Assembly (NCBI GenBank): GCA_027314515.1
Contig: DAHVAR010000186.1
Coordinates: forward strand, 1-57,270
Reading direction: 5' to 3'
Source: Actinomycetota bacterium
GTDB lineage: Bacteria; Actinomycetota; Actinomycetes; Streptosporangiales; Streptosporangiaceae
DNA: 57,270 nucleotides
Shown: in pieces, positions 1-57,270 of the stretch
How the letters are laid out: every line of letters starts with the position of its first letter
Position numbering within the stretch: the stretch's first letter is position 1
The notes under the pieces: model-generated
What the model saw: only the letters and a program-made list of their open reading frames with translations
Databases searched by the model: none
Told to the model about the DNA's origin: nothing
Program-made: the position numbers and the translations under genes

Positions 1-1
1 C

Positions 2-1255
2 CGGATCACCGCCATGGCCCGCGCGCTGAAGTCCTCCGGCGCCCACGGCAGCCTCGACCTGCTCCGCGCCCACATCTTCATCGGCCTGCTGCTCGGCACC
101 CTGCCGCTCATCCCCCCGCCCGCCGGCGGCCCGCCCGACCCCCAGCCCCCAACCCCCGACGACACCCCGCCACCCGGTGACCAGCCCCCGCCACCCGGAT
201 CTCCCGAACACGGCCAGGACCCGCACGCCGACGATGACCAGCCAACCACCGAAGACGACCGGCCAGCCACCGAAGACGACCGGCCGGGCTGGTGGCCCGA
301 CATTCCCTGCCCCGGCGACGCCGACGCGCCGCCCGACAGTGGCGACCCGCCCGACAGTGGCGACCCGCCCGACGCGCTGAGCAGCCAGCCCGACGATGAC
401 GACGACAGGCCGCAGCTGCCATGCCCGGACTGGCCACCGCTGCCCGCCCAACTGCCCGCAGCCGGCCCGACCGCCACGCCCGCTCGCCCCGGCCGGGCCC
501 CAGCCGGACTGCTGGACATACTCCTGCCCTTTACATCGCTGACCGGCCACAGCCGTGAACCAGGCACCCTCGGCCGGATCGGCCCAGTCACCAGCCGGCA
601 AGCACAACAGCTTGCCGTCCTGGCCGCCGCCAGCCCGGCCACCCAATGGCGGGTCATCATCACCAACGACGACGGCCGCGCCATCGCCGTCGAACGCGCC
701 CGGCCGCCATCGCAGGCCACCGCCCAGCCCGCCAGCCCGGACAGCACCAGCATCATCGGCCGGGCCACCATCACCATCCGCGCCAGCGCGCTCGCCGCCA
801 CCACGGCCACCGCCACCACGGCCACCGGACACAACACCTGCCCGCCGCTCCTGCGCGGCATCGCTGCCGCCATCCTCCGCGCCGCGGCCAGGGCCGCCAC
901 ACGCGCCCGCGCTCACGCCGACGCCGACACCGCCGCCGGCGGCTGCGCGCACCTCATGGCCTCACCGTCCTACCGGCCACCACCCCGGATCCGCGAATAC
1001 GTCGCGGCCAGGGACGTCACCTGCCGGTTCGGTCCCTGCGGCCAGCCCGCCTGGCGCACCGACATCGACCACACCCTGCCCTGGCACAAAGGCGGACTGA
1101 CATGTCCGTGCGACCTCGGCGGCTGCTGCCGCACCCACCACAAAATCAAGCAACTACCCGGCTGGCACCTCCAGCAGCCACAACCCGGCACCTTCCAGTG
1201 GACAACCCCAGCCGGGCGCAGCTACGAGGTCCAGCCCGACCCGTATCCCGTCTGA
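2..1255 (+). CDS. HNH endonuclease-domain protein of the DUF222/13E12 type, 5' partial
   Basis: The reading frame is open from the first bases of the window, so the start lies upstream; the first ATG (14) falls inside a typical DUF222 segment (ARALKSSGAHGSLDLLRAH). A long Pro/Asp-rich low-complexity stretch follows (about residues 35-150), containing 21-bp and 18-bp DNA tandem repeats. The C-terminus carries the HNH nuclease core: CRFGPCGQPAW, DIDHTLPWHKGG and CCRTHHKIK, with paired Cys that could bind zinc. Proteins of this 13E12 type are multicopy in actinomycetes. They are thought to be nucleases linked to mobile DNA, but their role is not settled. Family assignment is firm; function is inferred. 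Confidence 0.8.
   Translation, partial: RITAMARALKSSGAHGSLDLLRAHIFIGLLLGTLPLIPPPAGGPPDPQPPTPDDTPPPGDQPPPPGSPEHGQDPHADDDQPTTEDDRPATEDDRPGWWPDIPCPGDADAPPDSGDPPDSGDPPDALSSQPDDDDDRPQLPCPDWPPLPAQLPAAGPTATPARPGRAPAGLLDILLPFTSLTGHSREPGTLGRIGPVTSRQAQQLAVLAAASPATQWRVIITNDDGRAIAVERARPPSQATAQPASPDSTSIIGRATITIRASALAATTATATTATGHNTCPPLLRGIAAAILRAAARAATRARAHADADTAAGGCAHLMASPSYRPPPRIREYVAARDVTCRFGPCGQPAWRTDIDHTLPWHKGGLTCPCDLGGCCRTHHKIKQLPGWHLQQPQPGTFQWTTPAGRSYEVQPDPYPV
242..367 (+). repeat. In-frame tandem repeats inside the HNH gene
   Basis: Two copies of a 21-bp unit (242-283, encoding TEDDRPA) are followed by two copies of an 18-bp unit (332-367, encoding PDSGDP). Both unit lengths are multiples of three, so copy-number change would keep the frame. 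Confidence 0.85.
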
Positions 1256-1333
1256 CGCGCCCGCAGCGGCCGTGTCACGCCAGGCGGCGGCTGCGTAATC
1301 CAAAGGTCAGGGCTCGCACGGGACTGACTGCTC

Positions 1334-2422
1334 TCAGGCGTCGTAGTCGACCGTCAGCTGATCAGACACCGGCATCGACTGGCAGGTCAGCACGAAACCG
1401 GCGTCCACTTCAGCCTGCTCGAGTGCGAAATTACGCCGCATCCGTACCTCGCCGCAGACGAGCCGGGCCCGGCAAGTACCGCACACCCCGCCTTTACACG
1501 CGAACGGCAGGTCCGGCCTGGCCAGTTGCGCCCCGTCGAGCACCGGCATGTCCGCCGGGATCGTCGCCGTAGTCCGCCGCCCGTCCAGCACGACAGTCAC
1601 CTCGCACCCCCCGGTGAGCGGCTTCTCTTCGTGATGCTCTTGCTCCGGCGGCACGTCCTCGACATAGAACAGCTCGCGATGGACCCGGTCAGCCGGGACT
1701 CCCAGCTCCGCCAGCACCTGCATGGCATCGGTGACCATGCCGTACGGCCCGCACAGCCACCAGCCGTCGACACCCGTCACGTCGCACAGGGCAGGAAGCA
1801 TCCTGCGCAGCCGGCTGGCATCCAGTCGCCCGCTGAACAGCTCCACCTCCTGCGGCTCGCGGGACAGCACGTGCACGAGCTGGAGCCGGGCCGGATGGGA
1901 ATCCTTGAGGTCGGCGATCTCGTCGGCAAACATCACCGAGTCCGCCCGCCGGTTGCCGTACAGCAGCGTCGCTTCGGACCGCTCATCAGCCAGGGCCGAA
2001 GCGGCAATCGACAGCACCGGAGTAATGCCGGAACCGGCCGCGATCAGCACGTGCCGTCCCGGCACGCTCAGGTCCGGAGTAAAGGAGCCCGACGGCGGCT
2101 GCACCTCGATCCTGTCGCCCGGCCGCACGTCGTTGACCAGCCAGCCGGACAGCGCGCCGCCCGGCACCTCGCGCACGCCGATCCGCAGCGACTGGCCTGC
2201 GGATGCGCAGATCGAGTAGGACCGCCGCTCGTCGCGCCCGTTCACGATGCGCCGGAGCGTCAGTGACTGGCCTGGCCGGAAGCCATAGTGACCTGCCAGG
2301 CCGGCCGGCACGCCGAAGGTGACCGCCACGGCGTCATCACACAGCCGGTCCACTCGCTCTACCGTCAGCTCGTGGAACTGCCGCCGCGCGGCCCGGCTTA
2401 CCTCCGTTGCGAGCGCAGTCAC
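1334..2422 (-). CDS. paaE: Phenylacetyl-CoA 1,2-epoxidase reductase subunit PaaE
   Basis: This is the electron-transfer subunit that passes NADPH electrons through FAD and a 2Fe-2S centre to the PaaA di-iron site. The 362-residue protein has an N-terminal ferredoxin-reductase fold with an FAD-binding RSYSICAS motif, an NAD(P) domain (AAGSGITPVLS, LLYGNR) and a C-terminal plant-type ferredoxin with CKGGVCGTCRA and a distal Cys in VLTCQS. The start is GTG at 2422, only 1 nt after the paaD stop. A strong AAGGAG sits 7 nt upstream inside paaD. It is the last gene of paaABCDE. Confidence 0.95.
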   Translation of the reverse strand: MTALATEVSRAARRQFHELTVERVDRLCDDAVAVTFGVPAGLAGHYGFRPGQSLTLRRIVNGRDERRSYSICASAGQSLRIGVREVPGGALSGWLVNDVRPGDRIEVQPPSGSFTPDLSVPGRHVLIAAGSGITPVLSIAASALADERSEATLLYGNRRADSVMFADEIADLKDSHPARLQLVHVLSREPQEVELFSGRLDASRLRRMLPALCDVTGVDGWWLCGPYGMVTDAMQVLAELGVPADRVHRELFYVEDVPPEQEHHEEKPLTGGCEVTVVLDGRRTTATIPADMPVLDGAQLARPDLPFACKGGVCGTCRARLVCGEVRMRRNFALEQAEVDAGFVLTCQSMPVSDQLTVDYDA

Positions 2423-2423
2423 G

Positions 2424-2942
2424 TCAGATCTCCTTCACGTGCTCGAACGGCTCGAAGCACGCCCGGCAACGGTAGAGGTCCTTGCATGCGGTCCCGCCGA
2501 ACGCGGCCGTCCGCACCGTATCGGCCGACCCGCAAACGGGGCACTCCAGCCGCGGGCCAGCTGCGGTCAGTGTCAGCGGCACCGGGCCAGCCGCCACTTC
2601 ACTCCGGGAACGGGGTGGTGCGATGCCAGCCTCAGTCAGCTTGCGACGGCCTTCCGGGCTGATGAAATCGCTTGTCCAGGGCGGGCTCAGCACCGTTCGC
2701 ACCTCGACATCGGCGAAACCGGCCGCAGCGAGCCGCCCGGCCAGGTCCGCCCTGATCTCGGCGATCGCCGGGCAGCCAGAGAAGGTCGGCGTGACTGACA
2801 CGACCACTCGCGTCCCGGCGATGGCTACTTCGCGCAAGATTCCGAGGTCCGCGATTGTCAGCATGGGCAGCTCAGGATCGGGCACCGACCGCGCGACCCG
2901 CCGCGCCCGTGCCAGCGTAGTCTCACCCAGCGTCGTCACCAT
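2424..2942 (-). CDS. paaD: Phenylacetyl-CoA epoxidase assembly protein PaaD
   Basis: PaaD is a MIP18/DUF59-type protein believed to help mature the iron centres of the epoxidase. The 172-residue product has the DUF59 core (SVPDPELPMLTIADLGILRE and TPTFSGCPA with the conserved Cys). A C-terminal zinc ribbon follows (CPVCGSADTV then CKDLYRCRACFEPF). The ATG at 2942 was chosen because GGAGG stands 4 nt upstream and because it overlaps the paaC stop by 7 bp; upstream in-frame sequence is paaC shadow. It is translationally coupled to paaC and paaE. Confidence 0.93.
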   Translation of the reverse strand: MVTTLGETTLARARRVARSVPDPELPMLTIADLGILREVAIAGTRVVVSVTPTFSGCPAIAEIRADLAGRLAAAGFADVEVRTVLSPPWTSDFISPEGRRKLTEAGIAPPRSRSEVAAGPVPLTLTAAGPRLECPVCGSADTVRTAAFGGTACKDLYRCRACFEPFEHVKEI

Positions 2943-3853
2943 GTCGCCTCCGGCAGGGCGCGGGCCACGCTCTGCAACTCCGCCAGCAGGTAGCCCATCG
3001 CCTCGGTATGCACGCCGTCCCGGCCTGCCTTCCCGACAGTGCCACCACGGGGGGACGACCCCCCGGATCCCCCCGCAGCTTCCGGCCAGCCGGCTTCCGG
3101 CCAGTCCAGCCCGGCCGCAGCCAGAACCTGAGCAAGCACCGCGTCCCATTCGGGCCGCAGGTCCTCCGGGTTGACCGCGACACCGGCTAGCCGCTGCTCC
3201 ACTGCCGACGGCACGAAGAGCTCAGCTGCCAGCGGCGCGACTGCTGCCAGCCCGGCTTGCATCCGCTGCCGGGAGTAGTCGGTGCCATCGCCCAGCCGGA
3301 TGGTCCAACCAGCCGCGTAGTCCCGGTGATAGGTGAGCTCGTTGACACCCTGTGCGGCGACCGCGGCCAGCACCGGGTCGGCCGACTCCCGCAGCCGGCC
3401 CAGCAGCGCGAGCCGCCAGGTGCTGAAGACCAGCAGCCTGGCAATCAGTCCGGCGAAGTCGACATCGGTCACCTCGGCCATCCGGACGTTGCGGAACTCG
3501 CGCTCGGTCCGGTCGAAGGCGTAGTCGTCCTCAGTCCGGTCGGAGCCGTCAGCCCGTCCCGCCCTGGTGAGCAGCAGCCGGGCCTGGCCGAGCAGGTCAA
3601 GCGCGATGTTCGCCAGCGCGGTTTCTTCCTCCAGTTCTGGCGCCCTGGCCAGCCACTGCTGCAGCCGGTGCGACAAGATCAGCGCGTCGTCGCCGAGCAT
3701 CAGGCAGTACGCGGCCAGGTCAGCGCCGTCGATGCCGGCCGGGACTGCGGTGTCCACGCCGGCCAGCGGGTCAGTGAAGCCGGTGCCGAACGCCCAGCGG
3801 TGGCCGCTGTCGCTCTCCTCGCTGATCGCCTCGTAGGCGGTGTCGAAGCCCAT
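2936..3853 (-). CDS. paaC: Phenylacetyl-CoA epoxidase structural subunit PaaC
   Basis: PaaC is the catalytically inactive ferritin-like partner that forms the PaaA-PaaC core of the ring epoxidase. The 305-residue protein shows family segments such as LGDDALILSHRLQQWLARAPELEEE, NIALDLLGQARLL, DDYAFDRTEREFRNV and the C-terminal VHTEAMGYLLAELQ. A Gly/Ser-rich insertion of roughly 20 residues sits just before that C-terminal block (near residues 255-280); it is longer than I expect for the family and has internal GWPEA-like repetition. The gene lies 9 nt after paaB. Confidence 0.94.
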   Translation of the reverse strand: MGFDTAYEAISEESDSGHRWAFGTGFTDPLAGVDTAVPAGIDGADLAAYCLMLGDDALILSHRLQQWLARAPELEEETALANIALDLLGQARLLLTRAGRADGSDRTEDDYAFDRTEREFRNVRMAEVTDVDFAGLIARLLVFSTWRLALLGRLRESADPVLAAVAAQGVNELTYHRDYAAGWTIRLGDGTDYSRQRMQAGLAAVAPLAAELFVPSAVEQRLAGVAVNPEDLRPEWDAVLAQVLAAAGLDWPEAGWPEAAGGSGGSSPRGGTVGKAGRDGVHTEAMGYLLAELQSVARALPEATW

Positions 3854-3862
3854 CGCCAGCTC

Positions 3863-4207
3863 TCAGATATGCGGGACCGATTGAGGAATCTCGTAAAACG
3901 TCGGGTGCCGGTACACCTTGTCGCCACTGGGCGCGAAGAACGGGTCCTTCTCGTCCGGGCTCGACGCGGTGATGTCGGCCGCCTTCACAACCCAGATGCT
4001 CACCCCCTCGTTGCGCCGGGTGTACAAGTCGCGCGCGTGATGCAGCGCCATCGTCGCGTCGGCGGCGTGCAGCGAGCCGACGTGCACGTGGTTGAGGCCT
4101 CGCTTGCTGCGCAGGAAGACCTCGAACAGCGGCCAGTTCGACCGCGGCTCCCCGCTCATGCCGCTGCCCGTGCCCATGCCAGTGCTGCTTATTTCGCCGC
4201 TGCTCAT
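3863..4207 (-). CDS. paaB: Phenylacetyl-CoA epoxidase subunit PaaB
   Basis: PaaB is the small subunit that bridges PaaAC heterodimers and is required for activity in vivo. The 114-residue product contains the family core [41 protein letters not shown] and SIWVVKA, ending in FYEIPQSV. A Gly/Ser/Met-rich N-terminal tail of about 20 residues precedes the core. Its ATG overlaps the paaA stop by 4 bp (ATGA), showing translational coupling. Confidence 0.94.
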
Positions 4208-5286
4208 GCCGCTGCCTCCGCCCTGGCCGCGACCTTGGCGGCGTGCGCGGCTGCCGCTTCCCGGACCCAGGCCCCGCCCTCGTGCGCAGCCCGCCGCGCC
4301 GCTATCCGCTGGGCGTTACACGGCCCGTTCCCGCCGATAACGCGCTTGAACTCGGACCAGTCAATCTCGCCGAAGTCGTAGTGATCACGCTCGGCGTTCC
4401 AGCGCAACTCCGGATCCGGAAGCGTGACGCCGAGCGCCTCGGCCTGCGGCACCGTCATGTCGACGAACCGCTGCCGAAGATCATCGTTGGTGTGCCGCTT
4501 GATCCGCCAGCGCATCGACTGCTCGGTGTTGGGCGACTGTTCGTCCGGCGGCCCGAACATCATCAGCGACGGCCACCACCACCGGTTCGTGGCGTCTTGC
4601 ACCATCTCGCGCTGCGCACTGGTGCCGCGCATCATCGTCATCAGCAACTCGTAACCCTGCCGCTGGTGGAACGACTCTTCCTTGCAGATCCGGATCATTG
4701 CCCGCGCGTACGGGCCATAGGAAGACCGGCACAGCGGCACCTGGTTGCAGATCGCCGCGCCGTCGACCAGCCAGCCGATGACGCCGACGTCGGCGAAAGT
4801 CAGCGTCGGGTAGTTGAAGATCGAGGAGTACTTCTGCCGCCCGGTAATGAGCCGGTCGGTGAGGTCGGCCCGGTCCGCGCCAAGAGTTTCCGCGGCCGAG
4901 TACAAGTAGAGTCCGTGGCCCGCCTCGTCCTGAACCTTGGCCAGCAGGATGGCCTTGCGGCGCAGCGACGGCGCCCTGGTCACCCAGTTCCCCTCCGGCT
5001 GCATACCGATGATCTCTGAGTGCGCATGCTGGGCAATCTGCCGGATCATCGTCTTCCGGTACGCATCCGGCATCCAGTCCCGCGGTTCGATCCGCCGGTC
5101 CCGCGCGATCGTCTCCTCGAAGTACCGCTCCAGTGCGCCCGCATCGGCTGCAATGCCGGCTCCGGGCTTCAGCGCCCCGGCACCGCGCGGCACCGCGCCG
5201 ACACCTTCCTGCAGCGGCCCGGCCCCTGTCTCCGGCCATCGGCCCGCCTGCGGGCCTGGTCCCGATCCAGCTCCGAGCCCAGTCAT
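4204..5286 (-). CDS. paaA: Phenylacetyl-CoA 1,2-epoxidase catalytic subunit PaaA
   Basis: PaaA is the di-iron oxygenase that epoxidises the aromatic ring of phenylacetyl-CoA in the cytoplasm. The carboxylate-bridged iron ligands are visible as DEAGHG and [10 protein letters not shown], together with [14 protein letters not shown]. The protein has 360 residues, with an extra Gly/Pro/Ala-rich N-terminus of about 45 residues before the conserved [24 protein letters not shown] at 5286 is preceded by AAGGAG at a 5-nt spacing. It is the first gene of the operon and is driven by the TATAAT promoter and PaaR-type operator just upstream. Confidence 0.96.
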
Positions 5287-5298
5287 CGGCGCTCCTTA

Positions 5299-5327
5299 GT
5301 AAACCGATCATTCGGTCTGTAATTATA
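5299..5327 (-). promoter_or_regulatory. paaA promoter with PaaR-type operator
   Basis: On the minus strand a perfect -10 hexamer TATAAT (5322-5327) is followed at once by a near-palindrome. Its plus-strand core, ACCGATCATTCGGT (5303-5316), covers the expected transcription start. The core matches ACCGnnCGnnCGGT at all but one position and recurs at 10033-10046 between paaZ and the TetR gene. The placement predicts repression by blocking initiation. No clear -35 was seen. Confidence 0.75.
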
Positions 5328-5570
5328 GCCCGCCAGGCTCGCGCCGCGAGCGTGGTCGAGCCTTGCGCAGAACGCCAGGCTTGCCGAATGCTGGCTGCCG
5401 CCTGGATAGCCGGGCTGGCGAGGCGGTAACTGGCCCCACGCGCCGGGGGACCCTCCTGGCGCCCGCTGCCGGAGCCTGCAATACCGCCACCTCCGGCTGC
5501 CGCCCAAAGTGACGCTGCTTTACGCAACCTATGCAAACCCATTGGGTCGGATAGACGTCTTCTGTTCAAG

Positions 5571-7074
5571 GTGCGGAGCCCATCGCTGACTCTCGGCGTG
5601 CGCTCCGCCAGTGAGGGGAGTCAGTTGGCGACTTGCAGCCGTGGGCATGACCTGCCTGCCGGCAGTGCGTTCTGCCGCACCTGCGGCGAGGACGTACGAC
5701 CACGCTGCCCTCAGGGTCACCCGAACCGCGCCGAAGCGATGTTCTGCGTCCAGTGCGGCTCGCCTGTGGCCAGGGCAGCGCAAACCTGGGAGGTACCGGC
5801 CAGAACCGAGCCGCACGAGCCGGCCGTTTCGTCTGGCACGTAAGTCGCATCGCCAGGAACCGGCTCGTCAGCACCGGAGACGAGCGGGCACGACACCATC
5901 AGCCTGCCCGAACAGCCCGGCGGCGGTCGCCGAAGCGTAACCCCGCCCACAGCAGACACCGATCTAAAGCCGCGCTCACGCCGGGCGCTGATCAGTACGC
6001 TCACCGCCGCCGCGGTCGTGCTGATCGCGGGCGCGGGCGCTGCCGCTGCGCTTCTGCTCCATCATCACCATGCCGGCTCGAACGCGACCAAGCTGCGCAC
6101 GCCTGCTGTGACCCACGCCGCGGTCGCGACTCCGACCACGCGGCCGTCGCCAACGGCCACGCCGAGTGTGACAGTGAGCCCGTCGGCATCGACGGCCACG
6201 GTCGGGCCGGCGAACTGGACCTACCCCAGGGCAATCGACCAGCAGGCCTACCAGAACGACCAGGCGACCATCGCCTCCGTGTCGTGCGTCTCCGCCACCA
6301 GGTGCTTCGCCGTCGACACCGACGGCAACGTGCTCGCCTCGAACGCGTCGGGCTCGTGGCAGAAAGTGGCGTTCGACAGCCAGACGAACCTGGCCTCGAT
6401 CTCCTGTCCGACCACCAGGTTCTGCGCGGCCGTCGATAACTCGGGTGACGTGATAGTGCTGACCAGCGGCACCTGGACCGATCCGGTCCGCATCGACTCA
6501 GGCAATAGCCTGACCGGCATCTCGTGCTCGTCCCCGAGTTTCTGCGTCGCCGTGGACAACGCGGGAAACGCATTAACGTTCACTGGATCGGTGACGAACT
6601 GGTCGCAAGCCGGCGTGGCTCAGGGCAACTCGCTGGCCTCGGTATCTTGCCCGACAGCCAACTTCTGCGTCGCGGTCGATCAGTACGGCAACGCCTATAC
6701 CTACCAGGGCGGAACCTGGAGCGCAGGGACTAACATCGACAACTCGAACGGCCTGATCGAGGTCTCCTGCCCCAGCGCAGCTTTTCTGCGCCGCCATCGA
6801 CAACAACGGCAATGACGCCGTCTTCACCAACGGCGCCTGGACCACGGGGTCGATGCCAGCGACCGCAACCGCCATCTCCTGCCCGGGCTCCGGCTACTGC
6901 ATCGCAGTCGACGGCGATGGCGGGGCCATGGTGTACCAGAACGGCGCCTGGTCCGCTCCGGTCAAGATCGACGGCAATAACCAGTTCGCCACCGTCAGCT
7001 GCGTCAGTCAGACCGGCTGTGCGGCCACCGACCAGTTCGACAATGTCCTCTATTACAAGGCGTCCGGCTCATAA
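5571..7074 (+). pseudogene. Zinc-ribbon, single-TM protein with seven propeller-like repeats, broken by a stop and a frameshift
   Basis: An N-terminal double zinc ribbon (CSRGHDLPAGSAFCRTCG, CPQGHPNRAEAMFCVQCG) ends at an in-frame TAA (5841-5843). The same frame then continues open through a linker, a membrane segment near 5998-6060 and repeats of about 40 residues. At about 6781-6785 one extra T in cagcttttctg shifts the frame. Removing it restores SAAFCAAIDNNGN and two further repeats up to the stop at 7074. Restored, there are seven repeats, each with an SC-x6-C signature, which would suit a seven-bladed extracellular propeller. The GTG at 5571 is a provisional start. Either this is a decayed gene or the assembly has two errors. 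Confidence 0.75.
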
Positions 7075-7118
7075 GGACCCGGTCGGCTGCCCCGCAATCA
7101 GTACCCGGAGGTAAGACA

Positions 7119-7805
7119 ATGACCTGCCCGCAGTGTCAGGCAATGAACGAGGCGGGTGACGCGTTCTGCCGCAACTGCGGCAGCCCGCTTACCCAGGTCC
7201 CCGGCACGCACGACTCCTCCGCCCAGAGCGGACCCAGCCCGACCACACCGCAGGTCGGTGCCCCGTACCAGCAGCAGCAGGCCGACGAACAACAGCAGCC
7301 ACTCCAACAGCAGCCGCACCAGGCTGGTCCAGTTGGGCAACCCCCCTACCAGCCCCCGTTGACTCAGCCAGGCCCCGGCCCGCAGACGCCGGCGTTCAGT
7401 TTCGACCTGCAGCGGCTCAGCCCGATCGAGCGCGTGGTCGGCGCCGCGAGCATAGTTGCGCTCATTTCGCTGTTCCTGCCCTGGTTCGGCGTGTTCGGCT
7501 TCACCGTAAGCGGCGTCGGCTGGCACGGCTATCTCTACCTCGAACTGATCGTCGCGCTGCTCATCATCGCCTACCTCGTGATGTGCTGCGGCTGGGACCA
7601 ATTGCCGTTCGCACTGCCCGTAGCACGCGGACCGCTGCTGCTCATCGGAGCTGGTGTGCAGTTCCTGCTGGTGCTTATCGGTTTCCTGGACAAGCCATCG
7701 GGAACGAGCTGGCAGATCGGGGCTTACCTCGCGCTGATCGCGGCACTGGCCGCGGCCGTGCCGGTGATCGCACCCGCGGTCAAGTCCTTCCAGTCGTCCC
7801 GCTGA
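7119..7805 (+). CDS. Zinc-ribbon multi-pass membrane protein
   Basis: The 228-residue protein begins with a zinc ribbon (CPQCQAMNEAGDAFCRNCG). A Gln/Pro-rich linker follows (residues about 30-90), then about four hydrophobic segments (near 105-125, 140-160, 170-190 and 200-220). A good ribosome site GGAGG lies upstream of ATG 7119. It is 44 nt downstream of the broken zinc-ribbon gene on the same strand, so the two may once have formed one unit. The molecular role is unknown. Confidence 0.8.
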   Translation: MTCPQCQAMNEAGDAFCRNCGSPLTQVPGTHDSSAQSGPSPTTPQVGAPYQQQQADEQQQPLQQQPHQAGPVGQPPYQPPLTQPGPGPQTPAFSFDLQRLSPIERVVGAASIVALISLFLPWFGVFGFTVSGVGWHGYLYLELIVALLIIAYLVMCCGWDQLPFALPVARGPLLLIGAGVQFLLVLIGFLDKPSGTSWQIGAYLALIAALAAAVPVIAPAVKSFQSSR

Positions 7806-7882
7806 TACGTCGCGCTGAGTCCTTCCGTCGGCGCTCAGCGTTCCTTAAGGTCAGCGTTCCTTAAGGTCAGCGTCCCTGGCGG

Positions 7883-9928
7883 TCAGGTGGCCGCCGCCGG
7901 CCACTGCTTCGCCACCATGGTCAGGACATCGTATTTGGCCACGGAGGCGCCGTGCTGGTTCGTGACGTCGGTGTCCCAGCGCACCTCGCCGTGCGCCGCG
8001 TCCTCGCGGGGGATGATCTGCTTGCAGGTCAGCGTCACCGTCAGCTCGTCGTCTGGGTAGACGGGCGTGAGGAACCGCAGGTTCTCCACGCCGTAGTTGG
8101 CCAGGACCGGCCCCGGATCGGGCTGCACGAAAAGCCCGGCCGCGAACGACAGCACCAGATAACCGTGCGCGACCCTGCCGTCGAAGAACGGGTTGGCCCG
8201 CGCTGCGGACTCGTCCATGTGCGCGTAGAAAGTGTCGCCAGTGAACTCGGCGAAGTGCTCGATGTCCTCGAGCGTCACCCGGCGCGGTCCGGCGACGACC
8301 GAGTCGCCGGGCTGGAGCGAGGACAGCGGCTTGCGGAACGGATGGTCGCCCTCAGTGTCTCGCCTCGCGCCAGGCACCCAGGTGCCGGTGACCGCCGACA
8401 GAATCCGCGGGCTGGCCTGGACCGCGGTGCGCTGCATGTAGTGCAGGACGCCGCGAACGCCGCCCATCTCCTCGCCGCCACCGGCTCGCCCCGGGCCGCC
8501 ATGCACTAGCGGCGGAAGCGGGGAGCCGTGACCGGTTGACTCGGCCGCGTCGTCATTGTCGAGTACCAGGAGCCGGCCATGCCAGGGGGCGACGCCGAGC
8601 ACGACGTCGCGGGCGAACTCCGCGTCCGCGGTGACGATCGAGCCCGCCAGGCTGCCCAGACCACGAGCGGCCAGGCTGATGACCTCGTCGGTGGATCCAT
8701 AGCCCATGATCGTGGCGACCGGGCCGAATGCCTCGATCTCGTGCGGCTCGGCCCGGCCTGCGTCGTCACTGCGCAGCAGCAGCGGCGAGATAAAGGCGCC
8801 CCGCTCTCCATCGGCACCGACGACGTCGACGTGCTCAGGATCACCGAATACCAGCCGGGCAGCGGCGAGCAGGCCCTTGACGCTGCGCCGTACCTCTTCC
8901 CGCTGTTCAAGGCTGGCCAGGGCCCCCATCCGGACGGTCTGCTCCGCCGGGCTGCCGACGATCACCTTGGCCAGCCGTTCGCTAGCGGCATCGGCAACCG
9001 GGCCGGCTAGCCCGGCCGGCACGAACGCCCGCCGGATCGCCGTGCACTTCTGTCCGGCCTTGACCGTCATCTCGTTTACTAGCTGCTTCACGTACAGGTC
9101 GAACTCTGCCGTGCCGGGCCCGGCGTCCGGGCCGAGGATCGAGCAGTTGAGTGAGTCGGCTTCGGCATTGAACCGGACCGCACGGCTGACGATGACCGGG
9201 TGCGTCCGCAGTTGACGGGCAGTCGCAGCCGACCCGGTAAATGACACCAGGTCTTGCTCGGTGAGATGGTCGAACAAATCACCGACGCTGCCGCACACCA
9301 GCTGGACCGAGCCAGCCGGGAGCAGCCCGGAATCCGCCATGAGCCGGACAAGCCGCTCGGTCAGGTAGGCGGTCTGGCTGGCCGGCTTGATCAGGCTCGG
9401 CACGCCTGCCAGGAACGCGGGCGCGAGCTTCTCCAGCGGCCCCCAAACCGGGAAGTTGAAGGCGTTGACCTGCACGGCAACGCCCCGCAGGGACGTCATG
9501 ATGTGCTGGCCGGCGAACTGGCCAGACTTGCCGAGCGGCTCGAGCCCGCCATCGATATAGACGTTGTCGTTGGGCAGCTCGCGCCGTGCCTTGCTGGCAT
9601 AGCCGAGCAGCACGCCGATACCACCGTCGACGTCGAATTTGGAATCGCCGAGGGTAGCGCCGGTCCGGGCGGACAGCGCGTACAGCCCATCACGGTGTTC
9701 GCGGAGGTAGGAACCCAGCGCCTTGAGCAGGCCGGCCCGCTGATGGAAGGTCAGCTCACGAAGCGCGGGCCCGCCGATGGCGCGCCCGTACTCGAGGGCC
9801 GCTGCCATATCCACGCCGACCGAGGAGATCCTGGCAACCTCGTCTCCGGTGACCGCGTCGAACACCGGACGCCCGTCGCCTTCCGGAGCCACCCAGTGCC
9901 CGCTCACATAGCTTCGCAGCAGCGCCAT
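7883..9928 (-). CDS. paaZ: Bifunctional oxepin-CoA hydrolase / 3-oxo-5,6-dehydrosuberyl-CoA semialdehyde dehydrogenase PaaZ
   Basis: PaaZ opens the oxepin-CoA ring made by PaaABCE/PaaG and oxidises the resulting aldehyde. Residues 1-520 form an aldehyde dehydrogenase with Glu256 (RFNAEADSLN) and Cys295 (AGQKCTA). Residues about 535-681 form a MaoC-type hydratase with FTGDTFYAH (Asp565, His570) and GRVAHGYLVLS. Starting at ATG 9928, with GAGGAG 6 nt upstream, gives 681 residues, the usual length of the family; two upstream in-frame starts (9952, 10033) look spurious. It diverges from the TetR gene across a shared operator. Confidence 0.95.
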   Translation of the reverse strand: MALLRSYVSGHWVAPEGDGRPVFDAVTGDEVARISSVGVDMAAALEYGRAIGGPALRELTFHQRAGLLKALGSYLREHRDGLYALSARTGATLGDSKFDVDGGIGVLLGYASKARRELPNDNVYIDGGLEPLGKSGQFAGQHIMTSLRGVAVQVNAFNFPVWGPLEKLAPAFLAGVPSLIKPASQTAYLTERLVRLMADSGLLPAGSVQLVCGSVGDLFDHLTEQDLVSFTGSAATARQLRTHPVIVSRAVRFNAEADSLNCSILGPDAGPGTAEFDLYVKQLVNEMTVKAGQKCTAIRRAFVPAGLAGPVADAASERLAKVIVGSPAEQTVRMGALASLEQREEVRRSVKGLLAAARLVFGDPEHVDVVGADGERGAFISPLLLRSDDAGRAEPHEIEAFGPVATIMGYGSTDEVISLAARGLGSLAGSIVTADAEFARDVVLGVAPWHGRLLVLDNDDAAESTGHGSPLPPLVHGGPGRAGGGEEMGGVRGVLHYMQRTAVQASPRILSAVTGTWVPGARRDTEGDHPFRKPLSSLQPGDSVVAGPRRVTLEDIEHFAEFTGDTFYAHMDESAARANPFFDGRVAHGYLVLSFAAGLFVQPDPGPVLANYGVENLRFLTPVYPDDELTVTLTCKQIIPREDAAHGEVRWDTDVTNQHGASVAKYDVLTMVAKQWPAAAT

Positions 9929-10028
9929 TGCTAGCTCCTCGCCTGTATTCATGCTGACCGGCAGCTCAGACAAACTGATTCTAGGGACCGGCCGCTGAGG
10001 ACGGAACGACAGCGCGCTTCCCCGATTA

Positions 10029-10056
10029 ACCAACCGGTCGTTCGGTGCATTACGTT
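10029..10056 (+). promoter_or_regulatory. PaaR-type operator and leaderless -10 of the TetR gene
   Basis: ACCGGTCGTTCGGT (10033-10046) fits ACCGnnCGnnCGGT exactly and repeats the core found at the paaA promoter. Directly after it, TACGTT (10051-10056) fits TANNNT and lies 6 nt before ATG 10063, as in leaderless genes. The operator would lie between -35 and -10 of the TetR gene and upstream of divergent paaZ. It could therefore control both. Confidence 0.75.
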
Positions 10057-10062
10057 GGCTTC

Positions 10063-10932
10063 ATGGCGCACAGCCCGGCCCGCAACGGCCACCGAGCGCC
10101 GCCCGGTGACGGCGCAGTCCTGGACGCCGGTATCGGCTCGGTCCAGGCGCCTGATACCAGCTCGGCCCGGCAGGCCGGCGCTGCTCCGCGCCGCGGCCGC
10201 CCCGGCTACGACCTGGAGTCCCTGCTCGCCGTGTCAGTTACCGTGTTCAACGAGCGGGGATACGACGGCACCAGCATGGAGGACCTGTCGCGCCGGCTCG
10301 GCATCGCCAAGTCCTCGATCTACCATCACGTCGATAGCAAGGAGGAGCTGCTGGCACTGGCGCTGGACCGGGCGCTGGACGGCTTGTTCTCGGTGGCCGA
10401 GCAGGTCACGGCCAGCAGCGGAGCGGCCATCGATCGGCTCGAGCAACTGGTCCGGGGCAGTGTCCAGGTGCTAGCCGGCCAACTGCCGTACGTCACCTTG
10501 CTGCTCCGCGCGCGCGGCAACACCAGCACCGAACGGGCGGCGCTGGGCCGGCGCCGCGAGTTCGACCAAATCGTGGCTGAGTTGGTCGCCGAAGCCGAGC
10601 GTGATGGCGACATCCGCCCCGACGTGGACCCGGCCATCACCGCACGGTTGCTGTTCGGCCTGGTCAACTCGCTCGTCGAGTGGTACCGGCCGGCCCTGCA
10701 CCCGACCACGCAAGCCGATCCGGCCATCCGCACCGCACCGGCCATCCGCGCCGCACCGACCACGCAGGCCGGACCGGCCACGCCCGGCGAGCTAGCGGAC
10801 GCGGTGTGCACGGTCGCGTTCGACGGGCTGCGCATCCGGGGCACCGCCGCAGCAGAGCCGAAGTCGCCGGGCCGCGACGCCACGACAGAACCCGCCACGA
10901 CCAGCACGGCCACAGGGGCGGTACCGCCGTGA
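10063..10932 (+). CDS. paaR: TetR-family regulator, probable PaaR
   Basis: The helix-turn-helix is clear at about residues 50-95 (NERGYDGTSMEDLSRRLGIAKSSIYHHVDSKEELL). The C-terminal ligand domain is of the PaaR/TetR_C type, and the ligand is probably phenylacetyl-CoA. The C-terminus has a repetitive Pro/Thr/Ala insertion (TTQADPAIRTAP and similar). ATG 10063 is preferred over the GTG at 10045 because that GTG lies inside the operator and a -10 element precedes the ATG. Divergence from paaZ and the shared operator at paaA support the name; ligand and targets are inferred. Confidence 0.8.
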   Translation: MAHSPARNGHRAPPGDGAVLDAGIGSVQAPDTSSARQAGAAPRRGRPGYDLESLLAVSVTVFNERGYDGTSMEDLSRRLGIAKSSIYHHVDSKEELLALALDRALDGLFSVAEQVTASSGAAIDRLEQLVRGSVQVLAGQLPYVTLLLRARGNTSTERAALGRRREFDQIVAELVAEAERDGDIRPDVDPAITARLLFGLVNSLVEWYRPALHPTTQADPAIRTAPAIRAAPTTQAGPATPGELADAVCTVAFDGLRIRGTAAAEPKSPGRDATTEPATTSTATGAVPP

Positions 10933-11432
10933 ACCTGATCAGCAGCGACGACCCGCGTCCGATCCTGCTCGTCGATGTCGACGGCGTGCTCAACCCATGG
11001 GAAGCGCACTCGTGCCCGGACGGTTTCGCGGAATACGAGTTCGTTCCGGGTGAGCGGGTCATCCTGTCACCAGCGCACGGGAAACTGCTGACGTCGCTGG
11101 CTGCTTGCTACGAGCTCGTCTGGGCCACCGCCTGGCAGCACAACGCGAACCGGTTCATCTGCCCGGTTCTCGCACTGCCGGCTCTTCCGGTCATCGAGTT
11201 CCCCCGCGATGGCCGTGACCTGCTGTTCCGCAAACTTCCGTCCGTACAGCAGGCAGTGGGCGAACGGCCGTGCGCCTGGATCGACGACGTGCACCTGCCA
11301 GATCATTACGAGTGGGCGGCCACCCGCGCGGTGCCGACGCTGATCATCGACATCGACCCGGCCGAGGGCCTCACCAGCGCAGTAGCCGAACGGCTCGCAC
11401 AGTGGGCCGCCATGCTCGCTGACGAGGCCTGA
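10929..11432 (+). CDS. HAD-like domain protein of unknown substrate
   Basis: The 167-residue product has an N-terminal HAD-type motif (ILLVDVDGVLNPW), then ELVWATAWQHNAN, and a late acidic motif (CAWIDDVHLPDHYEW). This suits a small phosphatase-like HAD fold. The GTG start overlaps the TetR stop by 4 bp (GTGA), so the two are translationally coupled. Similar small HAD proteins are widespread in actinomycetes without assigned function. A link to phenylacetate catabolism is suggested only by position. Confidence 0.75.
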   Translation: MNLISSDDPRPILLVDVDGVLNPWEAHSCPDGFAEYEFVPGERVILSPAHGKLLTSLAACYELVWATAWQHNANRFICPVLALPALPVIEFPRDGRDLLFRKLPSVQQAVGERPCAWIDDVHLPDHYEWAATRAVPTLIIDIDPAEGLTSAVAERLAQWAAMLADEA

Positions 11433-11505
11433 CCCGGCTGGCACGCGGCTGATCGCTACGGCACCACCGCAACATGAATCGCACCATTCACCAAGGGAAC
11501 GGGCA

Positions 11506-12321
11506 GTGACCAACAGCAGCAGCAATGCCAGCACGCAGCCGACTGGCGACATGTTCGCGCTCTCCGGCAAGGCCGCAGTCGTCACCGGCGGATCGCGCGG
11601 GATTGGTGCGATGATCGCGCGCGGCCTGGTTCAGGCCGGCTGCCGCGTCTACATCACGGCCCGTAAGGCGGAAGCGTGTAATGCCAGAGCGGCCGAGCTG
11701 GCGGCGTTCGGCGAGTGCATCTCGGTGCCGCTGGACCTGGCCGTGCCCGGTTCGGCCGACAAGCTCGTTGCCGCCGTCTCAGAGCGTGAGAGCCAGCTGC
11801 ACATTTTGGTTAACAACGCCGGGGCGACCTGGGGCGCCCCGCTGACTGAGTACCCGCTGGAGGCCTTCGACAAGGTCCTTAACATCAACGTCAAAGCATT
11901 GTTCGAGGTCACCGTGCGGTGCCTGCCGCTGCTGCGCGCGGCGGCCAGCCCGCAGGATCCGGCCCGGGTAATCAACATCGGGTCGATCGACGGACTGCGG
12001 GTGCCGGCCATGGAGAGCTACGCCTACAGCACGAGCAAGGCCGGCGTGCACATGCTGACCCGGCACCTGGCCAGCGCGCTGGCCGCCGAGTCGATCACCG
12101 TCAACGCGATCGCGCCCGGCCCGTTCGACAGCAAGATGATGGCGTTCGCACTCGATGACCCTCAGACTCGCGCTGCCGTCGCGGCCAGGGTGCCGCTCGG
12201 CCGGATCGGCGAGCCCGACGACATGGCGGGCACAGCAATCTTCCTGGCCTCACGGGCCGGGCGGTATCTCACTGGCGCGGTCATACCGGTCGACGGTGGG
12301 TTGTCCACGATCCACGGCTAG
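11506..12321 (+). CDS. Short-chain dehydrogenase/reductase
   Basis: A classical NAD(P)-dependent SDR of 271 residues. It shows the cofactor motif TGGSRGIG near residue 27, NNAG near 100, a catalytic Ser in NIGSIDG and YSTSK as the Tyr-x3-Lys pair. The C-terminus ends with the common PVDGGLSTIHG. GTG 11506 follows a weak aagggaac site. Its orientation (+) differs from the downstream hydrolase and dehydrogenases, so it is probably a separate unit. Substrate cannot be told; a hydroxyacyl-CoA, hydroxysteroid or other alcohol is possible. Confidence 0.88.
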   Translation: MTNSSSNASTQPTGDMFALSGKAAVVTGGSRGIGAMIARGLVQAGCRVYITARKAEACNARAAELAAFGECISVPLDLAVPGSADKLVAAVSERESQLHILVNNAGATWGAPLTEYPLEAFDKVLNINVKALFEVTVRCLPLLRAAASPQDPARVINIGSIDGLRVPAMESYAYSTSKAGVHMLTRHLASALAAESITVNAIAPGPFDSKMMAFALDDPQTRAAVAARVPLGRIGEPDDMAGTAIFLASRAGRYLTGAVIPVDGGLSTIHG

Positions 12322-12363
12322 CCGGGCCGACGCTTCGCGACCGCTTCCGGCGAGCTCCGTCGG

Positions 12364-13278
12364 CTAGTCGATGAAGTCCCGCAGGGCGGCGCTGACCAGG
12401 TCCGGGGCTTCTTCGGGCAGGAAGTGCCCGGCCGGCACCGGCTGGCCGCGGACATCGGAGGCATACTGCTGCCAGATGGCAGCCGGGTCGCAGTCAGCCC
12501 CTGCCGGGCCCTGCGTCCCCCACAGCACCTGGACCGGACATTCGATCTTGTGCCCGGCGGCAAAGGCCTCGTCGTCGTGCACCAGGTCGACACCCAGCGC
12601 CGAGCGGTAGTCAGCGCAGGAGGCCGCTACCGTCCTAGGGTCACGGAAGCAGCGCACGTAGTCCTGCATCACCTCGGGCTCGATACTCGCGCCCTCGCCG
12701 ATGAGCTGGCCCATCAGGCCATGGACCCAGAAGCCGGGATCGCTGGAGATCATGCGCTCTGGTATGCCATTGCCGCTGGCCAGAAAGAACCAGTGGTAAT
12801 TGGCCAAGGTCGCGGCCGGCGTCATGGTACGCAGGACATGCCTGGCCGGCAGGATGTCCAGAACAGCAAATCTGGTGACCGCATCCGGATCGTCCAGGAT
12901 AAGCCGATGCCCGACGCAGGCGCCGCGGTCGTGGCTGACGAGCTGGAAATGCCAGAAGCCGAGCTCGCGCATGAGTCGCACCTGGTCGCGCGCCATGGAC
13001 CGCTTGGAATAGACCAGGCCGGCGAGGTCCGGCGTCGGCTTATCGGAATTGCCGTAGCCGCGCAGGTCGGCCAGAACCACCGTGTGGTCCTGGGCGAGGC
13101 TACCGGCGACGTCCCGCCAGACGAGGTGATTTTCCGGGTAACCGTGCAGGAAGAGCAGCGGAGAGCCCGCCCCGCTGACCGCATAGCTAATGCTGACGCC
13201 GTCGACCTGCATCTGCCGGTATTCGAAGCCGGGCAGAAGCAACGGGGAAACGGCAGGACCGTCAGCCATTGCACCCAT
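12364..13278 (-). CDS. Alpha/beta hydrolase, haloacetate dehalogenase-like
   Basis: The 304-residue protein has HGYPENHLVWRD, DLRGYGNSDKP, the nucleophile motif SHDRGACVGHR (Asp near 117), an HW pair in NYHWFFLAS and the catalytic His in AGHFLPEE. HW is the halide-binding pair in fluoroacetate dehalogenases. One of the two Arg that bind the carboxylate in those enzymes (the fourth residue after the nucleophile Asp) is Cys here, so haloacetate may not be the substrate; an epoxide or ester is possible. ATG 13278 has GGAG 7 nt upstream. It lies downstream of the two acyl-CoA dehydrogenases on the same strand. Confidence 0.82.
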   Translation of the reverse strand: MGAMADGPAVSPLLLPGFEYRQMQVDGVSISYAVSGAGSPLLFLHGYPENHLVWRDVAGSLAQDHTVVLADLRGYGNSDKPTPDLAGLVYSKRSMARDQVRLMRELGFWHFQLVSHDRGACVGHRLILDDPDAVTRFAVLDILPARHVLRTMTPAATLANYHWFFLASGNGIPERMISSDPGFWVHGLMGQLIGEGASIEPEVMQDYVRCFRDPRTVAASCADYRSALGVDLVHDDEAFAAGHKIECPVQVLWGTQGPAGADCDPAAIWQQYASDVRGQPVPAGHFLPEEAPDLVSAALRDFID

Positions 13279-13380
13279 CACGTTGCTCCGCAACAGCCAT
13301 ACCACCCAACCCGGTAGATCAAGCCTGCGACTGGTCCGAGTCGATCGCCTCGGTCCCGCGAAACGACGAAGCAGGGGATA

Positions 13381-14586
13381 TCAGAACAAGTCGGGAACGG
13401 GCAGCACCGTGCCCACCACCAGCGTCCCTACCCCGTCGCCTGGTAACCGACACCGAACCGAAGGCGCACTCGGCTGACCTGCCAGAGCGGCTCCAATCGT
13501 GCGAAGCTGCGCGGTCGCACCGCCGAGCGCGAACTCGTTGTGGATGGCTGCCGCGAAGTAGCGGTGCACTCCGGCGTCCATGTCGATGCCGACGCCGCCG
13601 TGCACGTGCACCGCGGCGTGCGCGACCCGGTGCCCGCCCTCGGCTGCCCAGAATTTGGCCGTGGCTATCTCGGTCTGCGCGGGCAACCCGGTCGCTAGCC
13701 GCCAGGCCGCCTGCCACAGCGTGAGCCGGATGCCCTCCACGTCGATATAGCTGTCGGCCAGCCGCTGCGAAACGGCCTGGAAGCTGCCGATCGGCTTGCC
13801 GAACTGCTCGCGGCTGCGCGCATAGGCAGCCGTCAGCTCAAGTGCGCGCTCGGTCGCGCCGAGTTGCAGCGCGCACAGGCCCACGGTCGCCCGCGCCTGG
13901 AGCCAGCCGGCGATGTCACGGCCCGCCGCGACGCTGCCGAGGATGCGATCGTCCGGCACGGCCACGCCGGCGAGCTCGACCCAGGCGGTGGCGTCACCGC
14001 CGGTGACCTGCTGCGACCGCACCGTCAGGCCCGCGTCACCGGAGGTGACGAGGAAGACCGCCACGCCGGACGGCGTACTTGCCGGAACGAGCAGCACATC
14101 GGCCGCTGTTCCGGCCAGGACGCAGGTCTTGGTGCCGGTCAGCGTCCAGCCGCCAGCGGACCGGTGCGCCGTGGTAGCCGGGGCGCACGAGTCCTGGCTG
14201 GCGTCCTCGGCCAGCGCAGCCGTCAGGATCACCGTGCCCTGAGCAGCGGGCCTGGCCCAGCGCTCCACCTGGCCGGCGTCGCCGAACTCGGCGAGCGCCG
14301 CCGCGCCGAGCACGATCGAGGAGAGGTAGGGAACCGGCGCCACCGTCCTGCCTATCTCGGCCAGCACGGTGCACTGCTCCAGCAGGCCGTACCCGGCTCC
14401 GCCGGCCGCTTCGGGCAGCGCCGCCGCCAGGACGCCAGCCATCGCGAGCTCGGACCACAGGGCGCGGTCGAACCGCATACCGGTGGCCTCGATCTCCGCC
14501 AGCCGCTCCGGCGTCACCCGGTCGGTCAGGATCTGGCGGGTCAGCGCGCCGAGTTCGTCCTGAGCCGGCGTTGCCGAGAAGTCCAT
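13381..14586 (-). CDS. Acyl-CoA dehydrogenase, FadE27/FadE28-like partner subunit
   Basis: The 401-residue flavoprotein-family member starts MDFSATPAQDEL and carries family segments such as LPEAAGGAGYGLLEQ, LTGTKTCVLAGTAADVLL and HVHGGVGIDMDAGVHRYF. It lies 72 nt after another acyl-CoA dehydrogenase. Such pairs in actinomycetes form alpha2beta2 enzymes that act on steroid side-chain CoA esters (ChsE type), where one subunit supplies the catalytic base. The KstR-type box before the upstream gene supports a steroid substrate. The exact chain length acted on cannot be read from sequence. Confidence 0.88.
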   Translation of the reverse strand: MDFSATPAQDELGALTRQILTDRVTPERLAEIEATGMRFDRALWSELAMAGVLAAALPEAAGGAGYGLLEQCTVLAEIGRTVAPVPYLSSIVLGAAALAEFGDAGQVERWARPAAQGTVILTAALAEDASQDSCAPATTAHRSAGGWTLTGTKTCVLAGTAADVLLVPASTPSGVAVFLVTSGDAGLTVRSQQVTGGDATAWVELAGVAVPDDRILGSVAAGRDIAGWLQARATVGLCALQLGATERALELTAAYARSREQFGKPIGSFQAVSQRLADSYIDVEGIRLTLWQAAWRLATGLPAQTEIATAKFWAAEGGHRVAHAAVHVHGGVGIDMDAGVHRYFAAAIHNEFALGGATAQLRTIGAALAGQPSAPSVRCRLPGDGVGTLVVGTVLPVPDLF

Positions 14587-14658
14587 CGCTACCCCTCGCG
14601 GTCAGTGTGACGGTACCGGTCTTGACCGATGCTGACTTGATGACGTGATGCGGCGGCG

Positions 14659-15837
14659 TTACCGCCGGCTGAGCGGCAGGCCGAGCGCGGCGGCGCCGAT
14701 GATGTCCCGCTGGACCTCGTTGGTACCGCCGCCGAAGGTGAGGATCAGGGCAGAGCGCTGCATTCGCTCGATCCGGCCGGCCAGCAGAGCGCCAGGCGAG
14801 CCGGCCCGGACTTCGGCGCCCGGCCCGAGGACTTCCAGCAACAGGCGGCAGGCCTCGATGGTCAGCTCGGTTCCGTACACCTTCGTCGCGGAGGCGACCG
14901 CCGGGCCGGGCGAGCCCGCCGCCGCCGCGATCCGCCAGTTGACCAGCTTGAGGAATTCGGCCTTGGCATGAACCCGGGCCAGATTGAGCTGAACCCACTC
15001 CTCGTCGATGACGCGGCGGCCGTCAGCCAGTTTGGCCGACCTGGCCCAGTCGGTTACCGCCGCGAGCGCTGACTGCACCGGAGCGGCAGACGTCAGCGCC
15101 ACCCTCTCGTGGTTGAGCTGGTTGGTGATAAGCGGCCAGCCCTTGTTCTCCTCGCCGACGAGATTGCCCGCGGGCACCCGGACATCGGAGTAGTAGGTCG
15201 CACTGGTGGTCACGCCGGCCAGCGTGCGGACCGGCGTCCAGGAGAAGCCTTCCGCGTCAGCCGACACGATGATGATCGACAGGCCCTTGTGCCGGGGCTC
15301 GTCCGGATCGGTGCGGCAGGCCAGCCAGACGTAATCGGCGTACTGGATCAGGCTGGTCCACATCTTCTGGCCGCTGATCACGTAACTGTCGCCGTCGCGC
15401 ACGGCCCGCGTCCGCAACGACGCCAGATCCGTGCCCGCGCCCGGCTCGGAATAGCCGATCGAGAAATGCAGTTCGCCGGCTGCGATCGCGGGCAGGAAGC
15501 GCTGCTTCTGCTCTGGCGTGCCGAAGCGCATGATCGTCGGGCCGACCGTGTTGATCGTGAGGAACGGCACCGGCACTCCGGCGATCGCCGCCTCGTCGGT
15601 GAAGATCAGCTGGTCGATAACCGAACGATCCTGACCGCCGTACTCGGCCGGCCAGCCGATGGCCAGCCACCCGTCCCGGCCGAGCTGGCGGACGACCTGC
15701 CGGTAGGCGTCGCCGTCACCGTACTCGCCGCTCGGGCCGCCAAGCGCCGCGCGGAGTTCAGGGGTCATCAGATCGGCGAAATAATCCCGCAGCCGCTGGC
15801 GAAGCTGATCCTGCTCAACAGTGAAGCCGATGTGCAT
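14659..15837 (-). CDS. Acyl-CoA dehydrogenase, FadE26/FadE29-like subunit
   Basis: The 392-residue protein has GWPAEYGGQDRSVIDQ, IGYSEPGAGTDLASL (flavin/substrate loop), ISGQKMWTS and FGGGTNEVQRDIIGAAALG at the C-terminus, all characteristic of the FadE26/29 branch. It probably forms a heteromer with the next gene and desaturates a steroid side-chain acyl-CoA. It is the first gene of the run, and the palindrome TAGAACGCGTTCTA lies 20 nt before its start. Assignment to the family is firm; the steroid role rests on the pairing and the operator. Confidence 0.9.
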   Translation of the reverse strand: MHIGFTVEQDQLRQRLRDYFADLMTPELRAALGGPSGEYGDGDAYRQVVRQLGRDGWLAIGWPAEYGGQDRSVIDQLIFTDEAAIAGVPVPFLTINTVGPTIMRFGTPEQKQRFLPAIAAGELHFSIGYSEPGAGTDLASLRTRAVRDGDSYVISGQKMWTSLIQYADYVWLACRTDPDEPRHKGLSIIIVSADAEGFSWTPVRTLAGVTTSATYYSDVRVPAGNLVGEENKGWPLITNQLNHERVALTSAAPVQSALAAVTDWARSAKLADGRRVIDEEWVQLNLARVHAKAEFLKLVNWRIAAAAGSPGPAVASATKVYGTELTIEACRLLLEVLGPGAEVRAGSPGALLAGRIERMQRSALILTFGGGTNEVQRDIIGAAALGLPLSRR

Positions 15838-15857
15838 TCAGTCCCCTGCGGCTCGGC

Positions 15858-15871
15858 TAGAACGCGTTCTA
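15858..15871. promoter_or_regulatory. KstR-type operator, perfect palindrome
   Basis: TAGAACGCGTTCTA is a perfect 14-bp palindrome and fits the KstR consensus TnnAACnnGTTnnA at every fixed position. It lies between the start of the acyl-CoA dehydrogenase gene (15837) and the end of the next upstream gene (15917), where a promoter is expected. In mycobacteria and rhodococci KstR represses cholesterol side-chain genes and is released by steroid-CoA. Confidence 0.85.
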
Positions 15872-15916
15872 CCCAATGCTAACGGACCCGTACAAGACCG
15901 GGCCGGCTTCCTCAGC

Positions 15917-16531
15917 TCATCGGTTGCGACCCAGCCACAACGGGATCGTCAGGCCGGTCGCGATGACCGCGGCCGTGGCTGCGATGACCCGGATGACCGG
16001 CGACAGGACCCCGCCGTGCAGAGCCGGCAGCTCAGCCACACCGACGGCCAGGGCGGCAAGGCCGAACCCCGCCGCGATCAGCGGCAGTTGGGCGCGCAGC
16101 ACGCCGGCTCCGGCATGAGTCTCGGCCAGGTGCACAGCCAGCAGGTAGCCGAGCAGCGGCAGGCCGAGCAGGCCGGTATGCCAGGGCCGGGATCTGTGCA
16201 GGACCTCGAGCAGCAGCACTGCTACCGCCATCGCCTGCGCCCACGGCAGGCCGCGCACGATCGTCAGCAGGTACTCGGCAGTCCGGTGAACCAGCGAGCC
16301 GAGCGCCGCTTCGCTCGGCCTGCCGCCCCCCACCAGCAGCCGGATCACGCTGAGGGCGCCGCAACCGATCGCGAATGGCAACACCACGCTGGTGCCGCCC
16401 GCGCCGCCGGACAGGGGCAGGGCAGCCCAGCCCACCGAAACGCCGGCCAGCAGGGCCACGGAGGCGATCGTGCGCCAGCGGCGCGGCGCCGCGATCACCC
16501 GGCTGTCAGCCTGGTGCGGGCTCGCGATCAC
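15917..16531 (-). CDS. Integral membrane protein of the DUF58 operon
   Basis: The 204-residue product has about six hydrophobic segments (for example ASVALLAGVSVGWAALPL, FAIGCGALSVIRLLV, AVAVLLLEVL and VIAATAAVIATGLTIPL) and no recognisable catalytic motif. The GTG at 16531 forms a GTGA overlap with the DUF58 stop, which decides the start; longer frames upstream are shadow of DUF58. It closes the DUF4129-DUF58 operon. Function unknown. Confidence 0.72.
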   Translation of the reverse strand: MIASPHQADSRVIAAPRRWRTIASVALLAGVSVGWAALPLSGGAGGTSVVLPFAIGCGALSVIRLLVGGGRPSEAALGSLVHRTAEYLLTIVRGLPWAQAMAVAVLLLEVLHRSRPWHTGLLGLPLLGYLLAVHLAETHAGAGVLRAQLPLIAAGFGLAALAVGVAELPALHGGVLSPVIRVIAATAAVIATGLTIPLWLGRNR

Positions 16532-17799
16532 CGGCGGACCACCATGACCTGCCCGGTGTACCGGGCGAGCGGACCGTCCAGGCTGCTGCGACCATCCCAG
16601 TGCACGACTGGCACACCGAGCTCGAGCATGGCGAACCTGATGGCCTGCTGCTCCAGCCGCCATACCCGCCGGGCCAGCGCTGAGACCTTGCTGCCGTCGT
16701 CGCCGGGCTCAGAGTTGAGCACATCGATGATGACGACGCTGAATCCCCGCTCGCGAACGTCGCGCACAGCTTCCACGAGGCCGGCATCCAGCAACGGGCT
16801 GAATACCACGATCAGCGATCCCGGCGGCAGGGCGGCCCTCGGCAGCCTGGTAAAGCCGGCCGCCTTGTCGGAGCCGCCTGGACTCGACATCAGCAGGTCA
16901 AGCAACCGCTGAAAATGCCGCTCGCCCTGGCCGGGGGCGACCCAGTTCAGCCGGCTCGCGTACATGACGAGGCCGACGCGGTCCCGGTCAGCCAGGTAAC
17001 GGCTCATCACGCCGGTAGCGCCCCTGAGCACCAGGTCGAGTGAGCTGGCGCCCGGCTCACCGACGTCAGCCGTGGCGTCGGCGATAACGACGACGTTCTG
17101 GATTCGCTCCGCCGCGAACGTGCTCAGGTGGATGCTGCCACGCCGGGTCGTGGCCGGCCAGTTGATCCGCCGCTGCCGGTCTCCAGGCACGAACTCACGG
17201 ACGCCGACGAACTCGCTGCCCTCGCCGGTCGCCCTGGACGGGTGTTCGCCCAGCCGGCTAGGCAGCCGACTGAGCAGAATAGTCCGGCTCAGGTGAGCGG
17301 GCTCTGGCCGGCAGTCGATCCATGGCAGCCCGAGGCGGGTCGAGCCTTCGGTCAGCCGGTAGCGATCCCTGAGGGTGATCGCAAGCATGCCGACCTGCCG
17401 GCGCCCCCAGCGCTGCGCGGTGAACGGCAGCAGGACGTGGGCGGGGCCAGGGATCACGACCGCGGACCCTGGCGTGATCGCCTCGCTTGGCTCGATACGC
17501 AGCTCGGCGGCATAGTCGCCCTGACCGTCTACGTCGACCTGCAGCGCCGAGGGATGACCCTCGGCGAACCCGCTGTCGACCGGGCGGATCCGCACCCGCA
17601 GCCGACCCGGGCGTGCCGCGCGGACGGTGGAGAGCAGCACTATGGCCGGCGCCGCCAGGCCAGCGAATTCTGGCCGGTGGGTAACGACGGCCAGCGCAAG
17701 CGCGGCGACCGCGAGCGTGAGCAGGCGCCCGGCATGTGCCGACGGCCGCCAGCGGACCGGCACATGCCGGTCGCCGGTCTCGTAGCCGTAGTCAGCCAC
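16528..17799 (-). CDS. DUF58 domain protein with von Willebrand A-like fold
   Basis: The 423-residue protein has two N-terminal membrane segments (near 25-60). A beta-rich middle follows, then the DUF58 signature FVGVREFVPGDRQRRINWPATTRRG (near 205-230). A VWA-like domain beginning VVVIADAT and DRVGLVMYAS completes it. DUF58 proteins usually act with a MoxR AAA+ ATPase as a chaperone or assembly system at the membrane. Here it lies in a DUF4129 operon, but no MoxR gene is present beside it. Confidence 0.88.
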   Translation of the reverse strand: MADYGYETGDRHVPVRWRPSAHAGRLLTLAVAALALAVVTHRPEFAGLAAPAIVLLSTVRAARPGRLRVRIRPVDSGFAEGHPSALQVDVDGQGDYAAELRIEPSEAITPGSAVVIPGPAHVLLPFTAQRWGRRQVGMLAITLRDRYRLTEGSTRLGLPWIDCRPEPAHLSRTILLSRLPSRLGEHPSRATGEGSEFVGVREFVPGDRQRRINWPATTRRGSIHLSTFAAERIQNVVVIADATADVGEPGASSLDLVLRGATGVMSRYLADRDRVGLVMYASRLNWVAPGQGERHFQRLLDLLMSSPGGSDKAAGFTRLPRAALPPGSLIVVFSPLLDAGLVEAVRDVRERGFSVVIIDVLNSEPGDDGSKVSALARRVWRLEQQAIRFAMLELGVPVVHWDGRSSLDGPLARYTGQVMVVRR

Positions 17800-17859
17800 C
17801 GGCTGTTACCTGGCCAGTTCCCCGGCCGGGAGGCTGATCGGAGTCGAAGCCGGGTTCGG

Positions 17860-18450
17860 TCACAATCGCTCCAGCCGGTCGATGATCTCGGTCAGTGTCC
17901 GCTGCGGGATTCCCTGGCGGGTCGAGCGCTGCTCGGCCGGCCGCGCGGGATCAAGCCAGTACCACAGCCCGTCGTCGGGTTCGCCCGCCAGCAGCAACCG
18001 CCGGGCCGCCTCGGGATCGGCGTACAGGCTCACGCTATGCCGCTCGGCGAGCCTGGCCGCAAGCAGATGCTGGAGCGTTGGCCGCAGGTCGGCGTCGTAG
18101 CTGCGCATGCTGGTAGTTGCGTCGACCAGGAGGCCTCGTTTCCGCCAGAACCCGATGTAGCTTCCCTCGCCCGGCGGCTGCCCGCTCTCGTCCTGCGTGA
18201 CGAACTCAGCAGGCGTCCCTGGCACCAGTGCGCGGAGCAGGATCAGGATCACTACTGCCCAGGCGATCACCGTGGCGAAAGCGGCGGCAGATCCGGCATA
18301 GCCGTAAGCGGCGACGGCGGTGACGGTCACCATCGCGCAGGTGATGATCAGCTCCGGCCACAGTGCCCGCCAGCCGCCGGTTGCCGGTGCGGCAGCGCTT
18401 GCGTCCGGTGCGGGCGGGCGGGCGGCCGCCGGGCCCGGCACGTTGCTCAT
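17860..18450 (-). CDS. Membrane protein with C-terminal soluble domain, unknown function
   Basis: A Pro/Ala-rich N-terminus is followed by two close hydrophobic segments (WPELIITCAMVTVTAVAAYGY and AAAFATVIAWAVVILILL). A soluble domain of about 100 residues follows, with FWRKRGLLVDATTSMRSYDADLRP. The start overlaps the DUF4129 stop (ATGA), so it is coupled to it. In the usual operon order a MoxR ATPase could be expected near here; this protein has no Walker motifs. I do not recognise a named family. Confidence 0.75.
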   Translation of the reverse strand: MSNVPGPAAARPPAPDASAAAPATGGWRALWPELIITCAMVTVTAVAAYGYAGSAAAFATVIAWAVVILILLRALVPGTPAEFVTQDESGQPPGEGSYIGFWRKRGLLVDATTSMRSYDADLRPTLQHLLAARLAERHSVSLYADPEAARRLLLAGEPDDGLWYWLDPARPAEQRSTRQGIPQRTLTEIIDRLERL

Positions 18451-19424
18451 GTGGCCGCCCTCGCGGCTGCCGCATCCGGCTGCCGGCTGGCTCCCGCTGT
18501 CGCCTGCAGGTCAGCGGAGATGGCTTCCAGCGCCCGCATGGCGTCCTGCCTGGCGGCCGCCGGAAGCGCGTGACTGGAGTACCGGGCTTCGTAGAACAGC
18601 ATCGTCAGCCGACTCGCGGCGGTGTCGCGACTGGCAGCCGTGTCGTCGCCCGCGGCAGCGTCGCGGAGCAGGCCCGCCCGCACCGCCCGGTCCAGCAGCT
18701 CGGCCGAAGTCTCGGCGCCGTACCTGGCAGCCCCCGCACTACCCAGGCTCTCTTCCATGGTCACATAGCAGGCGATGATCGCGGCGCGGGCGTCGTCAAT
18801 CGAATGCAGCGCCCGCAAGCCCGACTCGACCGCCTGCCGAAGGCCGGCGTCGTCATCATCGGCCCGTTCAGCGGGTTGCGCTGTCACGGCTCGCCGCCGG
18901 TGCACGATGACGCCGATGACGATGACCGCTAGCACCAGCAGCGCCAGCCCGGCGAACCCGAAGAACTCGACCTCGGCCCTGGTCAGGCCGCTGACGGGGG
19001 TGAATAGCGAATTCGGGCCTAGCGTCGGCACGAAGACGAGCGGATTGCCGTAGTACTTCTTAAGCCCCGGCCAGACCAGGCTCGACACGGTCACCGCGAG
19101 GACGACGACCATGGCGCTCCGGATTGTCCGGTCCAGGAACAACCGCATCCGGGCGGTCAGGTAGCTTGGCTCCGGCGCACGTCGCCGGAGCGCCCGCGCC
19201 GTGAGCAGGAGCGCAAAGAGCACGAGCTCGGCGCACGCGAAAACGATCCCGCCCGTCTCCCGCCAGGGACCATCCTGCGTCAGGCGGCGGCCGGAGGTGC
19301 TGACGCCGACGAAAGTGACTACCAGGAGTAGTCCGGCGATCACCGGTCGCGTGAGAGCCGTGCGGCGCAACGGCCCGCGGCCAGCGAGCAGCCGTCGCCG
19401 GGAGAGTTGCCCGCTGGATACCAC
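18447..19424 (-). CDS. DUF4129 domain membrane protein
   Basis: The 325-residue product has four hydrophobic segments (near 28-46, 62-78, 103-120 and 155-175). A C-terminal cytoplasmic DUF4129 domain follows, recognised by AIIACYVTMEESLGSAG, RYGAETSAELLDRAV and LTMLFYEARYSSHALP. It is the first gene of the operon. GTG 19424 has GGGAG 4 nt upstream. DUF4129 genes typically sit with MoxR/DUF58 genes and a transglutaminase-like protein in a membrane-linked assembly; biochemical role unproven. Confidence 0.85.
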   Translation of the reverse strand: MVSSGQLSRRRLLAGRGPLRRTALTRPVIAGLLLVVTFVGVSTSGRRLTQDGPWRETGGIVFACAELVLFALLLTARALRRRAPEPSYLTARMRLFLDRTIRSAMVVVLAVTVSSLVWPGLKKYYGNPLVFVPTLGPNSLFTPVSGLTRAEVEFFGFAGLALLVLAVIVIGVIVHRRRAVTAQPAERADDDDAGLRQAVESGLRALHSIDDARAAIIACYVTMEESLGSAGAARYGAETSAELLDRAVRAGLLRDAAAGDDTAASRDTAASRLTMLFYEARYSSHALPAAARQDAMRALEAISADLQATAGASRQPDAAAARAAT

Positions 19425-19549
19425 TGCGCTCCCTGCTTACCCGACCTGGCCGAATTTCTGGCCAGTTTATGCACATCACGCAGCGACGCCGCGGCTCGCA
19501 GCGTAACGGGCAAGCAAGCAGCGAGGCCGACGGCCGGCCATGTCAAGAT

Positions 19550-20851
19550 ATGGCGATGAGCAGCCCCCGCGATGTCGCGATGGACCTGATCGCCTTCCTC
19601 GATGCCTCCCCGTCGCCCTATCACGCCGCCGTCGAGGCACTTCGGCGGCTGACTGCGGCCGGCTTCACCGAGGTCCCGCCGGGCGGAGCCTGGCCGTCCG
19701 GTCCGGGCCGTCATGTCGTGCTGGACGGCGGCTCGCTGTTCGCCTGGATCGTGCCCGACGGCTGCGCTCGCGACGCGCCGTTCCGGCTGCTGGGCGCGCA
19801 CACCGACAGCCCGGCGCTCCGCGTCAAGCCCCGGCCGGACACTGGCCAGGCCGGCTTGCGCCAGCTTGGCGTGGAGATCTACGGTGGCCCGCTGCTCAAT
19901 TCCTGGCTAGACCGCGACCTCGGCCTGGCCGGACGGGTCGCCGTGCGCACCGCTGGCGGTCCGCAGGTCCGGCTGATCCGGGTGCACCGGCCAGTGCTCC
20001 GGGTCCCGCAACTGGCCATCCACCTGGATCCCGAGATCCGTACCGCCGGGCTGAAGCTGGACGCCCAGCAGCACCTGGTGCCCATCTGGTCACTCGGCGA
20101 CCCGGAGCCGGGCGGCTTCCGCCGGTTCCTGGCCGCCGAACTCGGCGTCGGTGCCGATGATGTGCTGAGCCACGACATAGTGACCTATGACCTGGCGGGC
20201 GGCACGCTAGCCGGAGTCAGCGAGGAGTTCGTCAGCTCAGCCCGGCAGGATGACCTGGCCTGCTGTCATGCGTGCGTGTCGGCGCTGTGCACGGTCCCGG
20301 CGCGGCCAGCCCCGCAGCACGTCAGCGCGGTGGTCCTGTTCGACAACGAGGAGATCGGCAGCCGGTCGGCCACCGGTGCGGACGGCGCCTGGCTGGGCAG
20401 GCAGCTGGAGCGCAGCGTGCTTGCCCGCGGCGGCGGCCGCGACGACTTCCTGCGCGCGGTCGCGGCCTCGCTCCACGTGTCCGCGGACATGGCACACGCC
20501 ACGCATCCCAACTACCCGGACAGGCATGAGCCCGGGCACTGGATCGCACTCGGCGGCGGCCCGGTGCTCAAGGTCAGCGCGAACGTCTTCTACAGCACGA
20601 CCGCGCCGACTCAGGCCGCCTTCCTGCTCGCCGCCGAGCAGGAAGGCGTTCCGGTTCAGTACTTCGTCAACAAGAGCGGCGTGCGCAGCGGGTCGACTAT
20701 CGGCCCGATCGTCGCCGCGGGCCTGGCGATGCCGACCGTGGATGTGGGTAACCCGACCCTGGCCATGCACTCCGCGCGCGAACTGACCGGGACGGCGGAC
20801 GCCGCGATGCTGACCGCGGCACTGACCGCCTTCCTCAGCCCGGCCCGCTAG
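19550..20851 (+). CDS. M18-family aspartyl aminopeptidase
   Basis: A zinc metallo-aminopeptidase of about 433 residues that removes N-terminal acidic residues in the cytoplasm. Metal and catalytic motifs of M18 are in order: LGAHTDSPALRVK, VEIYGGPLLNSWLDRDL, FDNEEIGSRSATGA, SADMAHATHPNY and TLAMHSARE. Starts at 19550 and 19556 are both possible; no Shine-Dalgarno is seen and the mRNA could be leaderless. It is divergent from the DUF4129 operon. Confidence 0.92.
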   Translation: MAMSSPRDVAMDLIAFLDASPSPYHAAVEALRRLTAAGFTEVPPGGAWPSGPGRHVVLDGGSLFAWIVPDGCARDAPFRLLGAHTDSPALRVKPRPDTGQAGLRQLGVEIYGGPLLNSWLDRDLGLAGRVAVRTAGGPQVRLIRVHRPVLRVPQLAIHLDPEIRTAGLKLDAQQHLVPIWSLGDPEPGGFRRFLAAELGVGADDVLSHDIVTYDLAGGTLAGVSEEFVSSARQDDLACCHACVSALCTVPARPAPQHVSAVVLFDNEEIGSRSATGADGAWLGRQLERSVLARGGGRDDFLRAVAASLHVSADMAHATHPNYPDRHEPGHWIALGGGPVLKVSANVFYSTTAPTQAAFLLAAEQEGVPVQYFVNKSGVRSGSTIGPIVAAGLAMPTVDVGNPTLAMHSARELTGTADAAMLTAALTAFLSPAR

Positions 20852-20870
20852 CCCGGCCCGCTAGCCCGGC

Positions 20871-21221
20871 CTACGGCCGACGCCGCAGTCCCTGCCCGCG
20901 GGCGAAGTCGAGCGCCTCGGTCGCGAGCGACAGCCACTCCAGGCCGGAGTCGGGGTCGAGACTGAGCCACTCCCGCATCGGCGTGCCCTTGTTAGCGTCG
21001 AAGGCCGCGCCGTTGCCGGACCGGATCAGCGCTGTTACCCGGCTGGCCGGCAGCTTGAGCACAAGCCTGCCACGGACCAGCATCGCGAAAATCCGGCCTT
21101 CGTACCGCAGGGCGCTGCGGCCGAACCCGCCACCGCCACGTGGCGGCATCACGCCCTCGACGCCGGCTAGCTCGTGGACCAGGTCCTGGTACCGATCCCG
21201 CATCGGGTCCGCGCCTGCCAC
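20871..21221 (-). CDS. TfoX/YjbR-like small protein
   Basis: The 116-residue protein has a compact alpha/beta pattern: FGRSALRYEGRIFAMLVRGRLVLKLPASRV, then KGTPMREWLSLDP. This resembles the TfoX N-terminal/MmcQ-YjbR superfamily found singly in actinomycetes. Those proteins are small and often labelled DNA-binding on thin evidence. It ends 19 nt from the convergent M18 gene. Family is moderately sure; function is unknown. Confidence 0.65.
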   Translation of the reverse strand: MAGADPMRDRYQDLVHELAGVEGVMPPRGGGGFGRSALRYEGRIFAMLVRGRLVLKLPASRVTALIRSGNGAAFDANKGTPMREWLSLDPDSGLEWLSLATEALDFARGQGLRRRP

Positions 21222-21251
21222 GCCTACCAGGCTAGTCCGTACTCGGCCCGG

Positions 21252-22169
21252 CTACCTCGTCGACCGCGCCGAGGCGATGTCGTTGAGGGCATCGCCGATC
21301 TGCCGGAACGCCAGCACGGTGACGACAAGCGCGATCAGCGCGGGGTACACCTCCCACGGATAGCTGTCGAACAGGTCGTTGACACCGTTGGTCAGCATGG
21401 TGCCCCAGTCAGCGAACGGCGGCGGCGGGCCAAGGCCGAGGAAGCTCAGCGCAGACAGGCTGTAGATCGCGTCAGCCACGGCGAAGGTGGTAGTCACGAT
21501 GAAGATGTTGAAGGTGTTGGGCATCATGTGCCGGAACAGGATGCGCATTCGCGTCGAGCCCATGGTCGTCGACGCCTGCACGAACTCACGGGTCCGCAGG
21601 GACAGCACCTGGCCCCGGACAAGCCGGCTCACGTAGGGCCAGGACAGCAGCGAGAGCAACAGGATGATCGACAGCAGGTTCAGCGTGAACATGCTGGCCA
21701 CGATCAGCAGCAAGATAAATGTCGGCACGGCCAGCAGCGTGTCGACGATCCGCATCAGGAACGCGTCGACAAGGCCGCCGATCATGCCGGAGATAGCGCC
21801 GTACAGCGCACCGATCACGGTGCTGATGATTGCTACGGCGAACCCGAGTTCCAGCGATGACTGGCCGCCGACCATCAGCCTGCCCAGGATGTCGATGCCG
21901 TACTCGTCAGTGCCGAGCGGATGACCGCCGCCCGGCGGCAGGTTCGCAAGATTGAGGTTGACGGTCGTCTGGTTCGTCCCGTAGATGAGCGGCCCGACGA
22001 AGCAGAACAGGATCAGCAGCAGGACGACCATGCAGCCGCCCATGGCGCGCTTATTGTGCAGGAAGTCGTCGAGCGCCAGGCTCCTGCCGCCGGTCCTGCT
22101 GCTTACCTCGCCGCCTTCCGGCGCGGGGCCGACCGAACCGGCGATCGCGGCGTGCTCAGCCGGCTGCAT
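21252..22169 (-). CDS. Peptide-type ABC transporter permease (DppC/OppC family)
   Basis: The 305-residue protein has an OppC N-terminal segment (ALDDFLHNKRAMGGCMVVLLL, near residues 35-60) and PLGTDEYGIDILGRLMVG. Six membrane segments follow, with the EAA loop that docks to the ATPase (EFVQASTTMGSTRMRILFRHMMPN). ATG 22169 has AGGA 6 nt upstream and overlaps the upstream permease by 14 bp; the TTG at 22202 has no such support. It imports oligopeptides or another large polar substrate together with the two upstream genes. Confidence 0.9.
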   Translation of the reverse strand: MQPAEHAAIAGSVGPAPEGGEVSSRTGGRSLALDDFLHNKRAMGGCMVVLLLILFCFVGPLIYGTNQTTVNLNLANLPPGGGHPLGTDEYGIDILGRLMVGGQSSLELGFAVAIISTVIGALYGAISGMIGGLVDAFLMRIVDTLLAVPTFILLLIVASMFTLNLLSIILLLSLLSWPYVSRLVRGQVLSLRTREFVQASTTMGSTRMRILFRHMMPNTFNIFIVTTTFAVADAIYSLSALSFLGLGPPPPFADWGTMLTNGVNDLFDSYPWEVYPALIALVVTVLAFRQIGDALNDIASARSTR

Positions 22170-23112
22170 GCCTGATCCTGGGATCGATGACGCCGTAGGC
22201 AATGTCCGCGGCGAGGTTGCCGAGCACGGTCGCCACGCCGATGATCAGCGTCGCCCCGAGCATCACCGGGAAGTCGTGGCTCAGCGCCGATTGCCAGAAC
22301 AGCAGGCCCATGCCGGGGAAGTTGAAGATGGCCTCGGCGATCACCGCGCCGGCCACGATGTTCGGCAGCGACAGGCCGAGGATCGTGATGATCGGCAGCA
22401 GCGCGTTGCGGAGCAGGTGCCTGGTAAGAATCAGCCGCTCGCGCAGGCCCTTGGCGCGCGCGGTGCGGATGTAGTCCTGGGTCAGTTCCTCGATCGCAGA
22501 CGAGCGCATGTACTGGCTGAAGCCGGCCACGCTGTTGATCGCGAGCACGATCACCGGCAGGATCATCGCGTTCGGGTCGGCGAACAGGCCGCCCACCGAG
22601 GTGATGCCGCCGGTGAAGCTTGGCTGCAGCACATGGAAATGCACGCTGAACACGGCGATCAGCAGCAGGGCTTCCATGAAGTCCGGTGCCGAGTACAAGG
22701 TGAACCAAGTGCCCGCCACGATGTCGTCCCGCAACGTGCCGCGATGGATGGCCTGATACAGCCCCATCGGCACGCCGATGATCAGCGCGAGCACGGTGGA
22801 GATGCCGATCAGCACGGCATCGCGCGGCAGTCGCTGCGCGATCAGGGTCGATACCGGCTGCCCGGCCACGTAGGAGATCCCGAAGTCGCCGTGCACTACG
22901 TGCACGCAGTACAGCCAGAACTGGACCGGCAGCGGCCGGTTGAGCCCGTAGGTGTTATCGAATATTGCCACCTTCGCAGGCGTCGCCTTCTGCCCGAGCA
23001 CCGCACGGGCCGTGCTGCCCGGCTCCAGGTGAACCAGGATGAACGTCAGGATCATCACGCCGACGATGACGGCGACCGACTGCCCGATCCTGCGAACGAT
23101 GTACCAGGTCAT
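22156..23112 (-). CDS. Peptide-type ABC transporter permease (DppB/OppB family)
   Basis: The 318-residue protein begins MTWYIVRRIGQSVAVIVGVMI, the usual OppB start. It has six membrane segments and an EAA loop (DYIRTARAKGLRERLILTRHLLRNALLP). Its ATG overlaps the stop of the substrate-binding gene by 4 bp (ATGA), which fixes the start. It forms the translocation pore with the downstream permease. Confidence 0.92.
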   Translation of the reverse strand: MTWYIVRRIGQSVAVIVGVMILTFILVHLEPGSTARAVLGQKATPAKVAIFDNTYGLNRPLPVQFWLYCVHVVHGDFGISYVAGQPVSTLIAQRLPRDAVLIGISTVLALIIGVPMGLYQAIHRGTLRDDIVAGTWFTLYSAPDFMEALLLIAVFSVHFHVLQPSFTGGITSVGGLFADPNAMILPVIVLAINSVAGFSQYMRSSAIEELTQDYIRTARAKGLRERLILTRHLLRNALLPIITILGLSLPNIVAGAVIAEAIFNFPGMGLLFWQSALSHDFPVMLGATLIIGVATVLGNLAADIAYGVIDPRIRHAAG

Positions 23113-24947
23113 GAGGCTGGCTTGGTGTAATACCACACCTCAGGGTTGTAGAGACCGCTGAACGGGTTGAGCGGGGTGACACCGGCCAGGTTGCTCTTGT
23201 ACACGAACACCGTGGAGGCGTTCGGCAGCCAGAGCAGCGGCAGTTGCCTGGCAGCATAGTCCTCGTAGGCGAAGAACGCCGCGTTGCTCGAGCCGTACTC
23301 GGTGGCGTCGATGAGCTTGTTCATCTCCGGGCTCGAGTAGCCGCCGTAGTTGCCGTTGGCGTCGGTGTTGAACTGGCCGGCCCCGCTCGGATCCATCAGG
23401 TACCCGTTGTAGCCATACTGCTGCAGCTGCCAGTCGTCGCAGATCGATGCCGGGTGCGACTGGGCGTTGCAGGTGCCGGTCGTGGACACCAGGGTGTTGA
23501 ACGGCTCGGACTTCAGCGTGAGCTTGATGCCGCCGAGGGACTCGGTGGACTGGATCGCGGCGTTCTGCTCGTTGTACGACTCGGTCCCGGAGCCGAACAG
23601 CAGCTGGAAGGTCAGCGGCTCGCCGGCCGTGATGCCGGCGCCGCACTCGTTCGCGGCCGTTCCGGGCCGGATGCACGTGTCCGTTCCGCCCGGCACCACC
23701 TTCCAGCCGTGCGCCTTGAGCAGCGCTATCGCCGTGGCCGGATCATACGGGTACGGCCCGCCTGCCTTCTCCAGCGGCGAGTCCCACTGCTGCCCGTACG
23801 CCACCGGAACCGCGCCGTTGCCGGGATCGGCGTAACCCGCGAACGCCTTCTGCACGATCTGCTTGCGGTTGATCAGGTACTCCATCGCCTGCCTGATGTA
23901 CAGCTGGCGCAACAGCAAGCCCGCGACCGGAGCGTAGAAGTTCGGCAGGATCTCGGCCACTCCGGGGGCGGCCACCTGCGCCACCGAGTACCCCTCCGCT
24001 TTCAGGGCCGGGATCTGCCGGACGTCATTGAGCGGCACGCTCGCCACATCGAGCGACGTGCCGGACCGCAGGGTGTCCATCTCCGAAGTGTCGGTGGTGA
24101 ACGGCGTCCAGATCGCCTCATTCAGCACGGGCTTGTCCGGGCCCGAGTAGTTCTTGTTCGGCACCCAGGCGTAGTAGCCCGAACTCTGGAATGCCGCCAG
24201 CTTCCACGGTCCGTACACGACCTTCCACAGCGGGTTCGTTGCGAACGTGGCCATATCGCTGCCCTGGCCCTGCAGGAAGTTCCAGACTGCCTTGGCGCCC
24301 GCCGTGGTCTCGTCGTAGTTGCCGACCTTGCCGGCAGCCGACGTCTTGTCCCAGGCATGCTGCGGCAGCAGCGGGATCGTGGCGAGCACGTTGTCGGTGT
24401 AGAACTCCGGGTTGTAGGACCGGGTGAGGTCGAGCACCACGGTGTGTGCGTTGGGCGTGATCACCTTCGCCACGTCGACCGGGAACAGCCCCGCCACGTA
24501 GTTGAACCAGTCGTTGTAGTTCACCTTGAGCAGGTTGTAGGCGAAGGTGAAGTCGCGGCTGGTGATCGGCACGCCGTCCGACCACTTCCACGGCTTGAGC
24601 ACGATCGTGATGACCTTGTCGCCATCGGAGTACTTCAGCGAGCTGTACAGGCTCTCCTGCGGATTAGGGATTGATTGCGCTCCATCGCCGGAGTACACCA
24701 GCGGCGGCCACAGGCCGAGAGTGAGGTCGGCGTTATAGCCGTTGGAGTTGGTCGCGGGCCCCAGCGGGAAGATGTCGTTCGGTGACGCGCCCACCTCGGC
24801 GATCGTTACCGTGCCGCCCTTGATCTTCTGCCCCTTCACGACGGAGCCGCCGCCAATCGGTCCGCTGCTGCCGCCCCCGCAAGCTGCCACCAGAGTTGCC
24901 AGGGCTAGCGCAGCGGCTACCCCCGCAATGCGATGAGTTCTGGACAT
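23109..24947 (-). CDS. ABC transporter substrate-binding lipoprotein, SBP family 5
   Basis: The 612-residue extracytoplasmic receptor has a signal peptide with lipobox (ALATLVAACGGG, lipid-modified Cys near 23). Family-5 features include DGVPITSRDFTFAYNLLK, IPLLPQHAW, RQAMEYLINRKQIVQ and the late LPLLWLPNASTVFVYK. Family members bind peptides, nickel, opines or glycans, so the ligand is open. ATG 24947 has GGAGGAG 7 nt upstream. It is first in the operon; no ATP-binding gene follows the permeases. Confidence 0.93.
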   Translation of the reverse strand: MSRTHRIAGVAAALALATLVAACGGGSSGPIGGGSVVKGQKIKGGTVTIAEVGASPNDIFPLGPATNSNGYNADLTLGLWPPLVYSGDGAQSIPNPQESLYSSLKYSDGDKVITIVLKPWKWSDGVPITSRDFTFAYNLLKVNYNDWFNYVAGLFPVDVAKVITPNAHTVVLDLTRSYNPEFYTDNVLATIPLLPQHAWDKTSAAGKVGNYDETTAGAKAVWNFLQGQGSDMATFATNPLWKVVYGPWKLAAFQSSGYYAWVPNKNYSGPDKPVLNEAIWTPFTTDTSEMDTLRSGTSLDVASVPLNDVRQIPALKAEGYSVAQVAAPGVAEILPNFYAPVAGLLLRQLYIRQAMEYLINRKQIVQKAFAGYADPGNGAVPVAYGQQWDSPLEKAGGPYPYDPATAIALLKAHGWKVVPGGTDTCIRPGTAANECGAGITAGEPLTFQLLFGSGTESYNEQNAAIQSTESLGGIKLTLKSEPFNTLVSTTGTCNAQSHPASICDDWQLQQYGYNGYLMDPSGAGQFNTDANGNYGGYSSPEMNKLIDATEYGSSNAAFFAYEDYAARQLPLLWLPNASTVFVYKSNLAGVTPLNPFSGLYNPEVWYYTKPAS

Positions 24948-25016
24948 TCGACAACTCCTCCGGCTCAAGACGATCGCGACGGGAAATTGTCCCGCCTTCG
25001 TCGCTGCTGGTAGCCG

Positions 25017-25044
25017 TTATAAGCGGTGTCAGCGAGACTTATAA
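25017..25044. promoter_or_regulatory. Inverted repeat upstream of the ABC transporter operon
   Basis: TTATAAG (25017-25023) and CTTATAA (25038-25044) form perfect 7-bp arms around 14 nt. AT-rich hexamers here (TATAAC/TATAAG on the minus strand) could double as -10 elements of the binding-protein promoter about 70 nt upstream of its start. Operator and promoter roles are inferred. Confidence 0.5.
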
Positions 25045-25098
25045 AGAGGTCGCGGCCATTTTTAACCACACTGTGACACGCTGGGTGATTCCACCGGG

Positions 25099-26013
25099 CT
25101 AGCCGCGCAGCCGGGCCGCGGCGTCCCTGAGTGCGTCATCGATCGGCGTGGGCTGCAGGCCGAACGTCTGCGTGGTGGCGCTGGCGTCGATCACGAACGG
25201 CGCGGTGAACTGGTATCGCGTCGTCCGCAGTTCCTTGACCATCGGCGAGAACTCGCCGTAGGCCCACAGCACCGGATACGGAATCGCCGTCAGCTTCGCC
25301 GCCGGTGTGCCGTTGGCCTCCGCGAACCTGGCGGCGAGCTGCCGCACCGTGAGCGCCGGCCCGGTGGGGACCAGCCAGGCCTGGCCGTAAGCCCGCACGT
25401 CGGCCGCGACCGTGATGAGCGCGCGGGCGCAATCGGCAATGGCGGTCCAGCTGTGCGGGACATCGAGCGGAGCCGGCGAGTAAGCCCGCCGGCCGGCCAG
25501 CAGCGCCTTGCCGAGTCCGAACGACAGCAGGCCGTTCTGCTCGATGTAGTCGCTGGCCCGCACCTCGGTGGCGCGGATCCGGCCAGCCCGGTGCGCGGCA
25601 AGGGCGTCCTGCCACATCTGCTCGCGCAGCCGTAGCTTGGGGTGGGTAGCAGCAGCAGGCGCCTGCTGACTGATCGGGCCGCGGACCGGCCCGTAGCCGT
25701 ACACGTTGCTCATCGCGGCCAGCACGGCTCCGGTGCGCGCCGCGGTGGTGAGCAGCGCCGACGCCAGCGGCGGCCAGTCGGTGAACCACCGGTGGTACTG
25801 CGGGTTCGCGCAGTTGTAGAGGACCGCGGCGCCGGCCGCTAGCTCGGTCAGCCGCTGCGTGTCGGTCGCGTCGGCGGCGACCCGCTCGATGCCGGCACAC
25901 TCAGGCCCGGTGCCGCGGCGGCTGATGAGGCGAACGTGCTCGCCGCGCTCGGCGAGCAGCGTCGCGACCGCTGACCCGACTGCCCCCGCTCCGACGATGA
26001 CGTGCTCGGACAT
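25099..26013 (-). CDS. NAD-dependent epimerase/dehydratase-like protein
   Basis: The 304-residue Rossmann protein starts MSEHVIVGAGAVGSAVATLLAERG (NAD(P) motif GxGxxG). It has YNCANPQYHRWF, MSNVYGYGPVRGP and the HSWT segment near residue 190, as in extended SDR or atypical epimerases of actinomycetes. The Tyr-x3-Lys pair is not evident, so an oxidoreductase role is uncertain. ATG 26013 has AGGAG within a run of 9-bp repeats. It is divergent from a TetR gene, which likely controls it. Confidence 0.8.
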   Translation of the reverse strand: MSEHVIVGAGAVGSAVATLLAERGEHVRLISRRGTGPECAGIERVAADATDTQRLTELAAGAAVLYNCANPQYHRWFTDWPPLASALLTTAARTGAVLAAMSNVYGYGPVRGPISQQAPAAATHPKLRLREQMWQDALAAHRAGRIRATEVRASDYIEQNGLLSFGLGKALLAGRRAYSPAPLDVPHSWTAIADCARALITVAADVRAYGQAWLVPTGPALTVRQLAARFAEANGTPAAKLTAIPYPVLWAYGEFSPMVKELRTTRYQFTAPFVIDASATTQTFGLQPTPIDDALRDAAARLRG

Positions 26014-26021
26014 TGCGTTCT

Positions 26022-26048
26022 CCTGTTCTGCCTGTTCTGCCTGTTCTG
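26022..26048. repeat. Three 9-bp tandem repeats in the epimerase leader
   Basis: The unit CCTGTTCTG is repeated three times without gaps. On the minus strand it reads CAGAACAGG, so each copy offers an AGG; only the last forms AGGAG close to ATG 26013. Copy number could alter ribosome loading or spacing. Confidence 0.8.
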
Positions 26049-26117
26049 CCCGGAGTGCTGGCTGCGCCGCGGGCCGCCAGCCGCCAGACCTCAGCCGGGC
26101 ACGACCTCGCGATTAGC

Positions 26118-26201
26118 GAGCACTGCTCTCTTTTGTAATCGGCAGTCTTTCACAACAGGTGCGCTCTCGCAAGAGCACTGCTCTCTAATGTGTGCGATAA
26201 T
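26118..26201 (+). promoter_or_regulatory. Twin TetR operators and leaderless -10
   Basis: Two matching palindromes lie in the divergent promoter: GAGCACTGCTC (26118-26128) and AGAGCACTGCTCT (26172-26184), with centres 55 bp apart. GATAAT (26196-26201) lies 7 nt before ATG 26209 of the TetR gene. The second operator sits just upstream of that -10 and the first nearer the epimerase. This fits autoregulation and control of both genes. Confidence 0.75.
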
Positions 26202-26208
26202 CTTGGCT

Positions 26209-26907
26209 ATGCCAGCAGCATCCATCCGGGCCAGGGTTCGGGCAGAGATGATCGAAGAGATCAAGACAGTCGCCCGCCAGCGCCTGGCAGCCGAGGGGGC
26301 CAATCTGTCGCTGCGCGCCGTCGCCCGCGACATGGGCATGGTGTCGTCGGCCCTGTACCGCTACTTCGCCAGCCGGGACGACCTGCTCACCGTGCTGATA
26401 CTGGACGGCTACAACGCGCTCGGCGACGCGGTGGAAGCGGCCGATGCCGCGGTGACTGACCGGACCCGGCTCCGCGCCCGGTGGCTCAGCGCGACGCGCG
26501 CCGTCCGCGACTGGGCGCTGGCGAATCAGGCCGAGTACGCGCTGCTCTACGGCAGCCCGGTACCCGGCTACGCCGCGCCGCAGGACACGATCGCCGCCGC
26601 TGCCAGGACGCCGATCGTGCTGGCAGCGATCCTGACCGACGGATACGCAGCTGGCATAGTGACCGCGGCCGGCTTTCAGCGGCCCGCATCACTGCCCGCC
26701 GCGGTGCGGACCGACCTCTCGCGCACCCGCGACCAGATCGCGCCAGGGCTGCCCGAAGAACTCCTCCACGCCGGGCTGACCTGCTGGCTGCAGCTCTTCG
26801 GCGTGCTCAGCTTCGAGCTGTTCGGGCAGCTCAACAACGTGATCGACGCCCGCGCCGAGTTCTTCGGCCAGCAGATGGAGCTCATGGCCGATCTGATGGG
26901 TATCTAG
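26209..26907 (+). CDS. TetR-family regulator
   Basis: The 232-residue protein has an N-terminal HTH (AAEGANLSLRAVARDMGMVSSALYRYFASRDDLL, residues about 24-60). Its C-terminal domain has WLSATRAVRDWALANQAEYALLYGSPVPGYAAP, typical of the WHG-domain TetR group. ATG 26209 was chosen because a GATAAT -10 stands 7 nt upstream, giving a leaderless message; longer frames would run through the operators. It probably represses itself and the divergent epimerase. Ligand unknown. Confidence 0.87.
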   Translation: MPAASIRARVRAEMIEEIKTVARQRLAAEGANLSLRAVARDMGMVSSALYRYFASRDDLLTVLILDGYNALGDAVEAADAAVTDRTRLRARWLSATRAVRDWALANQAEYALLYGSPVPGYAAPQDTIAAAARTPIVLAAILTDGYAAGIVTAAGFQRPASLPAAVRTDLSRTRDQIAPGLPEELLHAGLTCWLQLFGVLSFELFGQLNNVIDARAEFFGQQMELMADLMGI

Positions 26908-26970
26908 CTCCCGGTGCTATCCAGGCGAGCATGATGGTTCCGCTGGGTGGTCGCGATAGAGGGAGGGCAC

Positions 26971-27831
26971 ATGGCATCGGAACTGGCTGGCCGGCTCGGA
27001 AAGTTCGGGATCTGGCGGGCAGCTGCCCAGGCGACGCCGGAACTGGCCGCGGCCATCGAGCGGCTCGGCTACGGCACCCTGTGGCTCGGCGGCTCCCCGG
27101 ACGGCGACCTGGCGATCGCCGGGGAACTGCTCGGCGCGACGACGACGCTGACCGTCGGAACCAGCATCGTGAACATATGGAAGGACGACGCCGAAACGGT
27201 CGCCAGGTCGTACGCCCGGCTGCAGGCCAGGCACCCCGATCGCTTCGTGCTCGGCGTCGGTGCGGGCCACCCGGAAGCCACACCGCACTATGCCAGCCCG
27301 TACGAGACTCTCGCGAGGTACACCGACCAGCTTGTCGCTAACGACGTTCCCGCCCATCGCATCGTCCTTGCCGCTCTCGGCCAGCGGGTGCTGCACCTGG
27401 CAGCCGACCGTACCGGCGGTGCCATCCCGTACCTGGTGCCACCGGAGCACACCCGGCTAGCGCGGGAGATTCTCGGCCCGGACCGCCTGCTGGCGCCCGA
27501 GCACAAGGCGGTGGTTGACAGCGACGTGACGCGGGCCAGGGCGCTCGGTCGCAGCCGCGTCAGCAATCCGTACCTGCGCCTGGTCAACTACACCTCGAAC
27601 CTGCGCCGGCTCGGCTTCACCGACGAGGATCTGGCCGACGATGGCAGTGACCGGCTGATCGACGCGCTGGTCGCGCACGGCAGCCCGGATCAGGTAGCCG
27701 CGCAGCTTTCCGCGCACCTGGCGGCGGGCGCCGACCACGTCTGCATCCAGTTGCTCACGGAGGCCGACGCCGATCCGCTGCCGGGCTACACCCAGCTAGC
27801 CGCCGCGCTCGGCCTTGCCCCAAGGGAGTAG
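26971..27831 (+). CDS. F420-dependent LLM-class oxidoreductase
   Basis: The 286-residue luciferase-like barrel begins LGKFGIWRAAAQATPELAAAIERLGYGTLWLGGSP, the start of the TIGR03620-type group. It has TVGTSIVNIWKDDAETVARSY and RFVLGVGAGHPEA. Such proteins transfer hydride from F420 or flavin to largely unknown substrates. ATG 26971 follows GAGGGAGGG. It reads in the same direction as the TetR gene, 63 nt downstream. Confidence 0.85.
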   Translation: MASELAGRLGKFGIWRAAAQATPELAAAIERLGYGTLWLGGSPDGDLAIAGELLGATTTLTVGTSIVNIWKDDAETVARSYARLQARHPDRFVLGVGAGHPEATPHYASPYETLARYTDQLVANDVPAHRIVLAALGQRVLHLAADRTGGAIPYLVPPEHTRLAREILGPDRLLAPEHKAVVDSDVTRARALGRSRVSNPYLRLVNYTSNLRRLGFTDEDLADDGSDRLIDALVAHGSPDQVAAQLSAHLAAGADHVCIQLLTEADADPLPGYTQLAAALGLAPRE

Positions 27832-27930
27832 CGCGTGACGTGACCAGCATGCTCCGGCGAACAGGCGGTCCCAACCGCTAGGCCGCTATCGGCGTCACAG
27901 CGGTATCGGTTTCCCGCTAAGGAGCACACC

Positions 27931-28536
27931 ATGAAGCTGATCACCAAAGCACCCCGGCGCATGATCACTGCCGCCGCCATCGCGAGCGCCGCGGCCTTGC
28001 TTCCTGCCGTCGCCCTCGCGTCCTCCGCCGGATCCGGGCAGGCCGCCGCAGCCCAGCCGCGTACCGTGACCCTGGTACGAGCGAGCGCCCGGCCGCACTG
28101 CGCGCGGAGCCGGCTGACCGCCTGGATCGGAATCCCTGGCAGCGGAGCCGCAGGCAGCATCTACTACCCGCTTGAGATCTCCAACATCTCGCACCGGACC
28201 TGCACGCTGTACGGGTTCCCTGGCGTCTCAGCGCTCAGCGCCAACGGCAGGCAGCTCGGTTCGGCGGCCGGTCGTGCCCGCGGCTACCCCGAGCTGACCG
28301 TGACCCTGCGCCCCGGCCAGACGGCACACGCGGTGCTGCAGATCGTCGAGGTCGGCAACTTCCCCCGCGCCGCCTGCCGCCCGGCAACCGCGTACACGCT
28401 GCGCGTGTACGCGCCCGGTGACCTCGCCTCGATGCGGATCCCGTTCTCGTTCCGGGCCTGTCGCCGGAGCGGTCCGGTGTACCTGCACGTGAGCACCACG
28501 ATCTCCGGCACCGGCATACCCGGTTACGACAGCTGA
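27931..28536 (+). CDS. Secreted DUF4232 protein
   Basis: A cleavable signal peptide is evident (MKLITKAPRR, then hydrophobic MITAAAIASAAALLPAVALASS). The 201-residue product then has the DUF4232 pattern: CARSRLTAWIG, YYPLEISNISHRTCTLYGFPGVSAL, TLRPGQTAHAVLQI and a late Cys pair. Two disulfides are likely. DUF4232 proteins are common exported actinomycete proteins without a defined role. The start has GGAG upstream (taaggagcacacc). Confidence 0.85.
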   Translation: MKLITKAPRRMITAAAIASAAALLPAVALASSAGSGQAAAAQPRTVTLVRASARPHCARSRLTAWIGIPGSGAAGSIYYPLEISNISHRTCTLYGFPGVSALSANGRQLGSAAGRARGYPELTVTLRPGQTAHAVLQIVEVGNFPRAACRPATAYTLRVYAPGDLASMRIPFSFRACRRSGPVYLHVSTTISGTGIPGYDS

Positions 28537-28760
28537 CGGATTACCGAGGGGAACGGGCGCTATCCGGCTGCGGCGGGCCGGCCGGAACCGGCCGGCCCGC
28601 CGCTGTGGCACGGTCCGCGGACAGCTGCCGTTCCCGTTCGTTGCTCGCCAGCGTGGCCGGGCGAATCCGGCCCGTGCTTCCTCCTCGCGGCCACGTCTGC
28701 GCAGCCGAAGTTTCCGCTAGTTTTCGGCACGGCCCGTCGGCTGGCCCGTTACCAGGCAGA

Positions 28761-29108
28761 ATGGCAGATGTGGCGAATCTGGTGATCAACGACGACACGG
28801 TTACCGTCGCGATGTCCGCGGCCGAGAAGGCTGAGGCCCTGCACCGCGACCTGACCTTCCCCCGCAGCTCGGTGACGGGCGTCCGGGCCGTCGACGACGG
28901 CATGGCAGAGGTTCACGGCATGCGCATGCCCGGTGCCTACTTTCCGGACGTGATCATGGTCGGCACCTGGCGCAGCGGGGACGGCAATACCTTCGCCGCC
29001 TGTCATGGCAGCGGCCCAGCCATCGTCATTGACCTCGCCGGACAGCACTACGACCGGATCGTGATGACGGTCGGCGACCCGCAGGCGGCGGTTACCAGCT
29101 TGTCCTGA
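28761..29108 (+). CDS. Conserved actinomycete protein of unknown function
   Basis: A 115-residue cytoplasmic protein with a pattern seen repeatedly in actinomycetes: DDTVTVAMSAAEKAEALHRD, FPRSSVTGVRAVDDGMAEVHGMR and VIMVGTWRSGDGNTFAACHG. It resembles a small PH-like beta barrel, but no function is known to me. ATG 28761 is chosen because the conserved block starts right after it; the upstream frame is not conserved in character. Confidence 0.7.
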   Translation: MADVANLVINDDTVTVAMSAAEKAEALHRDLTFPRSSVTGVRAVDDGMAEVHGMRMPGAYFPDVIMVGTWRSGDGNTFAACHGSGPAIVIDLAGQHYDRIVMTVGDPQAAVTSLS

Positions 29109-29142
29109 CGGCGTTGCTGCGACAGATCGGCGGGCCAAGACG

Positions 29143-30186
29143 ATGACGTGGACGCGCAGGAAGATCGTCTTCTCGGTTGCGGGAGCGATCGCGAGCGTCG
29201 CTGTCGCTGCGAGCCTCGGCCTGGCACTGGGCGGCGCGCCTGCTCACAAGGCCGCAGCACCGCCCGGCCGGACCCCGACCCCGACCCCGGCCGCTACCCC
29301 GACCCGGACCGTGGCCGGCCGGCTGTTGTCCCCGTTCACCGGCGAACCGGTGAAGTCACTCGGCCCGGTACTCGCCGTGAAGATCGACAACATCGTGTAC
29401 GCGCGGCCGCAGACCGGGCTGACCGACGCTGACATCGTGTACGTGCTGCCCGTGGAAGGCGGGCTCAGCCGTTTCATGGCCATCTTCTCTTCGCACTTCC
29501 CGCCGGTCATCGGCCCGGTGCGCAGCGCCAGGCACGACGACCTCGAGCTGCTGCGGCAGTTCGGCCGGCCGGCGTTCGCATGGTCAGGGGCTCAGCCGCA
29601 GCTGACCAGAGTGGTGGAGCGTGCCAGGATCGTGGATCTCTACGATGCCCTGGTAGGCGGCTACTTCCGGGACCCCAACCGGATCGCGCCCTACAACCTG
29701 TACGCATACACCCGCCAGCTGCTCGCCGAGGCCAAGGGCGCCAGCAAGGCACACAACATCGGGTTCAGGTTCGGCCCGCCCAACCGTGGCGGGCGCGTCG
29801 TCTCGTCGGCGTCGGTGTCTTACCCAGCCGCGTCCTTCAGGTTCACCTGGTCAGCCCGACGGGGACGCTGGCTGATCTGGATAGACGGCGCCAGGGCGGC
29901 TAGCACCGAAGGCCCCCAGCTATCGGCCGCTACGGTCGTGATCCAGCACACGGTCGTGCGGACCTCCAGTTACCTGGAGTACGGCCGACGGCCGCCGTAC
30001 GCCGAGAGCACCGGGCACGGCACCGCTATCGTGCTGCGCAACGGGAGGGCCTACCAGGTCACCTGGTCCCGGCCTCGCCAAGACGGCGGGACGACGTTCA
30101 CCACCCGTTCTGGCCAGCCGATGAGATTCGCGCCGGGCCCGGTGTGGATCGTCCTGGTTGGCAATCCGGTAGCCGAGTCGGGCTAA
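29143..30186 (+). CDS. Secreted DUF3048 (YerB-like) protein
   Basis: The 347-residue protein has an N-terminal membrane/signal segment (IVFSVAGAIASVAVAASLGLALGG) and a Thr/Pro-rich linker (TPTPTPAATPTRT). The DUF3048 body follows: VLAVKIDNIVYARPQTGLTDADIVYVLPVEGG, FPPVIGPVRSARHDDLELLRQF and GRAYQVTWSRP. Family members are exported proteins in Gram-positives of unclear envelope function. Its stop overlaps the convergent ipdB stop by 4 bp. Confidence 0.87.
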   Translation: MTWTRRKIVFSVAGAIASVAVAASLGLALGGAPAHKAAAPPGRTPTPTPAATPTRTVAGRLLSPFTGEPVKSLGPVLAVKIDNIVYARPQTGLTDADIVYVLPVEGGLSRFMAIFSSHFPPVIGPVRSARHDDLELLRQFGRPAFAWSGAQPQLTRVVERARIVDLYDALVGGYFRDPNRIAPYNLYAYTRQLLAEAKGASKAHNIGFRFGPPNRGGRVVSSASVSYPAASFRFTWSARRGRWLIWIDGARAASTEGPQLSAATVVIQHTVVRTSSYLEYGRRPPYAESTGHGTAIVLRNGRAYQVTWSRPRQDGGTTFTTRSGQPMRFAPGPVWIVLVGNPVAESG

Positions 30187-31016
30187 CGACCTGCCAGTTC
30201 CCGGTCGCGTCGCGCCTGCGGATCGAGCCGGTTGCGGATCAGCGCGAGCTCCGCCTCGGTGGGCAACCGGGTCTGCGGCACCTGGTACGGCGCCGCGAGC
30301 AGGAAGCCGGTCGCGTCCGCGACGTCGGAGACGGAGACACCGGGATGACATGAGCGCAGCCGCATCGAGCGATCAGGCCCGCCGAAGTCGAGCACTGCCA
30401 GGTTGGTCACGACCCTGCGCAGCTCATGGAACCGGCCGGAGCGCCCGGTCAGGCCGGCGGCCCGGTCGTAGCCCACGCCGCTGACCATGTCGACCCGGTC
30501 GACCAGGACCCGGCGTGAATGCTTCGGCACCCAGTAGCTCACCGGGTGATTGACGGTATTGCCCGGAGCACCGCGGGCGCCGAGCAACTGAGCCTTGGGG
30601 CGGGCCCAGTCGCCGATGCAGGAGATGTTCTGGTTACCGAACCGGTCGAGTTGCGAAGCGCCCATCATCACGTGCCGCTTGCCTGCCGCCAGCAAGGTGA
30701 AGACCTGGCGGAACGGCAGCCAGCCCTCGGTGACCAGGCCGTCGCCCGCCTCCCGGTCTCCCGCCGAGCCGTCGCTCGCACCGTGGTCAGGCGCACCGTG
30801 GTCAGGTACGCCGTCCCGGCCATCGGCCGCTGGTGCCAGCAGCGTCGCCTCACCGTCGGTGAGCAGCAGCTCCGGCTCGAACGTGAGCTGCGCGAGCCGC
30901 GCGCCCAGGGCGGGGATGACGCCCATCGGGCTGGCCAGGATAGCCCCGTCGCCGCGCCACGCTTCCGCGCAGGCGACCACGCAGATCTCCGCCATCGTCG
31001 GCTCACCCCGGCTCAT
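30183..31016 (-). CDS. ipdB: Steroid C/D-ring hydrolase subunit IpdB (CoA-transferase family beta subunit)
   Basis: With IpdA it forms the hydrolase that opens the last steroid ring of COCHEA-CoA in cholesterol catabolism. The 277-residue protein has ICVVACAEAWRGDGAILASPMG, LLLTDGEATLLA, GASQLDRFGNQNISCIG, GAPGNTVNHPVSYWVPKHS and LRSCHPGVSVSDV, as in IpdB. An extra Asp/Gly-rich stretch (near residues 66-92, with repeated DHGAPDHGA) interrupts the usual spacing. Its start overlaps the ipdA stop by 4 bp, giving equal expression. No acyl transfer role is needed if it follows known IpdAB. Confidence 0.88.
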   Translation of the reverse strand: MSRGEPTMAEICVVACAEAWRGDGAILASPMGVIPALGARLAQLTFEPELLLTDGEATLLAPAADGRDGVPDHGAPDHGASDGSAGDREAGDGLVTEGWLPFRQVFTLLAAGKRHVMMGASQLDRFGNQNISCIGDWARPKAQLLGARGAPGNTVNHPVSYWVPKHSRRVLVDRVDMVSGVGYDRAAGLTGRSGRFHELRRVVTNLAVLDFGGPDRSMRLRSCHPGVSVSDVADATGFLLAAPYQVPQTRLPTEAELALIRNRLDPQARRDRELAGR

Positions 31017-31903
31017 GCCCGCGGCCCATCGGTGCCGCCGTCACCGGCACGGCCCGGCAGGCTGGCGCCGGTGAACCGCGCTACCGCGGCCTGATAGTCC
31101 GCTTCCGTGCCGGACAGGAACTCCGCCGCGAAGTCCCGCCAGGCCTCGGGGTCTCCTGCCGAGCCGGCGTACCGGGCCTGGAACGCCTCGTCCCTGTCGT
31201 AATCCGGAACGCAGCTGGTGAAGTGCGCGCCGCGCGGCGTCTCCACCACGCCCGCCACCATCGCGCGGTTGATCAGCAGGCTCTGCGGCGGCCCCGCTGC
31301 CAGCAGGTCGGCGGTCGGCACAATCCGCTCGCAGGACAGGTAGGCGCGCTGCGCTGCCAGGCAGTACAAGTCGTCGAAGTACGGATCCGGCCCGAGGTAC
31401 TGACCGTTCCCGCCCGCATCGGCCCGGTTCATGTGCACGAACGCGGCATCCAGCGGCACCGCCGGAACCGCGACGAACTCCTCGCCGTCACCGTAGGGCG
31501 ATCGCACGGTGCGCAGGTCCCGGTTGACCCGGAGCAGATCGGAGCCGAGCCCGGCCCGCATCGGCAAGAACGGCAGCCGGTGCGCGGCTGCCAGCAATCC
31601 CCAGTGCAGCATGCCCTCGTCGAGTTCGGTGAGCTCGATGAGGGCATGCTCGCGGGCCCGGCGGAAGTGCGGCTCCAGCGGAATCGAGTCCAGCGACACG
31701 AATCCGGTGACCAGCCGCCGGACTTTGCCGGCGGCGACCAGAAGCCCGACGTCAGGGCCGCCAAAGCTGACGATCGTCAGCCCGGACAGGGCCGACGCAG
31801 CGAGCGCCCGGACCAGCGCCATCGGCTTGCGCCGCGAGCCCCAGCCGCCGATCCCGATGGTCATGCCGGAGCGCAGTTCGCCGATGACGTCGTCGAGCGT
31901 CAT
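31013..31903 (-). CDS. ipdA: Steroid C/D-ring hydrolase subunit IpdA (CoA-transferase family alpha subunit)
   Basis: The 296-residue protein reads TLDDVIGELRSGMTIGIGGWGSRRKPMALVRAL, FGGPDVGLLVAAGKV, LPFLPMRAGLGSDLLRV, DPYFDDLYCLAA and FLSGTEADYQAAV. This is an end-to-end match to the IpdA pattern. The start is ATG 31903 or the adjacent GTG 31906; no clear Shine-Dalgarno is visible. It is the first gene of ipdAB and divergent from an SDR gene across a short region holding an inverted repeat. Together with the KstR-type sites it marks steroid degradation. Confidence 0.9.
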   Translation of the reverse strand: MTLDDVIGELRSGMTIGIGGWGSRRKPMALVRALAASALSGLTIVSFGGPDVGLLVAAGKVRRLVTGFVSLDSIPLEPHFRRAREHALIELTELDEGMLHWGLLAAAHRLPFLPMRAGLGSDLLRVNRDLRTVRSPYGDGEEFVAVPAVPLDAAFVHMNRADAGGNGQYLGPDPYFDDLYCLAAQRAYLSCERIVPTADLLAAGPPQSLLINRAMVAGVVETPRGAHFTSCVPDYDRDEAFQARYAGSAGDPEAWRDFAAEFLSGTEADYQAAVARFTGASLPGRAGDGGTDGPRA

Positions 31904-32015
31904 CACGCGGCTGACGGCTCGGCCCGCCACTGGCCCGGTCAACGAGCGCCTGCCGCGGGGTCGCTGACCTGCAGCCTGGTGGCCATCGACAAATCCTCGC
32001 TCGCGCCGGAACCTA

Positions 32016-32034
32016 ACGTTCGCCTCGCGAGCGT
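32016..32034. promoter_or_regulatory. Imperfect inverted repeat between ipdA and the divergent SDR
   Basis: Arms ACGTTCGC and GCGAGCGT around CTC differ at one base pair. The site lies in the ipdA/SDR intergenic region, where a shared operator would be expected. It does not resemble the KstR or KstR2 consensus, so another regulator may act here. Function inferred from position only. Confidence 0.4.
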
Positions 32035-32111
32035 AACACTCAACCGGACGGCTGACGGCCTGGTGCACGGCGCCCCGGCCGGCATCGGCGTTCCCGCTTA
32101 GCATGAGCGCT

Positions 32112-32912
32112 ATGCACGCGGACAGCAGCCCGGCAGCGGCTGGCATCCGGCCAGGCCTGGCCGTCGTCATCACCGGCGGTACCAGGGGCATCGGGGCCGG
32201 CCTCGCCCGCGCTTTCCTGCAGGCAGGCGCCGAAGTCCTGGTCTGCGGCCGGAACCGGCCCGCCGGCCCTGCCGAGTTGCCCGGCGCTGGCGGCCGCGCT
32301 GCCGAGTTCTGCCAGGCCGACGTCCGCGACCCAGAGCAGGTCAGCAGGCTGGTGGCCACCGCGACGGAATTGTTCGGGCGGCTCGACCTCGTGATCAGCA
32401 ACGCAGGCGGCTCGCCCGAAGCAGCGGCTGCCGCGGCCTCGGCCCGTTTCCATCGGAGTGTCATCGAGCTCAACCTGCTGGCACCGCTGCAGGTGGCGCA
32501 GAGCGCGAATGCCGTCATGCAGACCCAGGACGGCGGCGGCTGCATCATCATGATCAGCAGCGTCAGCGGCCTGCGGCCGTCACCTGGCACCGCGGCCTAC
32601 GGCGCCGCGAAGGCCGGCTTGCACCACCTCGTCACGAGCCTCGCGATCGAGTGGGCGCCCGCGGTGCGGCTGAATTGCGTCGCGCCGGGGTTCGTCGACA
32701 CCGCCGGCGCTTCCGGTCACTACGGCGACGCGGACGGCACTGCGGCCGTGCGCCGGACGGTACCGCTACGGCGACTGGCGACTCCGGACGACGTTGCCGG
32801 CGCCTGCCTGTTCCTCGCCTCGCCGCAAGCGTCATACATCAGCGGATCGACGCTGGTGCTGCACGGCGGCGGCGAGCCGCCAGCCTTCCTGGCCGCCCGG
32901 ACAGACGGCTAG
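32112..32912 (+). CDS. Short-chain dehydrogenase/reductase, divergent from ipdAB
   Basis: A 266-residue SDR with ITGGTRGIGAGLARAFLQAGA (cofactor), SNAGGS, Ser in MISSVSG and YGAAK as the catalytic Tyr-x3-Lys. ATG 32112 is favoured over ATG 32103 because TAGCAT (32099-32104) stands 7 nt upstream as a leaderless -10. SDRs next to ipdAB in mycobacteria take part in steroid C/D-ring degradation, so a hydroxyacyl-CoA or ring-alcohol substrate is plausible. The substrate itself is not determined by sequence. Confidence 0.87.
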   Translation: MHADSSPAAAGIRPGLAVVITGGTRGIGAGLARAFLQAGAEVLVCGRNRPAGPAELPGAGGRAAEFCQADVRDPEQVSRLVATATELFGRLDLVISNAGGSPEAAAAAASARFHRSVIELNLLAPLQVAQSANAVMQTQDGGGCIIMISSVSGLRPSPGTAAYGAAKAGLHHLVTSLAIEWAPAVRLNCVAPGFVDTAGASGHYGDADGTAAVRRTVPLRRLATPDDVAGACLFLASPQASYISGSTLVLHGGGEPPAFLAARTDG

Positions 32913-32980
32913 CCGCCAGGATGGGCGGCCAGAGCCAGCTATACCGTTACCCGAACCCGCCGGTATACCCTCCGAGGAAG

Positions 32981-32994
32981 TAGAACAGGTTCCA
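32981..32994. promoter_or_regulatory. KstR-type operator before the aldehyde dehydrogenase
   Basis: TAGAACAGGTTCCA fits TnnAACnnGTTnnA at all fixed positions. It ends 16 nt before ATG 33011, between the SDR end (32912) and the aldehyde dehydrogenase. This is the second KstR-like site in the window. Confidence 0.78.
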
Positions 32995-33010
32995 GTTAGA
33001 GGGGCACGCC

Positions 33011-34519
33011 ATGGTCGCTTCGATCAAGACCCACCGGGACGAGGTCGGTCTCACCGACGGCGAGTTGCTGATCGGCGGATCCTGGGGACCTGGCTCCGCC
33101 GAGCGGACCTGGACGCACAGCCATCCTGCGACCGGCGAGGATGTCGCCTCGTTCCCGGTCGCCAGTCCCGCTGACGTGGACCGGGCGGTACGGGCCGCGC
33201 GCACCGCGTTCGACGAGGGGCCGTGGCCCCGGTCCCGTGCCACCGAGAAGATCCGGATCCTGCGCCGCGTCGCGGACCTGGTCCGGGCCAGCGGCGACGA
33301 ACTGCTCGCGCTGCAGGCACTCGACAACAGCGTGCCGCTGAGCTTCGGCGGCGTGTACGGGATGTCAGCCGCCTTCGTCGCCGACGTGTTCGATCATCAC
33401 GCCGGCTGGGTGGACAAGCTGGCGGGCGAGACCCTGCCGCCGTACCAGGGCGGCGACCACCTGGTGATGACCTTGCGCGAGCCGGCCGGCGTCGTCGCCG
33501 CCATCGTGCCGTGGAACGCCCCGCTGCTGCTGACCGCGCAGAAGCTGGCCCCGGCTCTTGCCGCGGGCTGCACGGTCGTGCTGAAGCCATCGGAATATGC
33601 GACGTTCGCAGTGCTGCGGCTAGCCCGGCTGATCGAGGAGGCCGGGCTGCCGGCCGGCGTGCTCAACGTCGTCACCGGTCCCGGCGACCCGACCGGCGAC
33701 GCGCTGATCAATCACCCGATGATCGACAAGATCTCCTTCACCGGCAGCCGGGCGGTGGGCCGGAAGATCATCGAGGCGTCGGCGGGCACTTTCAAGCGGG
33801 TCAGCCTGGAACTTGGCGGCAAGAGCCCGGCCCTGGTATTCGCCGACGGCGACGCCGGCACCGCGGCGGCGCTCACCATGGGGACCGTGACGCTCGGCCT
33901 GTCCGGGCAGGTCTGCCTGGCCCAGACCCGCGCGCTGGTGCACCAGGACAAAGTCGACGAGTTCAACGGCATGGCCGAGATGATCGCCGGGATGGTCAGC
34001 TACGGCAATCCATTCGATCCGGCCGTCACGTCCGCGCCGCTGATCAATTCCCGTCAGCTGGACCGCGTCCTGACGCTGATCGACGCAGGTCGAAGCGAAG
34101 GTGCCCGGCTGGTGTGCGGCGGCACTCGCGGCGACGGCGAGCTTGCGGCCGGGAACTTCGTCGCGCCGACGCTGTTCACCGACGTGCGCAACGACATGAC
34201 GATTGCCCGTGAGGAGATCTTCGGCCCGGTCCTGTCGGTGATCCCGTTCACCGACGAGGACGAAGCCATCAAGATCGCCAACACGACGGAGTACGGCCTG
34301 GCCGCGACTGTGTGGACCGCCGACATCAAGCGCGCGCTGCGGATGACCAGGGCGCTGCGAGCCGGGACCGTCGGCATCAACGGTTACGGCCTCGAGCCGC
34401 ACGCCGCCTTCGGCGGCTATCAGCAGTCCGGCATCGGCCGTGAGGGCGGCCGTACCGCGATCGAGGCCTACACCGAGCTCAAGACCGTGCTGATCCCCAC
34501 GACCGACGAGATGATGTGA
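33011..34519 (+). CDS. NAD(P)-dependent aldehyde dehydrogenase
   Basis: A 502-residue classical ALDH with AIVPWNAPLLLTAQKLAPALAAGCTVVLKPSE, FTGSRAVGRKI, Glu267 in LELGGKSPAL, the nucleophile Cys302 in GLSGQVCLAQTR and EEIFGPVLSVIPF. It would oxidise an aldehyde to the acid (or acyl form), for example at a steroid side chain or ring-derived fragment, given the KstR-type box ahead of it. AGAGGGG lies 6 nt before ATG. It is the only large gene in its unit. Confidence 0.92.
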   Translation: MVASIKTHRDEVGLTDGELLIGGSWGPGSAERTWTHSHPATGEDVASFPVASPADVDRAVRAARTAFDEGPWPRSRATEKIRILRRVADLVRASGDELLALQALDNSVPLSFGGVYGMSAAFVADVFDHHAGWVDKLAGETLPPYQGGDHLVMTLREPAGVVAAIVPWNAPLLLTAQKLAPALAAGCTVVLKPSEYATFAVLRLARLIEEAGLPAGVLNVVTGPGDPTGDALINHPMIDKISFTGSRAVGRKIIEASAGTFKRVSLELGGKSPALVFADGDAGTAAALTMGTVTLGLSGQVCLAQTRALVHQDKVDEFNGMAEMIAGMVSYGNPFDPAVTSAPLINSRQLDRVLTLIDAGRSEGARLVCGGTRGDGELAAGNFVAPTLFTDVRNDMTIAREEIFGPVLSVIPFTDEDEAIKIANTTEYGLAATVWTADIKRALRMTRALRAGTVGINGYGLEPHAAFGGYQQSGIGREGGRTAIEAYTELKTVLIPTTDEMM

Positions 34520-34525
34520 CCCCTG

Positions 34526-34654
34526 GTGCCCGCCGCAGCGGCGGCGAAGGCGCCGGAGGCGGCGGAGGCGGCGGAGGCGGCGGTTGGCACCGAGACGGCC
34601 GCCGACGTTGCCGAGCGTCATCAGCTACTGCGCGACCTCGGCTACCAGCTGTGA
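34526..34654 (+). CDS. Possible 42-residue small protein after the aldehyde dehydrogenase
   Basis: A GTG 6 nt after the aldehyde dehydrogenase stop opens a 42-codon frame. Its first half is Ala/Glu-rich from a 9-bp DNA repeat (three copies at 34556-34582). The second half reads TAADVAERHQLLRDLGYQL, which looks like an amphipathic helix. It stops 3 nt before the convergent PPOX gene. No homologue is known to me, so it could be chance. Confidence 0.3.
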   Translation: MPAAAAAKAPEAAEAAEAAVGTETAADVAERHQLLRDLGYQL

Positions 34655-34657
34655 GGA

Positions 34658-35140
34658 TTACCGGCCGAGCAGCTTGGCGTGGTCCCAGGAAATGACCTTG
34701 ACCGGATCGACGATGTAGGCATAGCGCTTGCGTGCCGCGTCAGCAACGTACTGGCTGATGGCACTGTTATCGGCCTGCCCCGCGGCGTCCGCCCTGGCGT
34801 TCCCCATCACGCTGCCGACGGCCAGGCCGATCTGATAGACGGCATCGGGGTCGGTGATCGTCTGCACCGTGCCCTGAACCTGCACGCCGCGCAGGTCGAA
34901 ATAGCCCTCGCCGGTCTCCACCAGGCAGCTGATCCGCGGATCGCGAGCGAGGTTCAGCGCCTTCTGCGACGTCCGGTAGGTCCAGAAAGCGATCTTGCCG
35001 TCGACCAGCGTGTAATACATGGTGACCAGGTGCGGGTAGCCATCGGGGTTGATCGTCGCGAGCTGCACCTTACGATTGGCCGCCAGCATGTCCGCGACCT
35101 CAGCCGCGGTCATCTGAACTCGGTCGCGCTGCTTCGGCAT
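34658..35140 (-). CDS. PPOX-class flavin/F420-dependent oxidoreductase
   Basis: The 160-residue split-barrel protein has VQLATINPDGYPHLVTMYYTLVDGKIAFWTYRTSQKALNLARDPRISCLVETG. This is typical of the pyridoxamine-phosphate-oxidase-like superfamily whose actinomycete members bind FMN, FAD or F420. Its ATG shares 1 bp with the stop of the upstream SDR (TAATG), so the two are coupled. It may reduce an unsaturated intermediate made by that SDR, but the substrate is unknown. Confidence 0.85.
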   Translation of the reverse strand: MPKQRDRVQMTAAEVADMLAANRKVQLATINPDGYPHLVTMYYTLVDGKIAFWTYRTSQKALNLARDPRISCLVETGEGYFDLRGVQVQGTVQTITDPDAVYQIGLAVGSVMGNARADAAGQADNSAISQYVADAARKRYAYIVDPVKVISWDHAKLLGR

Positions 35141-36081
35141 TAGTGCGCTCCGCCGAATCCGATCGTCTCGCTGGCAAGTGCGAGCGTGTCCTCACACAAG
35201 AACCCCGCGTCGGCCGGTCCGGTCTCGAACCCGGCCAGCGCGCTCGCGATGGCCTCCAGCGTCCACATGCCGTCAGCCGACCCATGCTCTTTAGCCAGGA
35301 ACGTGCTCTTCACGGCTGGCGGCGCCATGACCGCCGCGACGCCGCCGTGCACGACGAAAACCTCGCCATTGATGTTCCCGGCCGCCGGGCTCGACAGGTA
35401 AGTCACCAGCGGCGCGACGTACCGCGGGTCGAGCGGATCCGGACCATCCGCGGGCGCCGGGCCCATCAATTCCGCGGTCATCGCGGTCCTGGCCCGCGGG
35501 CAGATCGCATTGGCGCGCACCCCGTACCGGGCGCAGCTACGCGCAGTCGTCAGCGTCAGCGCGGTGATGCCGCCCTTGGCTGCCGAGTAGTTCGGCTGGC
35601 CCGATGAGCCCAGCAGGAAGGCCTCGGACGAAGTGTTCACGATGCGGCCGTACACCGGGCCGCCCGCCTGCTTGCTCTGGTCGCGCCAGTGGGCGGTCGC
35701 CGCCCGGCTGGCCAGGAAGTGTCCCCGCAGGTGAGTGCGCAGCACCAGGTCCCATTCTTCCGGCGACATCGAGAAGATCATCCGGTCGCGGACCACGCCG
35801 GCGTTGTTGACCAGGATGTCCAGCCGGCCGAACTCCCGCAGCGCGGTCGCCAGCAGGCCCTGCGCCGTGGCCCATTCGCCGATGTCTCCCGCGCTGACCG
35901 CGGCGCTGCCCCCGGCCGCGGCGATCTCGCGCGCGACCGTGTCGACAGCCGCGCCCGGCAAGTCGTTCAGCACCACGCTGGCTCCCGCCGCGGCCAGGGC
36001 AAGCGCTTCGGCCCGGCCGAGCCCGTTCCCCGCCCCGGTGACGATCGCAACGCGACCGTCCAGCCTCGTCTCGTCGGTCAT
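35140..36081 (-). CDS. Short-chain dehydrogenase, long (HSD17B4-like) form
   Basis: The 313-residue SDR has IVTGAGNGLGRAEALALAAAGA, NNAGVVRDRMIFSMSPEEWD, NTSSEAF and NYSAAKGGI as active site. It carries a C-terminal extension of about 60 residues beyond the usual SDR end. Its layout resembles the SDRs near ipdAB in mycobacteria (Rv3548c-like), which act in steroid ring catabolism. It starts 15 nt after the upstream SDR and is followed by the PPOX gene with 1-bp overlap, forming a three-gene operon. Confidence 0.87.
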   Translation of the reverse strand: MTDETRLDGRVAIVTGAGNGLGRAEALALAAAGASVVLNDLPGAAVDTVAREIAAAGGSAAVSAGDIGEWATAQGLLATALREFGRLDILVNNAGVVRDRMIFSMSPEEWDLVLRTHLRGHFLASRAATAHWRDQSKQAGGPVYGRIVNTSSEAFLLGSSGQPNYSAAKGGITALTLTTARSCARYGVRANAICPRARTAMTAELMGPAPADGPDPLDPRYVAPLVTYLSSPAAGNINGEVFVVHGGVAAVMAPPAVKSTFLAKEHGSADGMWTLEAIASALAGFETGPADAGFLCEDTLALASETIGFGGAH

Positions 36082-36095
36082 CTCGCGCCTTCCGT

Positions 36096-36860
36096 TCAGT
36101 AGCCCGGCCCGGACAGCATGCCGCCGTCGACCACGAACTCGCTACCGGTGCAGTAGGACGACTCGTCGGAGGCAAGGTAGACCACCAGCGGCGACACCTC
36201 GGACGATCGGGCGAACCTGGCAATCGGCAGCGAGCGCATGAAGCCCTCGCCGTCGCTGATGCCGGTGAAGGACTCGAACGCGGTAGCCGTCATCGTGGTC
36301 ATGATGCCGCCCGGATGCACGGAGTTGACCCGGATGCCGAGCTTGCCGAGTTCCTGCGCCGCGGACCTGGTGATCCCGCGGATGCCGAATTTGCTGGCGC
36401 TATAGGCAGACATGCCGGCCGCGCCGGTGAAGCCCTCCACCGACGAGATGTTGATGATCGAGCCGCCGCCTGCCCTGGTCATCGGCTCGATGACCGACTT
36501 GACGCCGAGCCACTCGCCGATCAGGTTCACCTCGATGACCCGCCGGAACTCGGCCAGTGTCATGTCGGCGATCTTGCGGTGCGCCAGGATGCCGGCGTTG
36601 TTCACCAGTACGTTCAGGGTGCCGAACGCTTCGGCCGCGGCAGCCACCGCCGCAGCCCACTCGGCCTCGCTGGTCACGTCGTGGTGGATGTAGCGACAGT
36701 TGTTTGCACCGAGATCGGCGGCCAGTTCCTTGCCCTTGTCGTCGAGCAGGTCGCCGATGACGACTTTGGCGCCCTCGGCCACGAAGTGCCGGGCATGCGA
36801 CTTGCCCATGCCCCTGGCCCCGCCGGTGATCAGCGCTACCTTGCCGTCGAGCCGGCCCAT
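36096..36860 (-). CDS. Short-chain dehydrogenase, hydroxysteroid dehydrogenase-like
   Basis: A 254-residue SDR very like the 3-alpha/20-beta-hydroxysteroid dehydrogenase group (FabG3, Rv2002). It shows GRLDGKVALITGGARGMG, VLVNNAGIL, SIINISSVEGFTG, YSASKFGIRG, VNSVHPGGI and VYLASDESSYCTGSEFVVDGG. ATG 36860 has AGGGG 5 nt upstream; the GTG at 36866 is too close to that site. It is the first gene of the SDR-SDR-PPOX operon and has a KstR2-like sequence about 30 nt upstream. Confidence 0.88.
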   Translation of the reverse strand: MGRLDGKVALITGGARGMGKSHARHFVAEGAKVVIGDLLDDKGKELAADLGANNCRYIHHDVTSEAEWAAAVAAAAEAFGTLNVLVNNAGILAHRKIADMTLAEFRRVIEVNLIGEWLGVKSVIEPMTRAGGGSIINISSVEGFTGAAGMSAYSASKFGIRGITRSAAQELGKLGIRVNSVHPGGIMTTMTATAFESFTGISDGEGFMRSLPIARFARSSEVSPLVVYLASDESSYCTGSEFVVDGGMLSGPGY

Positions 36861-36888
36861 GGTCACCCCTCAGGCGCCTGGCGATTGC

Positions 36889-36904
36889 TGGCAACCGCTT
36901 GCTT
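36889..36904. promoter_or_regulatory. KstR2-like imperfect operator
   Basis: The sequence TGGCAACCGCTTGCTT has a full right half (CTTGCTT) and a partial left half compared with the KstR2 palindrome AAGCAAG-nn-CTTGCTT. It lies upstream of the hydroxysteroid-type SDR operon. KstR2 controls C/D-ring genes including ipdAB in mycobacteria, so the placement is sensible, but the left half has three mismatches. Confidence 0.45.
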
Positions 36905-37017
36905 GGTGGCAGGCTAGCAGTTGGTCTTGCGGCACGGACCAGCTCGCGGGGGGCCGGATTGCCTGCCGCCCGCGGTTGCCGCCTGTCGGGCTAGCCGCCC
37001 GGCGGCTGGATCCCTGG

Positions 37018-37065
37018 CTAGATGCCTGCTGGGCTAGATGCCAGCTGGGCTAGATGCCTGCTGGG
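37018..37065. repeat. 16-bp tandem repeat spanning a stop codon
   Basis: CTAGATGCC recurs at 37018, 37034 and 37050 with a 16-bp period. On the minus strand every copy carries the same Ala-Gly-Ile-stop-like ending, and the actual stop of the DUF4118 gene lies in the copy at 37050. Confidence 0.8.
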
Positions 37066-37790
37066 TGGCTTGCACCGAGCGCGGCACCGGCCTGATCGGC
37101 AAGCGCCACCGCGACCAGCAGCTGTTCGCGGGTCGGGCGAACCTCACCCGGCTGCATCAGGAACCGGCCCTGCAGCCTGCCGCCGCTTTCCGCCAGCAGC
37201 TCCAGCCCTGCGCGCGGGGGCCAGTCGCTGTCCTGCGGACCACAAGACCGGCCCGAGGCGGTGACCGAGCCGTCATGCTCCAGCCGCGCGGGCCGGCCGA
37301 TGCCCGCAGTCCCGTACTGGAAGTCGCACGACCGGAGCGAGAGCAGTTGCACTAGCCCGGCCGTGATCCGGTCGACCAGCGCCGACGGCGAGTCACCCAT
37401 TGCGACCGCGCGGGCGGCATCGTTGATGCCGTCCAGGTATGCGGCCCGGCTGCTGGCCGCTGAGTGCTGACGCCGCCCCCACACGGCGATCTCGGTAACC
37501 GCCGCTCCGATGACAAGCAGCAGCACGGTGGTCTCGATGTCGGCAGCGCGGTTGATGGCGAACCGCTCGTACGGCCGCGTCAGGAAGAAGTCGAACCACG
37601 CCCCGGCCGAGGCTGCCGCGACGAAGCCGGCCAGCCGGCTGCCGGCCGCGGCGACGGCCACCACGATCACGATCAGCGCCAGCGCCGCGTCGGTGTTGGC
37701 AAGGCTGGACCGGAGCGGCACGAGAACGGCCGTCAGCGCGAGCGGTCCGACCAGGCCGGCAGCTACCGCCAGGCGATCACGGCTGAGCAT
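37050..37790 (-). CDS. DUF4118 (KdpD-type membrane) plus GAF-like sensor protein
   Basis: From ATG 37790 the 246-residue protein has four close membrane segments of the DUF4118 type (AAGLVGPLALTAVLVPL, ALALIVIVVAVAAAG, FVAAASAGAWFDFFLTRPYERFAI and ETTVLLLVIGAAVTEIAVWG). A GAF-like domain follows (from LDGINDAARAVAMGDS). There is no kinase domain. GGAGG stands 8 nt before ATG 37790. A second possible start at ATG 37964, with AGGAAG, would add 58 non-conserved residues and lies directly against a strong hairpin. Confidence 0.75.
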   Translation of the reverse strand: MLSRDRLAVAAGLVGPLALTAVLVPLRSSLANTDAALALIVIVVAVAAAGSRLAGFVAAASAGAWFDFFLTRPYERFAINRAADIETTVLLLVIGAAVTEIAVWGRRQHSAASSRAAYLDGINDAARAVAMGDSPSALVDRITAGLVQLLSLRSCDFQYGTAGIGRPARLEHDGSVTASGRSCGPQDSDWPPRAGLELLAESGGRLQGRFLMQPGEVRPTREQLLVAVALADQAGAALGASHPAGI

Positions 37791-37964
37791 GGCCAGCACC
37801 TCCAATGGCCGCAGCTCCAATGGCCGCACCTCCAGCAGCGGACCAACGACCTCCTTCGGGCGGCCACCTCGCGAGTGTCGCTGCTTCCAGGCTAGGCCGG
37901 GCTGGCCTTGAGCCGGCGCTGCCGACGCAAACGCATACGCCATCCATGCGCGAGCAATCGACAT

Positions 37965-38038
37965 CGACTTCCTGGCTGTTTCCCAGCCATAAAACCGGCA
38001 AATCCACCGCTGAAAACCGGCGAAGGGCCAGGAAGTCG
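37965..38038 (-). promoter_or_regulatory. 12-bp perfect inverted repeat that can cover a ribosome site
   Basis: CGACTTCCTGGC (37965-37976) and GCCAGGAAGTCG (38027-38038) are perfect complements around 50 nt. On the minus strand the downstream arm includes AGGAAG and abuts ATG 37964, so pairing would hide that ribosome site. A second hairpin, TGGCTG-GGAAA-CAGCCA, overlaps the same arm and cannot form together with the first. GCCGGTTTT occurs twice in the loop. It may be an attenuator or translational switch, or a terminator of the MFS gene ending 20 nt upstream. Confidence 0.5.
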
Positions 38039-38057
38039 CGTTCCACTGCGCCGAGCA

Positions 38058-39326
38058 CTAGCGAGAACCCGCCTGCTCGGCGCCCGCCTGCTCGGCGCCT
38101 GGCTGGCCGGCAACCGGCGGCTGGCCATCAGGCAGCTGGCCATCAGGCAGCCGGCCAGCCAGCAGGCGGCGCACCAGCAGCGGACGGGCCGGGCCCACGC
38201 CGATCAGCGTCGCCAGGCAGGCGGCGGCAAGCAGCGCGTAGGGCACGAAGTCCGTGGTGGCCTGGGCGATCGCGCCAGCAGCCACCGCCGCGATGCCCTG
38301 GCCACTAGCCCAGGCGAGGTTGCCGAGCCCGAACGCCAGTCCCTGATTGAGCTGCATTTGATCGGCGCCCGTGCTGAGCAGTGTCATCGCGGGCGTGAAC
38401 AGCATCCCGTAGGCCGGCATCCCGGCGATGAGCAACCCGATGAGCCAGGGCGCCGGCGCCACTACCGGCGCCAGCAAGCTGACCGCGACCGTCGCCGTCA
38501 GCGCGATCCGGATCGGGACGAGCGGGCCGCGGCTATCCGACAGCCGCCCGCTCAGCGGCGCAAGACCCGTCTCGATCGCGGCCGAGGCGAGGAAGGTGAT
38601 CCCGATCAGCGTGGCCCCGACTCCCAGCCGGCTCAGCCGCAATGGTGCCAGCACGTCGATCACGCCGAATGCCAGGCCCGGCAGCATCGTCAGCCACATT
38701 CCCGCGCCGACTGCCGGGTTGCGCAAGGCGGGCCAGGCTGCGCTCAGCCGCTGCGGCTCGGCCCGGCGCGCCGACGGCACCGCGAAGGAAGCGATCATCA
38801 GCACGCCGCCGGCCACCGCAGCGGCGGAGAACGCCGGACCGGTGCCGACGTGACTAGCGACCGCTCCGACCACCGGGCCGAGCAGTGCCCCGCCCACCGC
38901 CGCGCCCATCGCACTGCCGATGAGCTCGCCGCGACGCCCGGCCGGGGCCGCCGTGGCCAGCCATGCCATGCCGGCCGCCCAGGTACAGGCGCCGCCGATC
39001 CCCTGGATGAACCTGGCCAGATCCAGGATGACCGGTGCCGACGCCCAGCCGAAGACGAAGGTGGAGACGCTCATCAGGGCCAGGCCGAGCAGCGCGACCG
39101 TGCGGTCGCCCAGCCTGGCGACGAGAACGCCGCCGGGAAGCGCGCCGATCAGCGTGCCCAGCGGATAGGCCGACACCAGGATGCCCGCTCCGGTCTTGGA
39201 CAGCCCGGCGACATGCGCGTAGTGCGGCAGCAGGGGCGTGAGAGCGGTGAAGAAGATCGTGTCGACCAGCACCAGGGCACAGACGAACACCAGCAGCGCC
39301 CGGATCCGGGTGGGCAGTTTCGGCAC
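38058..39326 (-). CDS. MFS exporter
   Basis: The 422-residue protein has about twelve membrane segments and the MFS loop motif [12 protein letters not shown] after the second segment, with a drug-type motif C-like [14 protein letters not shown]. It resembles multidrug or metabolite proton antiporters. The last 35 residues are repetitive ([23 protein letters not shown]) and hydrophilic. GTG 39326 lies 6 nt after a TAGCGT -10, so the transcript is probably leaderless. A short TetR-type palindrome lies just upstream. Substrate unknown. Confidence 0.88.
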
Positions 39327-39332
39327 TCGTTG

Positions 39333-39353
39333 ACGCTATCGCAACCGGTCGGT
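39333..39353 (-). promoter_or_regulatory. MFS promoter with short palindrome
   Basis: On the minus strand ACCGACCGGT (39344-39353; half-sites ACCG and CGGT) precedes TAGCGT (39333-39338). That hexamer is 6 nt from the GTG start. The site is where a repressor would block a leaderless promoter. The half-sites are like those of the PaaR-type operators but spaced by only 2 nt. Confidence 0.5.
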
Positions 39354-39447
39354 CAGCCCCATAAGCAGGCAGAACTCTGGATACGGAAGGAACCGGCCGG
39401 TTCGGCCCGCCGTCCAACGAACACCTGGCGCCAAGACAGGGGACGAG

Positions 39448-40173
39448 ATGGTTCAGCGAACACGATCGGCGCTCCTCGCGGTGGCCGTAATGGTCGCTGC
39501 GCTGGCCGTGGCCGTCTCCGGGCGCGGAGCCACGCCGGCACTGCGGCCCGGAGCGTCGCCGGTCGCAGGCTCCGGCAGCTCAGCTCCCACCGGGCCCGCG
39601 GCAAATCCGGCCGGCGCCCGCGGCGCGGTGCCGGCGGCTGTCAGACAGGTACGGTGCCCAGCGGTCAGCGCGCCCGCACTGGGGCAGCCCGGTGCAGCCG
39701 GACCCGCCGAGCCGATCCCGGCCGGGTTCAGGCCGGCCGCCGTTGTGGAGTGCGTCACGATCACCTCGGTCAGGCACGGCGTCGTGAGAACCGAACAGCG
39801 CCGGCAGGCTGCGGTCACCGGCCTTGGCGGCCTGCTGGCAGCCCTGCGTGAACCGGCCAGCCGGGCAAAAGGCCCGCTACCGGCTTGCATCGTGCCGGCG
39901 GCCGCCGTGCCGTGGTTCGTCCTAGTCGGCGTCGACGGGCAGGCGGTCCGCCCGGCCGTACCGGCCAGCCTGTGCGGCGAGCCGATCGATCCGGTGCTCG
40001 CCAGGCTGTACTCGCTGCGCTGGATCACTCTTGGCACCGTCATCCTGCCGCCCGTGCCCGCCCGGCCGCCATTGCACGGCGGGCCGGCCCACGTAGTCAA
40101 GCCGCCACGACGGCCTGACAGCCGGGGCCCGCGCGCTACAGCGAGCGGGCGAGCAGCGAGTCCAGCTTGGTGA
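39448..40173 (+). CDS. Secreted protein of unknown function
   Basis: The 241-residue product has a signal peptide (MVQRTRSALLAVAVMVAALAVAVSGRG) and an Ala/Pro/Gly-rich linker. A folded part with four Cys follows (VRCPAVSA, VVECVTITS, PACIVPA and SLCGEPIDP). It contains a plausible beta pattern but no family I recognise. The 3' end overlaps the convergent SRPBCC gene by 38 bp. Confidence 0.65.
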   Translation: MVQRTRSALLAVAVMVAALAVAVSGRGATPALRPGASPVAGSGSSAPTGPAANPAGARGAVPAAVRQVRCPAVSAPALGQPGAAGPAEPIPAGFRPAAVVECVTITSVRHGVVRTEQRRQAAVTGLGGLLAALREPASRAKGPLPACIVPAAAVPWFVLVGVDGQAVRPAVPASLCGEPIDPVLARLYSLRWITLGTVILPPVPARPPLHGGPAHVVKPPRRPDSRGPRATASGRAASPAW

Positions 40174-40603
40174 ACGAGCTTTGCCAGCCGGTCTTGGTGT
40201 CGTCGCCCATCTGCTCGGTGAACAGGCCCTGCCGCAGCTCCAGCCTCGTCTTCCCGCCCGGCTCAGGGTGGAACTCCAGCCGCAGGCGGAACCGTACCGA
40301 ACCGGTCGTGCCGGGCAGGCCGGCGACGTCCTGGTGACCGACCAGCAACTCGTTCTCGACAACCTCGCTGAAGGTCGCGTCGATCGGGCTCCGCACGCTC
40401 GGATCGTCGTCGCTGACCATGACGAGCCGCTGGTGACCACCCGGCCGTGCCTCGACATGCACGCTCTCGCAGGGCACCGAGAAGCCGGCCGGACCGAACC
40501 ACTGGCACAGCTGGTCCGGGTCAACGAAGGCCCGGTACACCAGCTCGGGCGGGGCGTCGAATATACGGGTCAGGGTGATCTCGTGAGTTGTCGTGTGCGT
40601 CAT
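40136..40603 (-). CDS. SRPBCC (AHSA1-type START) domain protein
   Basis: The 155-residue protein starts EITLTRIFDAPPELVYRAFVDPDQLCQWFGP and continues with PIDATFSEVVENELLV and FHPEPGGKTRLELRQGLFTEQM. These are characteristic of the activator-of-Hsp90-like SRPBCC family that binds hydrophobic ligands. ATG 40603 has GAGAGGA upstream. It lies downstream of an ArsR gene on the same strand, a frequent pairing in actinomycetes, with a remnant copy in between. Confidence 0.88.
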   Translation of the reverse strand: MTHTTTHEITLTRIFDAPPELVYRAFVDPDQLCQWFGPAGFSVPCESVHVEARPGGHQRLVMVSDDDPSVRSPIDATFSEVVENELLVGHQDVAGLPGTTGSVRFRLRLEFHPEPGGKTRLELRQGLFTEQMGDDTKTGWQSSFTKLDSLLARSL

Positions 40604-40646
40604 AGCTGGTTCCTCTCGGTGCCGCTGACGGATACTCCGGACCGGG

Positions 40647-40772
40647 CTGCTTGGTGAACGATTCCCGCCAGGCGTCTTGGAATTCTGCGGCCGTCTGTGC
40701 CGTGAACGGGCCCTGCCGCAGTTCCAGCCTGGTCTTGCCGCCTGGCCGGGGATGAAACTCCAGCCCCAGGGT
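40647..40772 (-). pseudogene. C-terminal remnant of a second SRPBCC gene
   Basis: In the frame directly after the ArsR stop the minus strand encodes LEFHPRPGGKTRLELRQGPF, TAQTAAEFQDAW and RESFTKQ. These match the C-terminal third of the intact SRPBCC protein downstream (FHPEPGGKTRLELRQGLF). No start or N-terminal two-thirds is present, so it is a duplication or deletion scar. Confidence 0.7.
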
Positions 40773-40790
40773 GGTTGTGCCTTGCCTGGC

Positions 40791-41162
40791 TCACTGGCCA
40801 TTTCCTTCCGGGTCGGTTGTCCCGGCCGGCTGCCGGGATTGCTGAACACGGCGCAAGTGGGCATCCAGACGGTCGAAGCTGGCCTCCCAGAAAACGCGGT
40901 AGCGCTCCATCCAGTCCGTCGCCTCTTTCAGCGGGGCGGCGTCAAGCGAGCTCGACCGCCACTGTCCAGACCGGCTGCGGGAGATCAGCCCGGCATGCTC
41001 CAGCACTTTCAGGTGCCGCGAGATGGCCGGCAAGCTGATCGAGAACGGCTCGGCCAGCTCGGTGACGGTCGCGTCCCCGTCTGCGAGCCGGGCAAGAATT
41101 GCCCGGCGTGTCGGGTCGGCCAGGGCCGCGAACACCACGCTGAGCCCGTCCTCCGCCTTCAC
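40791..41162 (-). CDS. ArsR-family regulator
   Basis: The 123-residue winged-helix protein has VVFAALADPTRRAILARLADGDATVTELAEPFSISLPAISRHLKVLEHAGLISRSRSG. This is the ArsR subtype without metal-binding Cys that accompanies SRPBCC genes. The start is GTG 41162; no Shine-Dalgarno is evident. Two operator-like 16-bp units lie directly upstream, suggesting autoregulation. It likely controls the SRPBCC gene. Confidence 0.88.
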   Translation of the reverse strand: MKAEDGLSVVFAALADPTRRAILARLADGDATVTELAEPFSISLPAISRHLKVLEHAGLISRSRSGQWRSSSLDAAPLKEATDWMERYRVFWEASFDRLDAHLRRVQQSRQPAGTTDPEGNGQ

Positions 41163-41194
41163 TTAACCACTCCATTAATTAACCAACCTGTTAA
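41163..41194. promoter_or_regulatory. Tandem 16-bp operator-like units before arsR
   Basis: TTAACCACTCCATTAA (41163-41178) is followed without gap by TTAACCAACCTGTTAA (41179-41194). Both have TTAAC-N6 and a TTAA end; the second is a perfect 5-bp inverted repeat (TTAAC/GTTAA). They are AT-rich in a GC-rich genome and abut the ArsR start, as expected for its own binding sites. Confidence 0.6.
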
Positions 41195-41328
41195 ACATAG
41201 CGCTGGCATCTGCTCGTCGTCAAACGGGCTTTGCCCGGCAGCGCACTAGCGGACCCGGCCCAACGAGCGCAGTGTGGACTCGGTGCCTCGATAACCATGC
41301 TGACCCTCAGGCTGGGAGGAGCAGGATC

Positions 41329-42486
41329 ATGCGACGAAGTCGCGACTGGATTCTGACCACGCACACCGGGAGCCTGCCAAGGCCCGCTGATCTGGACCAG
41401 CTGATCGCCGACCGGGAAACCGGCGCGAACGTCGACCGGGCCGAGTTCGGCAAGCGCGTCACGGAGGCAGTCGCGGACATCGTGGCCAGCCAGCTAGCGG
41501 CGGGCGTCAGCGTAATCAGCGACGGCGAGATGGGCAGGGCCAGTTACGTCAGCTATGTGAAGGACAGGCTGAGCGGCTTCGGCGGCCCCGGCCGGCCGCT
41601 GACGGTTACCGAGATGGTCCAGTACCCGGAAGTCTTCGAGCCGATCGCGCGCGATCCGGCCTTCGCCCGGATGATGAGCCAGCCTGCCTGCGATGGTCCG
41701 GTCTCGCTCCGCGACCCGGACGCGGTCCGCACGGATATCGCTAACCTCAAGAACGCCGTCAGGGATGCCGAGCCTGCCGACGTGTTCATGAGCGCCGCAT
41801 CACCCGGCCTCATCGCGGCGTTCCTGGCCAACGACTACTACGCCACCAACGAGCAGTACGTCTTCGCGCTGGCCGACGCCATGAAGCCTGAGTACGACGC
41901 GATCGCAGCGGCGGGCATCGTGCTCCAGCTCGACTGCCCGGACCTCGCGATAATCAGGGCGCTGCCCGGCAACGAGGCGCTCACCGACGCCGCACTGCGC
42001 GACCAGATCCGGCTGCACGTCCGCGCGCTCAATCACGCGGTCCGCGACATCCCGCCGGAGCAGATGCGCATGCACGTCTGCTGGGGCAACGGCGAACGGC
42101 CGCACGTCACCGACATTCCGCTGGCCGCCATCATCGACGTGGTACTCGAGGCCCGGCCGGCCGGGCTGGCATTCGAGGCGGCCAGCCCTCGGCATGAGCA
42201 CGAGTGGACGGTGTGGAAGGACATCCGGCTGCCCGACGGCAAGATCCTGATGCCCGGGGTGATCGACTCCACGACGAACGTCGTCGAGCATCCCGAACTG
42301 GTCGCACAGCGGATAGTCAGGTTCGCCGAGATAGTCGGCCGGGAGAGCGTGATCGCCAGCACCGACTGCGGGTTCGGCACGCTCGCCGGGTTCTACCCGG
42401 TCAAGCCCCGCGTTACCTGGCTGAAGCTCGGCGCGATGGCCGACGGAGCCCAGATCGCGTCTGAATACTTGTGGAAACGAGGCTGA
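41329..42486 (+). CDS. MetE C-terminal-like cobalamin-independent methyltransferase
   Basis: The 385-residue barrel protein resembles the catalytic half of methionine synthase MetE. It shows TTHTGSLPRP, VSVISDGEMGR, LQLDCPDLA, MHVCWGNGERPH, LAFEAASPRHEHEW and STDCGFGT, giving the His/Cys/Glu/Cys zinc set. It lacks the N-terminal half of true MetE, so it may transfer methyl or sulfur groups to another thiol. ATG 41329 has GGGAGGA upstream. It stands alone. Confidence 0.85.
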   Translation: MRRSRDWILTTHTGSLPRPADLDQLIADRETGANVDRAEFGKRVTEAVADIVASQLAAGVSVISDGEMGRASYVSYVKDRLSGFGGPGRPLTVTEMVQYPEVFEPIARDPAFARMMSQPACDGPVSLRDPDAVRTDIANLKNAVRDAEPADVFMSAASPGLIAAFLANDYYATNEQYVFALADAMKPEYDAIAAAGIVLQLDCPDLAIIRALPGNEALTDAALRDQIRLHVRALNHAVRDIPPEQMRMHVCWGNGERPHVTDIPLAAIIDVVLEARPAGLAFEAASPRHEHEWTVWKDIRLPDGKILMPGVIDSTTNVVEHPELVAQRIVRFAEIVGRESVIASTDCGFGTLAGFYPVKPRVTWLKLGAMADGAQIASEYLWKRG

Positions 42487-42557
42487 CAGCGGCCAGTCAC
42501 CTGCGATCGCAACTGTCGTGCCCCGTTCTGACCGGTCGCCCGGGTCCGCGCCGGCGG

Positions 42558-43067
42558 CTACTCAACCATGTCCAGCCAGCCCCGATAGGCGGCGCCGAAC
42601 GGCTCCGCCTCGGCGCTGATCGCGTCCAGCAGCCAGGCCGCCGCGCGCTCGGCCGCGCCGATCACGTCGGCCGGGTAGCCGTAGCGGACCTGGTGCACGG
42701 CGAACTCGTCCTCGTCGACGACAATGACGCGCTGGTCAGCGCGGATTCGCAGGACATCCAGGTCTAGGTCGACCATCGTGACCTCGGCTGGGTGCGGCCA
42801 TTGCGGCGGGGTGCCGACGTCGCAGTAGATCTCGGTCGTTGCGGGGTCGCCCCTGAAGGTCGCGCTCCACCACGCACCGTCTCTGATCAGCTGGACGTAT
42901 GGATGGTTCATCACGATCGGCGGCTCGTCGCCCCGCTGGCTTGTCGACCCGGCAAGCGCGCCCAGCCAGATACCGTGCTCATCCTCACCCAGGAAGCGCA
43001 TGACATGGTGCCAGTGCAGGCTGCCGTCATACTTCGTTTTCACCACGCGCACATCACGATCAGTCAC
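42558..43067 (-). CDS. DUF402 (FomD-like) protein
   Basis: The 169-residue protein has WWSATFRGDPATTEIYCDVGTPPQW, VTMVDLDLDVLRIRADQRVIVVDEDEFAVHQVRYGYP, the DUF402 core with acidic metal-binding residues. FomD-like proteins hydrolyse nucleotide-linked phosphonates or nucleoside diphosphates. GTG 43067 lies 6 nt after TATGGT (43074-43079), a leaderless arrangement. Substrate not determined. Confidence 0.85.
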   Translation of the reverse strand: MTDRDVRVVKTKYDGSLHWHHVMRFLGEDEHGIWLGALAGSTSQRGDEPPIVMNHPYVQLIRDGAWWSATFRGDPATTEIYCDVGTPPQWPHPAEVTMVDLDLDVLRIRADQRVIVVDEDEFAVHQVRYGYPADVIGAAERAAAWLLDAISAEAEPFGAAYRGWLDMVE

Positions 43068-43139
43068 AGGCTGACCATATCCGGCGGTCCGCGGAGCCGC
43101 CGACGACGTTCCGGCGAACTCCGCTCCGCGACCGACGGG

Positions 43140-44234
43140 TCAGACGACCTTTGCCGGGTCCACGCCGGTGCCGCCCGCGGCACTGCTCTCGTATGCGGCC
43201 AGCGCGAACCTGAGCACACCGACAGCCTCGTCGGCGCTCAGCAGCAGCGGCCCGTCGCCAGTCTGCAGCCAGCGCAGCCAGTGCCGGCCGGAATCGCGGA
43301 AGCTGCTGCCCCAGTCGTCGTCGAGCGCGTGGAAGCCGCGCATCTCGCCGTCGGCGTAGACCTCCAGGCTCGGCTCCTGGATGCCGCGGCCGGTGACCCT
43401 GTTCAGCCGGGCGAAGCCCTTCGTCCCGGTGACTTCCCAGCGCTCGTCGTTGGTGTAGTAGTCCGAGCGCAAGTACATGTCCGGCGCCAGGGTGATGTCC
43501 CAGACGCCCCGGACCCCGCTGACGTGCTCCCAGCAGATAGTGCTCGGCGCGTCGAGGTCGATGCCGGACCCGAACGAGGTCGTGCCGATCCAGGCGCGCA
43601 CCTCGCGGACCGGGCCGAAGAGCCACAGCGCCGTGGTCAGCTTGTGCCAGCCGTCATCGAATACCAGGATCCCCCGGCCCAGCCTGATCTGTTCAAGCTG
43701 GTACTCGAAGCTGCTCCAGGGCACCTCCCAGCCGCCGTTGCCGGTGCCGACCATCTTCAGGTGGTAGCCGGCGACCGAACCTATCTCGCCCGATTCAACG
43801 ACCGCTTTCAGCTTGTGCAGTGGCTGGTAGAAGAGATAGTTGTCCATCACGCGGAGGACCCTTGCCGCCGCCTTGGCGGCGTCGAGCATCCGCTGCGCGT
43901 CGGCCAGGTCGTTGCACATCGGTTTCTGCATGTTGACGTGCCAGCCATGCTCGAGTAGCTCGACGATGCCGTCGGCATGCAGCGGGGCCGGCAGCAGTGC
44001 CTCGACGGCGTCGACTTCGATGCCGCTCGCGGCCAGTTGCGCCACCGACTCGAACGTCGCGGCAGCGGGCCAGTCCGCCTGGCGCTGGGCGCGCCGCTCC
44101 GCGCTCGGGTCGACGAGCGCGACGACCTCGACGTCGGGGTTGCCGAGGTACCCGCGCACATTCAGGTCGTAGATCCGGCCAAGTCCAGCAAATGCGGCAC
44201 GAACCGGCCGGTTATAAGGGGCGAAGTTGTCCAT
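43140..44234 (-). CDS. Gfo/Idh/MocA-family oxidoreductase
   Basis: The 364-residue protein has a Rossmann start (VRAAFAGLGRIYDLNVRGYLGNPDVEVVALVDPS) and MQKPMCNDLADAQRM, which contains the lysine of the EKP-like motif. A beta-sheet C-terminal domain follows (DDGWHKLTTALWLFGPV). Family members oxidise or reduce sugar or cyclitol carbons with NAD(P). ATG 44234 has AAGGAG 6 nt upstream. It diverges from the first cyclase gene by 135 nt. Substrate unknown. Confidence 0.85.
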   Translation of the reverse strand: MDNFAPYNRPVRAAFAGLGRIYDLNVRGYLGNPDVEVVALVDPSAERRAQRQADWPAAATFESVAQLAASGIEVDAVEALLPAPLHADGIVELLEHGWHVNMQKPMCNDLADAQRMLDAAKAAARVLRVMDNYLFYQPLHKLKAVVESGEIGSVAGYHLKMVGTGNGGWEVPWSSFEYQLEQIRLGRGILVFDDGWHKLTTALWLFGPVREVRAWIGTTSFGSGIDLDAPSTICWEHVSGVRGVWDITLAPDMYLRSDYYTNDERWEVTGTKGFARLNRVTGRGIQEPSLEVYADGEMRGFHALDDDWGSSFRDSGRHWLRWLQTGDGPLLLSADEAVGVLRFALAAYESSAAGGTGVDPAKVV

Positions 44235-44357
44235 GCTGATCTCCTTGGGCGCCGCCGTCCGGGGCTAGCCCGGAACCTGATCAGCACTGTGAGCGGAATA
44301 GTAATGCGGTGTCCGGATTCCGGCGGCCGATCTGCTCAGCGCTTTGCCAAACCGGGA

Positions 44358-44363
44358 TATCCT
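44358..44363 (+). promoter_or_regulatory. Leaderless -10 of cyclase gene 1
   Basis: TATCCT is 6 nt before the GTG start at 44370. The paralogous gene at 47771 has the identical hexamer at the identical distance (47759-47764). This supports both start choices and leaderless transcription. Confidence 0.6.
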
Positions 44364-44369
44364 CCGCAT

Positions 44370-47153
44370 GTGACCCAGCCCGTTCAGCCCCCGTCGGGTA
44401 CGGTCACGCTGCTCTTCACCGATATCCAGGGCTCGACCCGGCTGTGGGAAGCCGAGCCCGAGCAGATGGCGGTCGCGCTGCGGCAGCACGATGAGGTGCT
44501 GCGGAGTTCGATCGAGGGCGCGGGCGGTTACGTCTTCAAGACAGTCGGTGACGCGTTCTGCGCGGCCTTCGCGACGGCGCCCGCCGCCGCGAAGGCGGCG
44601 CTGGCCGCGCAGCGGGAACTGGGCGCACGAGCGTGGCCGACCAGCCGGCCGATCGCGGTCCGGATAGGCCTGCATACCGGCGTCTGCGAGGAACGGGACC
44701 GGGACTACTTCGGGCCGGTGGTCAACCGGGCTGCCCGGCTGGAGGCTGTCGCGCACGGCGGCCAGGTGCTGGCGTCCAGGGCGACGGCCGAGTTGCTGGC
44801 AGGCGTGCTTCCCGACGGCGCCAGTCTGCGGGATCTTGGCCCGCACCGGCTCAAGGACCTGGGCCGGGCCGAGCAGGTATTCCAGCTCGAAGCCCCGCAT
44901 CTGCCGACGTCGTTCCCGCCGCTCGCCTCGCTGGACAACGCGGAGCTGCCGAACAACCTGCCGATTCTGGTCAGCGAGTTCGTTGGCCGCCAATCCGAGC
45001 TTGAGCACGTCAGGGATCTGGTGAGCGCCGGCCGTCTGATCACGCTGACCGGAGCCGGCGGCAGCGGAAAGACCCGGCTCGCGCTGCAGGCCGCGGCCGA
45101 GCAGATTGGCCGGGCACCCGACGGCGTCTGGCTAGTGGAGCTGGCGCCGCTGACTGACGGCGGTCAGATTGACAGCGCGGTCGCGGCAGCGCTCGGCATC
45201 CAGGATCATGCGCTACCCACCAATGCCGGGGCGCTGATCCAGGCGCTGACGGGCCAGGACACCCTGATCGTCCTGGACAACTGCGAGCACCTGATCGACG
45301 CCGCGGCAAAATTCTGCGAGCGGGTCATCCGGCAGTGCCCCCGGGTCCGGATCGTCGCCACGTCCCGCGAGCCGCTCGGCATCGACGGTGAACGGGTCTA
45401 CCGCGTTCCCTCTCTGTCCCTTCCCGGTGAATCCGGAGCGGCTGAGGAGGTGACTGCCAGTGACGCGGTCCGGCTGTTCGCCGAGCGAGCGCGTAACTAC
45501 GACTTCAGCCTGGACGGTCAGTCTGCCGCGCTGGTGGCGACGATCTGCCGGCGGCTGGATGGCATCCCGCTCGCAATCGAGCTGGCCGCCGCCCGGCTCT
45601 CCTCGATGTCGCTCAAGCAGGTCGCGGACCGGCTGGACCAGCGCTTCCGGCTGCTCACCGGCGGCAGCAGGAACGCCATGCCGCGCCAGCAGACCCTGCA
45701 GGCCACGGTCGAGTGGTCGTTCGGACTCCTGGCCGGAGCTGAGCGCGACACGCTGCGTCGGCTGACGGTGTTCTCCGGTGGCTTCGACCTCGAGGCCGCC
45801 GAGGCTCTGTGCACCAGCGAGACCGTCGACGAGTTCGACGTGGCCGACCTGCTCGGCTCGCTGGTGGACAAGAGCCTGGTCGTCGCTGATCACGCGGCCG
45901 ACTCGGTGCGCTACCGGCTGCTGGAGACCATCCGCCAGTACGGTGCGCAGGACCTGCTTCGCGCGCTGGGCGACGAGGCGGTGCTCGCGCTGCGGACCCG
46001 GCACGCGGATTACTACCTGCAGCTCGCGCAAGCTGCGGGGCCAAGCTTGCTCGGCCCCGATCAGATCAGCTGGCTGCACCGGCTGGACGCCGAGTGGGAC
46101 AACCTGCGCGCCGCGTTCGCGCATTTCGCTGCCGAGGACCGCGCCGACGACGTCATCGGGCTGGCGATCCCGCTGCTGCGCTTCACTCTCAGCCGCGGCC
46201 ATGCCGAGGTACTCGATTACATTCGCCCGGCAATCGACAGGTCCGGCGCCGCGTCCAGCACGCTGCTGGCCAGCGGGCTAGTCACCACTGCGCGAGCGAT
46301 GAGCCTGCTACTGCGCAGCGATCCGGCGCAACTGGCGGCCGCCCGGCAGTACGCTGAGCGCGCGCTCGCGATGGCCAGGGACGTCGGGGCCCGGCATACA
46401 CAGGCGCAGGCGCTCAGCACGCTCGGCGAGTCGCTTGAGATCGACGGGGACGCCGATGCCGCCCGGCAACTGGCCGAGCAGGCCGTCGCTATCGCCAGAG
46501 AACTCGGCGATGTGCAGTTGCTGGGTGAGCAGTTGCAGTTCCTCGGCTTCGTCGCCAGCGATCCCGCCGATTGGTTGCGCATCCATCAGGAGGTGCTCGA
46601 CTGCAGCCGGCGCTGCGGCGACGACATGCTCGCCGCGGGCGCGTTGAGTCACCTGTTCAGCCTGTCAGTGCAGTTGGGACGGCTCGACGAGAGCAACGGC
46701 TATGTGGAGGAGTCCACCAGGATCTTCGAGCTGCTAGGCGGCAACTTGCTTACCTACCTGGCGCGTTGCAACCTGGCACTGCTCCGGCTGCTCCAGGGCC
46801 GGCCAGCGGAGGCGGCTCCGCTGGTACGGACATGCCTGCTGCTGAGGCGACGGCTGGGTCCTGGCATCCCCGGCGGCGAGATCCTCTTCGCGGCCGCGTG
46901 CTGTGCTTCCTCGGCGGGCGACCTGGACCGTGCTGCCCGGCTGCACGGCGGGGGCGACAAGGAAATCGCTGCCTCGCTCGAGAATCGCAGTATCAACTGG
47001 CCCGACGCGGAGCAGCAGTTGCGCGAGCGGGATCAGGGACGGCTGCGCGAACTGCTGGGCGAGCCTGACTACGCCGGCGCCTACCAGGCCGGCGCGGAGC
47101 TGTCGCTCGAGCAGGCGCTGGACCTCGCGCTGGGCCGCGACCCGGCCGGCTGA
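44370..47153 (+). CDS. Adenylate cyclase-STAND ATPase-TPR-like protein, copy 1
   Basis: The 927-residue protein has a class III cyclase domain (about 8-180) followed by a NB-ARC/STAND ATPase. The latter shows a P-loop GAGGSGKTR at 228-236, LIVLDNCEHL, IVATSREPLG and DGIPLAIELAAA. An alpha-helical TPR-like region (about 560-927) completes it. Cyclase residues are all present: metal Asp18 and Asp61, adenine-selecting Lys57 and Asp112, Asn119 and Arg123. It should be able to make cAMP under control of the ATPase switch. No C-terminal HTH is seen, unlike LuxR-type relatives. GTG 44370 follows a leaderless -10. Confidence 0.9.
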   Translation: MTQPVQPPSGTVTLLFTDIQGSTRLWEAEPEQMAVALRQHDEVLRSSIEGAGGYVFKTVGDAFCAAFATAPAAAKAALAAQRELGARAWPTSRPIAVRIGLHTGVCEERDRDYFGPVVNRAARLEAVAHGGQVLASRATAELLAGVLPDGASLRDLGPHRLKDLGRAEQVFQLEAPHLPTSFPPLASLDNAELPNNLPILVSEFVGRQSELEHVRDLVSAGRLITLTGAGGSGKTRLALQAAAEQIGRAPDGVWLVELAPLTDGGQIDSAVAAALGIQDHALPTNAGALIQALTGQDTLIVLDNCEHLIDAAAKFCERVIRQCPRVRIVATSREPLGIDGERVYRVPSLSLPGESGAAEEVTASDAVRLFAERARNYDFSLDGQSAALVATICRRLDGIPLAIELAAARLSSMSLKQVADRLDQRFRLLTGGSRNAMPRQQTLQATVEWSFGLLAGAERDTLRRLTVFSGGFDLEAAEALCTSETVDEFDVADLLGSLVDKSLVVADHAADSVRYRLLETIRQYGAQDLLRALGDEAVLALRTRHADYYLQLAQAAGPSLLGPDQISWLHRLDAEWDNLRAAFAHFAAEDRADDVIGLAIPLLRFTLSRGHAEVLDYIRPAIDRSGAASSTLLASGLVTTARAMSLLLRSDPAQLAAARQYAERALAMARDVGARHTQAQALSTLGESLEIDGDADAARQLAEQAVAIARELGDVQLLGEQLQFLGFVASDPADWLRIHQEVLDCSRRCGDDMLAAGALSHLFSLSVQLGRLDESNGYVEESTRIFELLGGNLLTYLARCNLALLRLLQGRPAEAAPLVRTCLLLRRRLGPGIPGGEILFAAACCASSAGDLDRAARLHGGGDKEIAASLENRSINWPDAEQQLRERDQGRLRELLGEPDYAGAYQAGAELSLEQALDLALGRDPAG

Positions 47154-47241
47154 CCAGCGCAGCGCTGCCGGGACGCCCTTCAGCTGCCGCAGACGACCGG
47201 CCCTGTGTTCAGCCTGATTAGCAAAACGCCAGTCGCTTAAG

Positions 47242-47271
47242 TTGACACCGTTAATCCACACATCGCATAAT
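47242..47271 (+). promoter_or_regulatory. Near-consensus sigma-70-type promoter
   Basis: TTGACA (47242-47247) and CATAAT (47266-47271) are separated by 18 nt. This is the clearest two-box promoter in the window. It leads to a leader of about 35-40 nt and then the small membrane protein at 47315. Confidence 0.65.
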
Positions 47272-47314
47272 GGCTTTAGTAAACACTGTAAACGCCAGAT
47301 CGCGAGGCAGTCCA

Positions 47315-47524
47315 ATGACCATCACCATGCCAGCGCTGAGCGCCACGATCGCCGCCCTGCTCACCGTCGTCGGCATCGCCGTGATCCTGTCGCTAGCGTT
47401 CGTCGCGGCCGGCGCCTCCTTCGAGCGGAGCCGCAAGCAGCGCCACCAGGCAACGCCGGCCTTGCACGGACCGGCGCAGCACCCGACCCAGACCGACGAC
47501 GCCCGCGAACTCGTCCTGCGCTAG
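47315..47524 (+). CDS. Small single-pass membrane protein
   Basis: The 69-residue product has one long hydrophobic segment (ALSATIAALLTVVGIAVILSLAFVAAG) and a basic then mixed tail (SFERSRKQRHQ). This predicts an N-out, C-in small membrane protein. ATG 47315 follows gaggcag, and a strong promoter precedes it. It sits between the two cyclase paralogues; a role as partner of either is only positional. A 13-bp hairpin follows. Confidence 0.6.
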   Translation: MTITMPALSATIAALLTVVGIAVILSLAFVAAGASFERSRKQRHQATPALHGPAQHPTQTDDARELVLR

Positions 47525-47600
47525 CCTCCTTCGCTGGATCGAACGCATGCAGGGACAACGTTCAAGGCACCGTCGGTCACCGCCCGCACGCCGATGATCT

Positions 47601-47652
47601 TCATGGATGTGAGCTTTCTGCGGCTATAGCAACAACAGACTCACATCCATGA
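47601..47652. other. 13-bp perfect inverted repeat between the cyclase genes
   Basis: TCATGGATGTGAG (47601-47613) and CTCACATCCATGA (47640-47652) are perfectly complementary around 26 nt. The stem is long and not GC-rich like its surroundings, and no T-run follows. It could end transcription from the small-protein gene without a U-tract, be a protein-binding site, or be the scar of a small mobile element. Confidence 0.55.
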
Positions 47653-47770
47653 CCGGCGGCGGGCCAGCAAGATCTGCCTCAACGCGCAAATCGGGCACCT
47701 GCTAGGTGCGCGCACAGCGGCGTCGCCGCGAGCGCGGCGCTGGCTGCCCCGGGCAAGCTATCCTGCGCAG

Positions 47771-50575
47771 GTGGGCCTGTCCGTCGGTATCCCCTCGGGC
47801 ACTGTCACCTTCCTGTTCACCGACATCGAAGGCTCAACGCGGCTCTGGGAGACCGAGCCCGAGCGCATGGCCGTCGCGCTGCGCAGGCACGATGACCTGC
47901 TCAGGGCCGCGATAGAGGACGCCGGCGGCTACGTCTTCAAGACCGTCGGCGACGCCTTCTGCGCGGCGTTCTGGACAGCTGAGGCTGCTGTCACGGCGGC
48001 GCTCGAGGCGCAGCGGGCACTCGGCGCGCAGGACTGGCCGACCCGGCGCCCGATCCGGGTGCGGATGGGCCTGCACACCGGCGCGTCCGAGGAGCGAGAC
48101 GGCGACTATTTCGGGCCAGTCGTGAACCGGGTGGCGCGGCTGACGGCAGTCGCGCACGGGGGCCAGGTAGTGCTGTCGGCTACCACGGCCGAACTGGTAG
48201 CGCAGTCGCTCAGCGACGACGTCAGGCTGGCAGACCTCGGCTTGCACCGGCTCAAGGACCTGGGCCGGGCCGAGCACGTCTTCCAGCTAGCGGCACCGTT
48301 CCTCGAAGCGGAGTTCCCCTCGCTGTCGTCACTGGACAACCCGGAGTTGCCGAACAACCTGCCGAGCGTGGTCAACGCGTTCGTCGGCCGGGAGCGCGAG
48401 CTAGCCGAAGTGCGCGCACTCGTGCAGTCCTCACGGCTGATCACGCTCACCGGCGCCGGCGGCAGCGGGAAGACCCGGCTGGCGCTGCAGGTCGCTGCCG
48501 AACTGCTCGACACGACGGCAGACGGGGTCTGGTTCATCGAACTAGCGCCGGTTACCGACGGCGAGCAGATCCCTGCCGTAGTCGCCGCCGTCCTGGGCCT
48601 GCCCGACCAGTGCGGGCCTGATGTCAGCAATGCAGTCATAGAGGCGCTCGGGGACCAGGCCGCACTGCTCCTGCTGGACAACTGCGAGCACCTGATCGAT
48701 GCCGCCGCCAAGTTCTGCGAGCAGGTGATCCGGCACTGCCCGCGGGCCGGCATCCTGGCCACGTCCCGCGAGCCGCTGGGTATCGACGGCGAGCGGGTGT
48801 ACCGGGTGCCGTCCCTATCGCTGCCGCCGGCCGATGCGGAGAGCCCCGCTGATCTATCCCGGAGCGACGCCGTCCGGCTGTTCGCCGACCGGGCCCGGCT
48901 GCATGATCCTCGCTTCACCCTGGACGAGCAGTCCGCCGCATTGGTTGCGACGCTCTGCCGGCGGCTGGACGGGATACCGCTCGCGCTCGAGCTCGCCGCT
49001 GCCCGGCTGTCGTCGATGTCCCTGCGCCAGATAACAGGGCGGCTGGATCAGCGCTTCCGGCTGCTGACCGGCGGCAGCCGGAACGCGATGCCGCGCCAGC
49101 AGACGCTGCAGGCGACCGTCGACTGGTCGTTCGGGCTGCTGACGCCGCCCGAGCGGGAGACGCTGACCCGGCTGTCAGTGTTCGCGGGCAGTTTCGACCT
49201 GCCCGGCGCCGAAGCTGTCTGCAAGCCCGGCAGCACGGGCGGCGCGGACACACTCGACATCCTGGACCAGCTCGGCTCGCTGGTCGACAAGAGCTTGCTG
49301 ATCGCTGACCGGACGCCGGAAACGGTCCGCTACCGGCTGCTGGAGACCATCAGGCAGTACGCCGCGGAAGAGCTGGTACGCAGCGCGGGAGATGCCGGGA
49401 TGCAGCGGGTCAGGGACTGGCACGCCGCGTACTTCCTGGCACTGGCATGCAGAGCCCGGCCCGCCCTGACCGGACCTGAGCAAGCAGCGTGGCTTCGGCG
49501 GCTTGACCCGGAATGGGAGAACCTGCGCGCGGTCCTGCCCCACCTGGAAGCGGCGGGCCAGGTAGAGGACGTGCTGCGGCTCGCAGTCGCACTCGAGCGG
49601 TTCGCGATCAGCAGGGGTCACGCGGACGTCCTCATCGCCCTGCGGCGCGCCATCACCCAGCCCGGGCTGTCGCTGAGCCTGCTTCTGGTCGAGGCGCTGG
49701 TCGTGACGTCCCGGCTGATCGGCATGTTCCTGCGCAAGGATGTCGCCGAACTCGCGATCGGCAAGCGTCACGCCGGGCAAGCCCTGGCACTGGCGCGCGA
49801 GCTTGGCGACATCCGGCTAGAAGCGCGAGCGCTGGGTCAGCTCGCCAGCGCGTCATTTTTCGAGCACGACCTGGCCGCCGTGCGGCGCCTGGCGAGCCAG
49901 GGGGCGGAGCTGGCGAGCCAGCTCGGGGACATGCAGCTGCTCGGCGAACTGCTCGCGTCATTCGCCGGTGCCGCGCCTTCGCCCGAAGACGTCCGCCGGA
50001 TCCGGCTCGAGGTACTGGCCTGCTGCCGCAAGTCCGGCGACGACCTGCTGGCGGCCATCGAACTGCATCACCTCTACGGGCTCGACCTGCATGCCGGCCT
50101 CATCGAGAACGCGGCCGCCTATCTCAGCCAGGCGATCAGCCTGGCCGAGCAGCTCGGCGGCGACCTCTTCCTGTACTTCATGCGAGCCGATCTTGCCATC
50201 CTGCTCCTCATCCAGGGCAGGCACGCGGACGCGGTACCGCTGATCAGGCGCTGCCTGCTGGTGGCCCGCCGGATAGGCGTGCGCATCGACGCCAGCGAGG
50301 TGATCTTCGCAGCTGCCTGCGTCACCGCCTGGCAGGGCGACTACCGCCGGGCAGCGCTGCTGCACGGCGCCGCCGATGCGGATATCAAGACCGCGCTGGA
50401 GATCGGCACCATCAACTGGTCGGCCGCGGAGCAGGATCTGCGCGACCGGGAACAGCGTCAGCTCCGGGAACTGATGGGCGCACGCCCATACCAGGAGTCC
50501 TACCAGGCCGGCGCCCGGCTAGCGCCAGCGCAGGCAGTCGAGCTTTCCCTCAGCCGCGACACGGCCCCGGCCTGA
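47771..50575 (+). CDS. Adenylate cyclase-STAND ATPase-TPR-like protein, copy 2
   Basis: A 934-residue paralogue of the 44370 gene with the same order of domains. Cyclase residues fall at the same positions (Asp18, Lys57, Asp61, Asp112, Asn119, Arg123). The P-loop GAGGSGKTRLAL, LLLLDNCEHL, LATSREPLG and DGIPLALELAAA are retained. Similarity is strong through the ATPase and weaker in the helical C-terminus (about 570 onward), where sensing probably differs. GTG 47771 lies 6 nt after TATCCT. No HTH is present. Confidence 0.9.
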   Translation: MGLSVGIPSGTVTFLFTDIEGSTRLWETEPERMAVALRRHDDLLRAAIEDAGGYVFKTVGDAFCAAFWTAEAAVTAALEAQRALGAQDWPTRRPIRVRMGLHTGASEERDGDYFGPVVNRVARLTAVAHGGQVVLSATTAELVAQSLSDDVRLADLGLHRLKDLGRAEHVFQLAAPFLEAEFPSLSSLDNPELPNNLPSVVNAFVGRERELAEVRALVQSSRLITLTGAGGSGKTRLALQVAAELLDTTADGVWFIELAPVTDGEQIPAVVAAVLGLPDQCGPDVSNAVIEALGDQAALLLLDNCEHLIDAAAKFCEQVIRHCPRAGILATSREPLGIDGERVYRVPSLSLPPADAESPADLSRSDAVRLFADRARLHDPRFTLDEQSAALVATLCRRLDGIPLALELAAARLSSMSLRQITGRLDQRFRLLTGGSRNAMPRQQTLQATVDWSFGLLTPPERETLTRLSVFAGSFDLPGAEAVCKPGSTGGADTLDILDQLGSLVDKSLLIADRTPETVRYRLLETIRQYAAEELVRSAGDAGMQRVRDWHAAYFLALACRARPALTGPEQAAWLRRLDPEWENLRAVLPHLEAAGQVEDVLRLAVALERFAISRGHADVLIALRRAITQPGLSLSLLLVEALVVTSRLIGMFLRKDVAELAIGKRHAGQALALARELGDIRLEARALGQLASASFFEHDLAAVRRLASQGAELASQLGDMQLLGELLASFAGAAPSPEDVRRIRLEVLACCRKSGDDLLAAIELHHLYGLDLHAGLIENAAAYLSQAISLAEQLGGDLFLYFMRADLAILLLIQGRHADAVPLIRRCLLVARRIGVRIDASEVIFAAACVTAWQGDYRRAALLHGAADADIKTALEIGTINWSAAEQDLRDREQRQLRELMGARPYQESYQAGARLAPAQAVELSLSRDTAPA

Positions 50576-50586
50576 TCTCGCCCGGC

Positions 50587-50766
50587 GTCGACGGCGGGCT
50601 GACCTACGTCGAGATATTCACCTGGGCGCAGGGCGGCTACGAGGACGCACGCGAGCACCCCGCGGTACTGGCGATCTGGGGAGCGATGGACAGGTTGCTG
50701 GAAGATCGCGACGGGCAGCCGAAGTGGGCGTTCCCGCATTACGAGCGCGTCAGCCTGAGCGAGTGA
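50587..50766 (+). pseudogene. C-terminal remnant of a small ABM-like protein
   Basis: The frame encodes TYVEIFTWAQGGYEDAREHP, AVLAIWGAMDRLLEDRDG and FPHYERV, an ending I associate with small monooxygenase-like barrel proteins. There is no usable start or N-terminal half: upstream it runs into the end of the cyclase gene. It overlaps the ArsR start (GTGA). It is probably a truncated gene whose front was lost beside the cyclase. Confidence 0.5.
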
Positions 50767-51062
50767 CCGCTACCGCCAGGGGCAAAGCCGAGCTGGCCGA
50801 GTTCGACGCGGTATTCGGCGCGCTCGCGCACCGGGCCCGCCGCACTATCTTGTCCGCGCTGCACGCGCACGGCGGACAGATGACCTCTGGCGCGATAGCC
50901 GCCTGGTTCGAGCATTCCTGGCCGACGACCTCCCAGCATCTGCGGGTGCTGCAGCAGGCAGGCCTGGTCAGTGTGGAACTGCGCGGGCGGGAGCACGTCT
51001 ACCGGCTCGACGCGATGCGGCTGCGCAGGGTCACCGGGAACTGGCTGAGCCAGTTTGACTGA
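50763..51062 (+). CDS. ArsR-family regulator
   Basis: The 99-residue winged-helix protein has FDAVFGALAHRARRTILSALHAHGGQMTSGAIAAWFEHSWPTTSQHLRVLQQAGLVSVELRGREHVYRLD. This is the ArsR fold without metal-binding Cys. GTG 50763 overlaps the stop of the truncated ABM-like frame by 4 bp, which suggests the two genes were once coupled. Its remaining target is unclear. Confidence 0.83.
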   Translation: MTATARGKAELAEFDAVFGALAHRARRTILSALHAHGGQMTSGAIAAWFEHSWPTTSQHLRVLQQAGLVSVELRGREHVYRLDAMRLRRVTGNWLSQFD

Positions 51063-51144
51063 CGGCGCCAGGCCCGGCAGACGGCGGCCGACCGGGTACG
51101 CCGCACCTTTCGCCGGCGAACTGGCGTGGTCAGGCCCCGTCGTG

Positions 51145-51888
51145 TCAGGCCCGTCGTGCCAGCCACGGCGCGCGGGCCAGGACGACCGCCTCGACCCGGG
51201 CCGCGCGACCATCATCGAGCAGGCGCGTCGCGACGGCATTGAGCTGAGTGCCGGTCGTGCAGACATCGTCGTAGACCAGCGTGAACTTGCCGGCAGTGCG
51301 GGCCGGATCGGGTATGCGGAGCGCGGTTCGCAACTCGTTCCCGGTCACGCGCTTCGACCAGGCTTGCGAGTCGGCGGACTTGAGCGTGCGCCGCACCTTA
51401 ACGACGGCGGCGGGCGAGCCCGTGTCGAACGGCCACCGATGGCCGGCATCGGCAACCGCCGCCGCGCGGAGGACGGCCTCAGCGTGCGCGAAGTCGCCGC
51501 CGGGGCCGCAGTAGCCGGGGTTCGCCACGATCAGGCCTGGCGGGTCGACGGTCATCGTCTCCTCGAGCCAGGCCAGCAACAGCCTGCCCAGCACGACCGA
51601 CCAGCTTCGCGTGCCGCGGTACTTGTAGGAGTTGATCGCGCCTCGCAGCGGCCCGGACTGGTACCCGATTGCGTGGATCTTGCTGATGCGACGGCGCGAG
51701 CTGTGGCAGAGCTCGTTGGGGCACACGCCGCTTCGGTCGAGGCGCTGCGAGCAGATACCGCACGCATCCTTGCCCGGCCGGGCCAGTTGCCGGCTAGCAC
51801 AGGTCAGGCAGGTTCGAGGCGGACCGCCATGGAAGTTATCGCAGGCGTGGCAATACGGGAACTCGGCAACGGCTGGCTGATCGGTCAT
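51145..51888 (-). CDS. Zinc-finger phosphoribosyltransferase, ComF-like
   Basis: The 247-residue protein has three Cys pairs at the N-terminus (YCHACDNF, CLTCAS, CGICSQ) and a further CPNELC. A PRTase domain follows with the PRPP-binding loop FTLVYDDVCTTGTQLNAVA near the C-terminus. KYRGTRSW and the late loop resemble ComFC/ amidophosphoribosyltransferase-like proteins linked to DNA uptake. ATG 51888 is taken as the start because the zinc region begins there; upstream codons are repetitive. Substrate unproven. Confidence 0.75.
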   Translation of the reverse strand: MTDQPAVAEFPYCHACDNFHGGPPRTCLTCASRQLARPGKDACGICSQRLDRSGVCPNELCHSSRRRISKIHAIGYQSGPLRGAINSYKYRGTRSWSVVLGRLLLAWLEETMTVDPPGLIVANPGYCGPGGDFAHAEAVLRAAAVADAGHRWPFDTGSPAAVVKVRRTLKSADSQAWSKRVTGNELRTALRIPDPARTAGKFTLVYDDVCTTGTQLNAVATRLLDDGRAARVEAVVLARAPWLARRA

Positions 51889-52145
51889 CTCGCGCTGACC
51901 GTAGCCGCCGGTGCCGACACTCAGCGCCAGCCAGCTTGCCGGGCTCGCGTTGCCGAGCGCTGGCGGATGACCGTGCCCAATCCCAGCGAGCCCCGAATCG
52001 TGCGCAGGCAACCCGGTGTTAGGCGGCGCACCGGATGCCGGTGTTTGAGCACTTGCGCCGGCGACAGGGCGGACGTGCTGGCCAGGACGCGACCCAGTAC
52101 CAGGGCGCTCGCGGGCAAGCGCTCGCGGGCAAGCGCGCGGAGCGG

Positions 52146-53648
52146 CTAGCGGGGCCGCGCGCGGAGCGGCTGGCCCGGCAGCGCGCCGGTGACCAGGCCG
52201 GCGTCGCGGACAACGAAGGTGCCGTTAACCAGGACGTGGCTGATTCCCGTCGAGGTCCGCGTGCTCTGCGCGTAGGTCGCCCGGTCCGCGATCGCCGCCG
52301 GGTCGAAGATCACGATGTCGGCGTCGCAGCCGGGCTGCAGGCGTCCCTTGCGCCGCAACGCCGGGACGGAATCCTCAAGCAGCCTGGCGGGCAGCAGGCT
52401 AGATCGGCGCAGCGTCTCGGTCAGGCCCAGCGGCCCGTGCTCGCCCACTGGGCCGCCCGATCCGGCGTCGCTGGCCAGCATCCGCAGCGCGCGGGCGAAG
52501 GTGCCGACAGTACGCGGGTGCGTGACCGCCCCTGCTGGCAAGGGCCAGGCCATCCGGTCGGGAACGGGGCCTGGCCAGGTCAGCGGCATAGCGTCGCTGG
52601 CCACTATGGCGTCAGGGAAGGTCAGTGACCGTAGCAGCAGCGCCCGGTCGGCCGGATCGTCCTCGTCCATTAGCCGGATAATCGCCAGGCCGCCCGGATC
52701 GGCCACCCGCAACTCGCGCAGCCGTTCCGCGCTGGCCACCTGCTCGCCGGTTGGCGCATAGGTGAGGTCCGACGGCGTCAGCTCTCGCTCGGGCAACCGC
52801 TCTGGCGCCAGGAACGCGGCGCCGATGCCGGTCATGCCGCAGCCATACGGGTAGGCCTCGGTCGAGATCCGGGAACCTGCGGCCTGCGCCCGGCCGACCA
52901 GTTCGAGCACCCGGTCGATGTGCCGCAGCGAGGTTGAGTTGATGTGGCAGTAATGCATGTGCGCGCCGGTCTGGCCGGCCGCGCGGACGATCTCCTCCGC
53001 GCCGTCGATCAGCGTGTCTGGCACCAGTTCGGCCAGGTCACGGGCGTGGGTGAAGGTGGGGACGCCGGCCTGCGCGGCAAGAGCCGCGACCCGAAGGTAC
53101 TCATCCGGGTCGGTACCAGGCGAATAACCGAGAAGCAGGCCTATCCCTATCGCGCCCGCCGATAGGTCAGCCGTCAGCCGGTCCAGGATCGCGCCGAGCT
53201 GCGCCGGGGAGGCGGGCTGCTGGAAGGCCGGGGTTGCCACGTTGCCGAGGAAATCCAGGTTGTCGGTCACCGCAATGCCGGCCACCGCTTCCAGCCTGGC
53301 CAGGGCCCAGGACGTGGCGAAGCCGTAGTTGACTGGCCTGCCCTCGGCCGCTGCGTCGCGGTATGCGTGCTCGACCGGCGTCGCCCCGGCCTCGAGTTCC
53401 AGCGCCGTCGTGACCCCGTCGAGCACGCGCAGCCGCAAGCCGGGAATCTCGTTGGTATGACTATGCAGGTCTATGAACCCGGCCGCTACCACCTGACCGG
53501 AAACGTCTAGATCCACCGGGGCGGGCAACAGCCCGTTACCCACGGCGGTGATCTGCTGACCGGTGATGGCCACGTCCCGGACCTCGTCCAGTCCGGTCTC
53601 GGGATCGATCACCCGCCCGCCGCGCAGGACGATGTCAGGACTGTTCAC
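52146..53648 (-). CDS. N-acyl-D-amino-acid deacylase-like amidohydrolase
   Basis: The 500-residue amidohydrolase-superfamily protein has IVLRGGRVIDPETGLDEVRDVAITG, the metal motif IDLHSHTNE, ELEAGATPV, FTHARD, MHYCHINS and the C-terminal GCDADIVIFDP. It resembles D-aminoacylases and dihydroorotase-like enzymes that hydrolyse N-acyl or cyclic amides. GTG 53648 follows GGAG with a 9-nt spacing. It is a single gene between unrelated neighbours. Confidence 0.85.
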   Translation of the reverse strand: MNSPDIVLRGGRVIDPETGLDEVRDVAITGQQITAVGNGLLPAPVDLDVSGQVVAAGFIDLHSHTNEIPGLRLRVLDGVTTALELEAGATPVEHAYRDAAAEGRPVNYGFATSWALARLEAVAGIAVTDNLDFLGNVATPAFQQPASPAQLGAILDRLTADLSAGAIGIGLLLGYSPGTDPDEYLRVAALAAQAGVPTFTHARDLAELVPDTLIDGAEEIVRAAGQTGAHMHYCHINSTSLRHIDRVLELVGRAQAAGSRISTEAYPYGCGMTGIGAAFLAPERLPERELTPSDLTYAPTGEQVASAERLRELRVADPGGLAIIRLMDEDDPADRALLLRSLTFPDAIVASDAMPLTWPGPVPDRMAWPLPAGAVTHPRTVGTFARALRMLASDAGSGGPVGEHGPLGLTETLRRSSLLPARLLEDSVPALRRKGRLQPGCDADIVIFDPAAIADRATYAQSTRTSTGISHVLVNGTFVVRDAGLVTGALPGQPLRARPR

Positions 53649-53767
53649 TTGGTGCGCTCCGGAATCGGGTTCGGCGGCTGCACAGTGCCGAGCCTAAGCG
53701 CCTGCCCAAGATCGCGAAATGTCCGGGGGCGGCTATCTCGAGGGCAGACCGACCGGCCGCCGCTGGG

Positions 53768-54091
53768 TCAACTCCGCGCCGACCCCTCGGCATCGGACCG
53801 GATCGATTCGGCGATCGCCTCGGCAAGCGCGTCATACTGCTCGGCGGTCAGCTCACCGCGGTCATATGCGCCGGTCAGCTCGTCGTAGGACCCGGGCACG
53901 TCCGGCTCCGGGTCCTGCTGCTCGGCCATCTCCAGGCTGGTCCGCGGAGCCGCGCGCCTGGTCCTGGGCCATGAGCGGCGCCGGAAGCAGTCGGCTACCT
54001 CCGCCAGGGTGACCTCGCCCGTTCGCAGCGCGGCGATCAGGCCGGTCACCTCGGCCGGCTCGGTTATATCCCTCGCGTCGCCGCGGCTCAT
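53768..54091 (-). CDS. Small acidic protein coupled to the zeta-toxin gene
   Basis: The 107-residue protein has an N-terminal helical part (ITEPAEVTGLIAALRTGEVTLAEVADCFRRRSW). An acidic C-terminal helix pair follows (YDELTGAYDRGELTAEQYDALAEAIAESI). Its ATG overlaps the zeta-like gene stop by 4 bp (ATGA). It is a candidate antitoxin or partner, although antitoxins usually precede the toxin. I recognise no family. Confidence 0.65.
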   Translation of the reverse strand: MSRGDARDITEPAEVTGLIAALRTGEVTLAEVADCFRRRSWPRTRRAAPRTSLEMAEQQDPEPDVPGSYDELTGAYDRGELTAEQYDALAEAIAESIRSDAEGSARS

Positions 54092-55074
54092 TGCGGGCTC
54101 CGGCGGGCGAGGTCAGGGATGCGGGATCGCCGGTCGGGCGCCTGCCGGGCCTGCGCGTGCCCGTCGGCAAGGACCGGCAGGCTCCCTGAGTTGTCGTACA
54201 TCGACCATGCGTCGAAGCGCCGCTTGGCCTGTTCGAAGTTCGCACGGTTCCGGCTGCCCCAGGCCGGATCGGCCTGTGCCCGGATCACCTCCTCGGTCAC
54301 GAAACGACCACCGAGTCCGATGCCCGCGCGGTACGCGTCGTGTCCCGCGCGGTACCTCGCATCCGCTCGCTCGATGCTGATGCCAATCGGTACAGCCACG
54401 AATAAGCCCGTTACCTCGGTGTAACCGCCTGCCCGCAGGGCGTCGATCCGCTCGCTGGCCGAGCCCGCCTTAGCCATGGTGATATCCCAGATCACGTTCC
54501 TGCCCTCGGCCTCAGCCGCGCGGGCTAGCCGCTTGGCAAGATGCGACGACTCCTCGTGCACGAGTTCGCTAGCTTCCAGCGGCGTGAGGCCGTCGACGCC
54601 GGGAATCAGCCCGCGGCTCGCAAGCTCTGCCTTGATGCCGTCGGGGTTGATCACCAGGTACTGCGCCAGATCGATCCCGGCGTAATCCCTGAGCACAGTC
54701 GTCTTCCCGGCTCCGGGCAGGCCGCCGGCCACGATAGCCCGGCGCTGGCAGGGAACCTGACAGGCCGCGGCATAGCGGTCACGGAGGATTTCATCGTGCA
54801 GCACCCGGCGCTGCGGCGACCAGATCTCCTGACCGGGATCCACGGTGTGCCGGAACTGGGTGGCCAGCCGGGCTTGCCTGGCCATTGCTAACCGGGACGT
54901 CACATCCGCGACGTGCTCGGCATGCTCGGCGTCGGTGAACGGGCGGACCCGGTCGGGCTGCGGCGCATCCCCATAACGCGGCGACGACGGATGGCCGTCC
55001 GGCAACGTCGTCAGCCTGCCCGGCCCGGCGCGAAGATCCGTGTCACCGGGCCTGAGCCGGTCGAGGCTACTCAT
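54088..55074 (-). CDS. Zeta-toxin-like P-loop kinase
   Basis: The product is about 328 residues, with a Walker A motif (VAGGLPGAGKTTVLRDY) about one-third in. NPDGIKAELASRG, LVHEESSHLAKRLARAAEAEGRNVIWDITMA and a late RxxRAGxDAYRAGIGLGGRFV segment follow. This fits the zeta-toxin/PezT family, which phosphorylate UDP-sugars or nucleotides. The start is uncertain: ATG 55074 is used, but GTG 55095 with TATTGT 8 nt before it is possible. It is cotranscribed with the small acidic protein. Confidence 0.82.
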   Translation of the reverse strand: MSSLDRLRPGDTDLRAGPGRLTTLPDGHPSSPRYGDAPQPDRVRPFTDAEHAEHVADVTSRLAMARQARLATQFRHTVDPGQEIWSPQRRVLHDEILRDRYAAACQVPCQRRAIVAGGLPGAGKTTVLRDYAGIDLAQYLVINPDGIKAELASRGLIPGVDGLTPLEASELVHEESSHLAKRLARAAEAEGRNVIWDITMAKAGSASERIDALRAGGYTEVTGLFVAVPIGISIERADARYRAGHDAYRAGIGLGGRFVTEEVIRAQADPAWGSRNRANFEQAKRRFDAWSMYDNSGSLPVLADGHAQARQAPDRRSRIPDLARRSPQ

Positions 55075-55202
55075 CCTGGCATCGGCAGCACCCACAGGAG
55101 TACACAATAGTCACGCAGCCCCCGGCAGGCAGCCAGGTCGTCATTCCCGGTCTGGGGCCGGGGAACCGCAAACCCCAGACGGCGGCCGGTCGCACTGACA
55201 CC

Positions 55203-56876
55203 ATGAGCAGCGTGGCAAATTCCCGGCGACCTACGCGACCTGCCCGACCCACCCGGCCCGCGCGCGGAACCCAGGGCAGGCATCTCTACGTCGTCCGTGA
55301 CCAGGCCCCGCCCGACCTGACACCGCCCGACCTGACACCGCCCGACCACGCCGAGACCGGCCGGCCATGGCCTGACGAAGCCCCGGAACCGGACGTCCAG
55401 CCGGCACTGTGGGACAGCCAGGAAGTCGAGCGCCTGGCCCAGCTGCGCCAGCTTGCGATCGGCACCGGGGTGCCCGAGGACGCGATCCGGCTCATCGATG
55501 CCTCGGCAACCGCGGACGAGGCCATGGCCCGGCTCGTCGGCGCCGGGCTGATACCCGACGAGGCCGACACGTTCGAGGGGATGCTGGCCCGGTTCGCGCC
55601 GTTGCTCGAGCCAGGCCGTGACCAGCTGGACGCCGAGATCTGCGGCGGCGAGTTCATCGGCGAGCTGACCCGGGCCGCGCCGCCCGACCTCGATGTTGCC
55701 GATGTCCTGTGCGATGTCCTAACGCGGCTGCCGCAACACCAGAGCCCGGCAGCGCTGGCCATGGCACGTGTGCTGGCGGCCGTCGGGCCACCCAGGGTAC
55801 GGGCCATAGCCGCGGCCGCCGCTCGTGAGCTGGCTGCGGCGGGCCAGGCTGACCAGCCATGGGTAACTGGGCTGGGCACGCCCAGACCCGGCATCAGCTT
55901 TAGCCATGCAGACGTCTATGGCGAGCAGCGGGCAATCGTCGTCGTCTACAGCTACGGGCGGAAGAAACATGCCATCGCGGCACTGATCGACTACGTGCTG
56001 GGCGGCGGCATCAAGGATTGCTACCCGGTCGACTACACCAGCAGCATGCGCGATGACTACCGCAAGATCGGCGCCCAGCCGGGCGTGATCTTCAGCGACC
56101 TCGGCAAGGCCGAAGCGGGGCAGATTCTGGCTGCCGCGCTGTCCAGGCTGCCCTGTCCCGCGGACCCGGAGCAAGCGGCAGACGTCGAGAATTACCTTGA
56201 CCTGCTCAGAGCGCGGGTCGAATTGCTCACTACGGCCGCCGGCCCGCAGGGCACGGCGAGCACCAGCACGGCCAGCCGGAAGCCGGGCGCTACTCGCTCA
56301 GCCGGGCCGAAGAACATCCACCGGCTCAAGGTCACCCTGCGCGGCAGCAAACCGCCGATCTGGCGCCGGTTCGAAGTGCCGTCTGATATCTCGCTGGCCC
56401 GGCTGCACGCTGTCATCCAGCTCGGTTTCGGCTGGGAGGACTGCCACCTGTGGGCGTTCGAGACGCAGGCCGGCCGGTACGGCAGCTCCGAGCCCGGCCT
56501 GAACATCCGCAGTGCCTCGGGCAAGAAGCTGTCCGCGGTGGCCGACTGGCCCGGTGACAAGCTCCGCTACGAGTATGACTTCGGCGACGGCTGGGATCAT
56601 GACATCGTCGTGGAGGCAGTTCAGCCAGCCGAGCTAGGTGTCGCCTACCCCCGCTGTACGGCGGGCAAGCGCGCCTGCCCGCCCGAGGATTGCGGCGGCA
56701 TCTGGGGCTACTCCGAATTGCTCAACACGCTGGCTAATCCGCGCCACGAAGACCACGCCCAGATGCTGTGGTGGCTCGGCATCTCCTCGCCCGCCGACTT
56801 CGACCCGGCTCGATTCGACCTTGACCAAGCCAACGGGTACCTGGCCGGCATCTCGAAGATACTGATCAAGCCCTGA
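55203..56876 (+). CDS. Plasmid pRiA4b ORF-3-like domain protein
   Basis: The 557-residue protein ends with a complete pRiA4b ORF-3 domain (about 365-557): RLKVTLRGSKPPIWRRFEVPSDISLARLH, FGWEDCHLWAF, YEYDFGDGWDH and CPPEDCGGIWGY. That domain is often found near IS elements. The first 340 residues form a helical region of unknown family, preceded by repetitive RPTRPARPTRPA and PPDLTPPDLTPPD. ATG 55203 is divergent from the zeta-toxin gene. Function unknown; association with mobile DNA is a family trend. Confidence 0.8.
   Translation: MSSVANSRRPTRPARPTRPARGTQGRHLYVVRDQAPPDLTPPDLTPPDHAETGRPWPDEAPEPDVQPALWDSQEVERLAQLRQLAIGTGVPEDAIRLIDASATADEAMARLVGAGLIPDEADTFEGMLARFAPLLEPGRDQLDAEICGGEFIGELTRAAPPDLDVADVLCDVLTRLPQHQSPAALAMARVLAAVGPPRVRAIAAAAARELAAAGQADQPWVTGLGTPRPGISFSHADVYGEQRAIVVVYSYGRKKHAIAALIDYVLGGGIKDCYPVDYTSSMRDDYRKIGAQPGVIFSDLGKAEAGQILAAALSRLPCPADPEQAADVENYLDLLRARVELLTTAAGPQGTASTSTASRKPGATRSAGPKNIHRLKVTLRGSKPPIWRRFEVPSDISLARLHAVIQLGFGWEDCHLWAFETQAGRYGSSEPGLNIRSASGKKLSAVADWPGDKLRYEYDFGDGWDHDIVVEAVQPAELGVAYPRCTAGKRACPPEDCGGIWGYSELLNTLANPRHEDHAQMLWWLGISSPADFDPARFDLDQANGYLAGISKILIKP
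55307..55346. repeat. 15-bp tandem repeat in the pRiA4b ORF-3 gene
   Basis: CCGCCCGACCTGACA is repeated twice with a partial third copy, encoding PPDLT units. The unit is a multiple of three, so copy change keeps the frame. Confidence 0.85.
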
Positions 56877-56932
56877 CCGGCAGGCCAGCCAGCCCGCCGC
56901 TCACGGCAGCGGCCGATCACGGCAGCGGCCGA

Positions 56933-57076
56933 TCACAGCAGCGAAAGCGCACCGGTGACCGCATCGACCCTGTCATCTTCGGCCGGCCCGACAGCACAGC
57001 ACGTGGGCGTACCCGCCGCGACCTGCGTGCGGCCCGCGTCGCGGATCACCTGAACGGGCAGGCCCGCCGCGCTTGC
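56933..57076 (-). pseudogene. C-terminal remnant of peptidyl-tRNA hydrolase Pth2
   Basis: A 47-codon minus-strand frame reads [20 protein letters not shown], then [20 protein letters not shown] and stop. This is the characteristic C-terminus of PTH2-type hydrolases that recycle peptidyl-tRNA. Similarity stops abruptly near 57077, where unrelated sequence begins, and a transposase-like end lies 87 nt further on. The body of the gene is therefore missing here. Confidence 0.6.
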
Positions 57077-57162
57077 CTGACCCGAAAATGGGACCTCAGC
57101 GGGGCGCGCGGAAGCGCCGGCGGAGCCGGCTCGCTGGGCCCGCCGGTGATCGGTGTCAGGGG

Positions 57163-57270
57163 TCAGGCTGCCTGGGTGGTGGCTGAGCCTGCCGGGTCTG
57201 GTTCGGGGATGCGGCAGAGGGTGACTTCGAAGCCGAGGGCGCCGAGCTTGCCGACGTGGTGGGCGATCTG
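57163..57270 (-). CDS. Probable IS transposase C-terminus, 3' partial at the window edge
   Basis: The last 35 codons read [20 protein letters not shown] then a Pro/Ala tail and stop. The QxxxLGFxVTL ending is a pattern common at the end of actinomycete IS transposases. The gene continues beyond the window. A 9-bp inverted repeat (GCCTGACCC at 57075-57083, GGGTCAGGC at 57160-57168) lies between it and the Pth2 remnant. Confidence 0.45.

Follow-up and report, generated by a model that had tools for sequence, protein, structure and literature searches.

Predicted KstR operators before chsE4-chsE5 and an aldehyde dehydrogenase gene in a Streptosporangiaceae lineage

A preliminary description of the 57,270-base stretch of Streptosporangiaceae DNA analysed here (the window) placed KstR-type boxes at positions 15858 and 32981, at the promoters of a FadE-type gene pair and of an aldehyde dehydrogenase (ALDH) gene. 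Together with ipdAB these were taken to predict sterol or bile-acid catabolism and to bring an unnamed hydrolase into the same pathway; a search of the genome for kstR and for further boxes was proposed. The question raised by the locus is whether the boxes are KstR operators, and which of the genes around them belong to the regulon.

Two boxes and their conservation

The pattern TnnAACnnGTTnnA is matched exactly twice in the window, at the two positions just given (Table 1). Box 1 falls within the 79 bp that separate two called genes and stops 20 bp short of the chsE4 ATG, and box 2 ends 16 bp before the ATG of the ALDH gene. The gene families assigned earlier were borne out for the FadE-type pair, the ALDH and ipdA, and weakly for ipdB. 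The FadE-type pair matches PDB entry 4x28 best, of which we take chain A to be ChsE4, chain D to be ChsE5 and the whole to be the C26-oyl-CoA enzyme; the next-best matches are 6wy8/6wy9 (Tcur3481/Tcur3483), presumably from Thermomonospora curvata. The pair is homologous to a known member of the KstR regulon, fadE26-fadE27, of which fadE26 is Rv3504 in Mycobacterium tuberculosis. The KstR site at Rv3503c/Rv3504 is EMSA-positive (PMC1995591).

Table 1. Positions of the predicted operators and of the genes discussed (numbering of the window)
Feature	Position	Strand	Basis or assignment
Box 1, TAGAACGCGTTCTA	15858..15871	.	predicted KstR operator of chsE4-chsE5; perfect palindrome
Box 2, TAGAACAGGTTCCA	32981..32994	.	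predicted KstR operator of the ALDH gene
chsE4 (fadE26) homologue, acyl-CoA dehydrogenase subunit	14659..15837	-	606 bits to PDB 4x28_A
chsE5 (fadE27) homologue, partner subunit	13381..14586	-	339 bits to PDB 4x28_D
ipdB, partner subunit by position	30183..31016	-	CoA_trans 21.7 bits, under the cut-off of 23; conserved beside ipdA
ipdA, ring C/D enzyme subunit	31013..31930	-	344 bits to 6co6_A, 'probable CoA-transferase alpha subunit'
SDR dehydrogenase just before the ALDH gene	32103..32912	+	Pfam adh_short_C2
Aldehyde dehydrogenase, proposed steroid ALDH	33011..34519	+	ALDH family matches
Hsd4A/ChsB1-like SDR	35140..36081	-	PRK07792 394 bits, under the cut-off of 414
Second SDR of the ALDH module	36096..36860	-	family matches and locus comparison

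The loose TnnAACnnGTTnnA pattern is not enriched in the genome as a whole, with 22 matches to the 19 of its reversed control. The contexts of 13 of the 22 were inspected: seven are in gaps that hold the promoters of steroid genes (two on contig C88, four on C131 and one on C39), and of the six others four fall within called genes, one lies by non-steroid genes and one in an ambiguous gap. It is position and conservation, not genome-wide frequency, that raise the two window sites above chance.

The full box was found within 300 bp upstream of chsE4 in 50 of 52 named chsE4-bearing loci (reversed control, 0/52), where 0.019 matches per searched upstream stretch would be expected by chance; the remaining two carry one-mismatch versions. 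These loci are not independent, many being from Lentzea, Amycolatopsis and Prauserella, and their chsE4 upstream sequences collapse at 85% identity to 34 distinct ones, the window's own included. Eight of ten relatives with a ChsE4 at least 65% identical have the full consensus upstream of chsE4; of the exceptions, G009 has no box and G025 a one-mismatch box only. No conserved -10-like element was seen before chsE4 beyond the genus in the wider chsE4 set.

For the ALDH, family members were defined by at least 60% identity, which gave 57 named loci among the best 80 kept. The gene has its own box in 14 of the 57 (control, 0/57), and in 42 it has none and lies directly behind an Hsd4A-like gene. 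An alignment of 14 promoters shows a conserved TAccCT-like element 9-11 bases upstream, which adds to the evidence for box 2. Among the relatives, a box precedes the ALDH orthologue in G005, G008 and G021 and is absent in G025; in G021 chsE4 and the ALDH gene are divergent neighbours with one box common to both. That the two window sites fit a loose pattern by chance, as the genome-wide count and the settings of the six other inspected sites might suggest, is scarcely credible beside the retention of the box at both promoters and the shuffled windows, which held 0.04 matches on average and in no case out of 100 reached two.

The regulator and the steroid genes

A kstR homologue is encoded on contig C39 (PF17925, 134.5 bits; 266 bits to solved KstR, 3mnl and kin), and its stretch GTLYRYFPSK, which we take to be the recognition-helix stretch of KstR, is identical to that of the solved protein. 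The lack of a kstR homologue, which the preliminary description had named as a ground for abandoning its reading, therefore does not apply. The gene adjoining the fadE34 box on C39 is not kstR, being deaminase-like; kstR lies 1.1 kb further on. Two further TetR proteins were rejected as KstR2: one on C125 (77 bits to KstR) is a KstR paralogue, and that at 10045-10932 of the window is SCO3833-like (200 bits, against 51 for KstR2).

Judged from sequence, both boxes are in all likelihood operators of the KstR encoded on C39. They could also be real operators read by another TetR, either the C125 paralogue or a KstR3-type regulator, for which the third regulator described in Mycolicibacterium neoaurum, kstR3, offers a precedent (PMC10398937). 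This is very unlikely, as the C39 protein is far nearer to KstR and the sequence of box 1 is that of the KstR palindrome in mycobacteria, TAGAAC-N2-GTTCTA (PMC1995591). By analogy with known KstR, a dimer of the C39 protein would bind the palindrome, immediately downstream of the promoter -10 region, and, while bound, would block transcription of chsE4-chsE5 from box 1 and of the ALDH gene from box 2. When sterols are present, an early side-chain metabolite would release KstR; in mycobacteria it is 3-oxo-cholest-4-en-26-oic acid or CoA derivatives. ChsE4-ChsE5 would then dehydrogenate the sterol side chain for beta-oxidation, and the ALDH would most likely oxidise an aldehyde that arises along this route.

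The genome encodes, over curated cut-offs, EchA19, a FadA5-type steroid 3-ketoacyl-CoA thiolase, HsaA, HsaB, HsaC, HsaD and KstD, with KshA recognized by Pfam and a gene that we take to be FadD19-type; nothing above cut-off was found for IpdE2. The genes looked for as signs of the aerobic 9,10-seco steroid pathway (KshA, KstD, HsaA, HsaC and HsaD) are thus all present. Of the two substrates proposed earlier, bile acids would be favoured by the next-best structural matches of the pair, by the ALDH, Sad, that follows aldol cleavage in the Pseudomonas cholate route (PMC4761994, PMC6678751) and by the finding that T. curvata grew with cholate but not with cholesterol (PMC4810484). A bile-acid role is nevertheless unlikely, the best match of the pair being 4x28; the analysis leans towards sterol because cholesterol-type side-chain genes (EchA19, FadA5-type, FadD19-type) are present in the genome.

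The match of ipdA is to a structure, 6co6_A, that is presumably IpdA. No KstR box lies at ipdAB in the window, and between ipdA and the SDR gene there is no KstR2-type AnCAAGnnCTTGnT within two mismatches. The general KstR2 pattern has four sites in the genome against three for the control, none of them on C88 or C168, and the clade variant ACCWARCGCTTGCT has none at up to one mismatch. In eight of nine named loci examined ACCWARCGCTTGCT precedes an echA20-like gene and ipdAB (L107 is without it), and a KstR2 consensus site stands ahead of the same genes in G008. In mycobacteria ipdAB belongs to the KstR2 regulon (PMC3068626), and, with no KstR box here, the genes fit steroid catabolism but do not strengthen the case for KstR.

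The hydrolase (12364-13278) was rejected as a member of the pathway on its neighbourhood and on the distribution of its homologues. It adjoins chsE5 only in its own genome (G000) and the sister G006, two of the ten genomes in which the place is visible, and not in G001, G003, G005, G007, G021, G025, G031 or G039; the contigs of G008 and G009 end before it and are outside the count. No match at 45% identity or more was found in the 80 ALDH loci, and the gene is absent (E <= 1e-60) from the ChsE4-bearing G001, G003, G005, G007 and G008. Its nearest other homologues (49-52% identity) are in G026, G015 and G010, all without ChsE4 at E <= 1e-80, and weaker ones are found whether or not a genome has ChsE4-like genes. 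The fluoroacetate dehalogenase family and epoxide hydrolases are among its best PDB matches; the protein reads DRGAC, which does not match what we take to be the fluoroacetate dehalogenase motif, Asp-Arg-x-x-Arg. The earlier reading of a KstR regulon for sterol catabolism mostly holds, with the hydrolase removed and ipdAB reassigned.

A candidate side-chain aldehyde dehydrogenase

In the ALDH, Cys302 and Glu267, presumably the catalytic residues, are invariant in five orthologues. The SDR gene at its upstream side keeps this place in several of the named loci as well as in G005 and G008; the SDR at 35140..36081 we take to be Hsd4A-like, a name that rests partly on gene order in Saccharopolyspora hirsuta. 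Of the 57 family loci 52 contain chsE4, and none of the 21 ALDH loci below 60% identity carries it. Six same-genus relatives have a ChsE4 at least 82% identical, and the ALDH orthologue is found only in G005 and G008, being absent from G001, G003, G006 (98% complete) and G007. In a class sample in which the top three or four candidates per genome were scored, only two of 55 ChsE4-bearing genomes have it, the window's own included. On these counts the ALDH was rejected as a necessary partner of ChsE4.

We propose, with moderate confidence, that the ALDH is a side-chain enzyme. It is possible, if doubtful, that it is under KstR control and instead clears small aldehydes, such as propionaldehyde from rings A/B, or acts as a broad detoxifier: its family matches are broad (StyD, betaine aldehyde), and propionaldehyde is a product of the TesG/HsaF aldolase step (PMC6678751). 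Against this, chsE4-chsE5 and Hsd4A-like genes accompany the ALDH in 52 of the 57 loci, and HsaA and HsaC, when queried, were not found there. For a side-chain enzyme, a tentative first guess at the substrate is the C26 aldehyde that would arise on the way from cholesterol to its 26-oic acid. The ALDH might, at somewhat less than an even chance, be a dedicated enzyme of actinobacterial sterol side-chain breakdown that is under KstR and specific to certain lineages, namely Pseudonocardiaceae, Micromonosporaceae and some of the Streptosporangiaceae; it would take the C26 alcohol or aldehyde to the acid, perhaps together with one of the SDRs, or open a Sad-like aldolytic branch. In mycobacteria the P450 CYP125 can complete C26 oxidation to the acid alone.

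The known KstR regulon would thereby be extended to an uncultured Streptosporangiaceae lineage on conserved operators, not a single motif match, with the ALDH singled out as a testable candidate step of sterol breakdown in bacteria studied for steroid production. The operator before chsE4-chsE5 has its counterpart in mycobacteria; the second box very probably places under KstR an ALDH whose gene accompanies sterol genes in many related bacteria.

Comparison with known systems

A search of the open-access literature for ALDHs linked to KstR or sterols gave no role for this ALDH subfamily. Rv0223c and MSMEG_0309, presumably both ALDHs, are mycobacterial genes with a KstR-type motif, like the window ALDH. 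PDB 3b4w, which we take to be Rv0223c, scores 370 bits against the window ALDH, about level with human ALDHs and no closer than other ALDHs, and the two hardly belong to the same subfamily by sequence. In PMC1995591 the M. tuberculosis Rv0223c site has the KstR motif and is EMSA-negative, and PMC6593523 describes G155_01350 of Mycobacterium sp. VKM Ac-1817D as a phytosterol-inducible ALDH with a putative KstR site. Sad of Pseudomonas cholate breakdown is likewise an ALDH that acts in the degradation of a steroid side chain (PMC4761994, PMC6678751); it comes from another phylum and is likened by role, not by sequence.

A contig of S. hirsuta VKM Ac-666 (L166) carries chsE4, chsE5, an Hsd4A-like gene, the ALDH (68%) and a second SDR, with boxes. 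The S. hirsuta paper PMC8708139 names hsd4A, chsE4 and chsE5, and 'aldehyde' has no occurrences in the main texts of PMC8708139 and PMC9782250.

The Mycobacterium KstR regulon (Rv3503c/Rv3504, fadE26-fadE27) is alike in operator type, in its close KstR and in the chsE4-chsE5 target, and in the relative G031 the core box before the ChsE4 homologue, TAGAACGTGTTACA, is that of M. tuberculosis. The window differs from Mycobacterium in that chsE4-chsE5 does not adjoin an Hsd4A-like gene, the box before the pair is a perfect palindrome, and an ALDH of a different subfamily also carries a box.

Predicted KstR operators in the window and the genome

A scan of the whole window with the pattern TNNAACNNGTTNNA returned exactly two matches, boxes 1 and 2, whereas shuffled windows gave a mean of 0.04 matches and never reached two (100 shuffles). 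Box 1 is a perfect palindrome (TAGAAC-N2-GTTCTA) within a 79 bp gap and ends 20 bp before the start of chsE4; box 2 ends 16 bp before the aldehyde dehydrogenase (ALDH) gene. The two KstR-type boxes of the preliminary description are thereby confirmed. Gene calls were made with our own codon-usage script. The paired dehydrogenases each correspond to one chain of PDB entry 4x28, which we take to be ChsE4–ChsE5 (FadE26–FadE27) of M. tuberculosis, at 606 and 339 bits; the next entries, 6wy8 and 6wy9, are far lower (423 and 244 bits). For the ALDH, matches are to broad families only.

Features of the window and of other contigs of the same genome (C, contig; L, contig locus)
Feature	Location	Strand	Best match
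Hydrolase	12364-13278		
chsE5 (fadE27)	13381-14586	minus	
chsE4 (fadE26)	14659-15837	minus	
Box 1 (predicted)	15858-15871		
ipdB (by position)	30183-31016	minus	
ipdA (IpdA-like)	31013-31930	minus	344 bits to 6co6
Box 2 (predicted)	32981-32994		
ALDH	33011-34519	plus	
kstR	C39, L018:10361-10993	minus	PF17925, 134.5 bits; solved KstR, 266 bits
Deaminase-like gene and small ORF	C39, L018:11477-12873		
KstR paralogue	C125, L031:2069-2707		77 bits to KstR
One-mismatch palindrome	C203:7443, L039:1501-1514		
echA20-like gene	C168:3367-4074		

Across the genome (5.86 Mb, 280 contigs) this loose pattern finds 22 sites versus 19 for its reversed control; the pattern by itself is therefore weak proof, and the argument depends on where the sites lie and on their conservation. 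Both kstR and further boxes, sought following the preliminary description, are present. Promoter gaps of steroid-pathway or window genes hold seven of the 22 sites (two in the window, C88, four on C131 and one on C39). Contexts were examined for 13 sites, these seven and six of the remaining 15: those on C90, C6, C11 (23366) and C242 fall within called genes, that on C241 adjoins an H2TH-domain gene and an MFS gene, and that on C229 is in a gap of ambiguous kind. A one-mismatch version of the palindrome, AAGAACACGTTCTA, lies ~70 bp upstream of a luciferase-like oxidoreductase ORF, a possible further regulon member.

C131 encodes EchA19, HsaA, HsaB, HsaC, HsaD, KshA and KstD, an acyl-CoA synthetase, presumably of FadD19 type, and DUF35 and thiolase-like lipid-transfer genes. 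A P450 on the same contig adjoins a FadA5-type thiolase, the CYP125 position; the P450's own model gives it no name. C39 carries a fused double dehydrogenase that we take to be FadE34-like. Between kstR and this gene's box there is a small ORF as well as a deaminase-like gene; in the relative G021, kstR directly adjoins a gene of this fused type in divergent orientation, and a box lies in the intervening gap. The KstR paralogue adjoins at least one acyl-CoA dehydrogenase-like gene.

Conservation of the predicted chsE4 operator

A search of 40 relatives gave ten whose ChsE4 reaches 65% identity or more across the aligned portion, and the full consensus lies upstream in eight: at most about 35 bp from the chsE4 start in G001, G003, G005, G006, G007, G008 and G021, and beginning 72 bp upstream in G031. 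G025 has a box with one mismatch, and no upstream box was found for G009. ChsE4 matches of 57% identity or less in this search have no full box just upstream and are probably other dehydrogenases. In 52 named-genome loci with ChsE4 next to the ALDH, from the best 80 of at least 525 ALDH relatives, the full pattern occurs within 300 bp upstream of chsE4 in 50 and a one-mismatch version in the others (L140 and L142); the control pattern occurs there in none of the 52, and the background rate gives 0.019 expected matches per upstream stretch. The two sets overlap, since L107, L108 and L140 are the contigs of G005, G021 and G025; collapsing at 85% identity leaves 34 chsE4 upstream sequences, including the window's own.

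A TAccCT-like element 9–11 bases upstream of the palindrome is common to 14 aligned ALDH-box promoters. chsE4 promoters in the genus carry TAGCAT, TACTAT or TAGACT 3–5 bases upstream of the palindrome; no such element was seen in the wider chsE4 upstream set. The mycobacterial KstR site partly overlaps the -10 element (PMC1995591, available text). A KstR dimer on the box would cover the transcription start, and its release would permit ChsE4–ChsE5 and the ALDH to be made.

Gene neighbourhoods of the ALDH and of the hydrolase

A search with five aligned ALDHs listed at least 525 relatives; the best 80 were kept, of which 78 passed the thresholds. In this set chsE4 is present at 52 of the 57 loci with an ALDH at least 60% identical, always upstream and on the opposite strand, and at none of the 21 below 60%. 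The contig ends less than 4 kb upstream at three of the loci without it (L106, L139 and L155); at L107 (G005) chsE4 is on a different contig, and at L116 there is none within 10 kb of the ALDH. Within the same set the ALDH has its own box within 300 bp in 14 of the 57 loci (control pattern, none), and an Hsd4A-like SDR gene directly precedes it in 42 further loci; L155 has neither. In G021 one box is common to chsE4 and the ALDH.

With families assumed from genus names, chsE5-chsE4 faces an Hsd4A-like-ALDH-SDR operon in Pseudonocardiaceae, and ipdBA, often with an SDR gene, precedes an ALDH with its own box in Micromonosporaceae and in the clade of the window, whose relatives are labelled Streptosporangiaceae. 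In the window chsE4 and ipdAB stand ~14 kb apart, and none of the genes in this stretch (15838-30182) has a steroid annotation; the sister genome G006 is collinear with most of it. The distance is 2–3 kb in several Micromonosporaceae loci. The ALDH is not universal among ChsE4 bearers: of six same-genus relatives with ChsE4 at 82% or more, only G005 and G008 have it, as do two (the window's own genome and G391) of 55 ChsE4 bearers in a class sample of 394 genomes. A contig labelled as a Bifidobacterium breve MAG (L161) carries a 55% ALDH with the SDR spacing of L160 (Actinobacteria bacterium IMCC26207) and is probably from a mislabelled bin.

The proposed placement of the hydrolase in the steroid pathway was not upheld, as a conserved link is absent from the relatives' chsE5 neighbourhoods and ALDH loci examined. 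The protein is of alpha/beta type, resembles fluoroacetate dehalogenases and epoxide hydrolases, and has Cys at what we take to be the position of the second Arg of the dehalogenase motif. Where the place is visible, it adjoins chsE5 only in the window's genome and G006.

ipdAB and comparison with known regulons

The preliminary description used ipdAB together with the boxes to predict sterol or bile-acid catabolism. ipdAB is a KstR2 target in mycobacteria (PMC3068626, available text); it agrees with steroid breakdown but adds nothing to the KstR case. Of nine named loci, eight carry a KstR2-type site ahead of an echA20-like gene and ipdAB, an arrangement also present in G008. Neither is found upstream of ipdAB in the window (31931-32102), an echA20-like gene lies on C168, and the clade-type site, allowing one mismatch, is absent from the whole genome; together these point to a possible rewiring of ring C/D control in this genome.

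We take Rv0223c of M. tuberculosis to be an ALDH. In the available text of PMC1995591, this KstR-motif gene was EMSA-negative and the KstR site of Rv3503c/Rv3504 was EMSA-positive. A Mycobacterium ALDH gene with a putative KstR site is phytosterol-inducible (PMC6593523, available text). An S. hirsuta strain (L166) has the same ALDH module as the window; the word 'aldehyde' does not occur in the available main text of the two papers on this strain (PMC8708139, PMC9782250). The module is also present in species of Actinoplanes, Salinispora and Amycolatopsis, genera with strains for which growth on or metabolism of cholesterol is described (PMC4810484, available text). The regulon is a further instance of the known KstR type, and the question of novelty centres on the ALDH.
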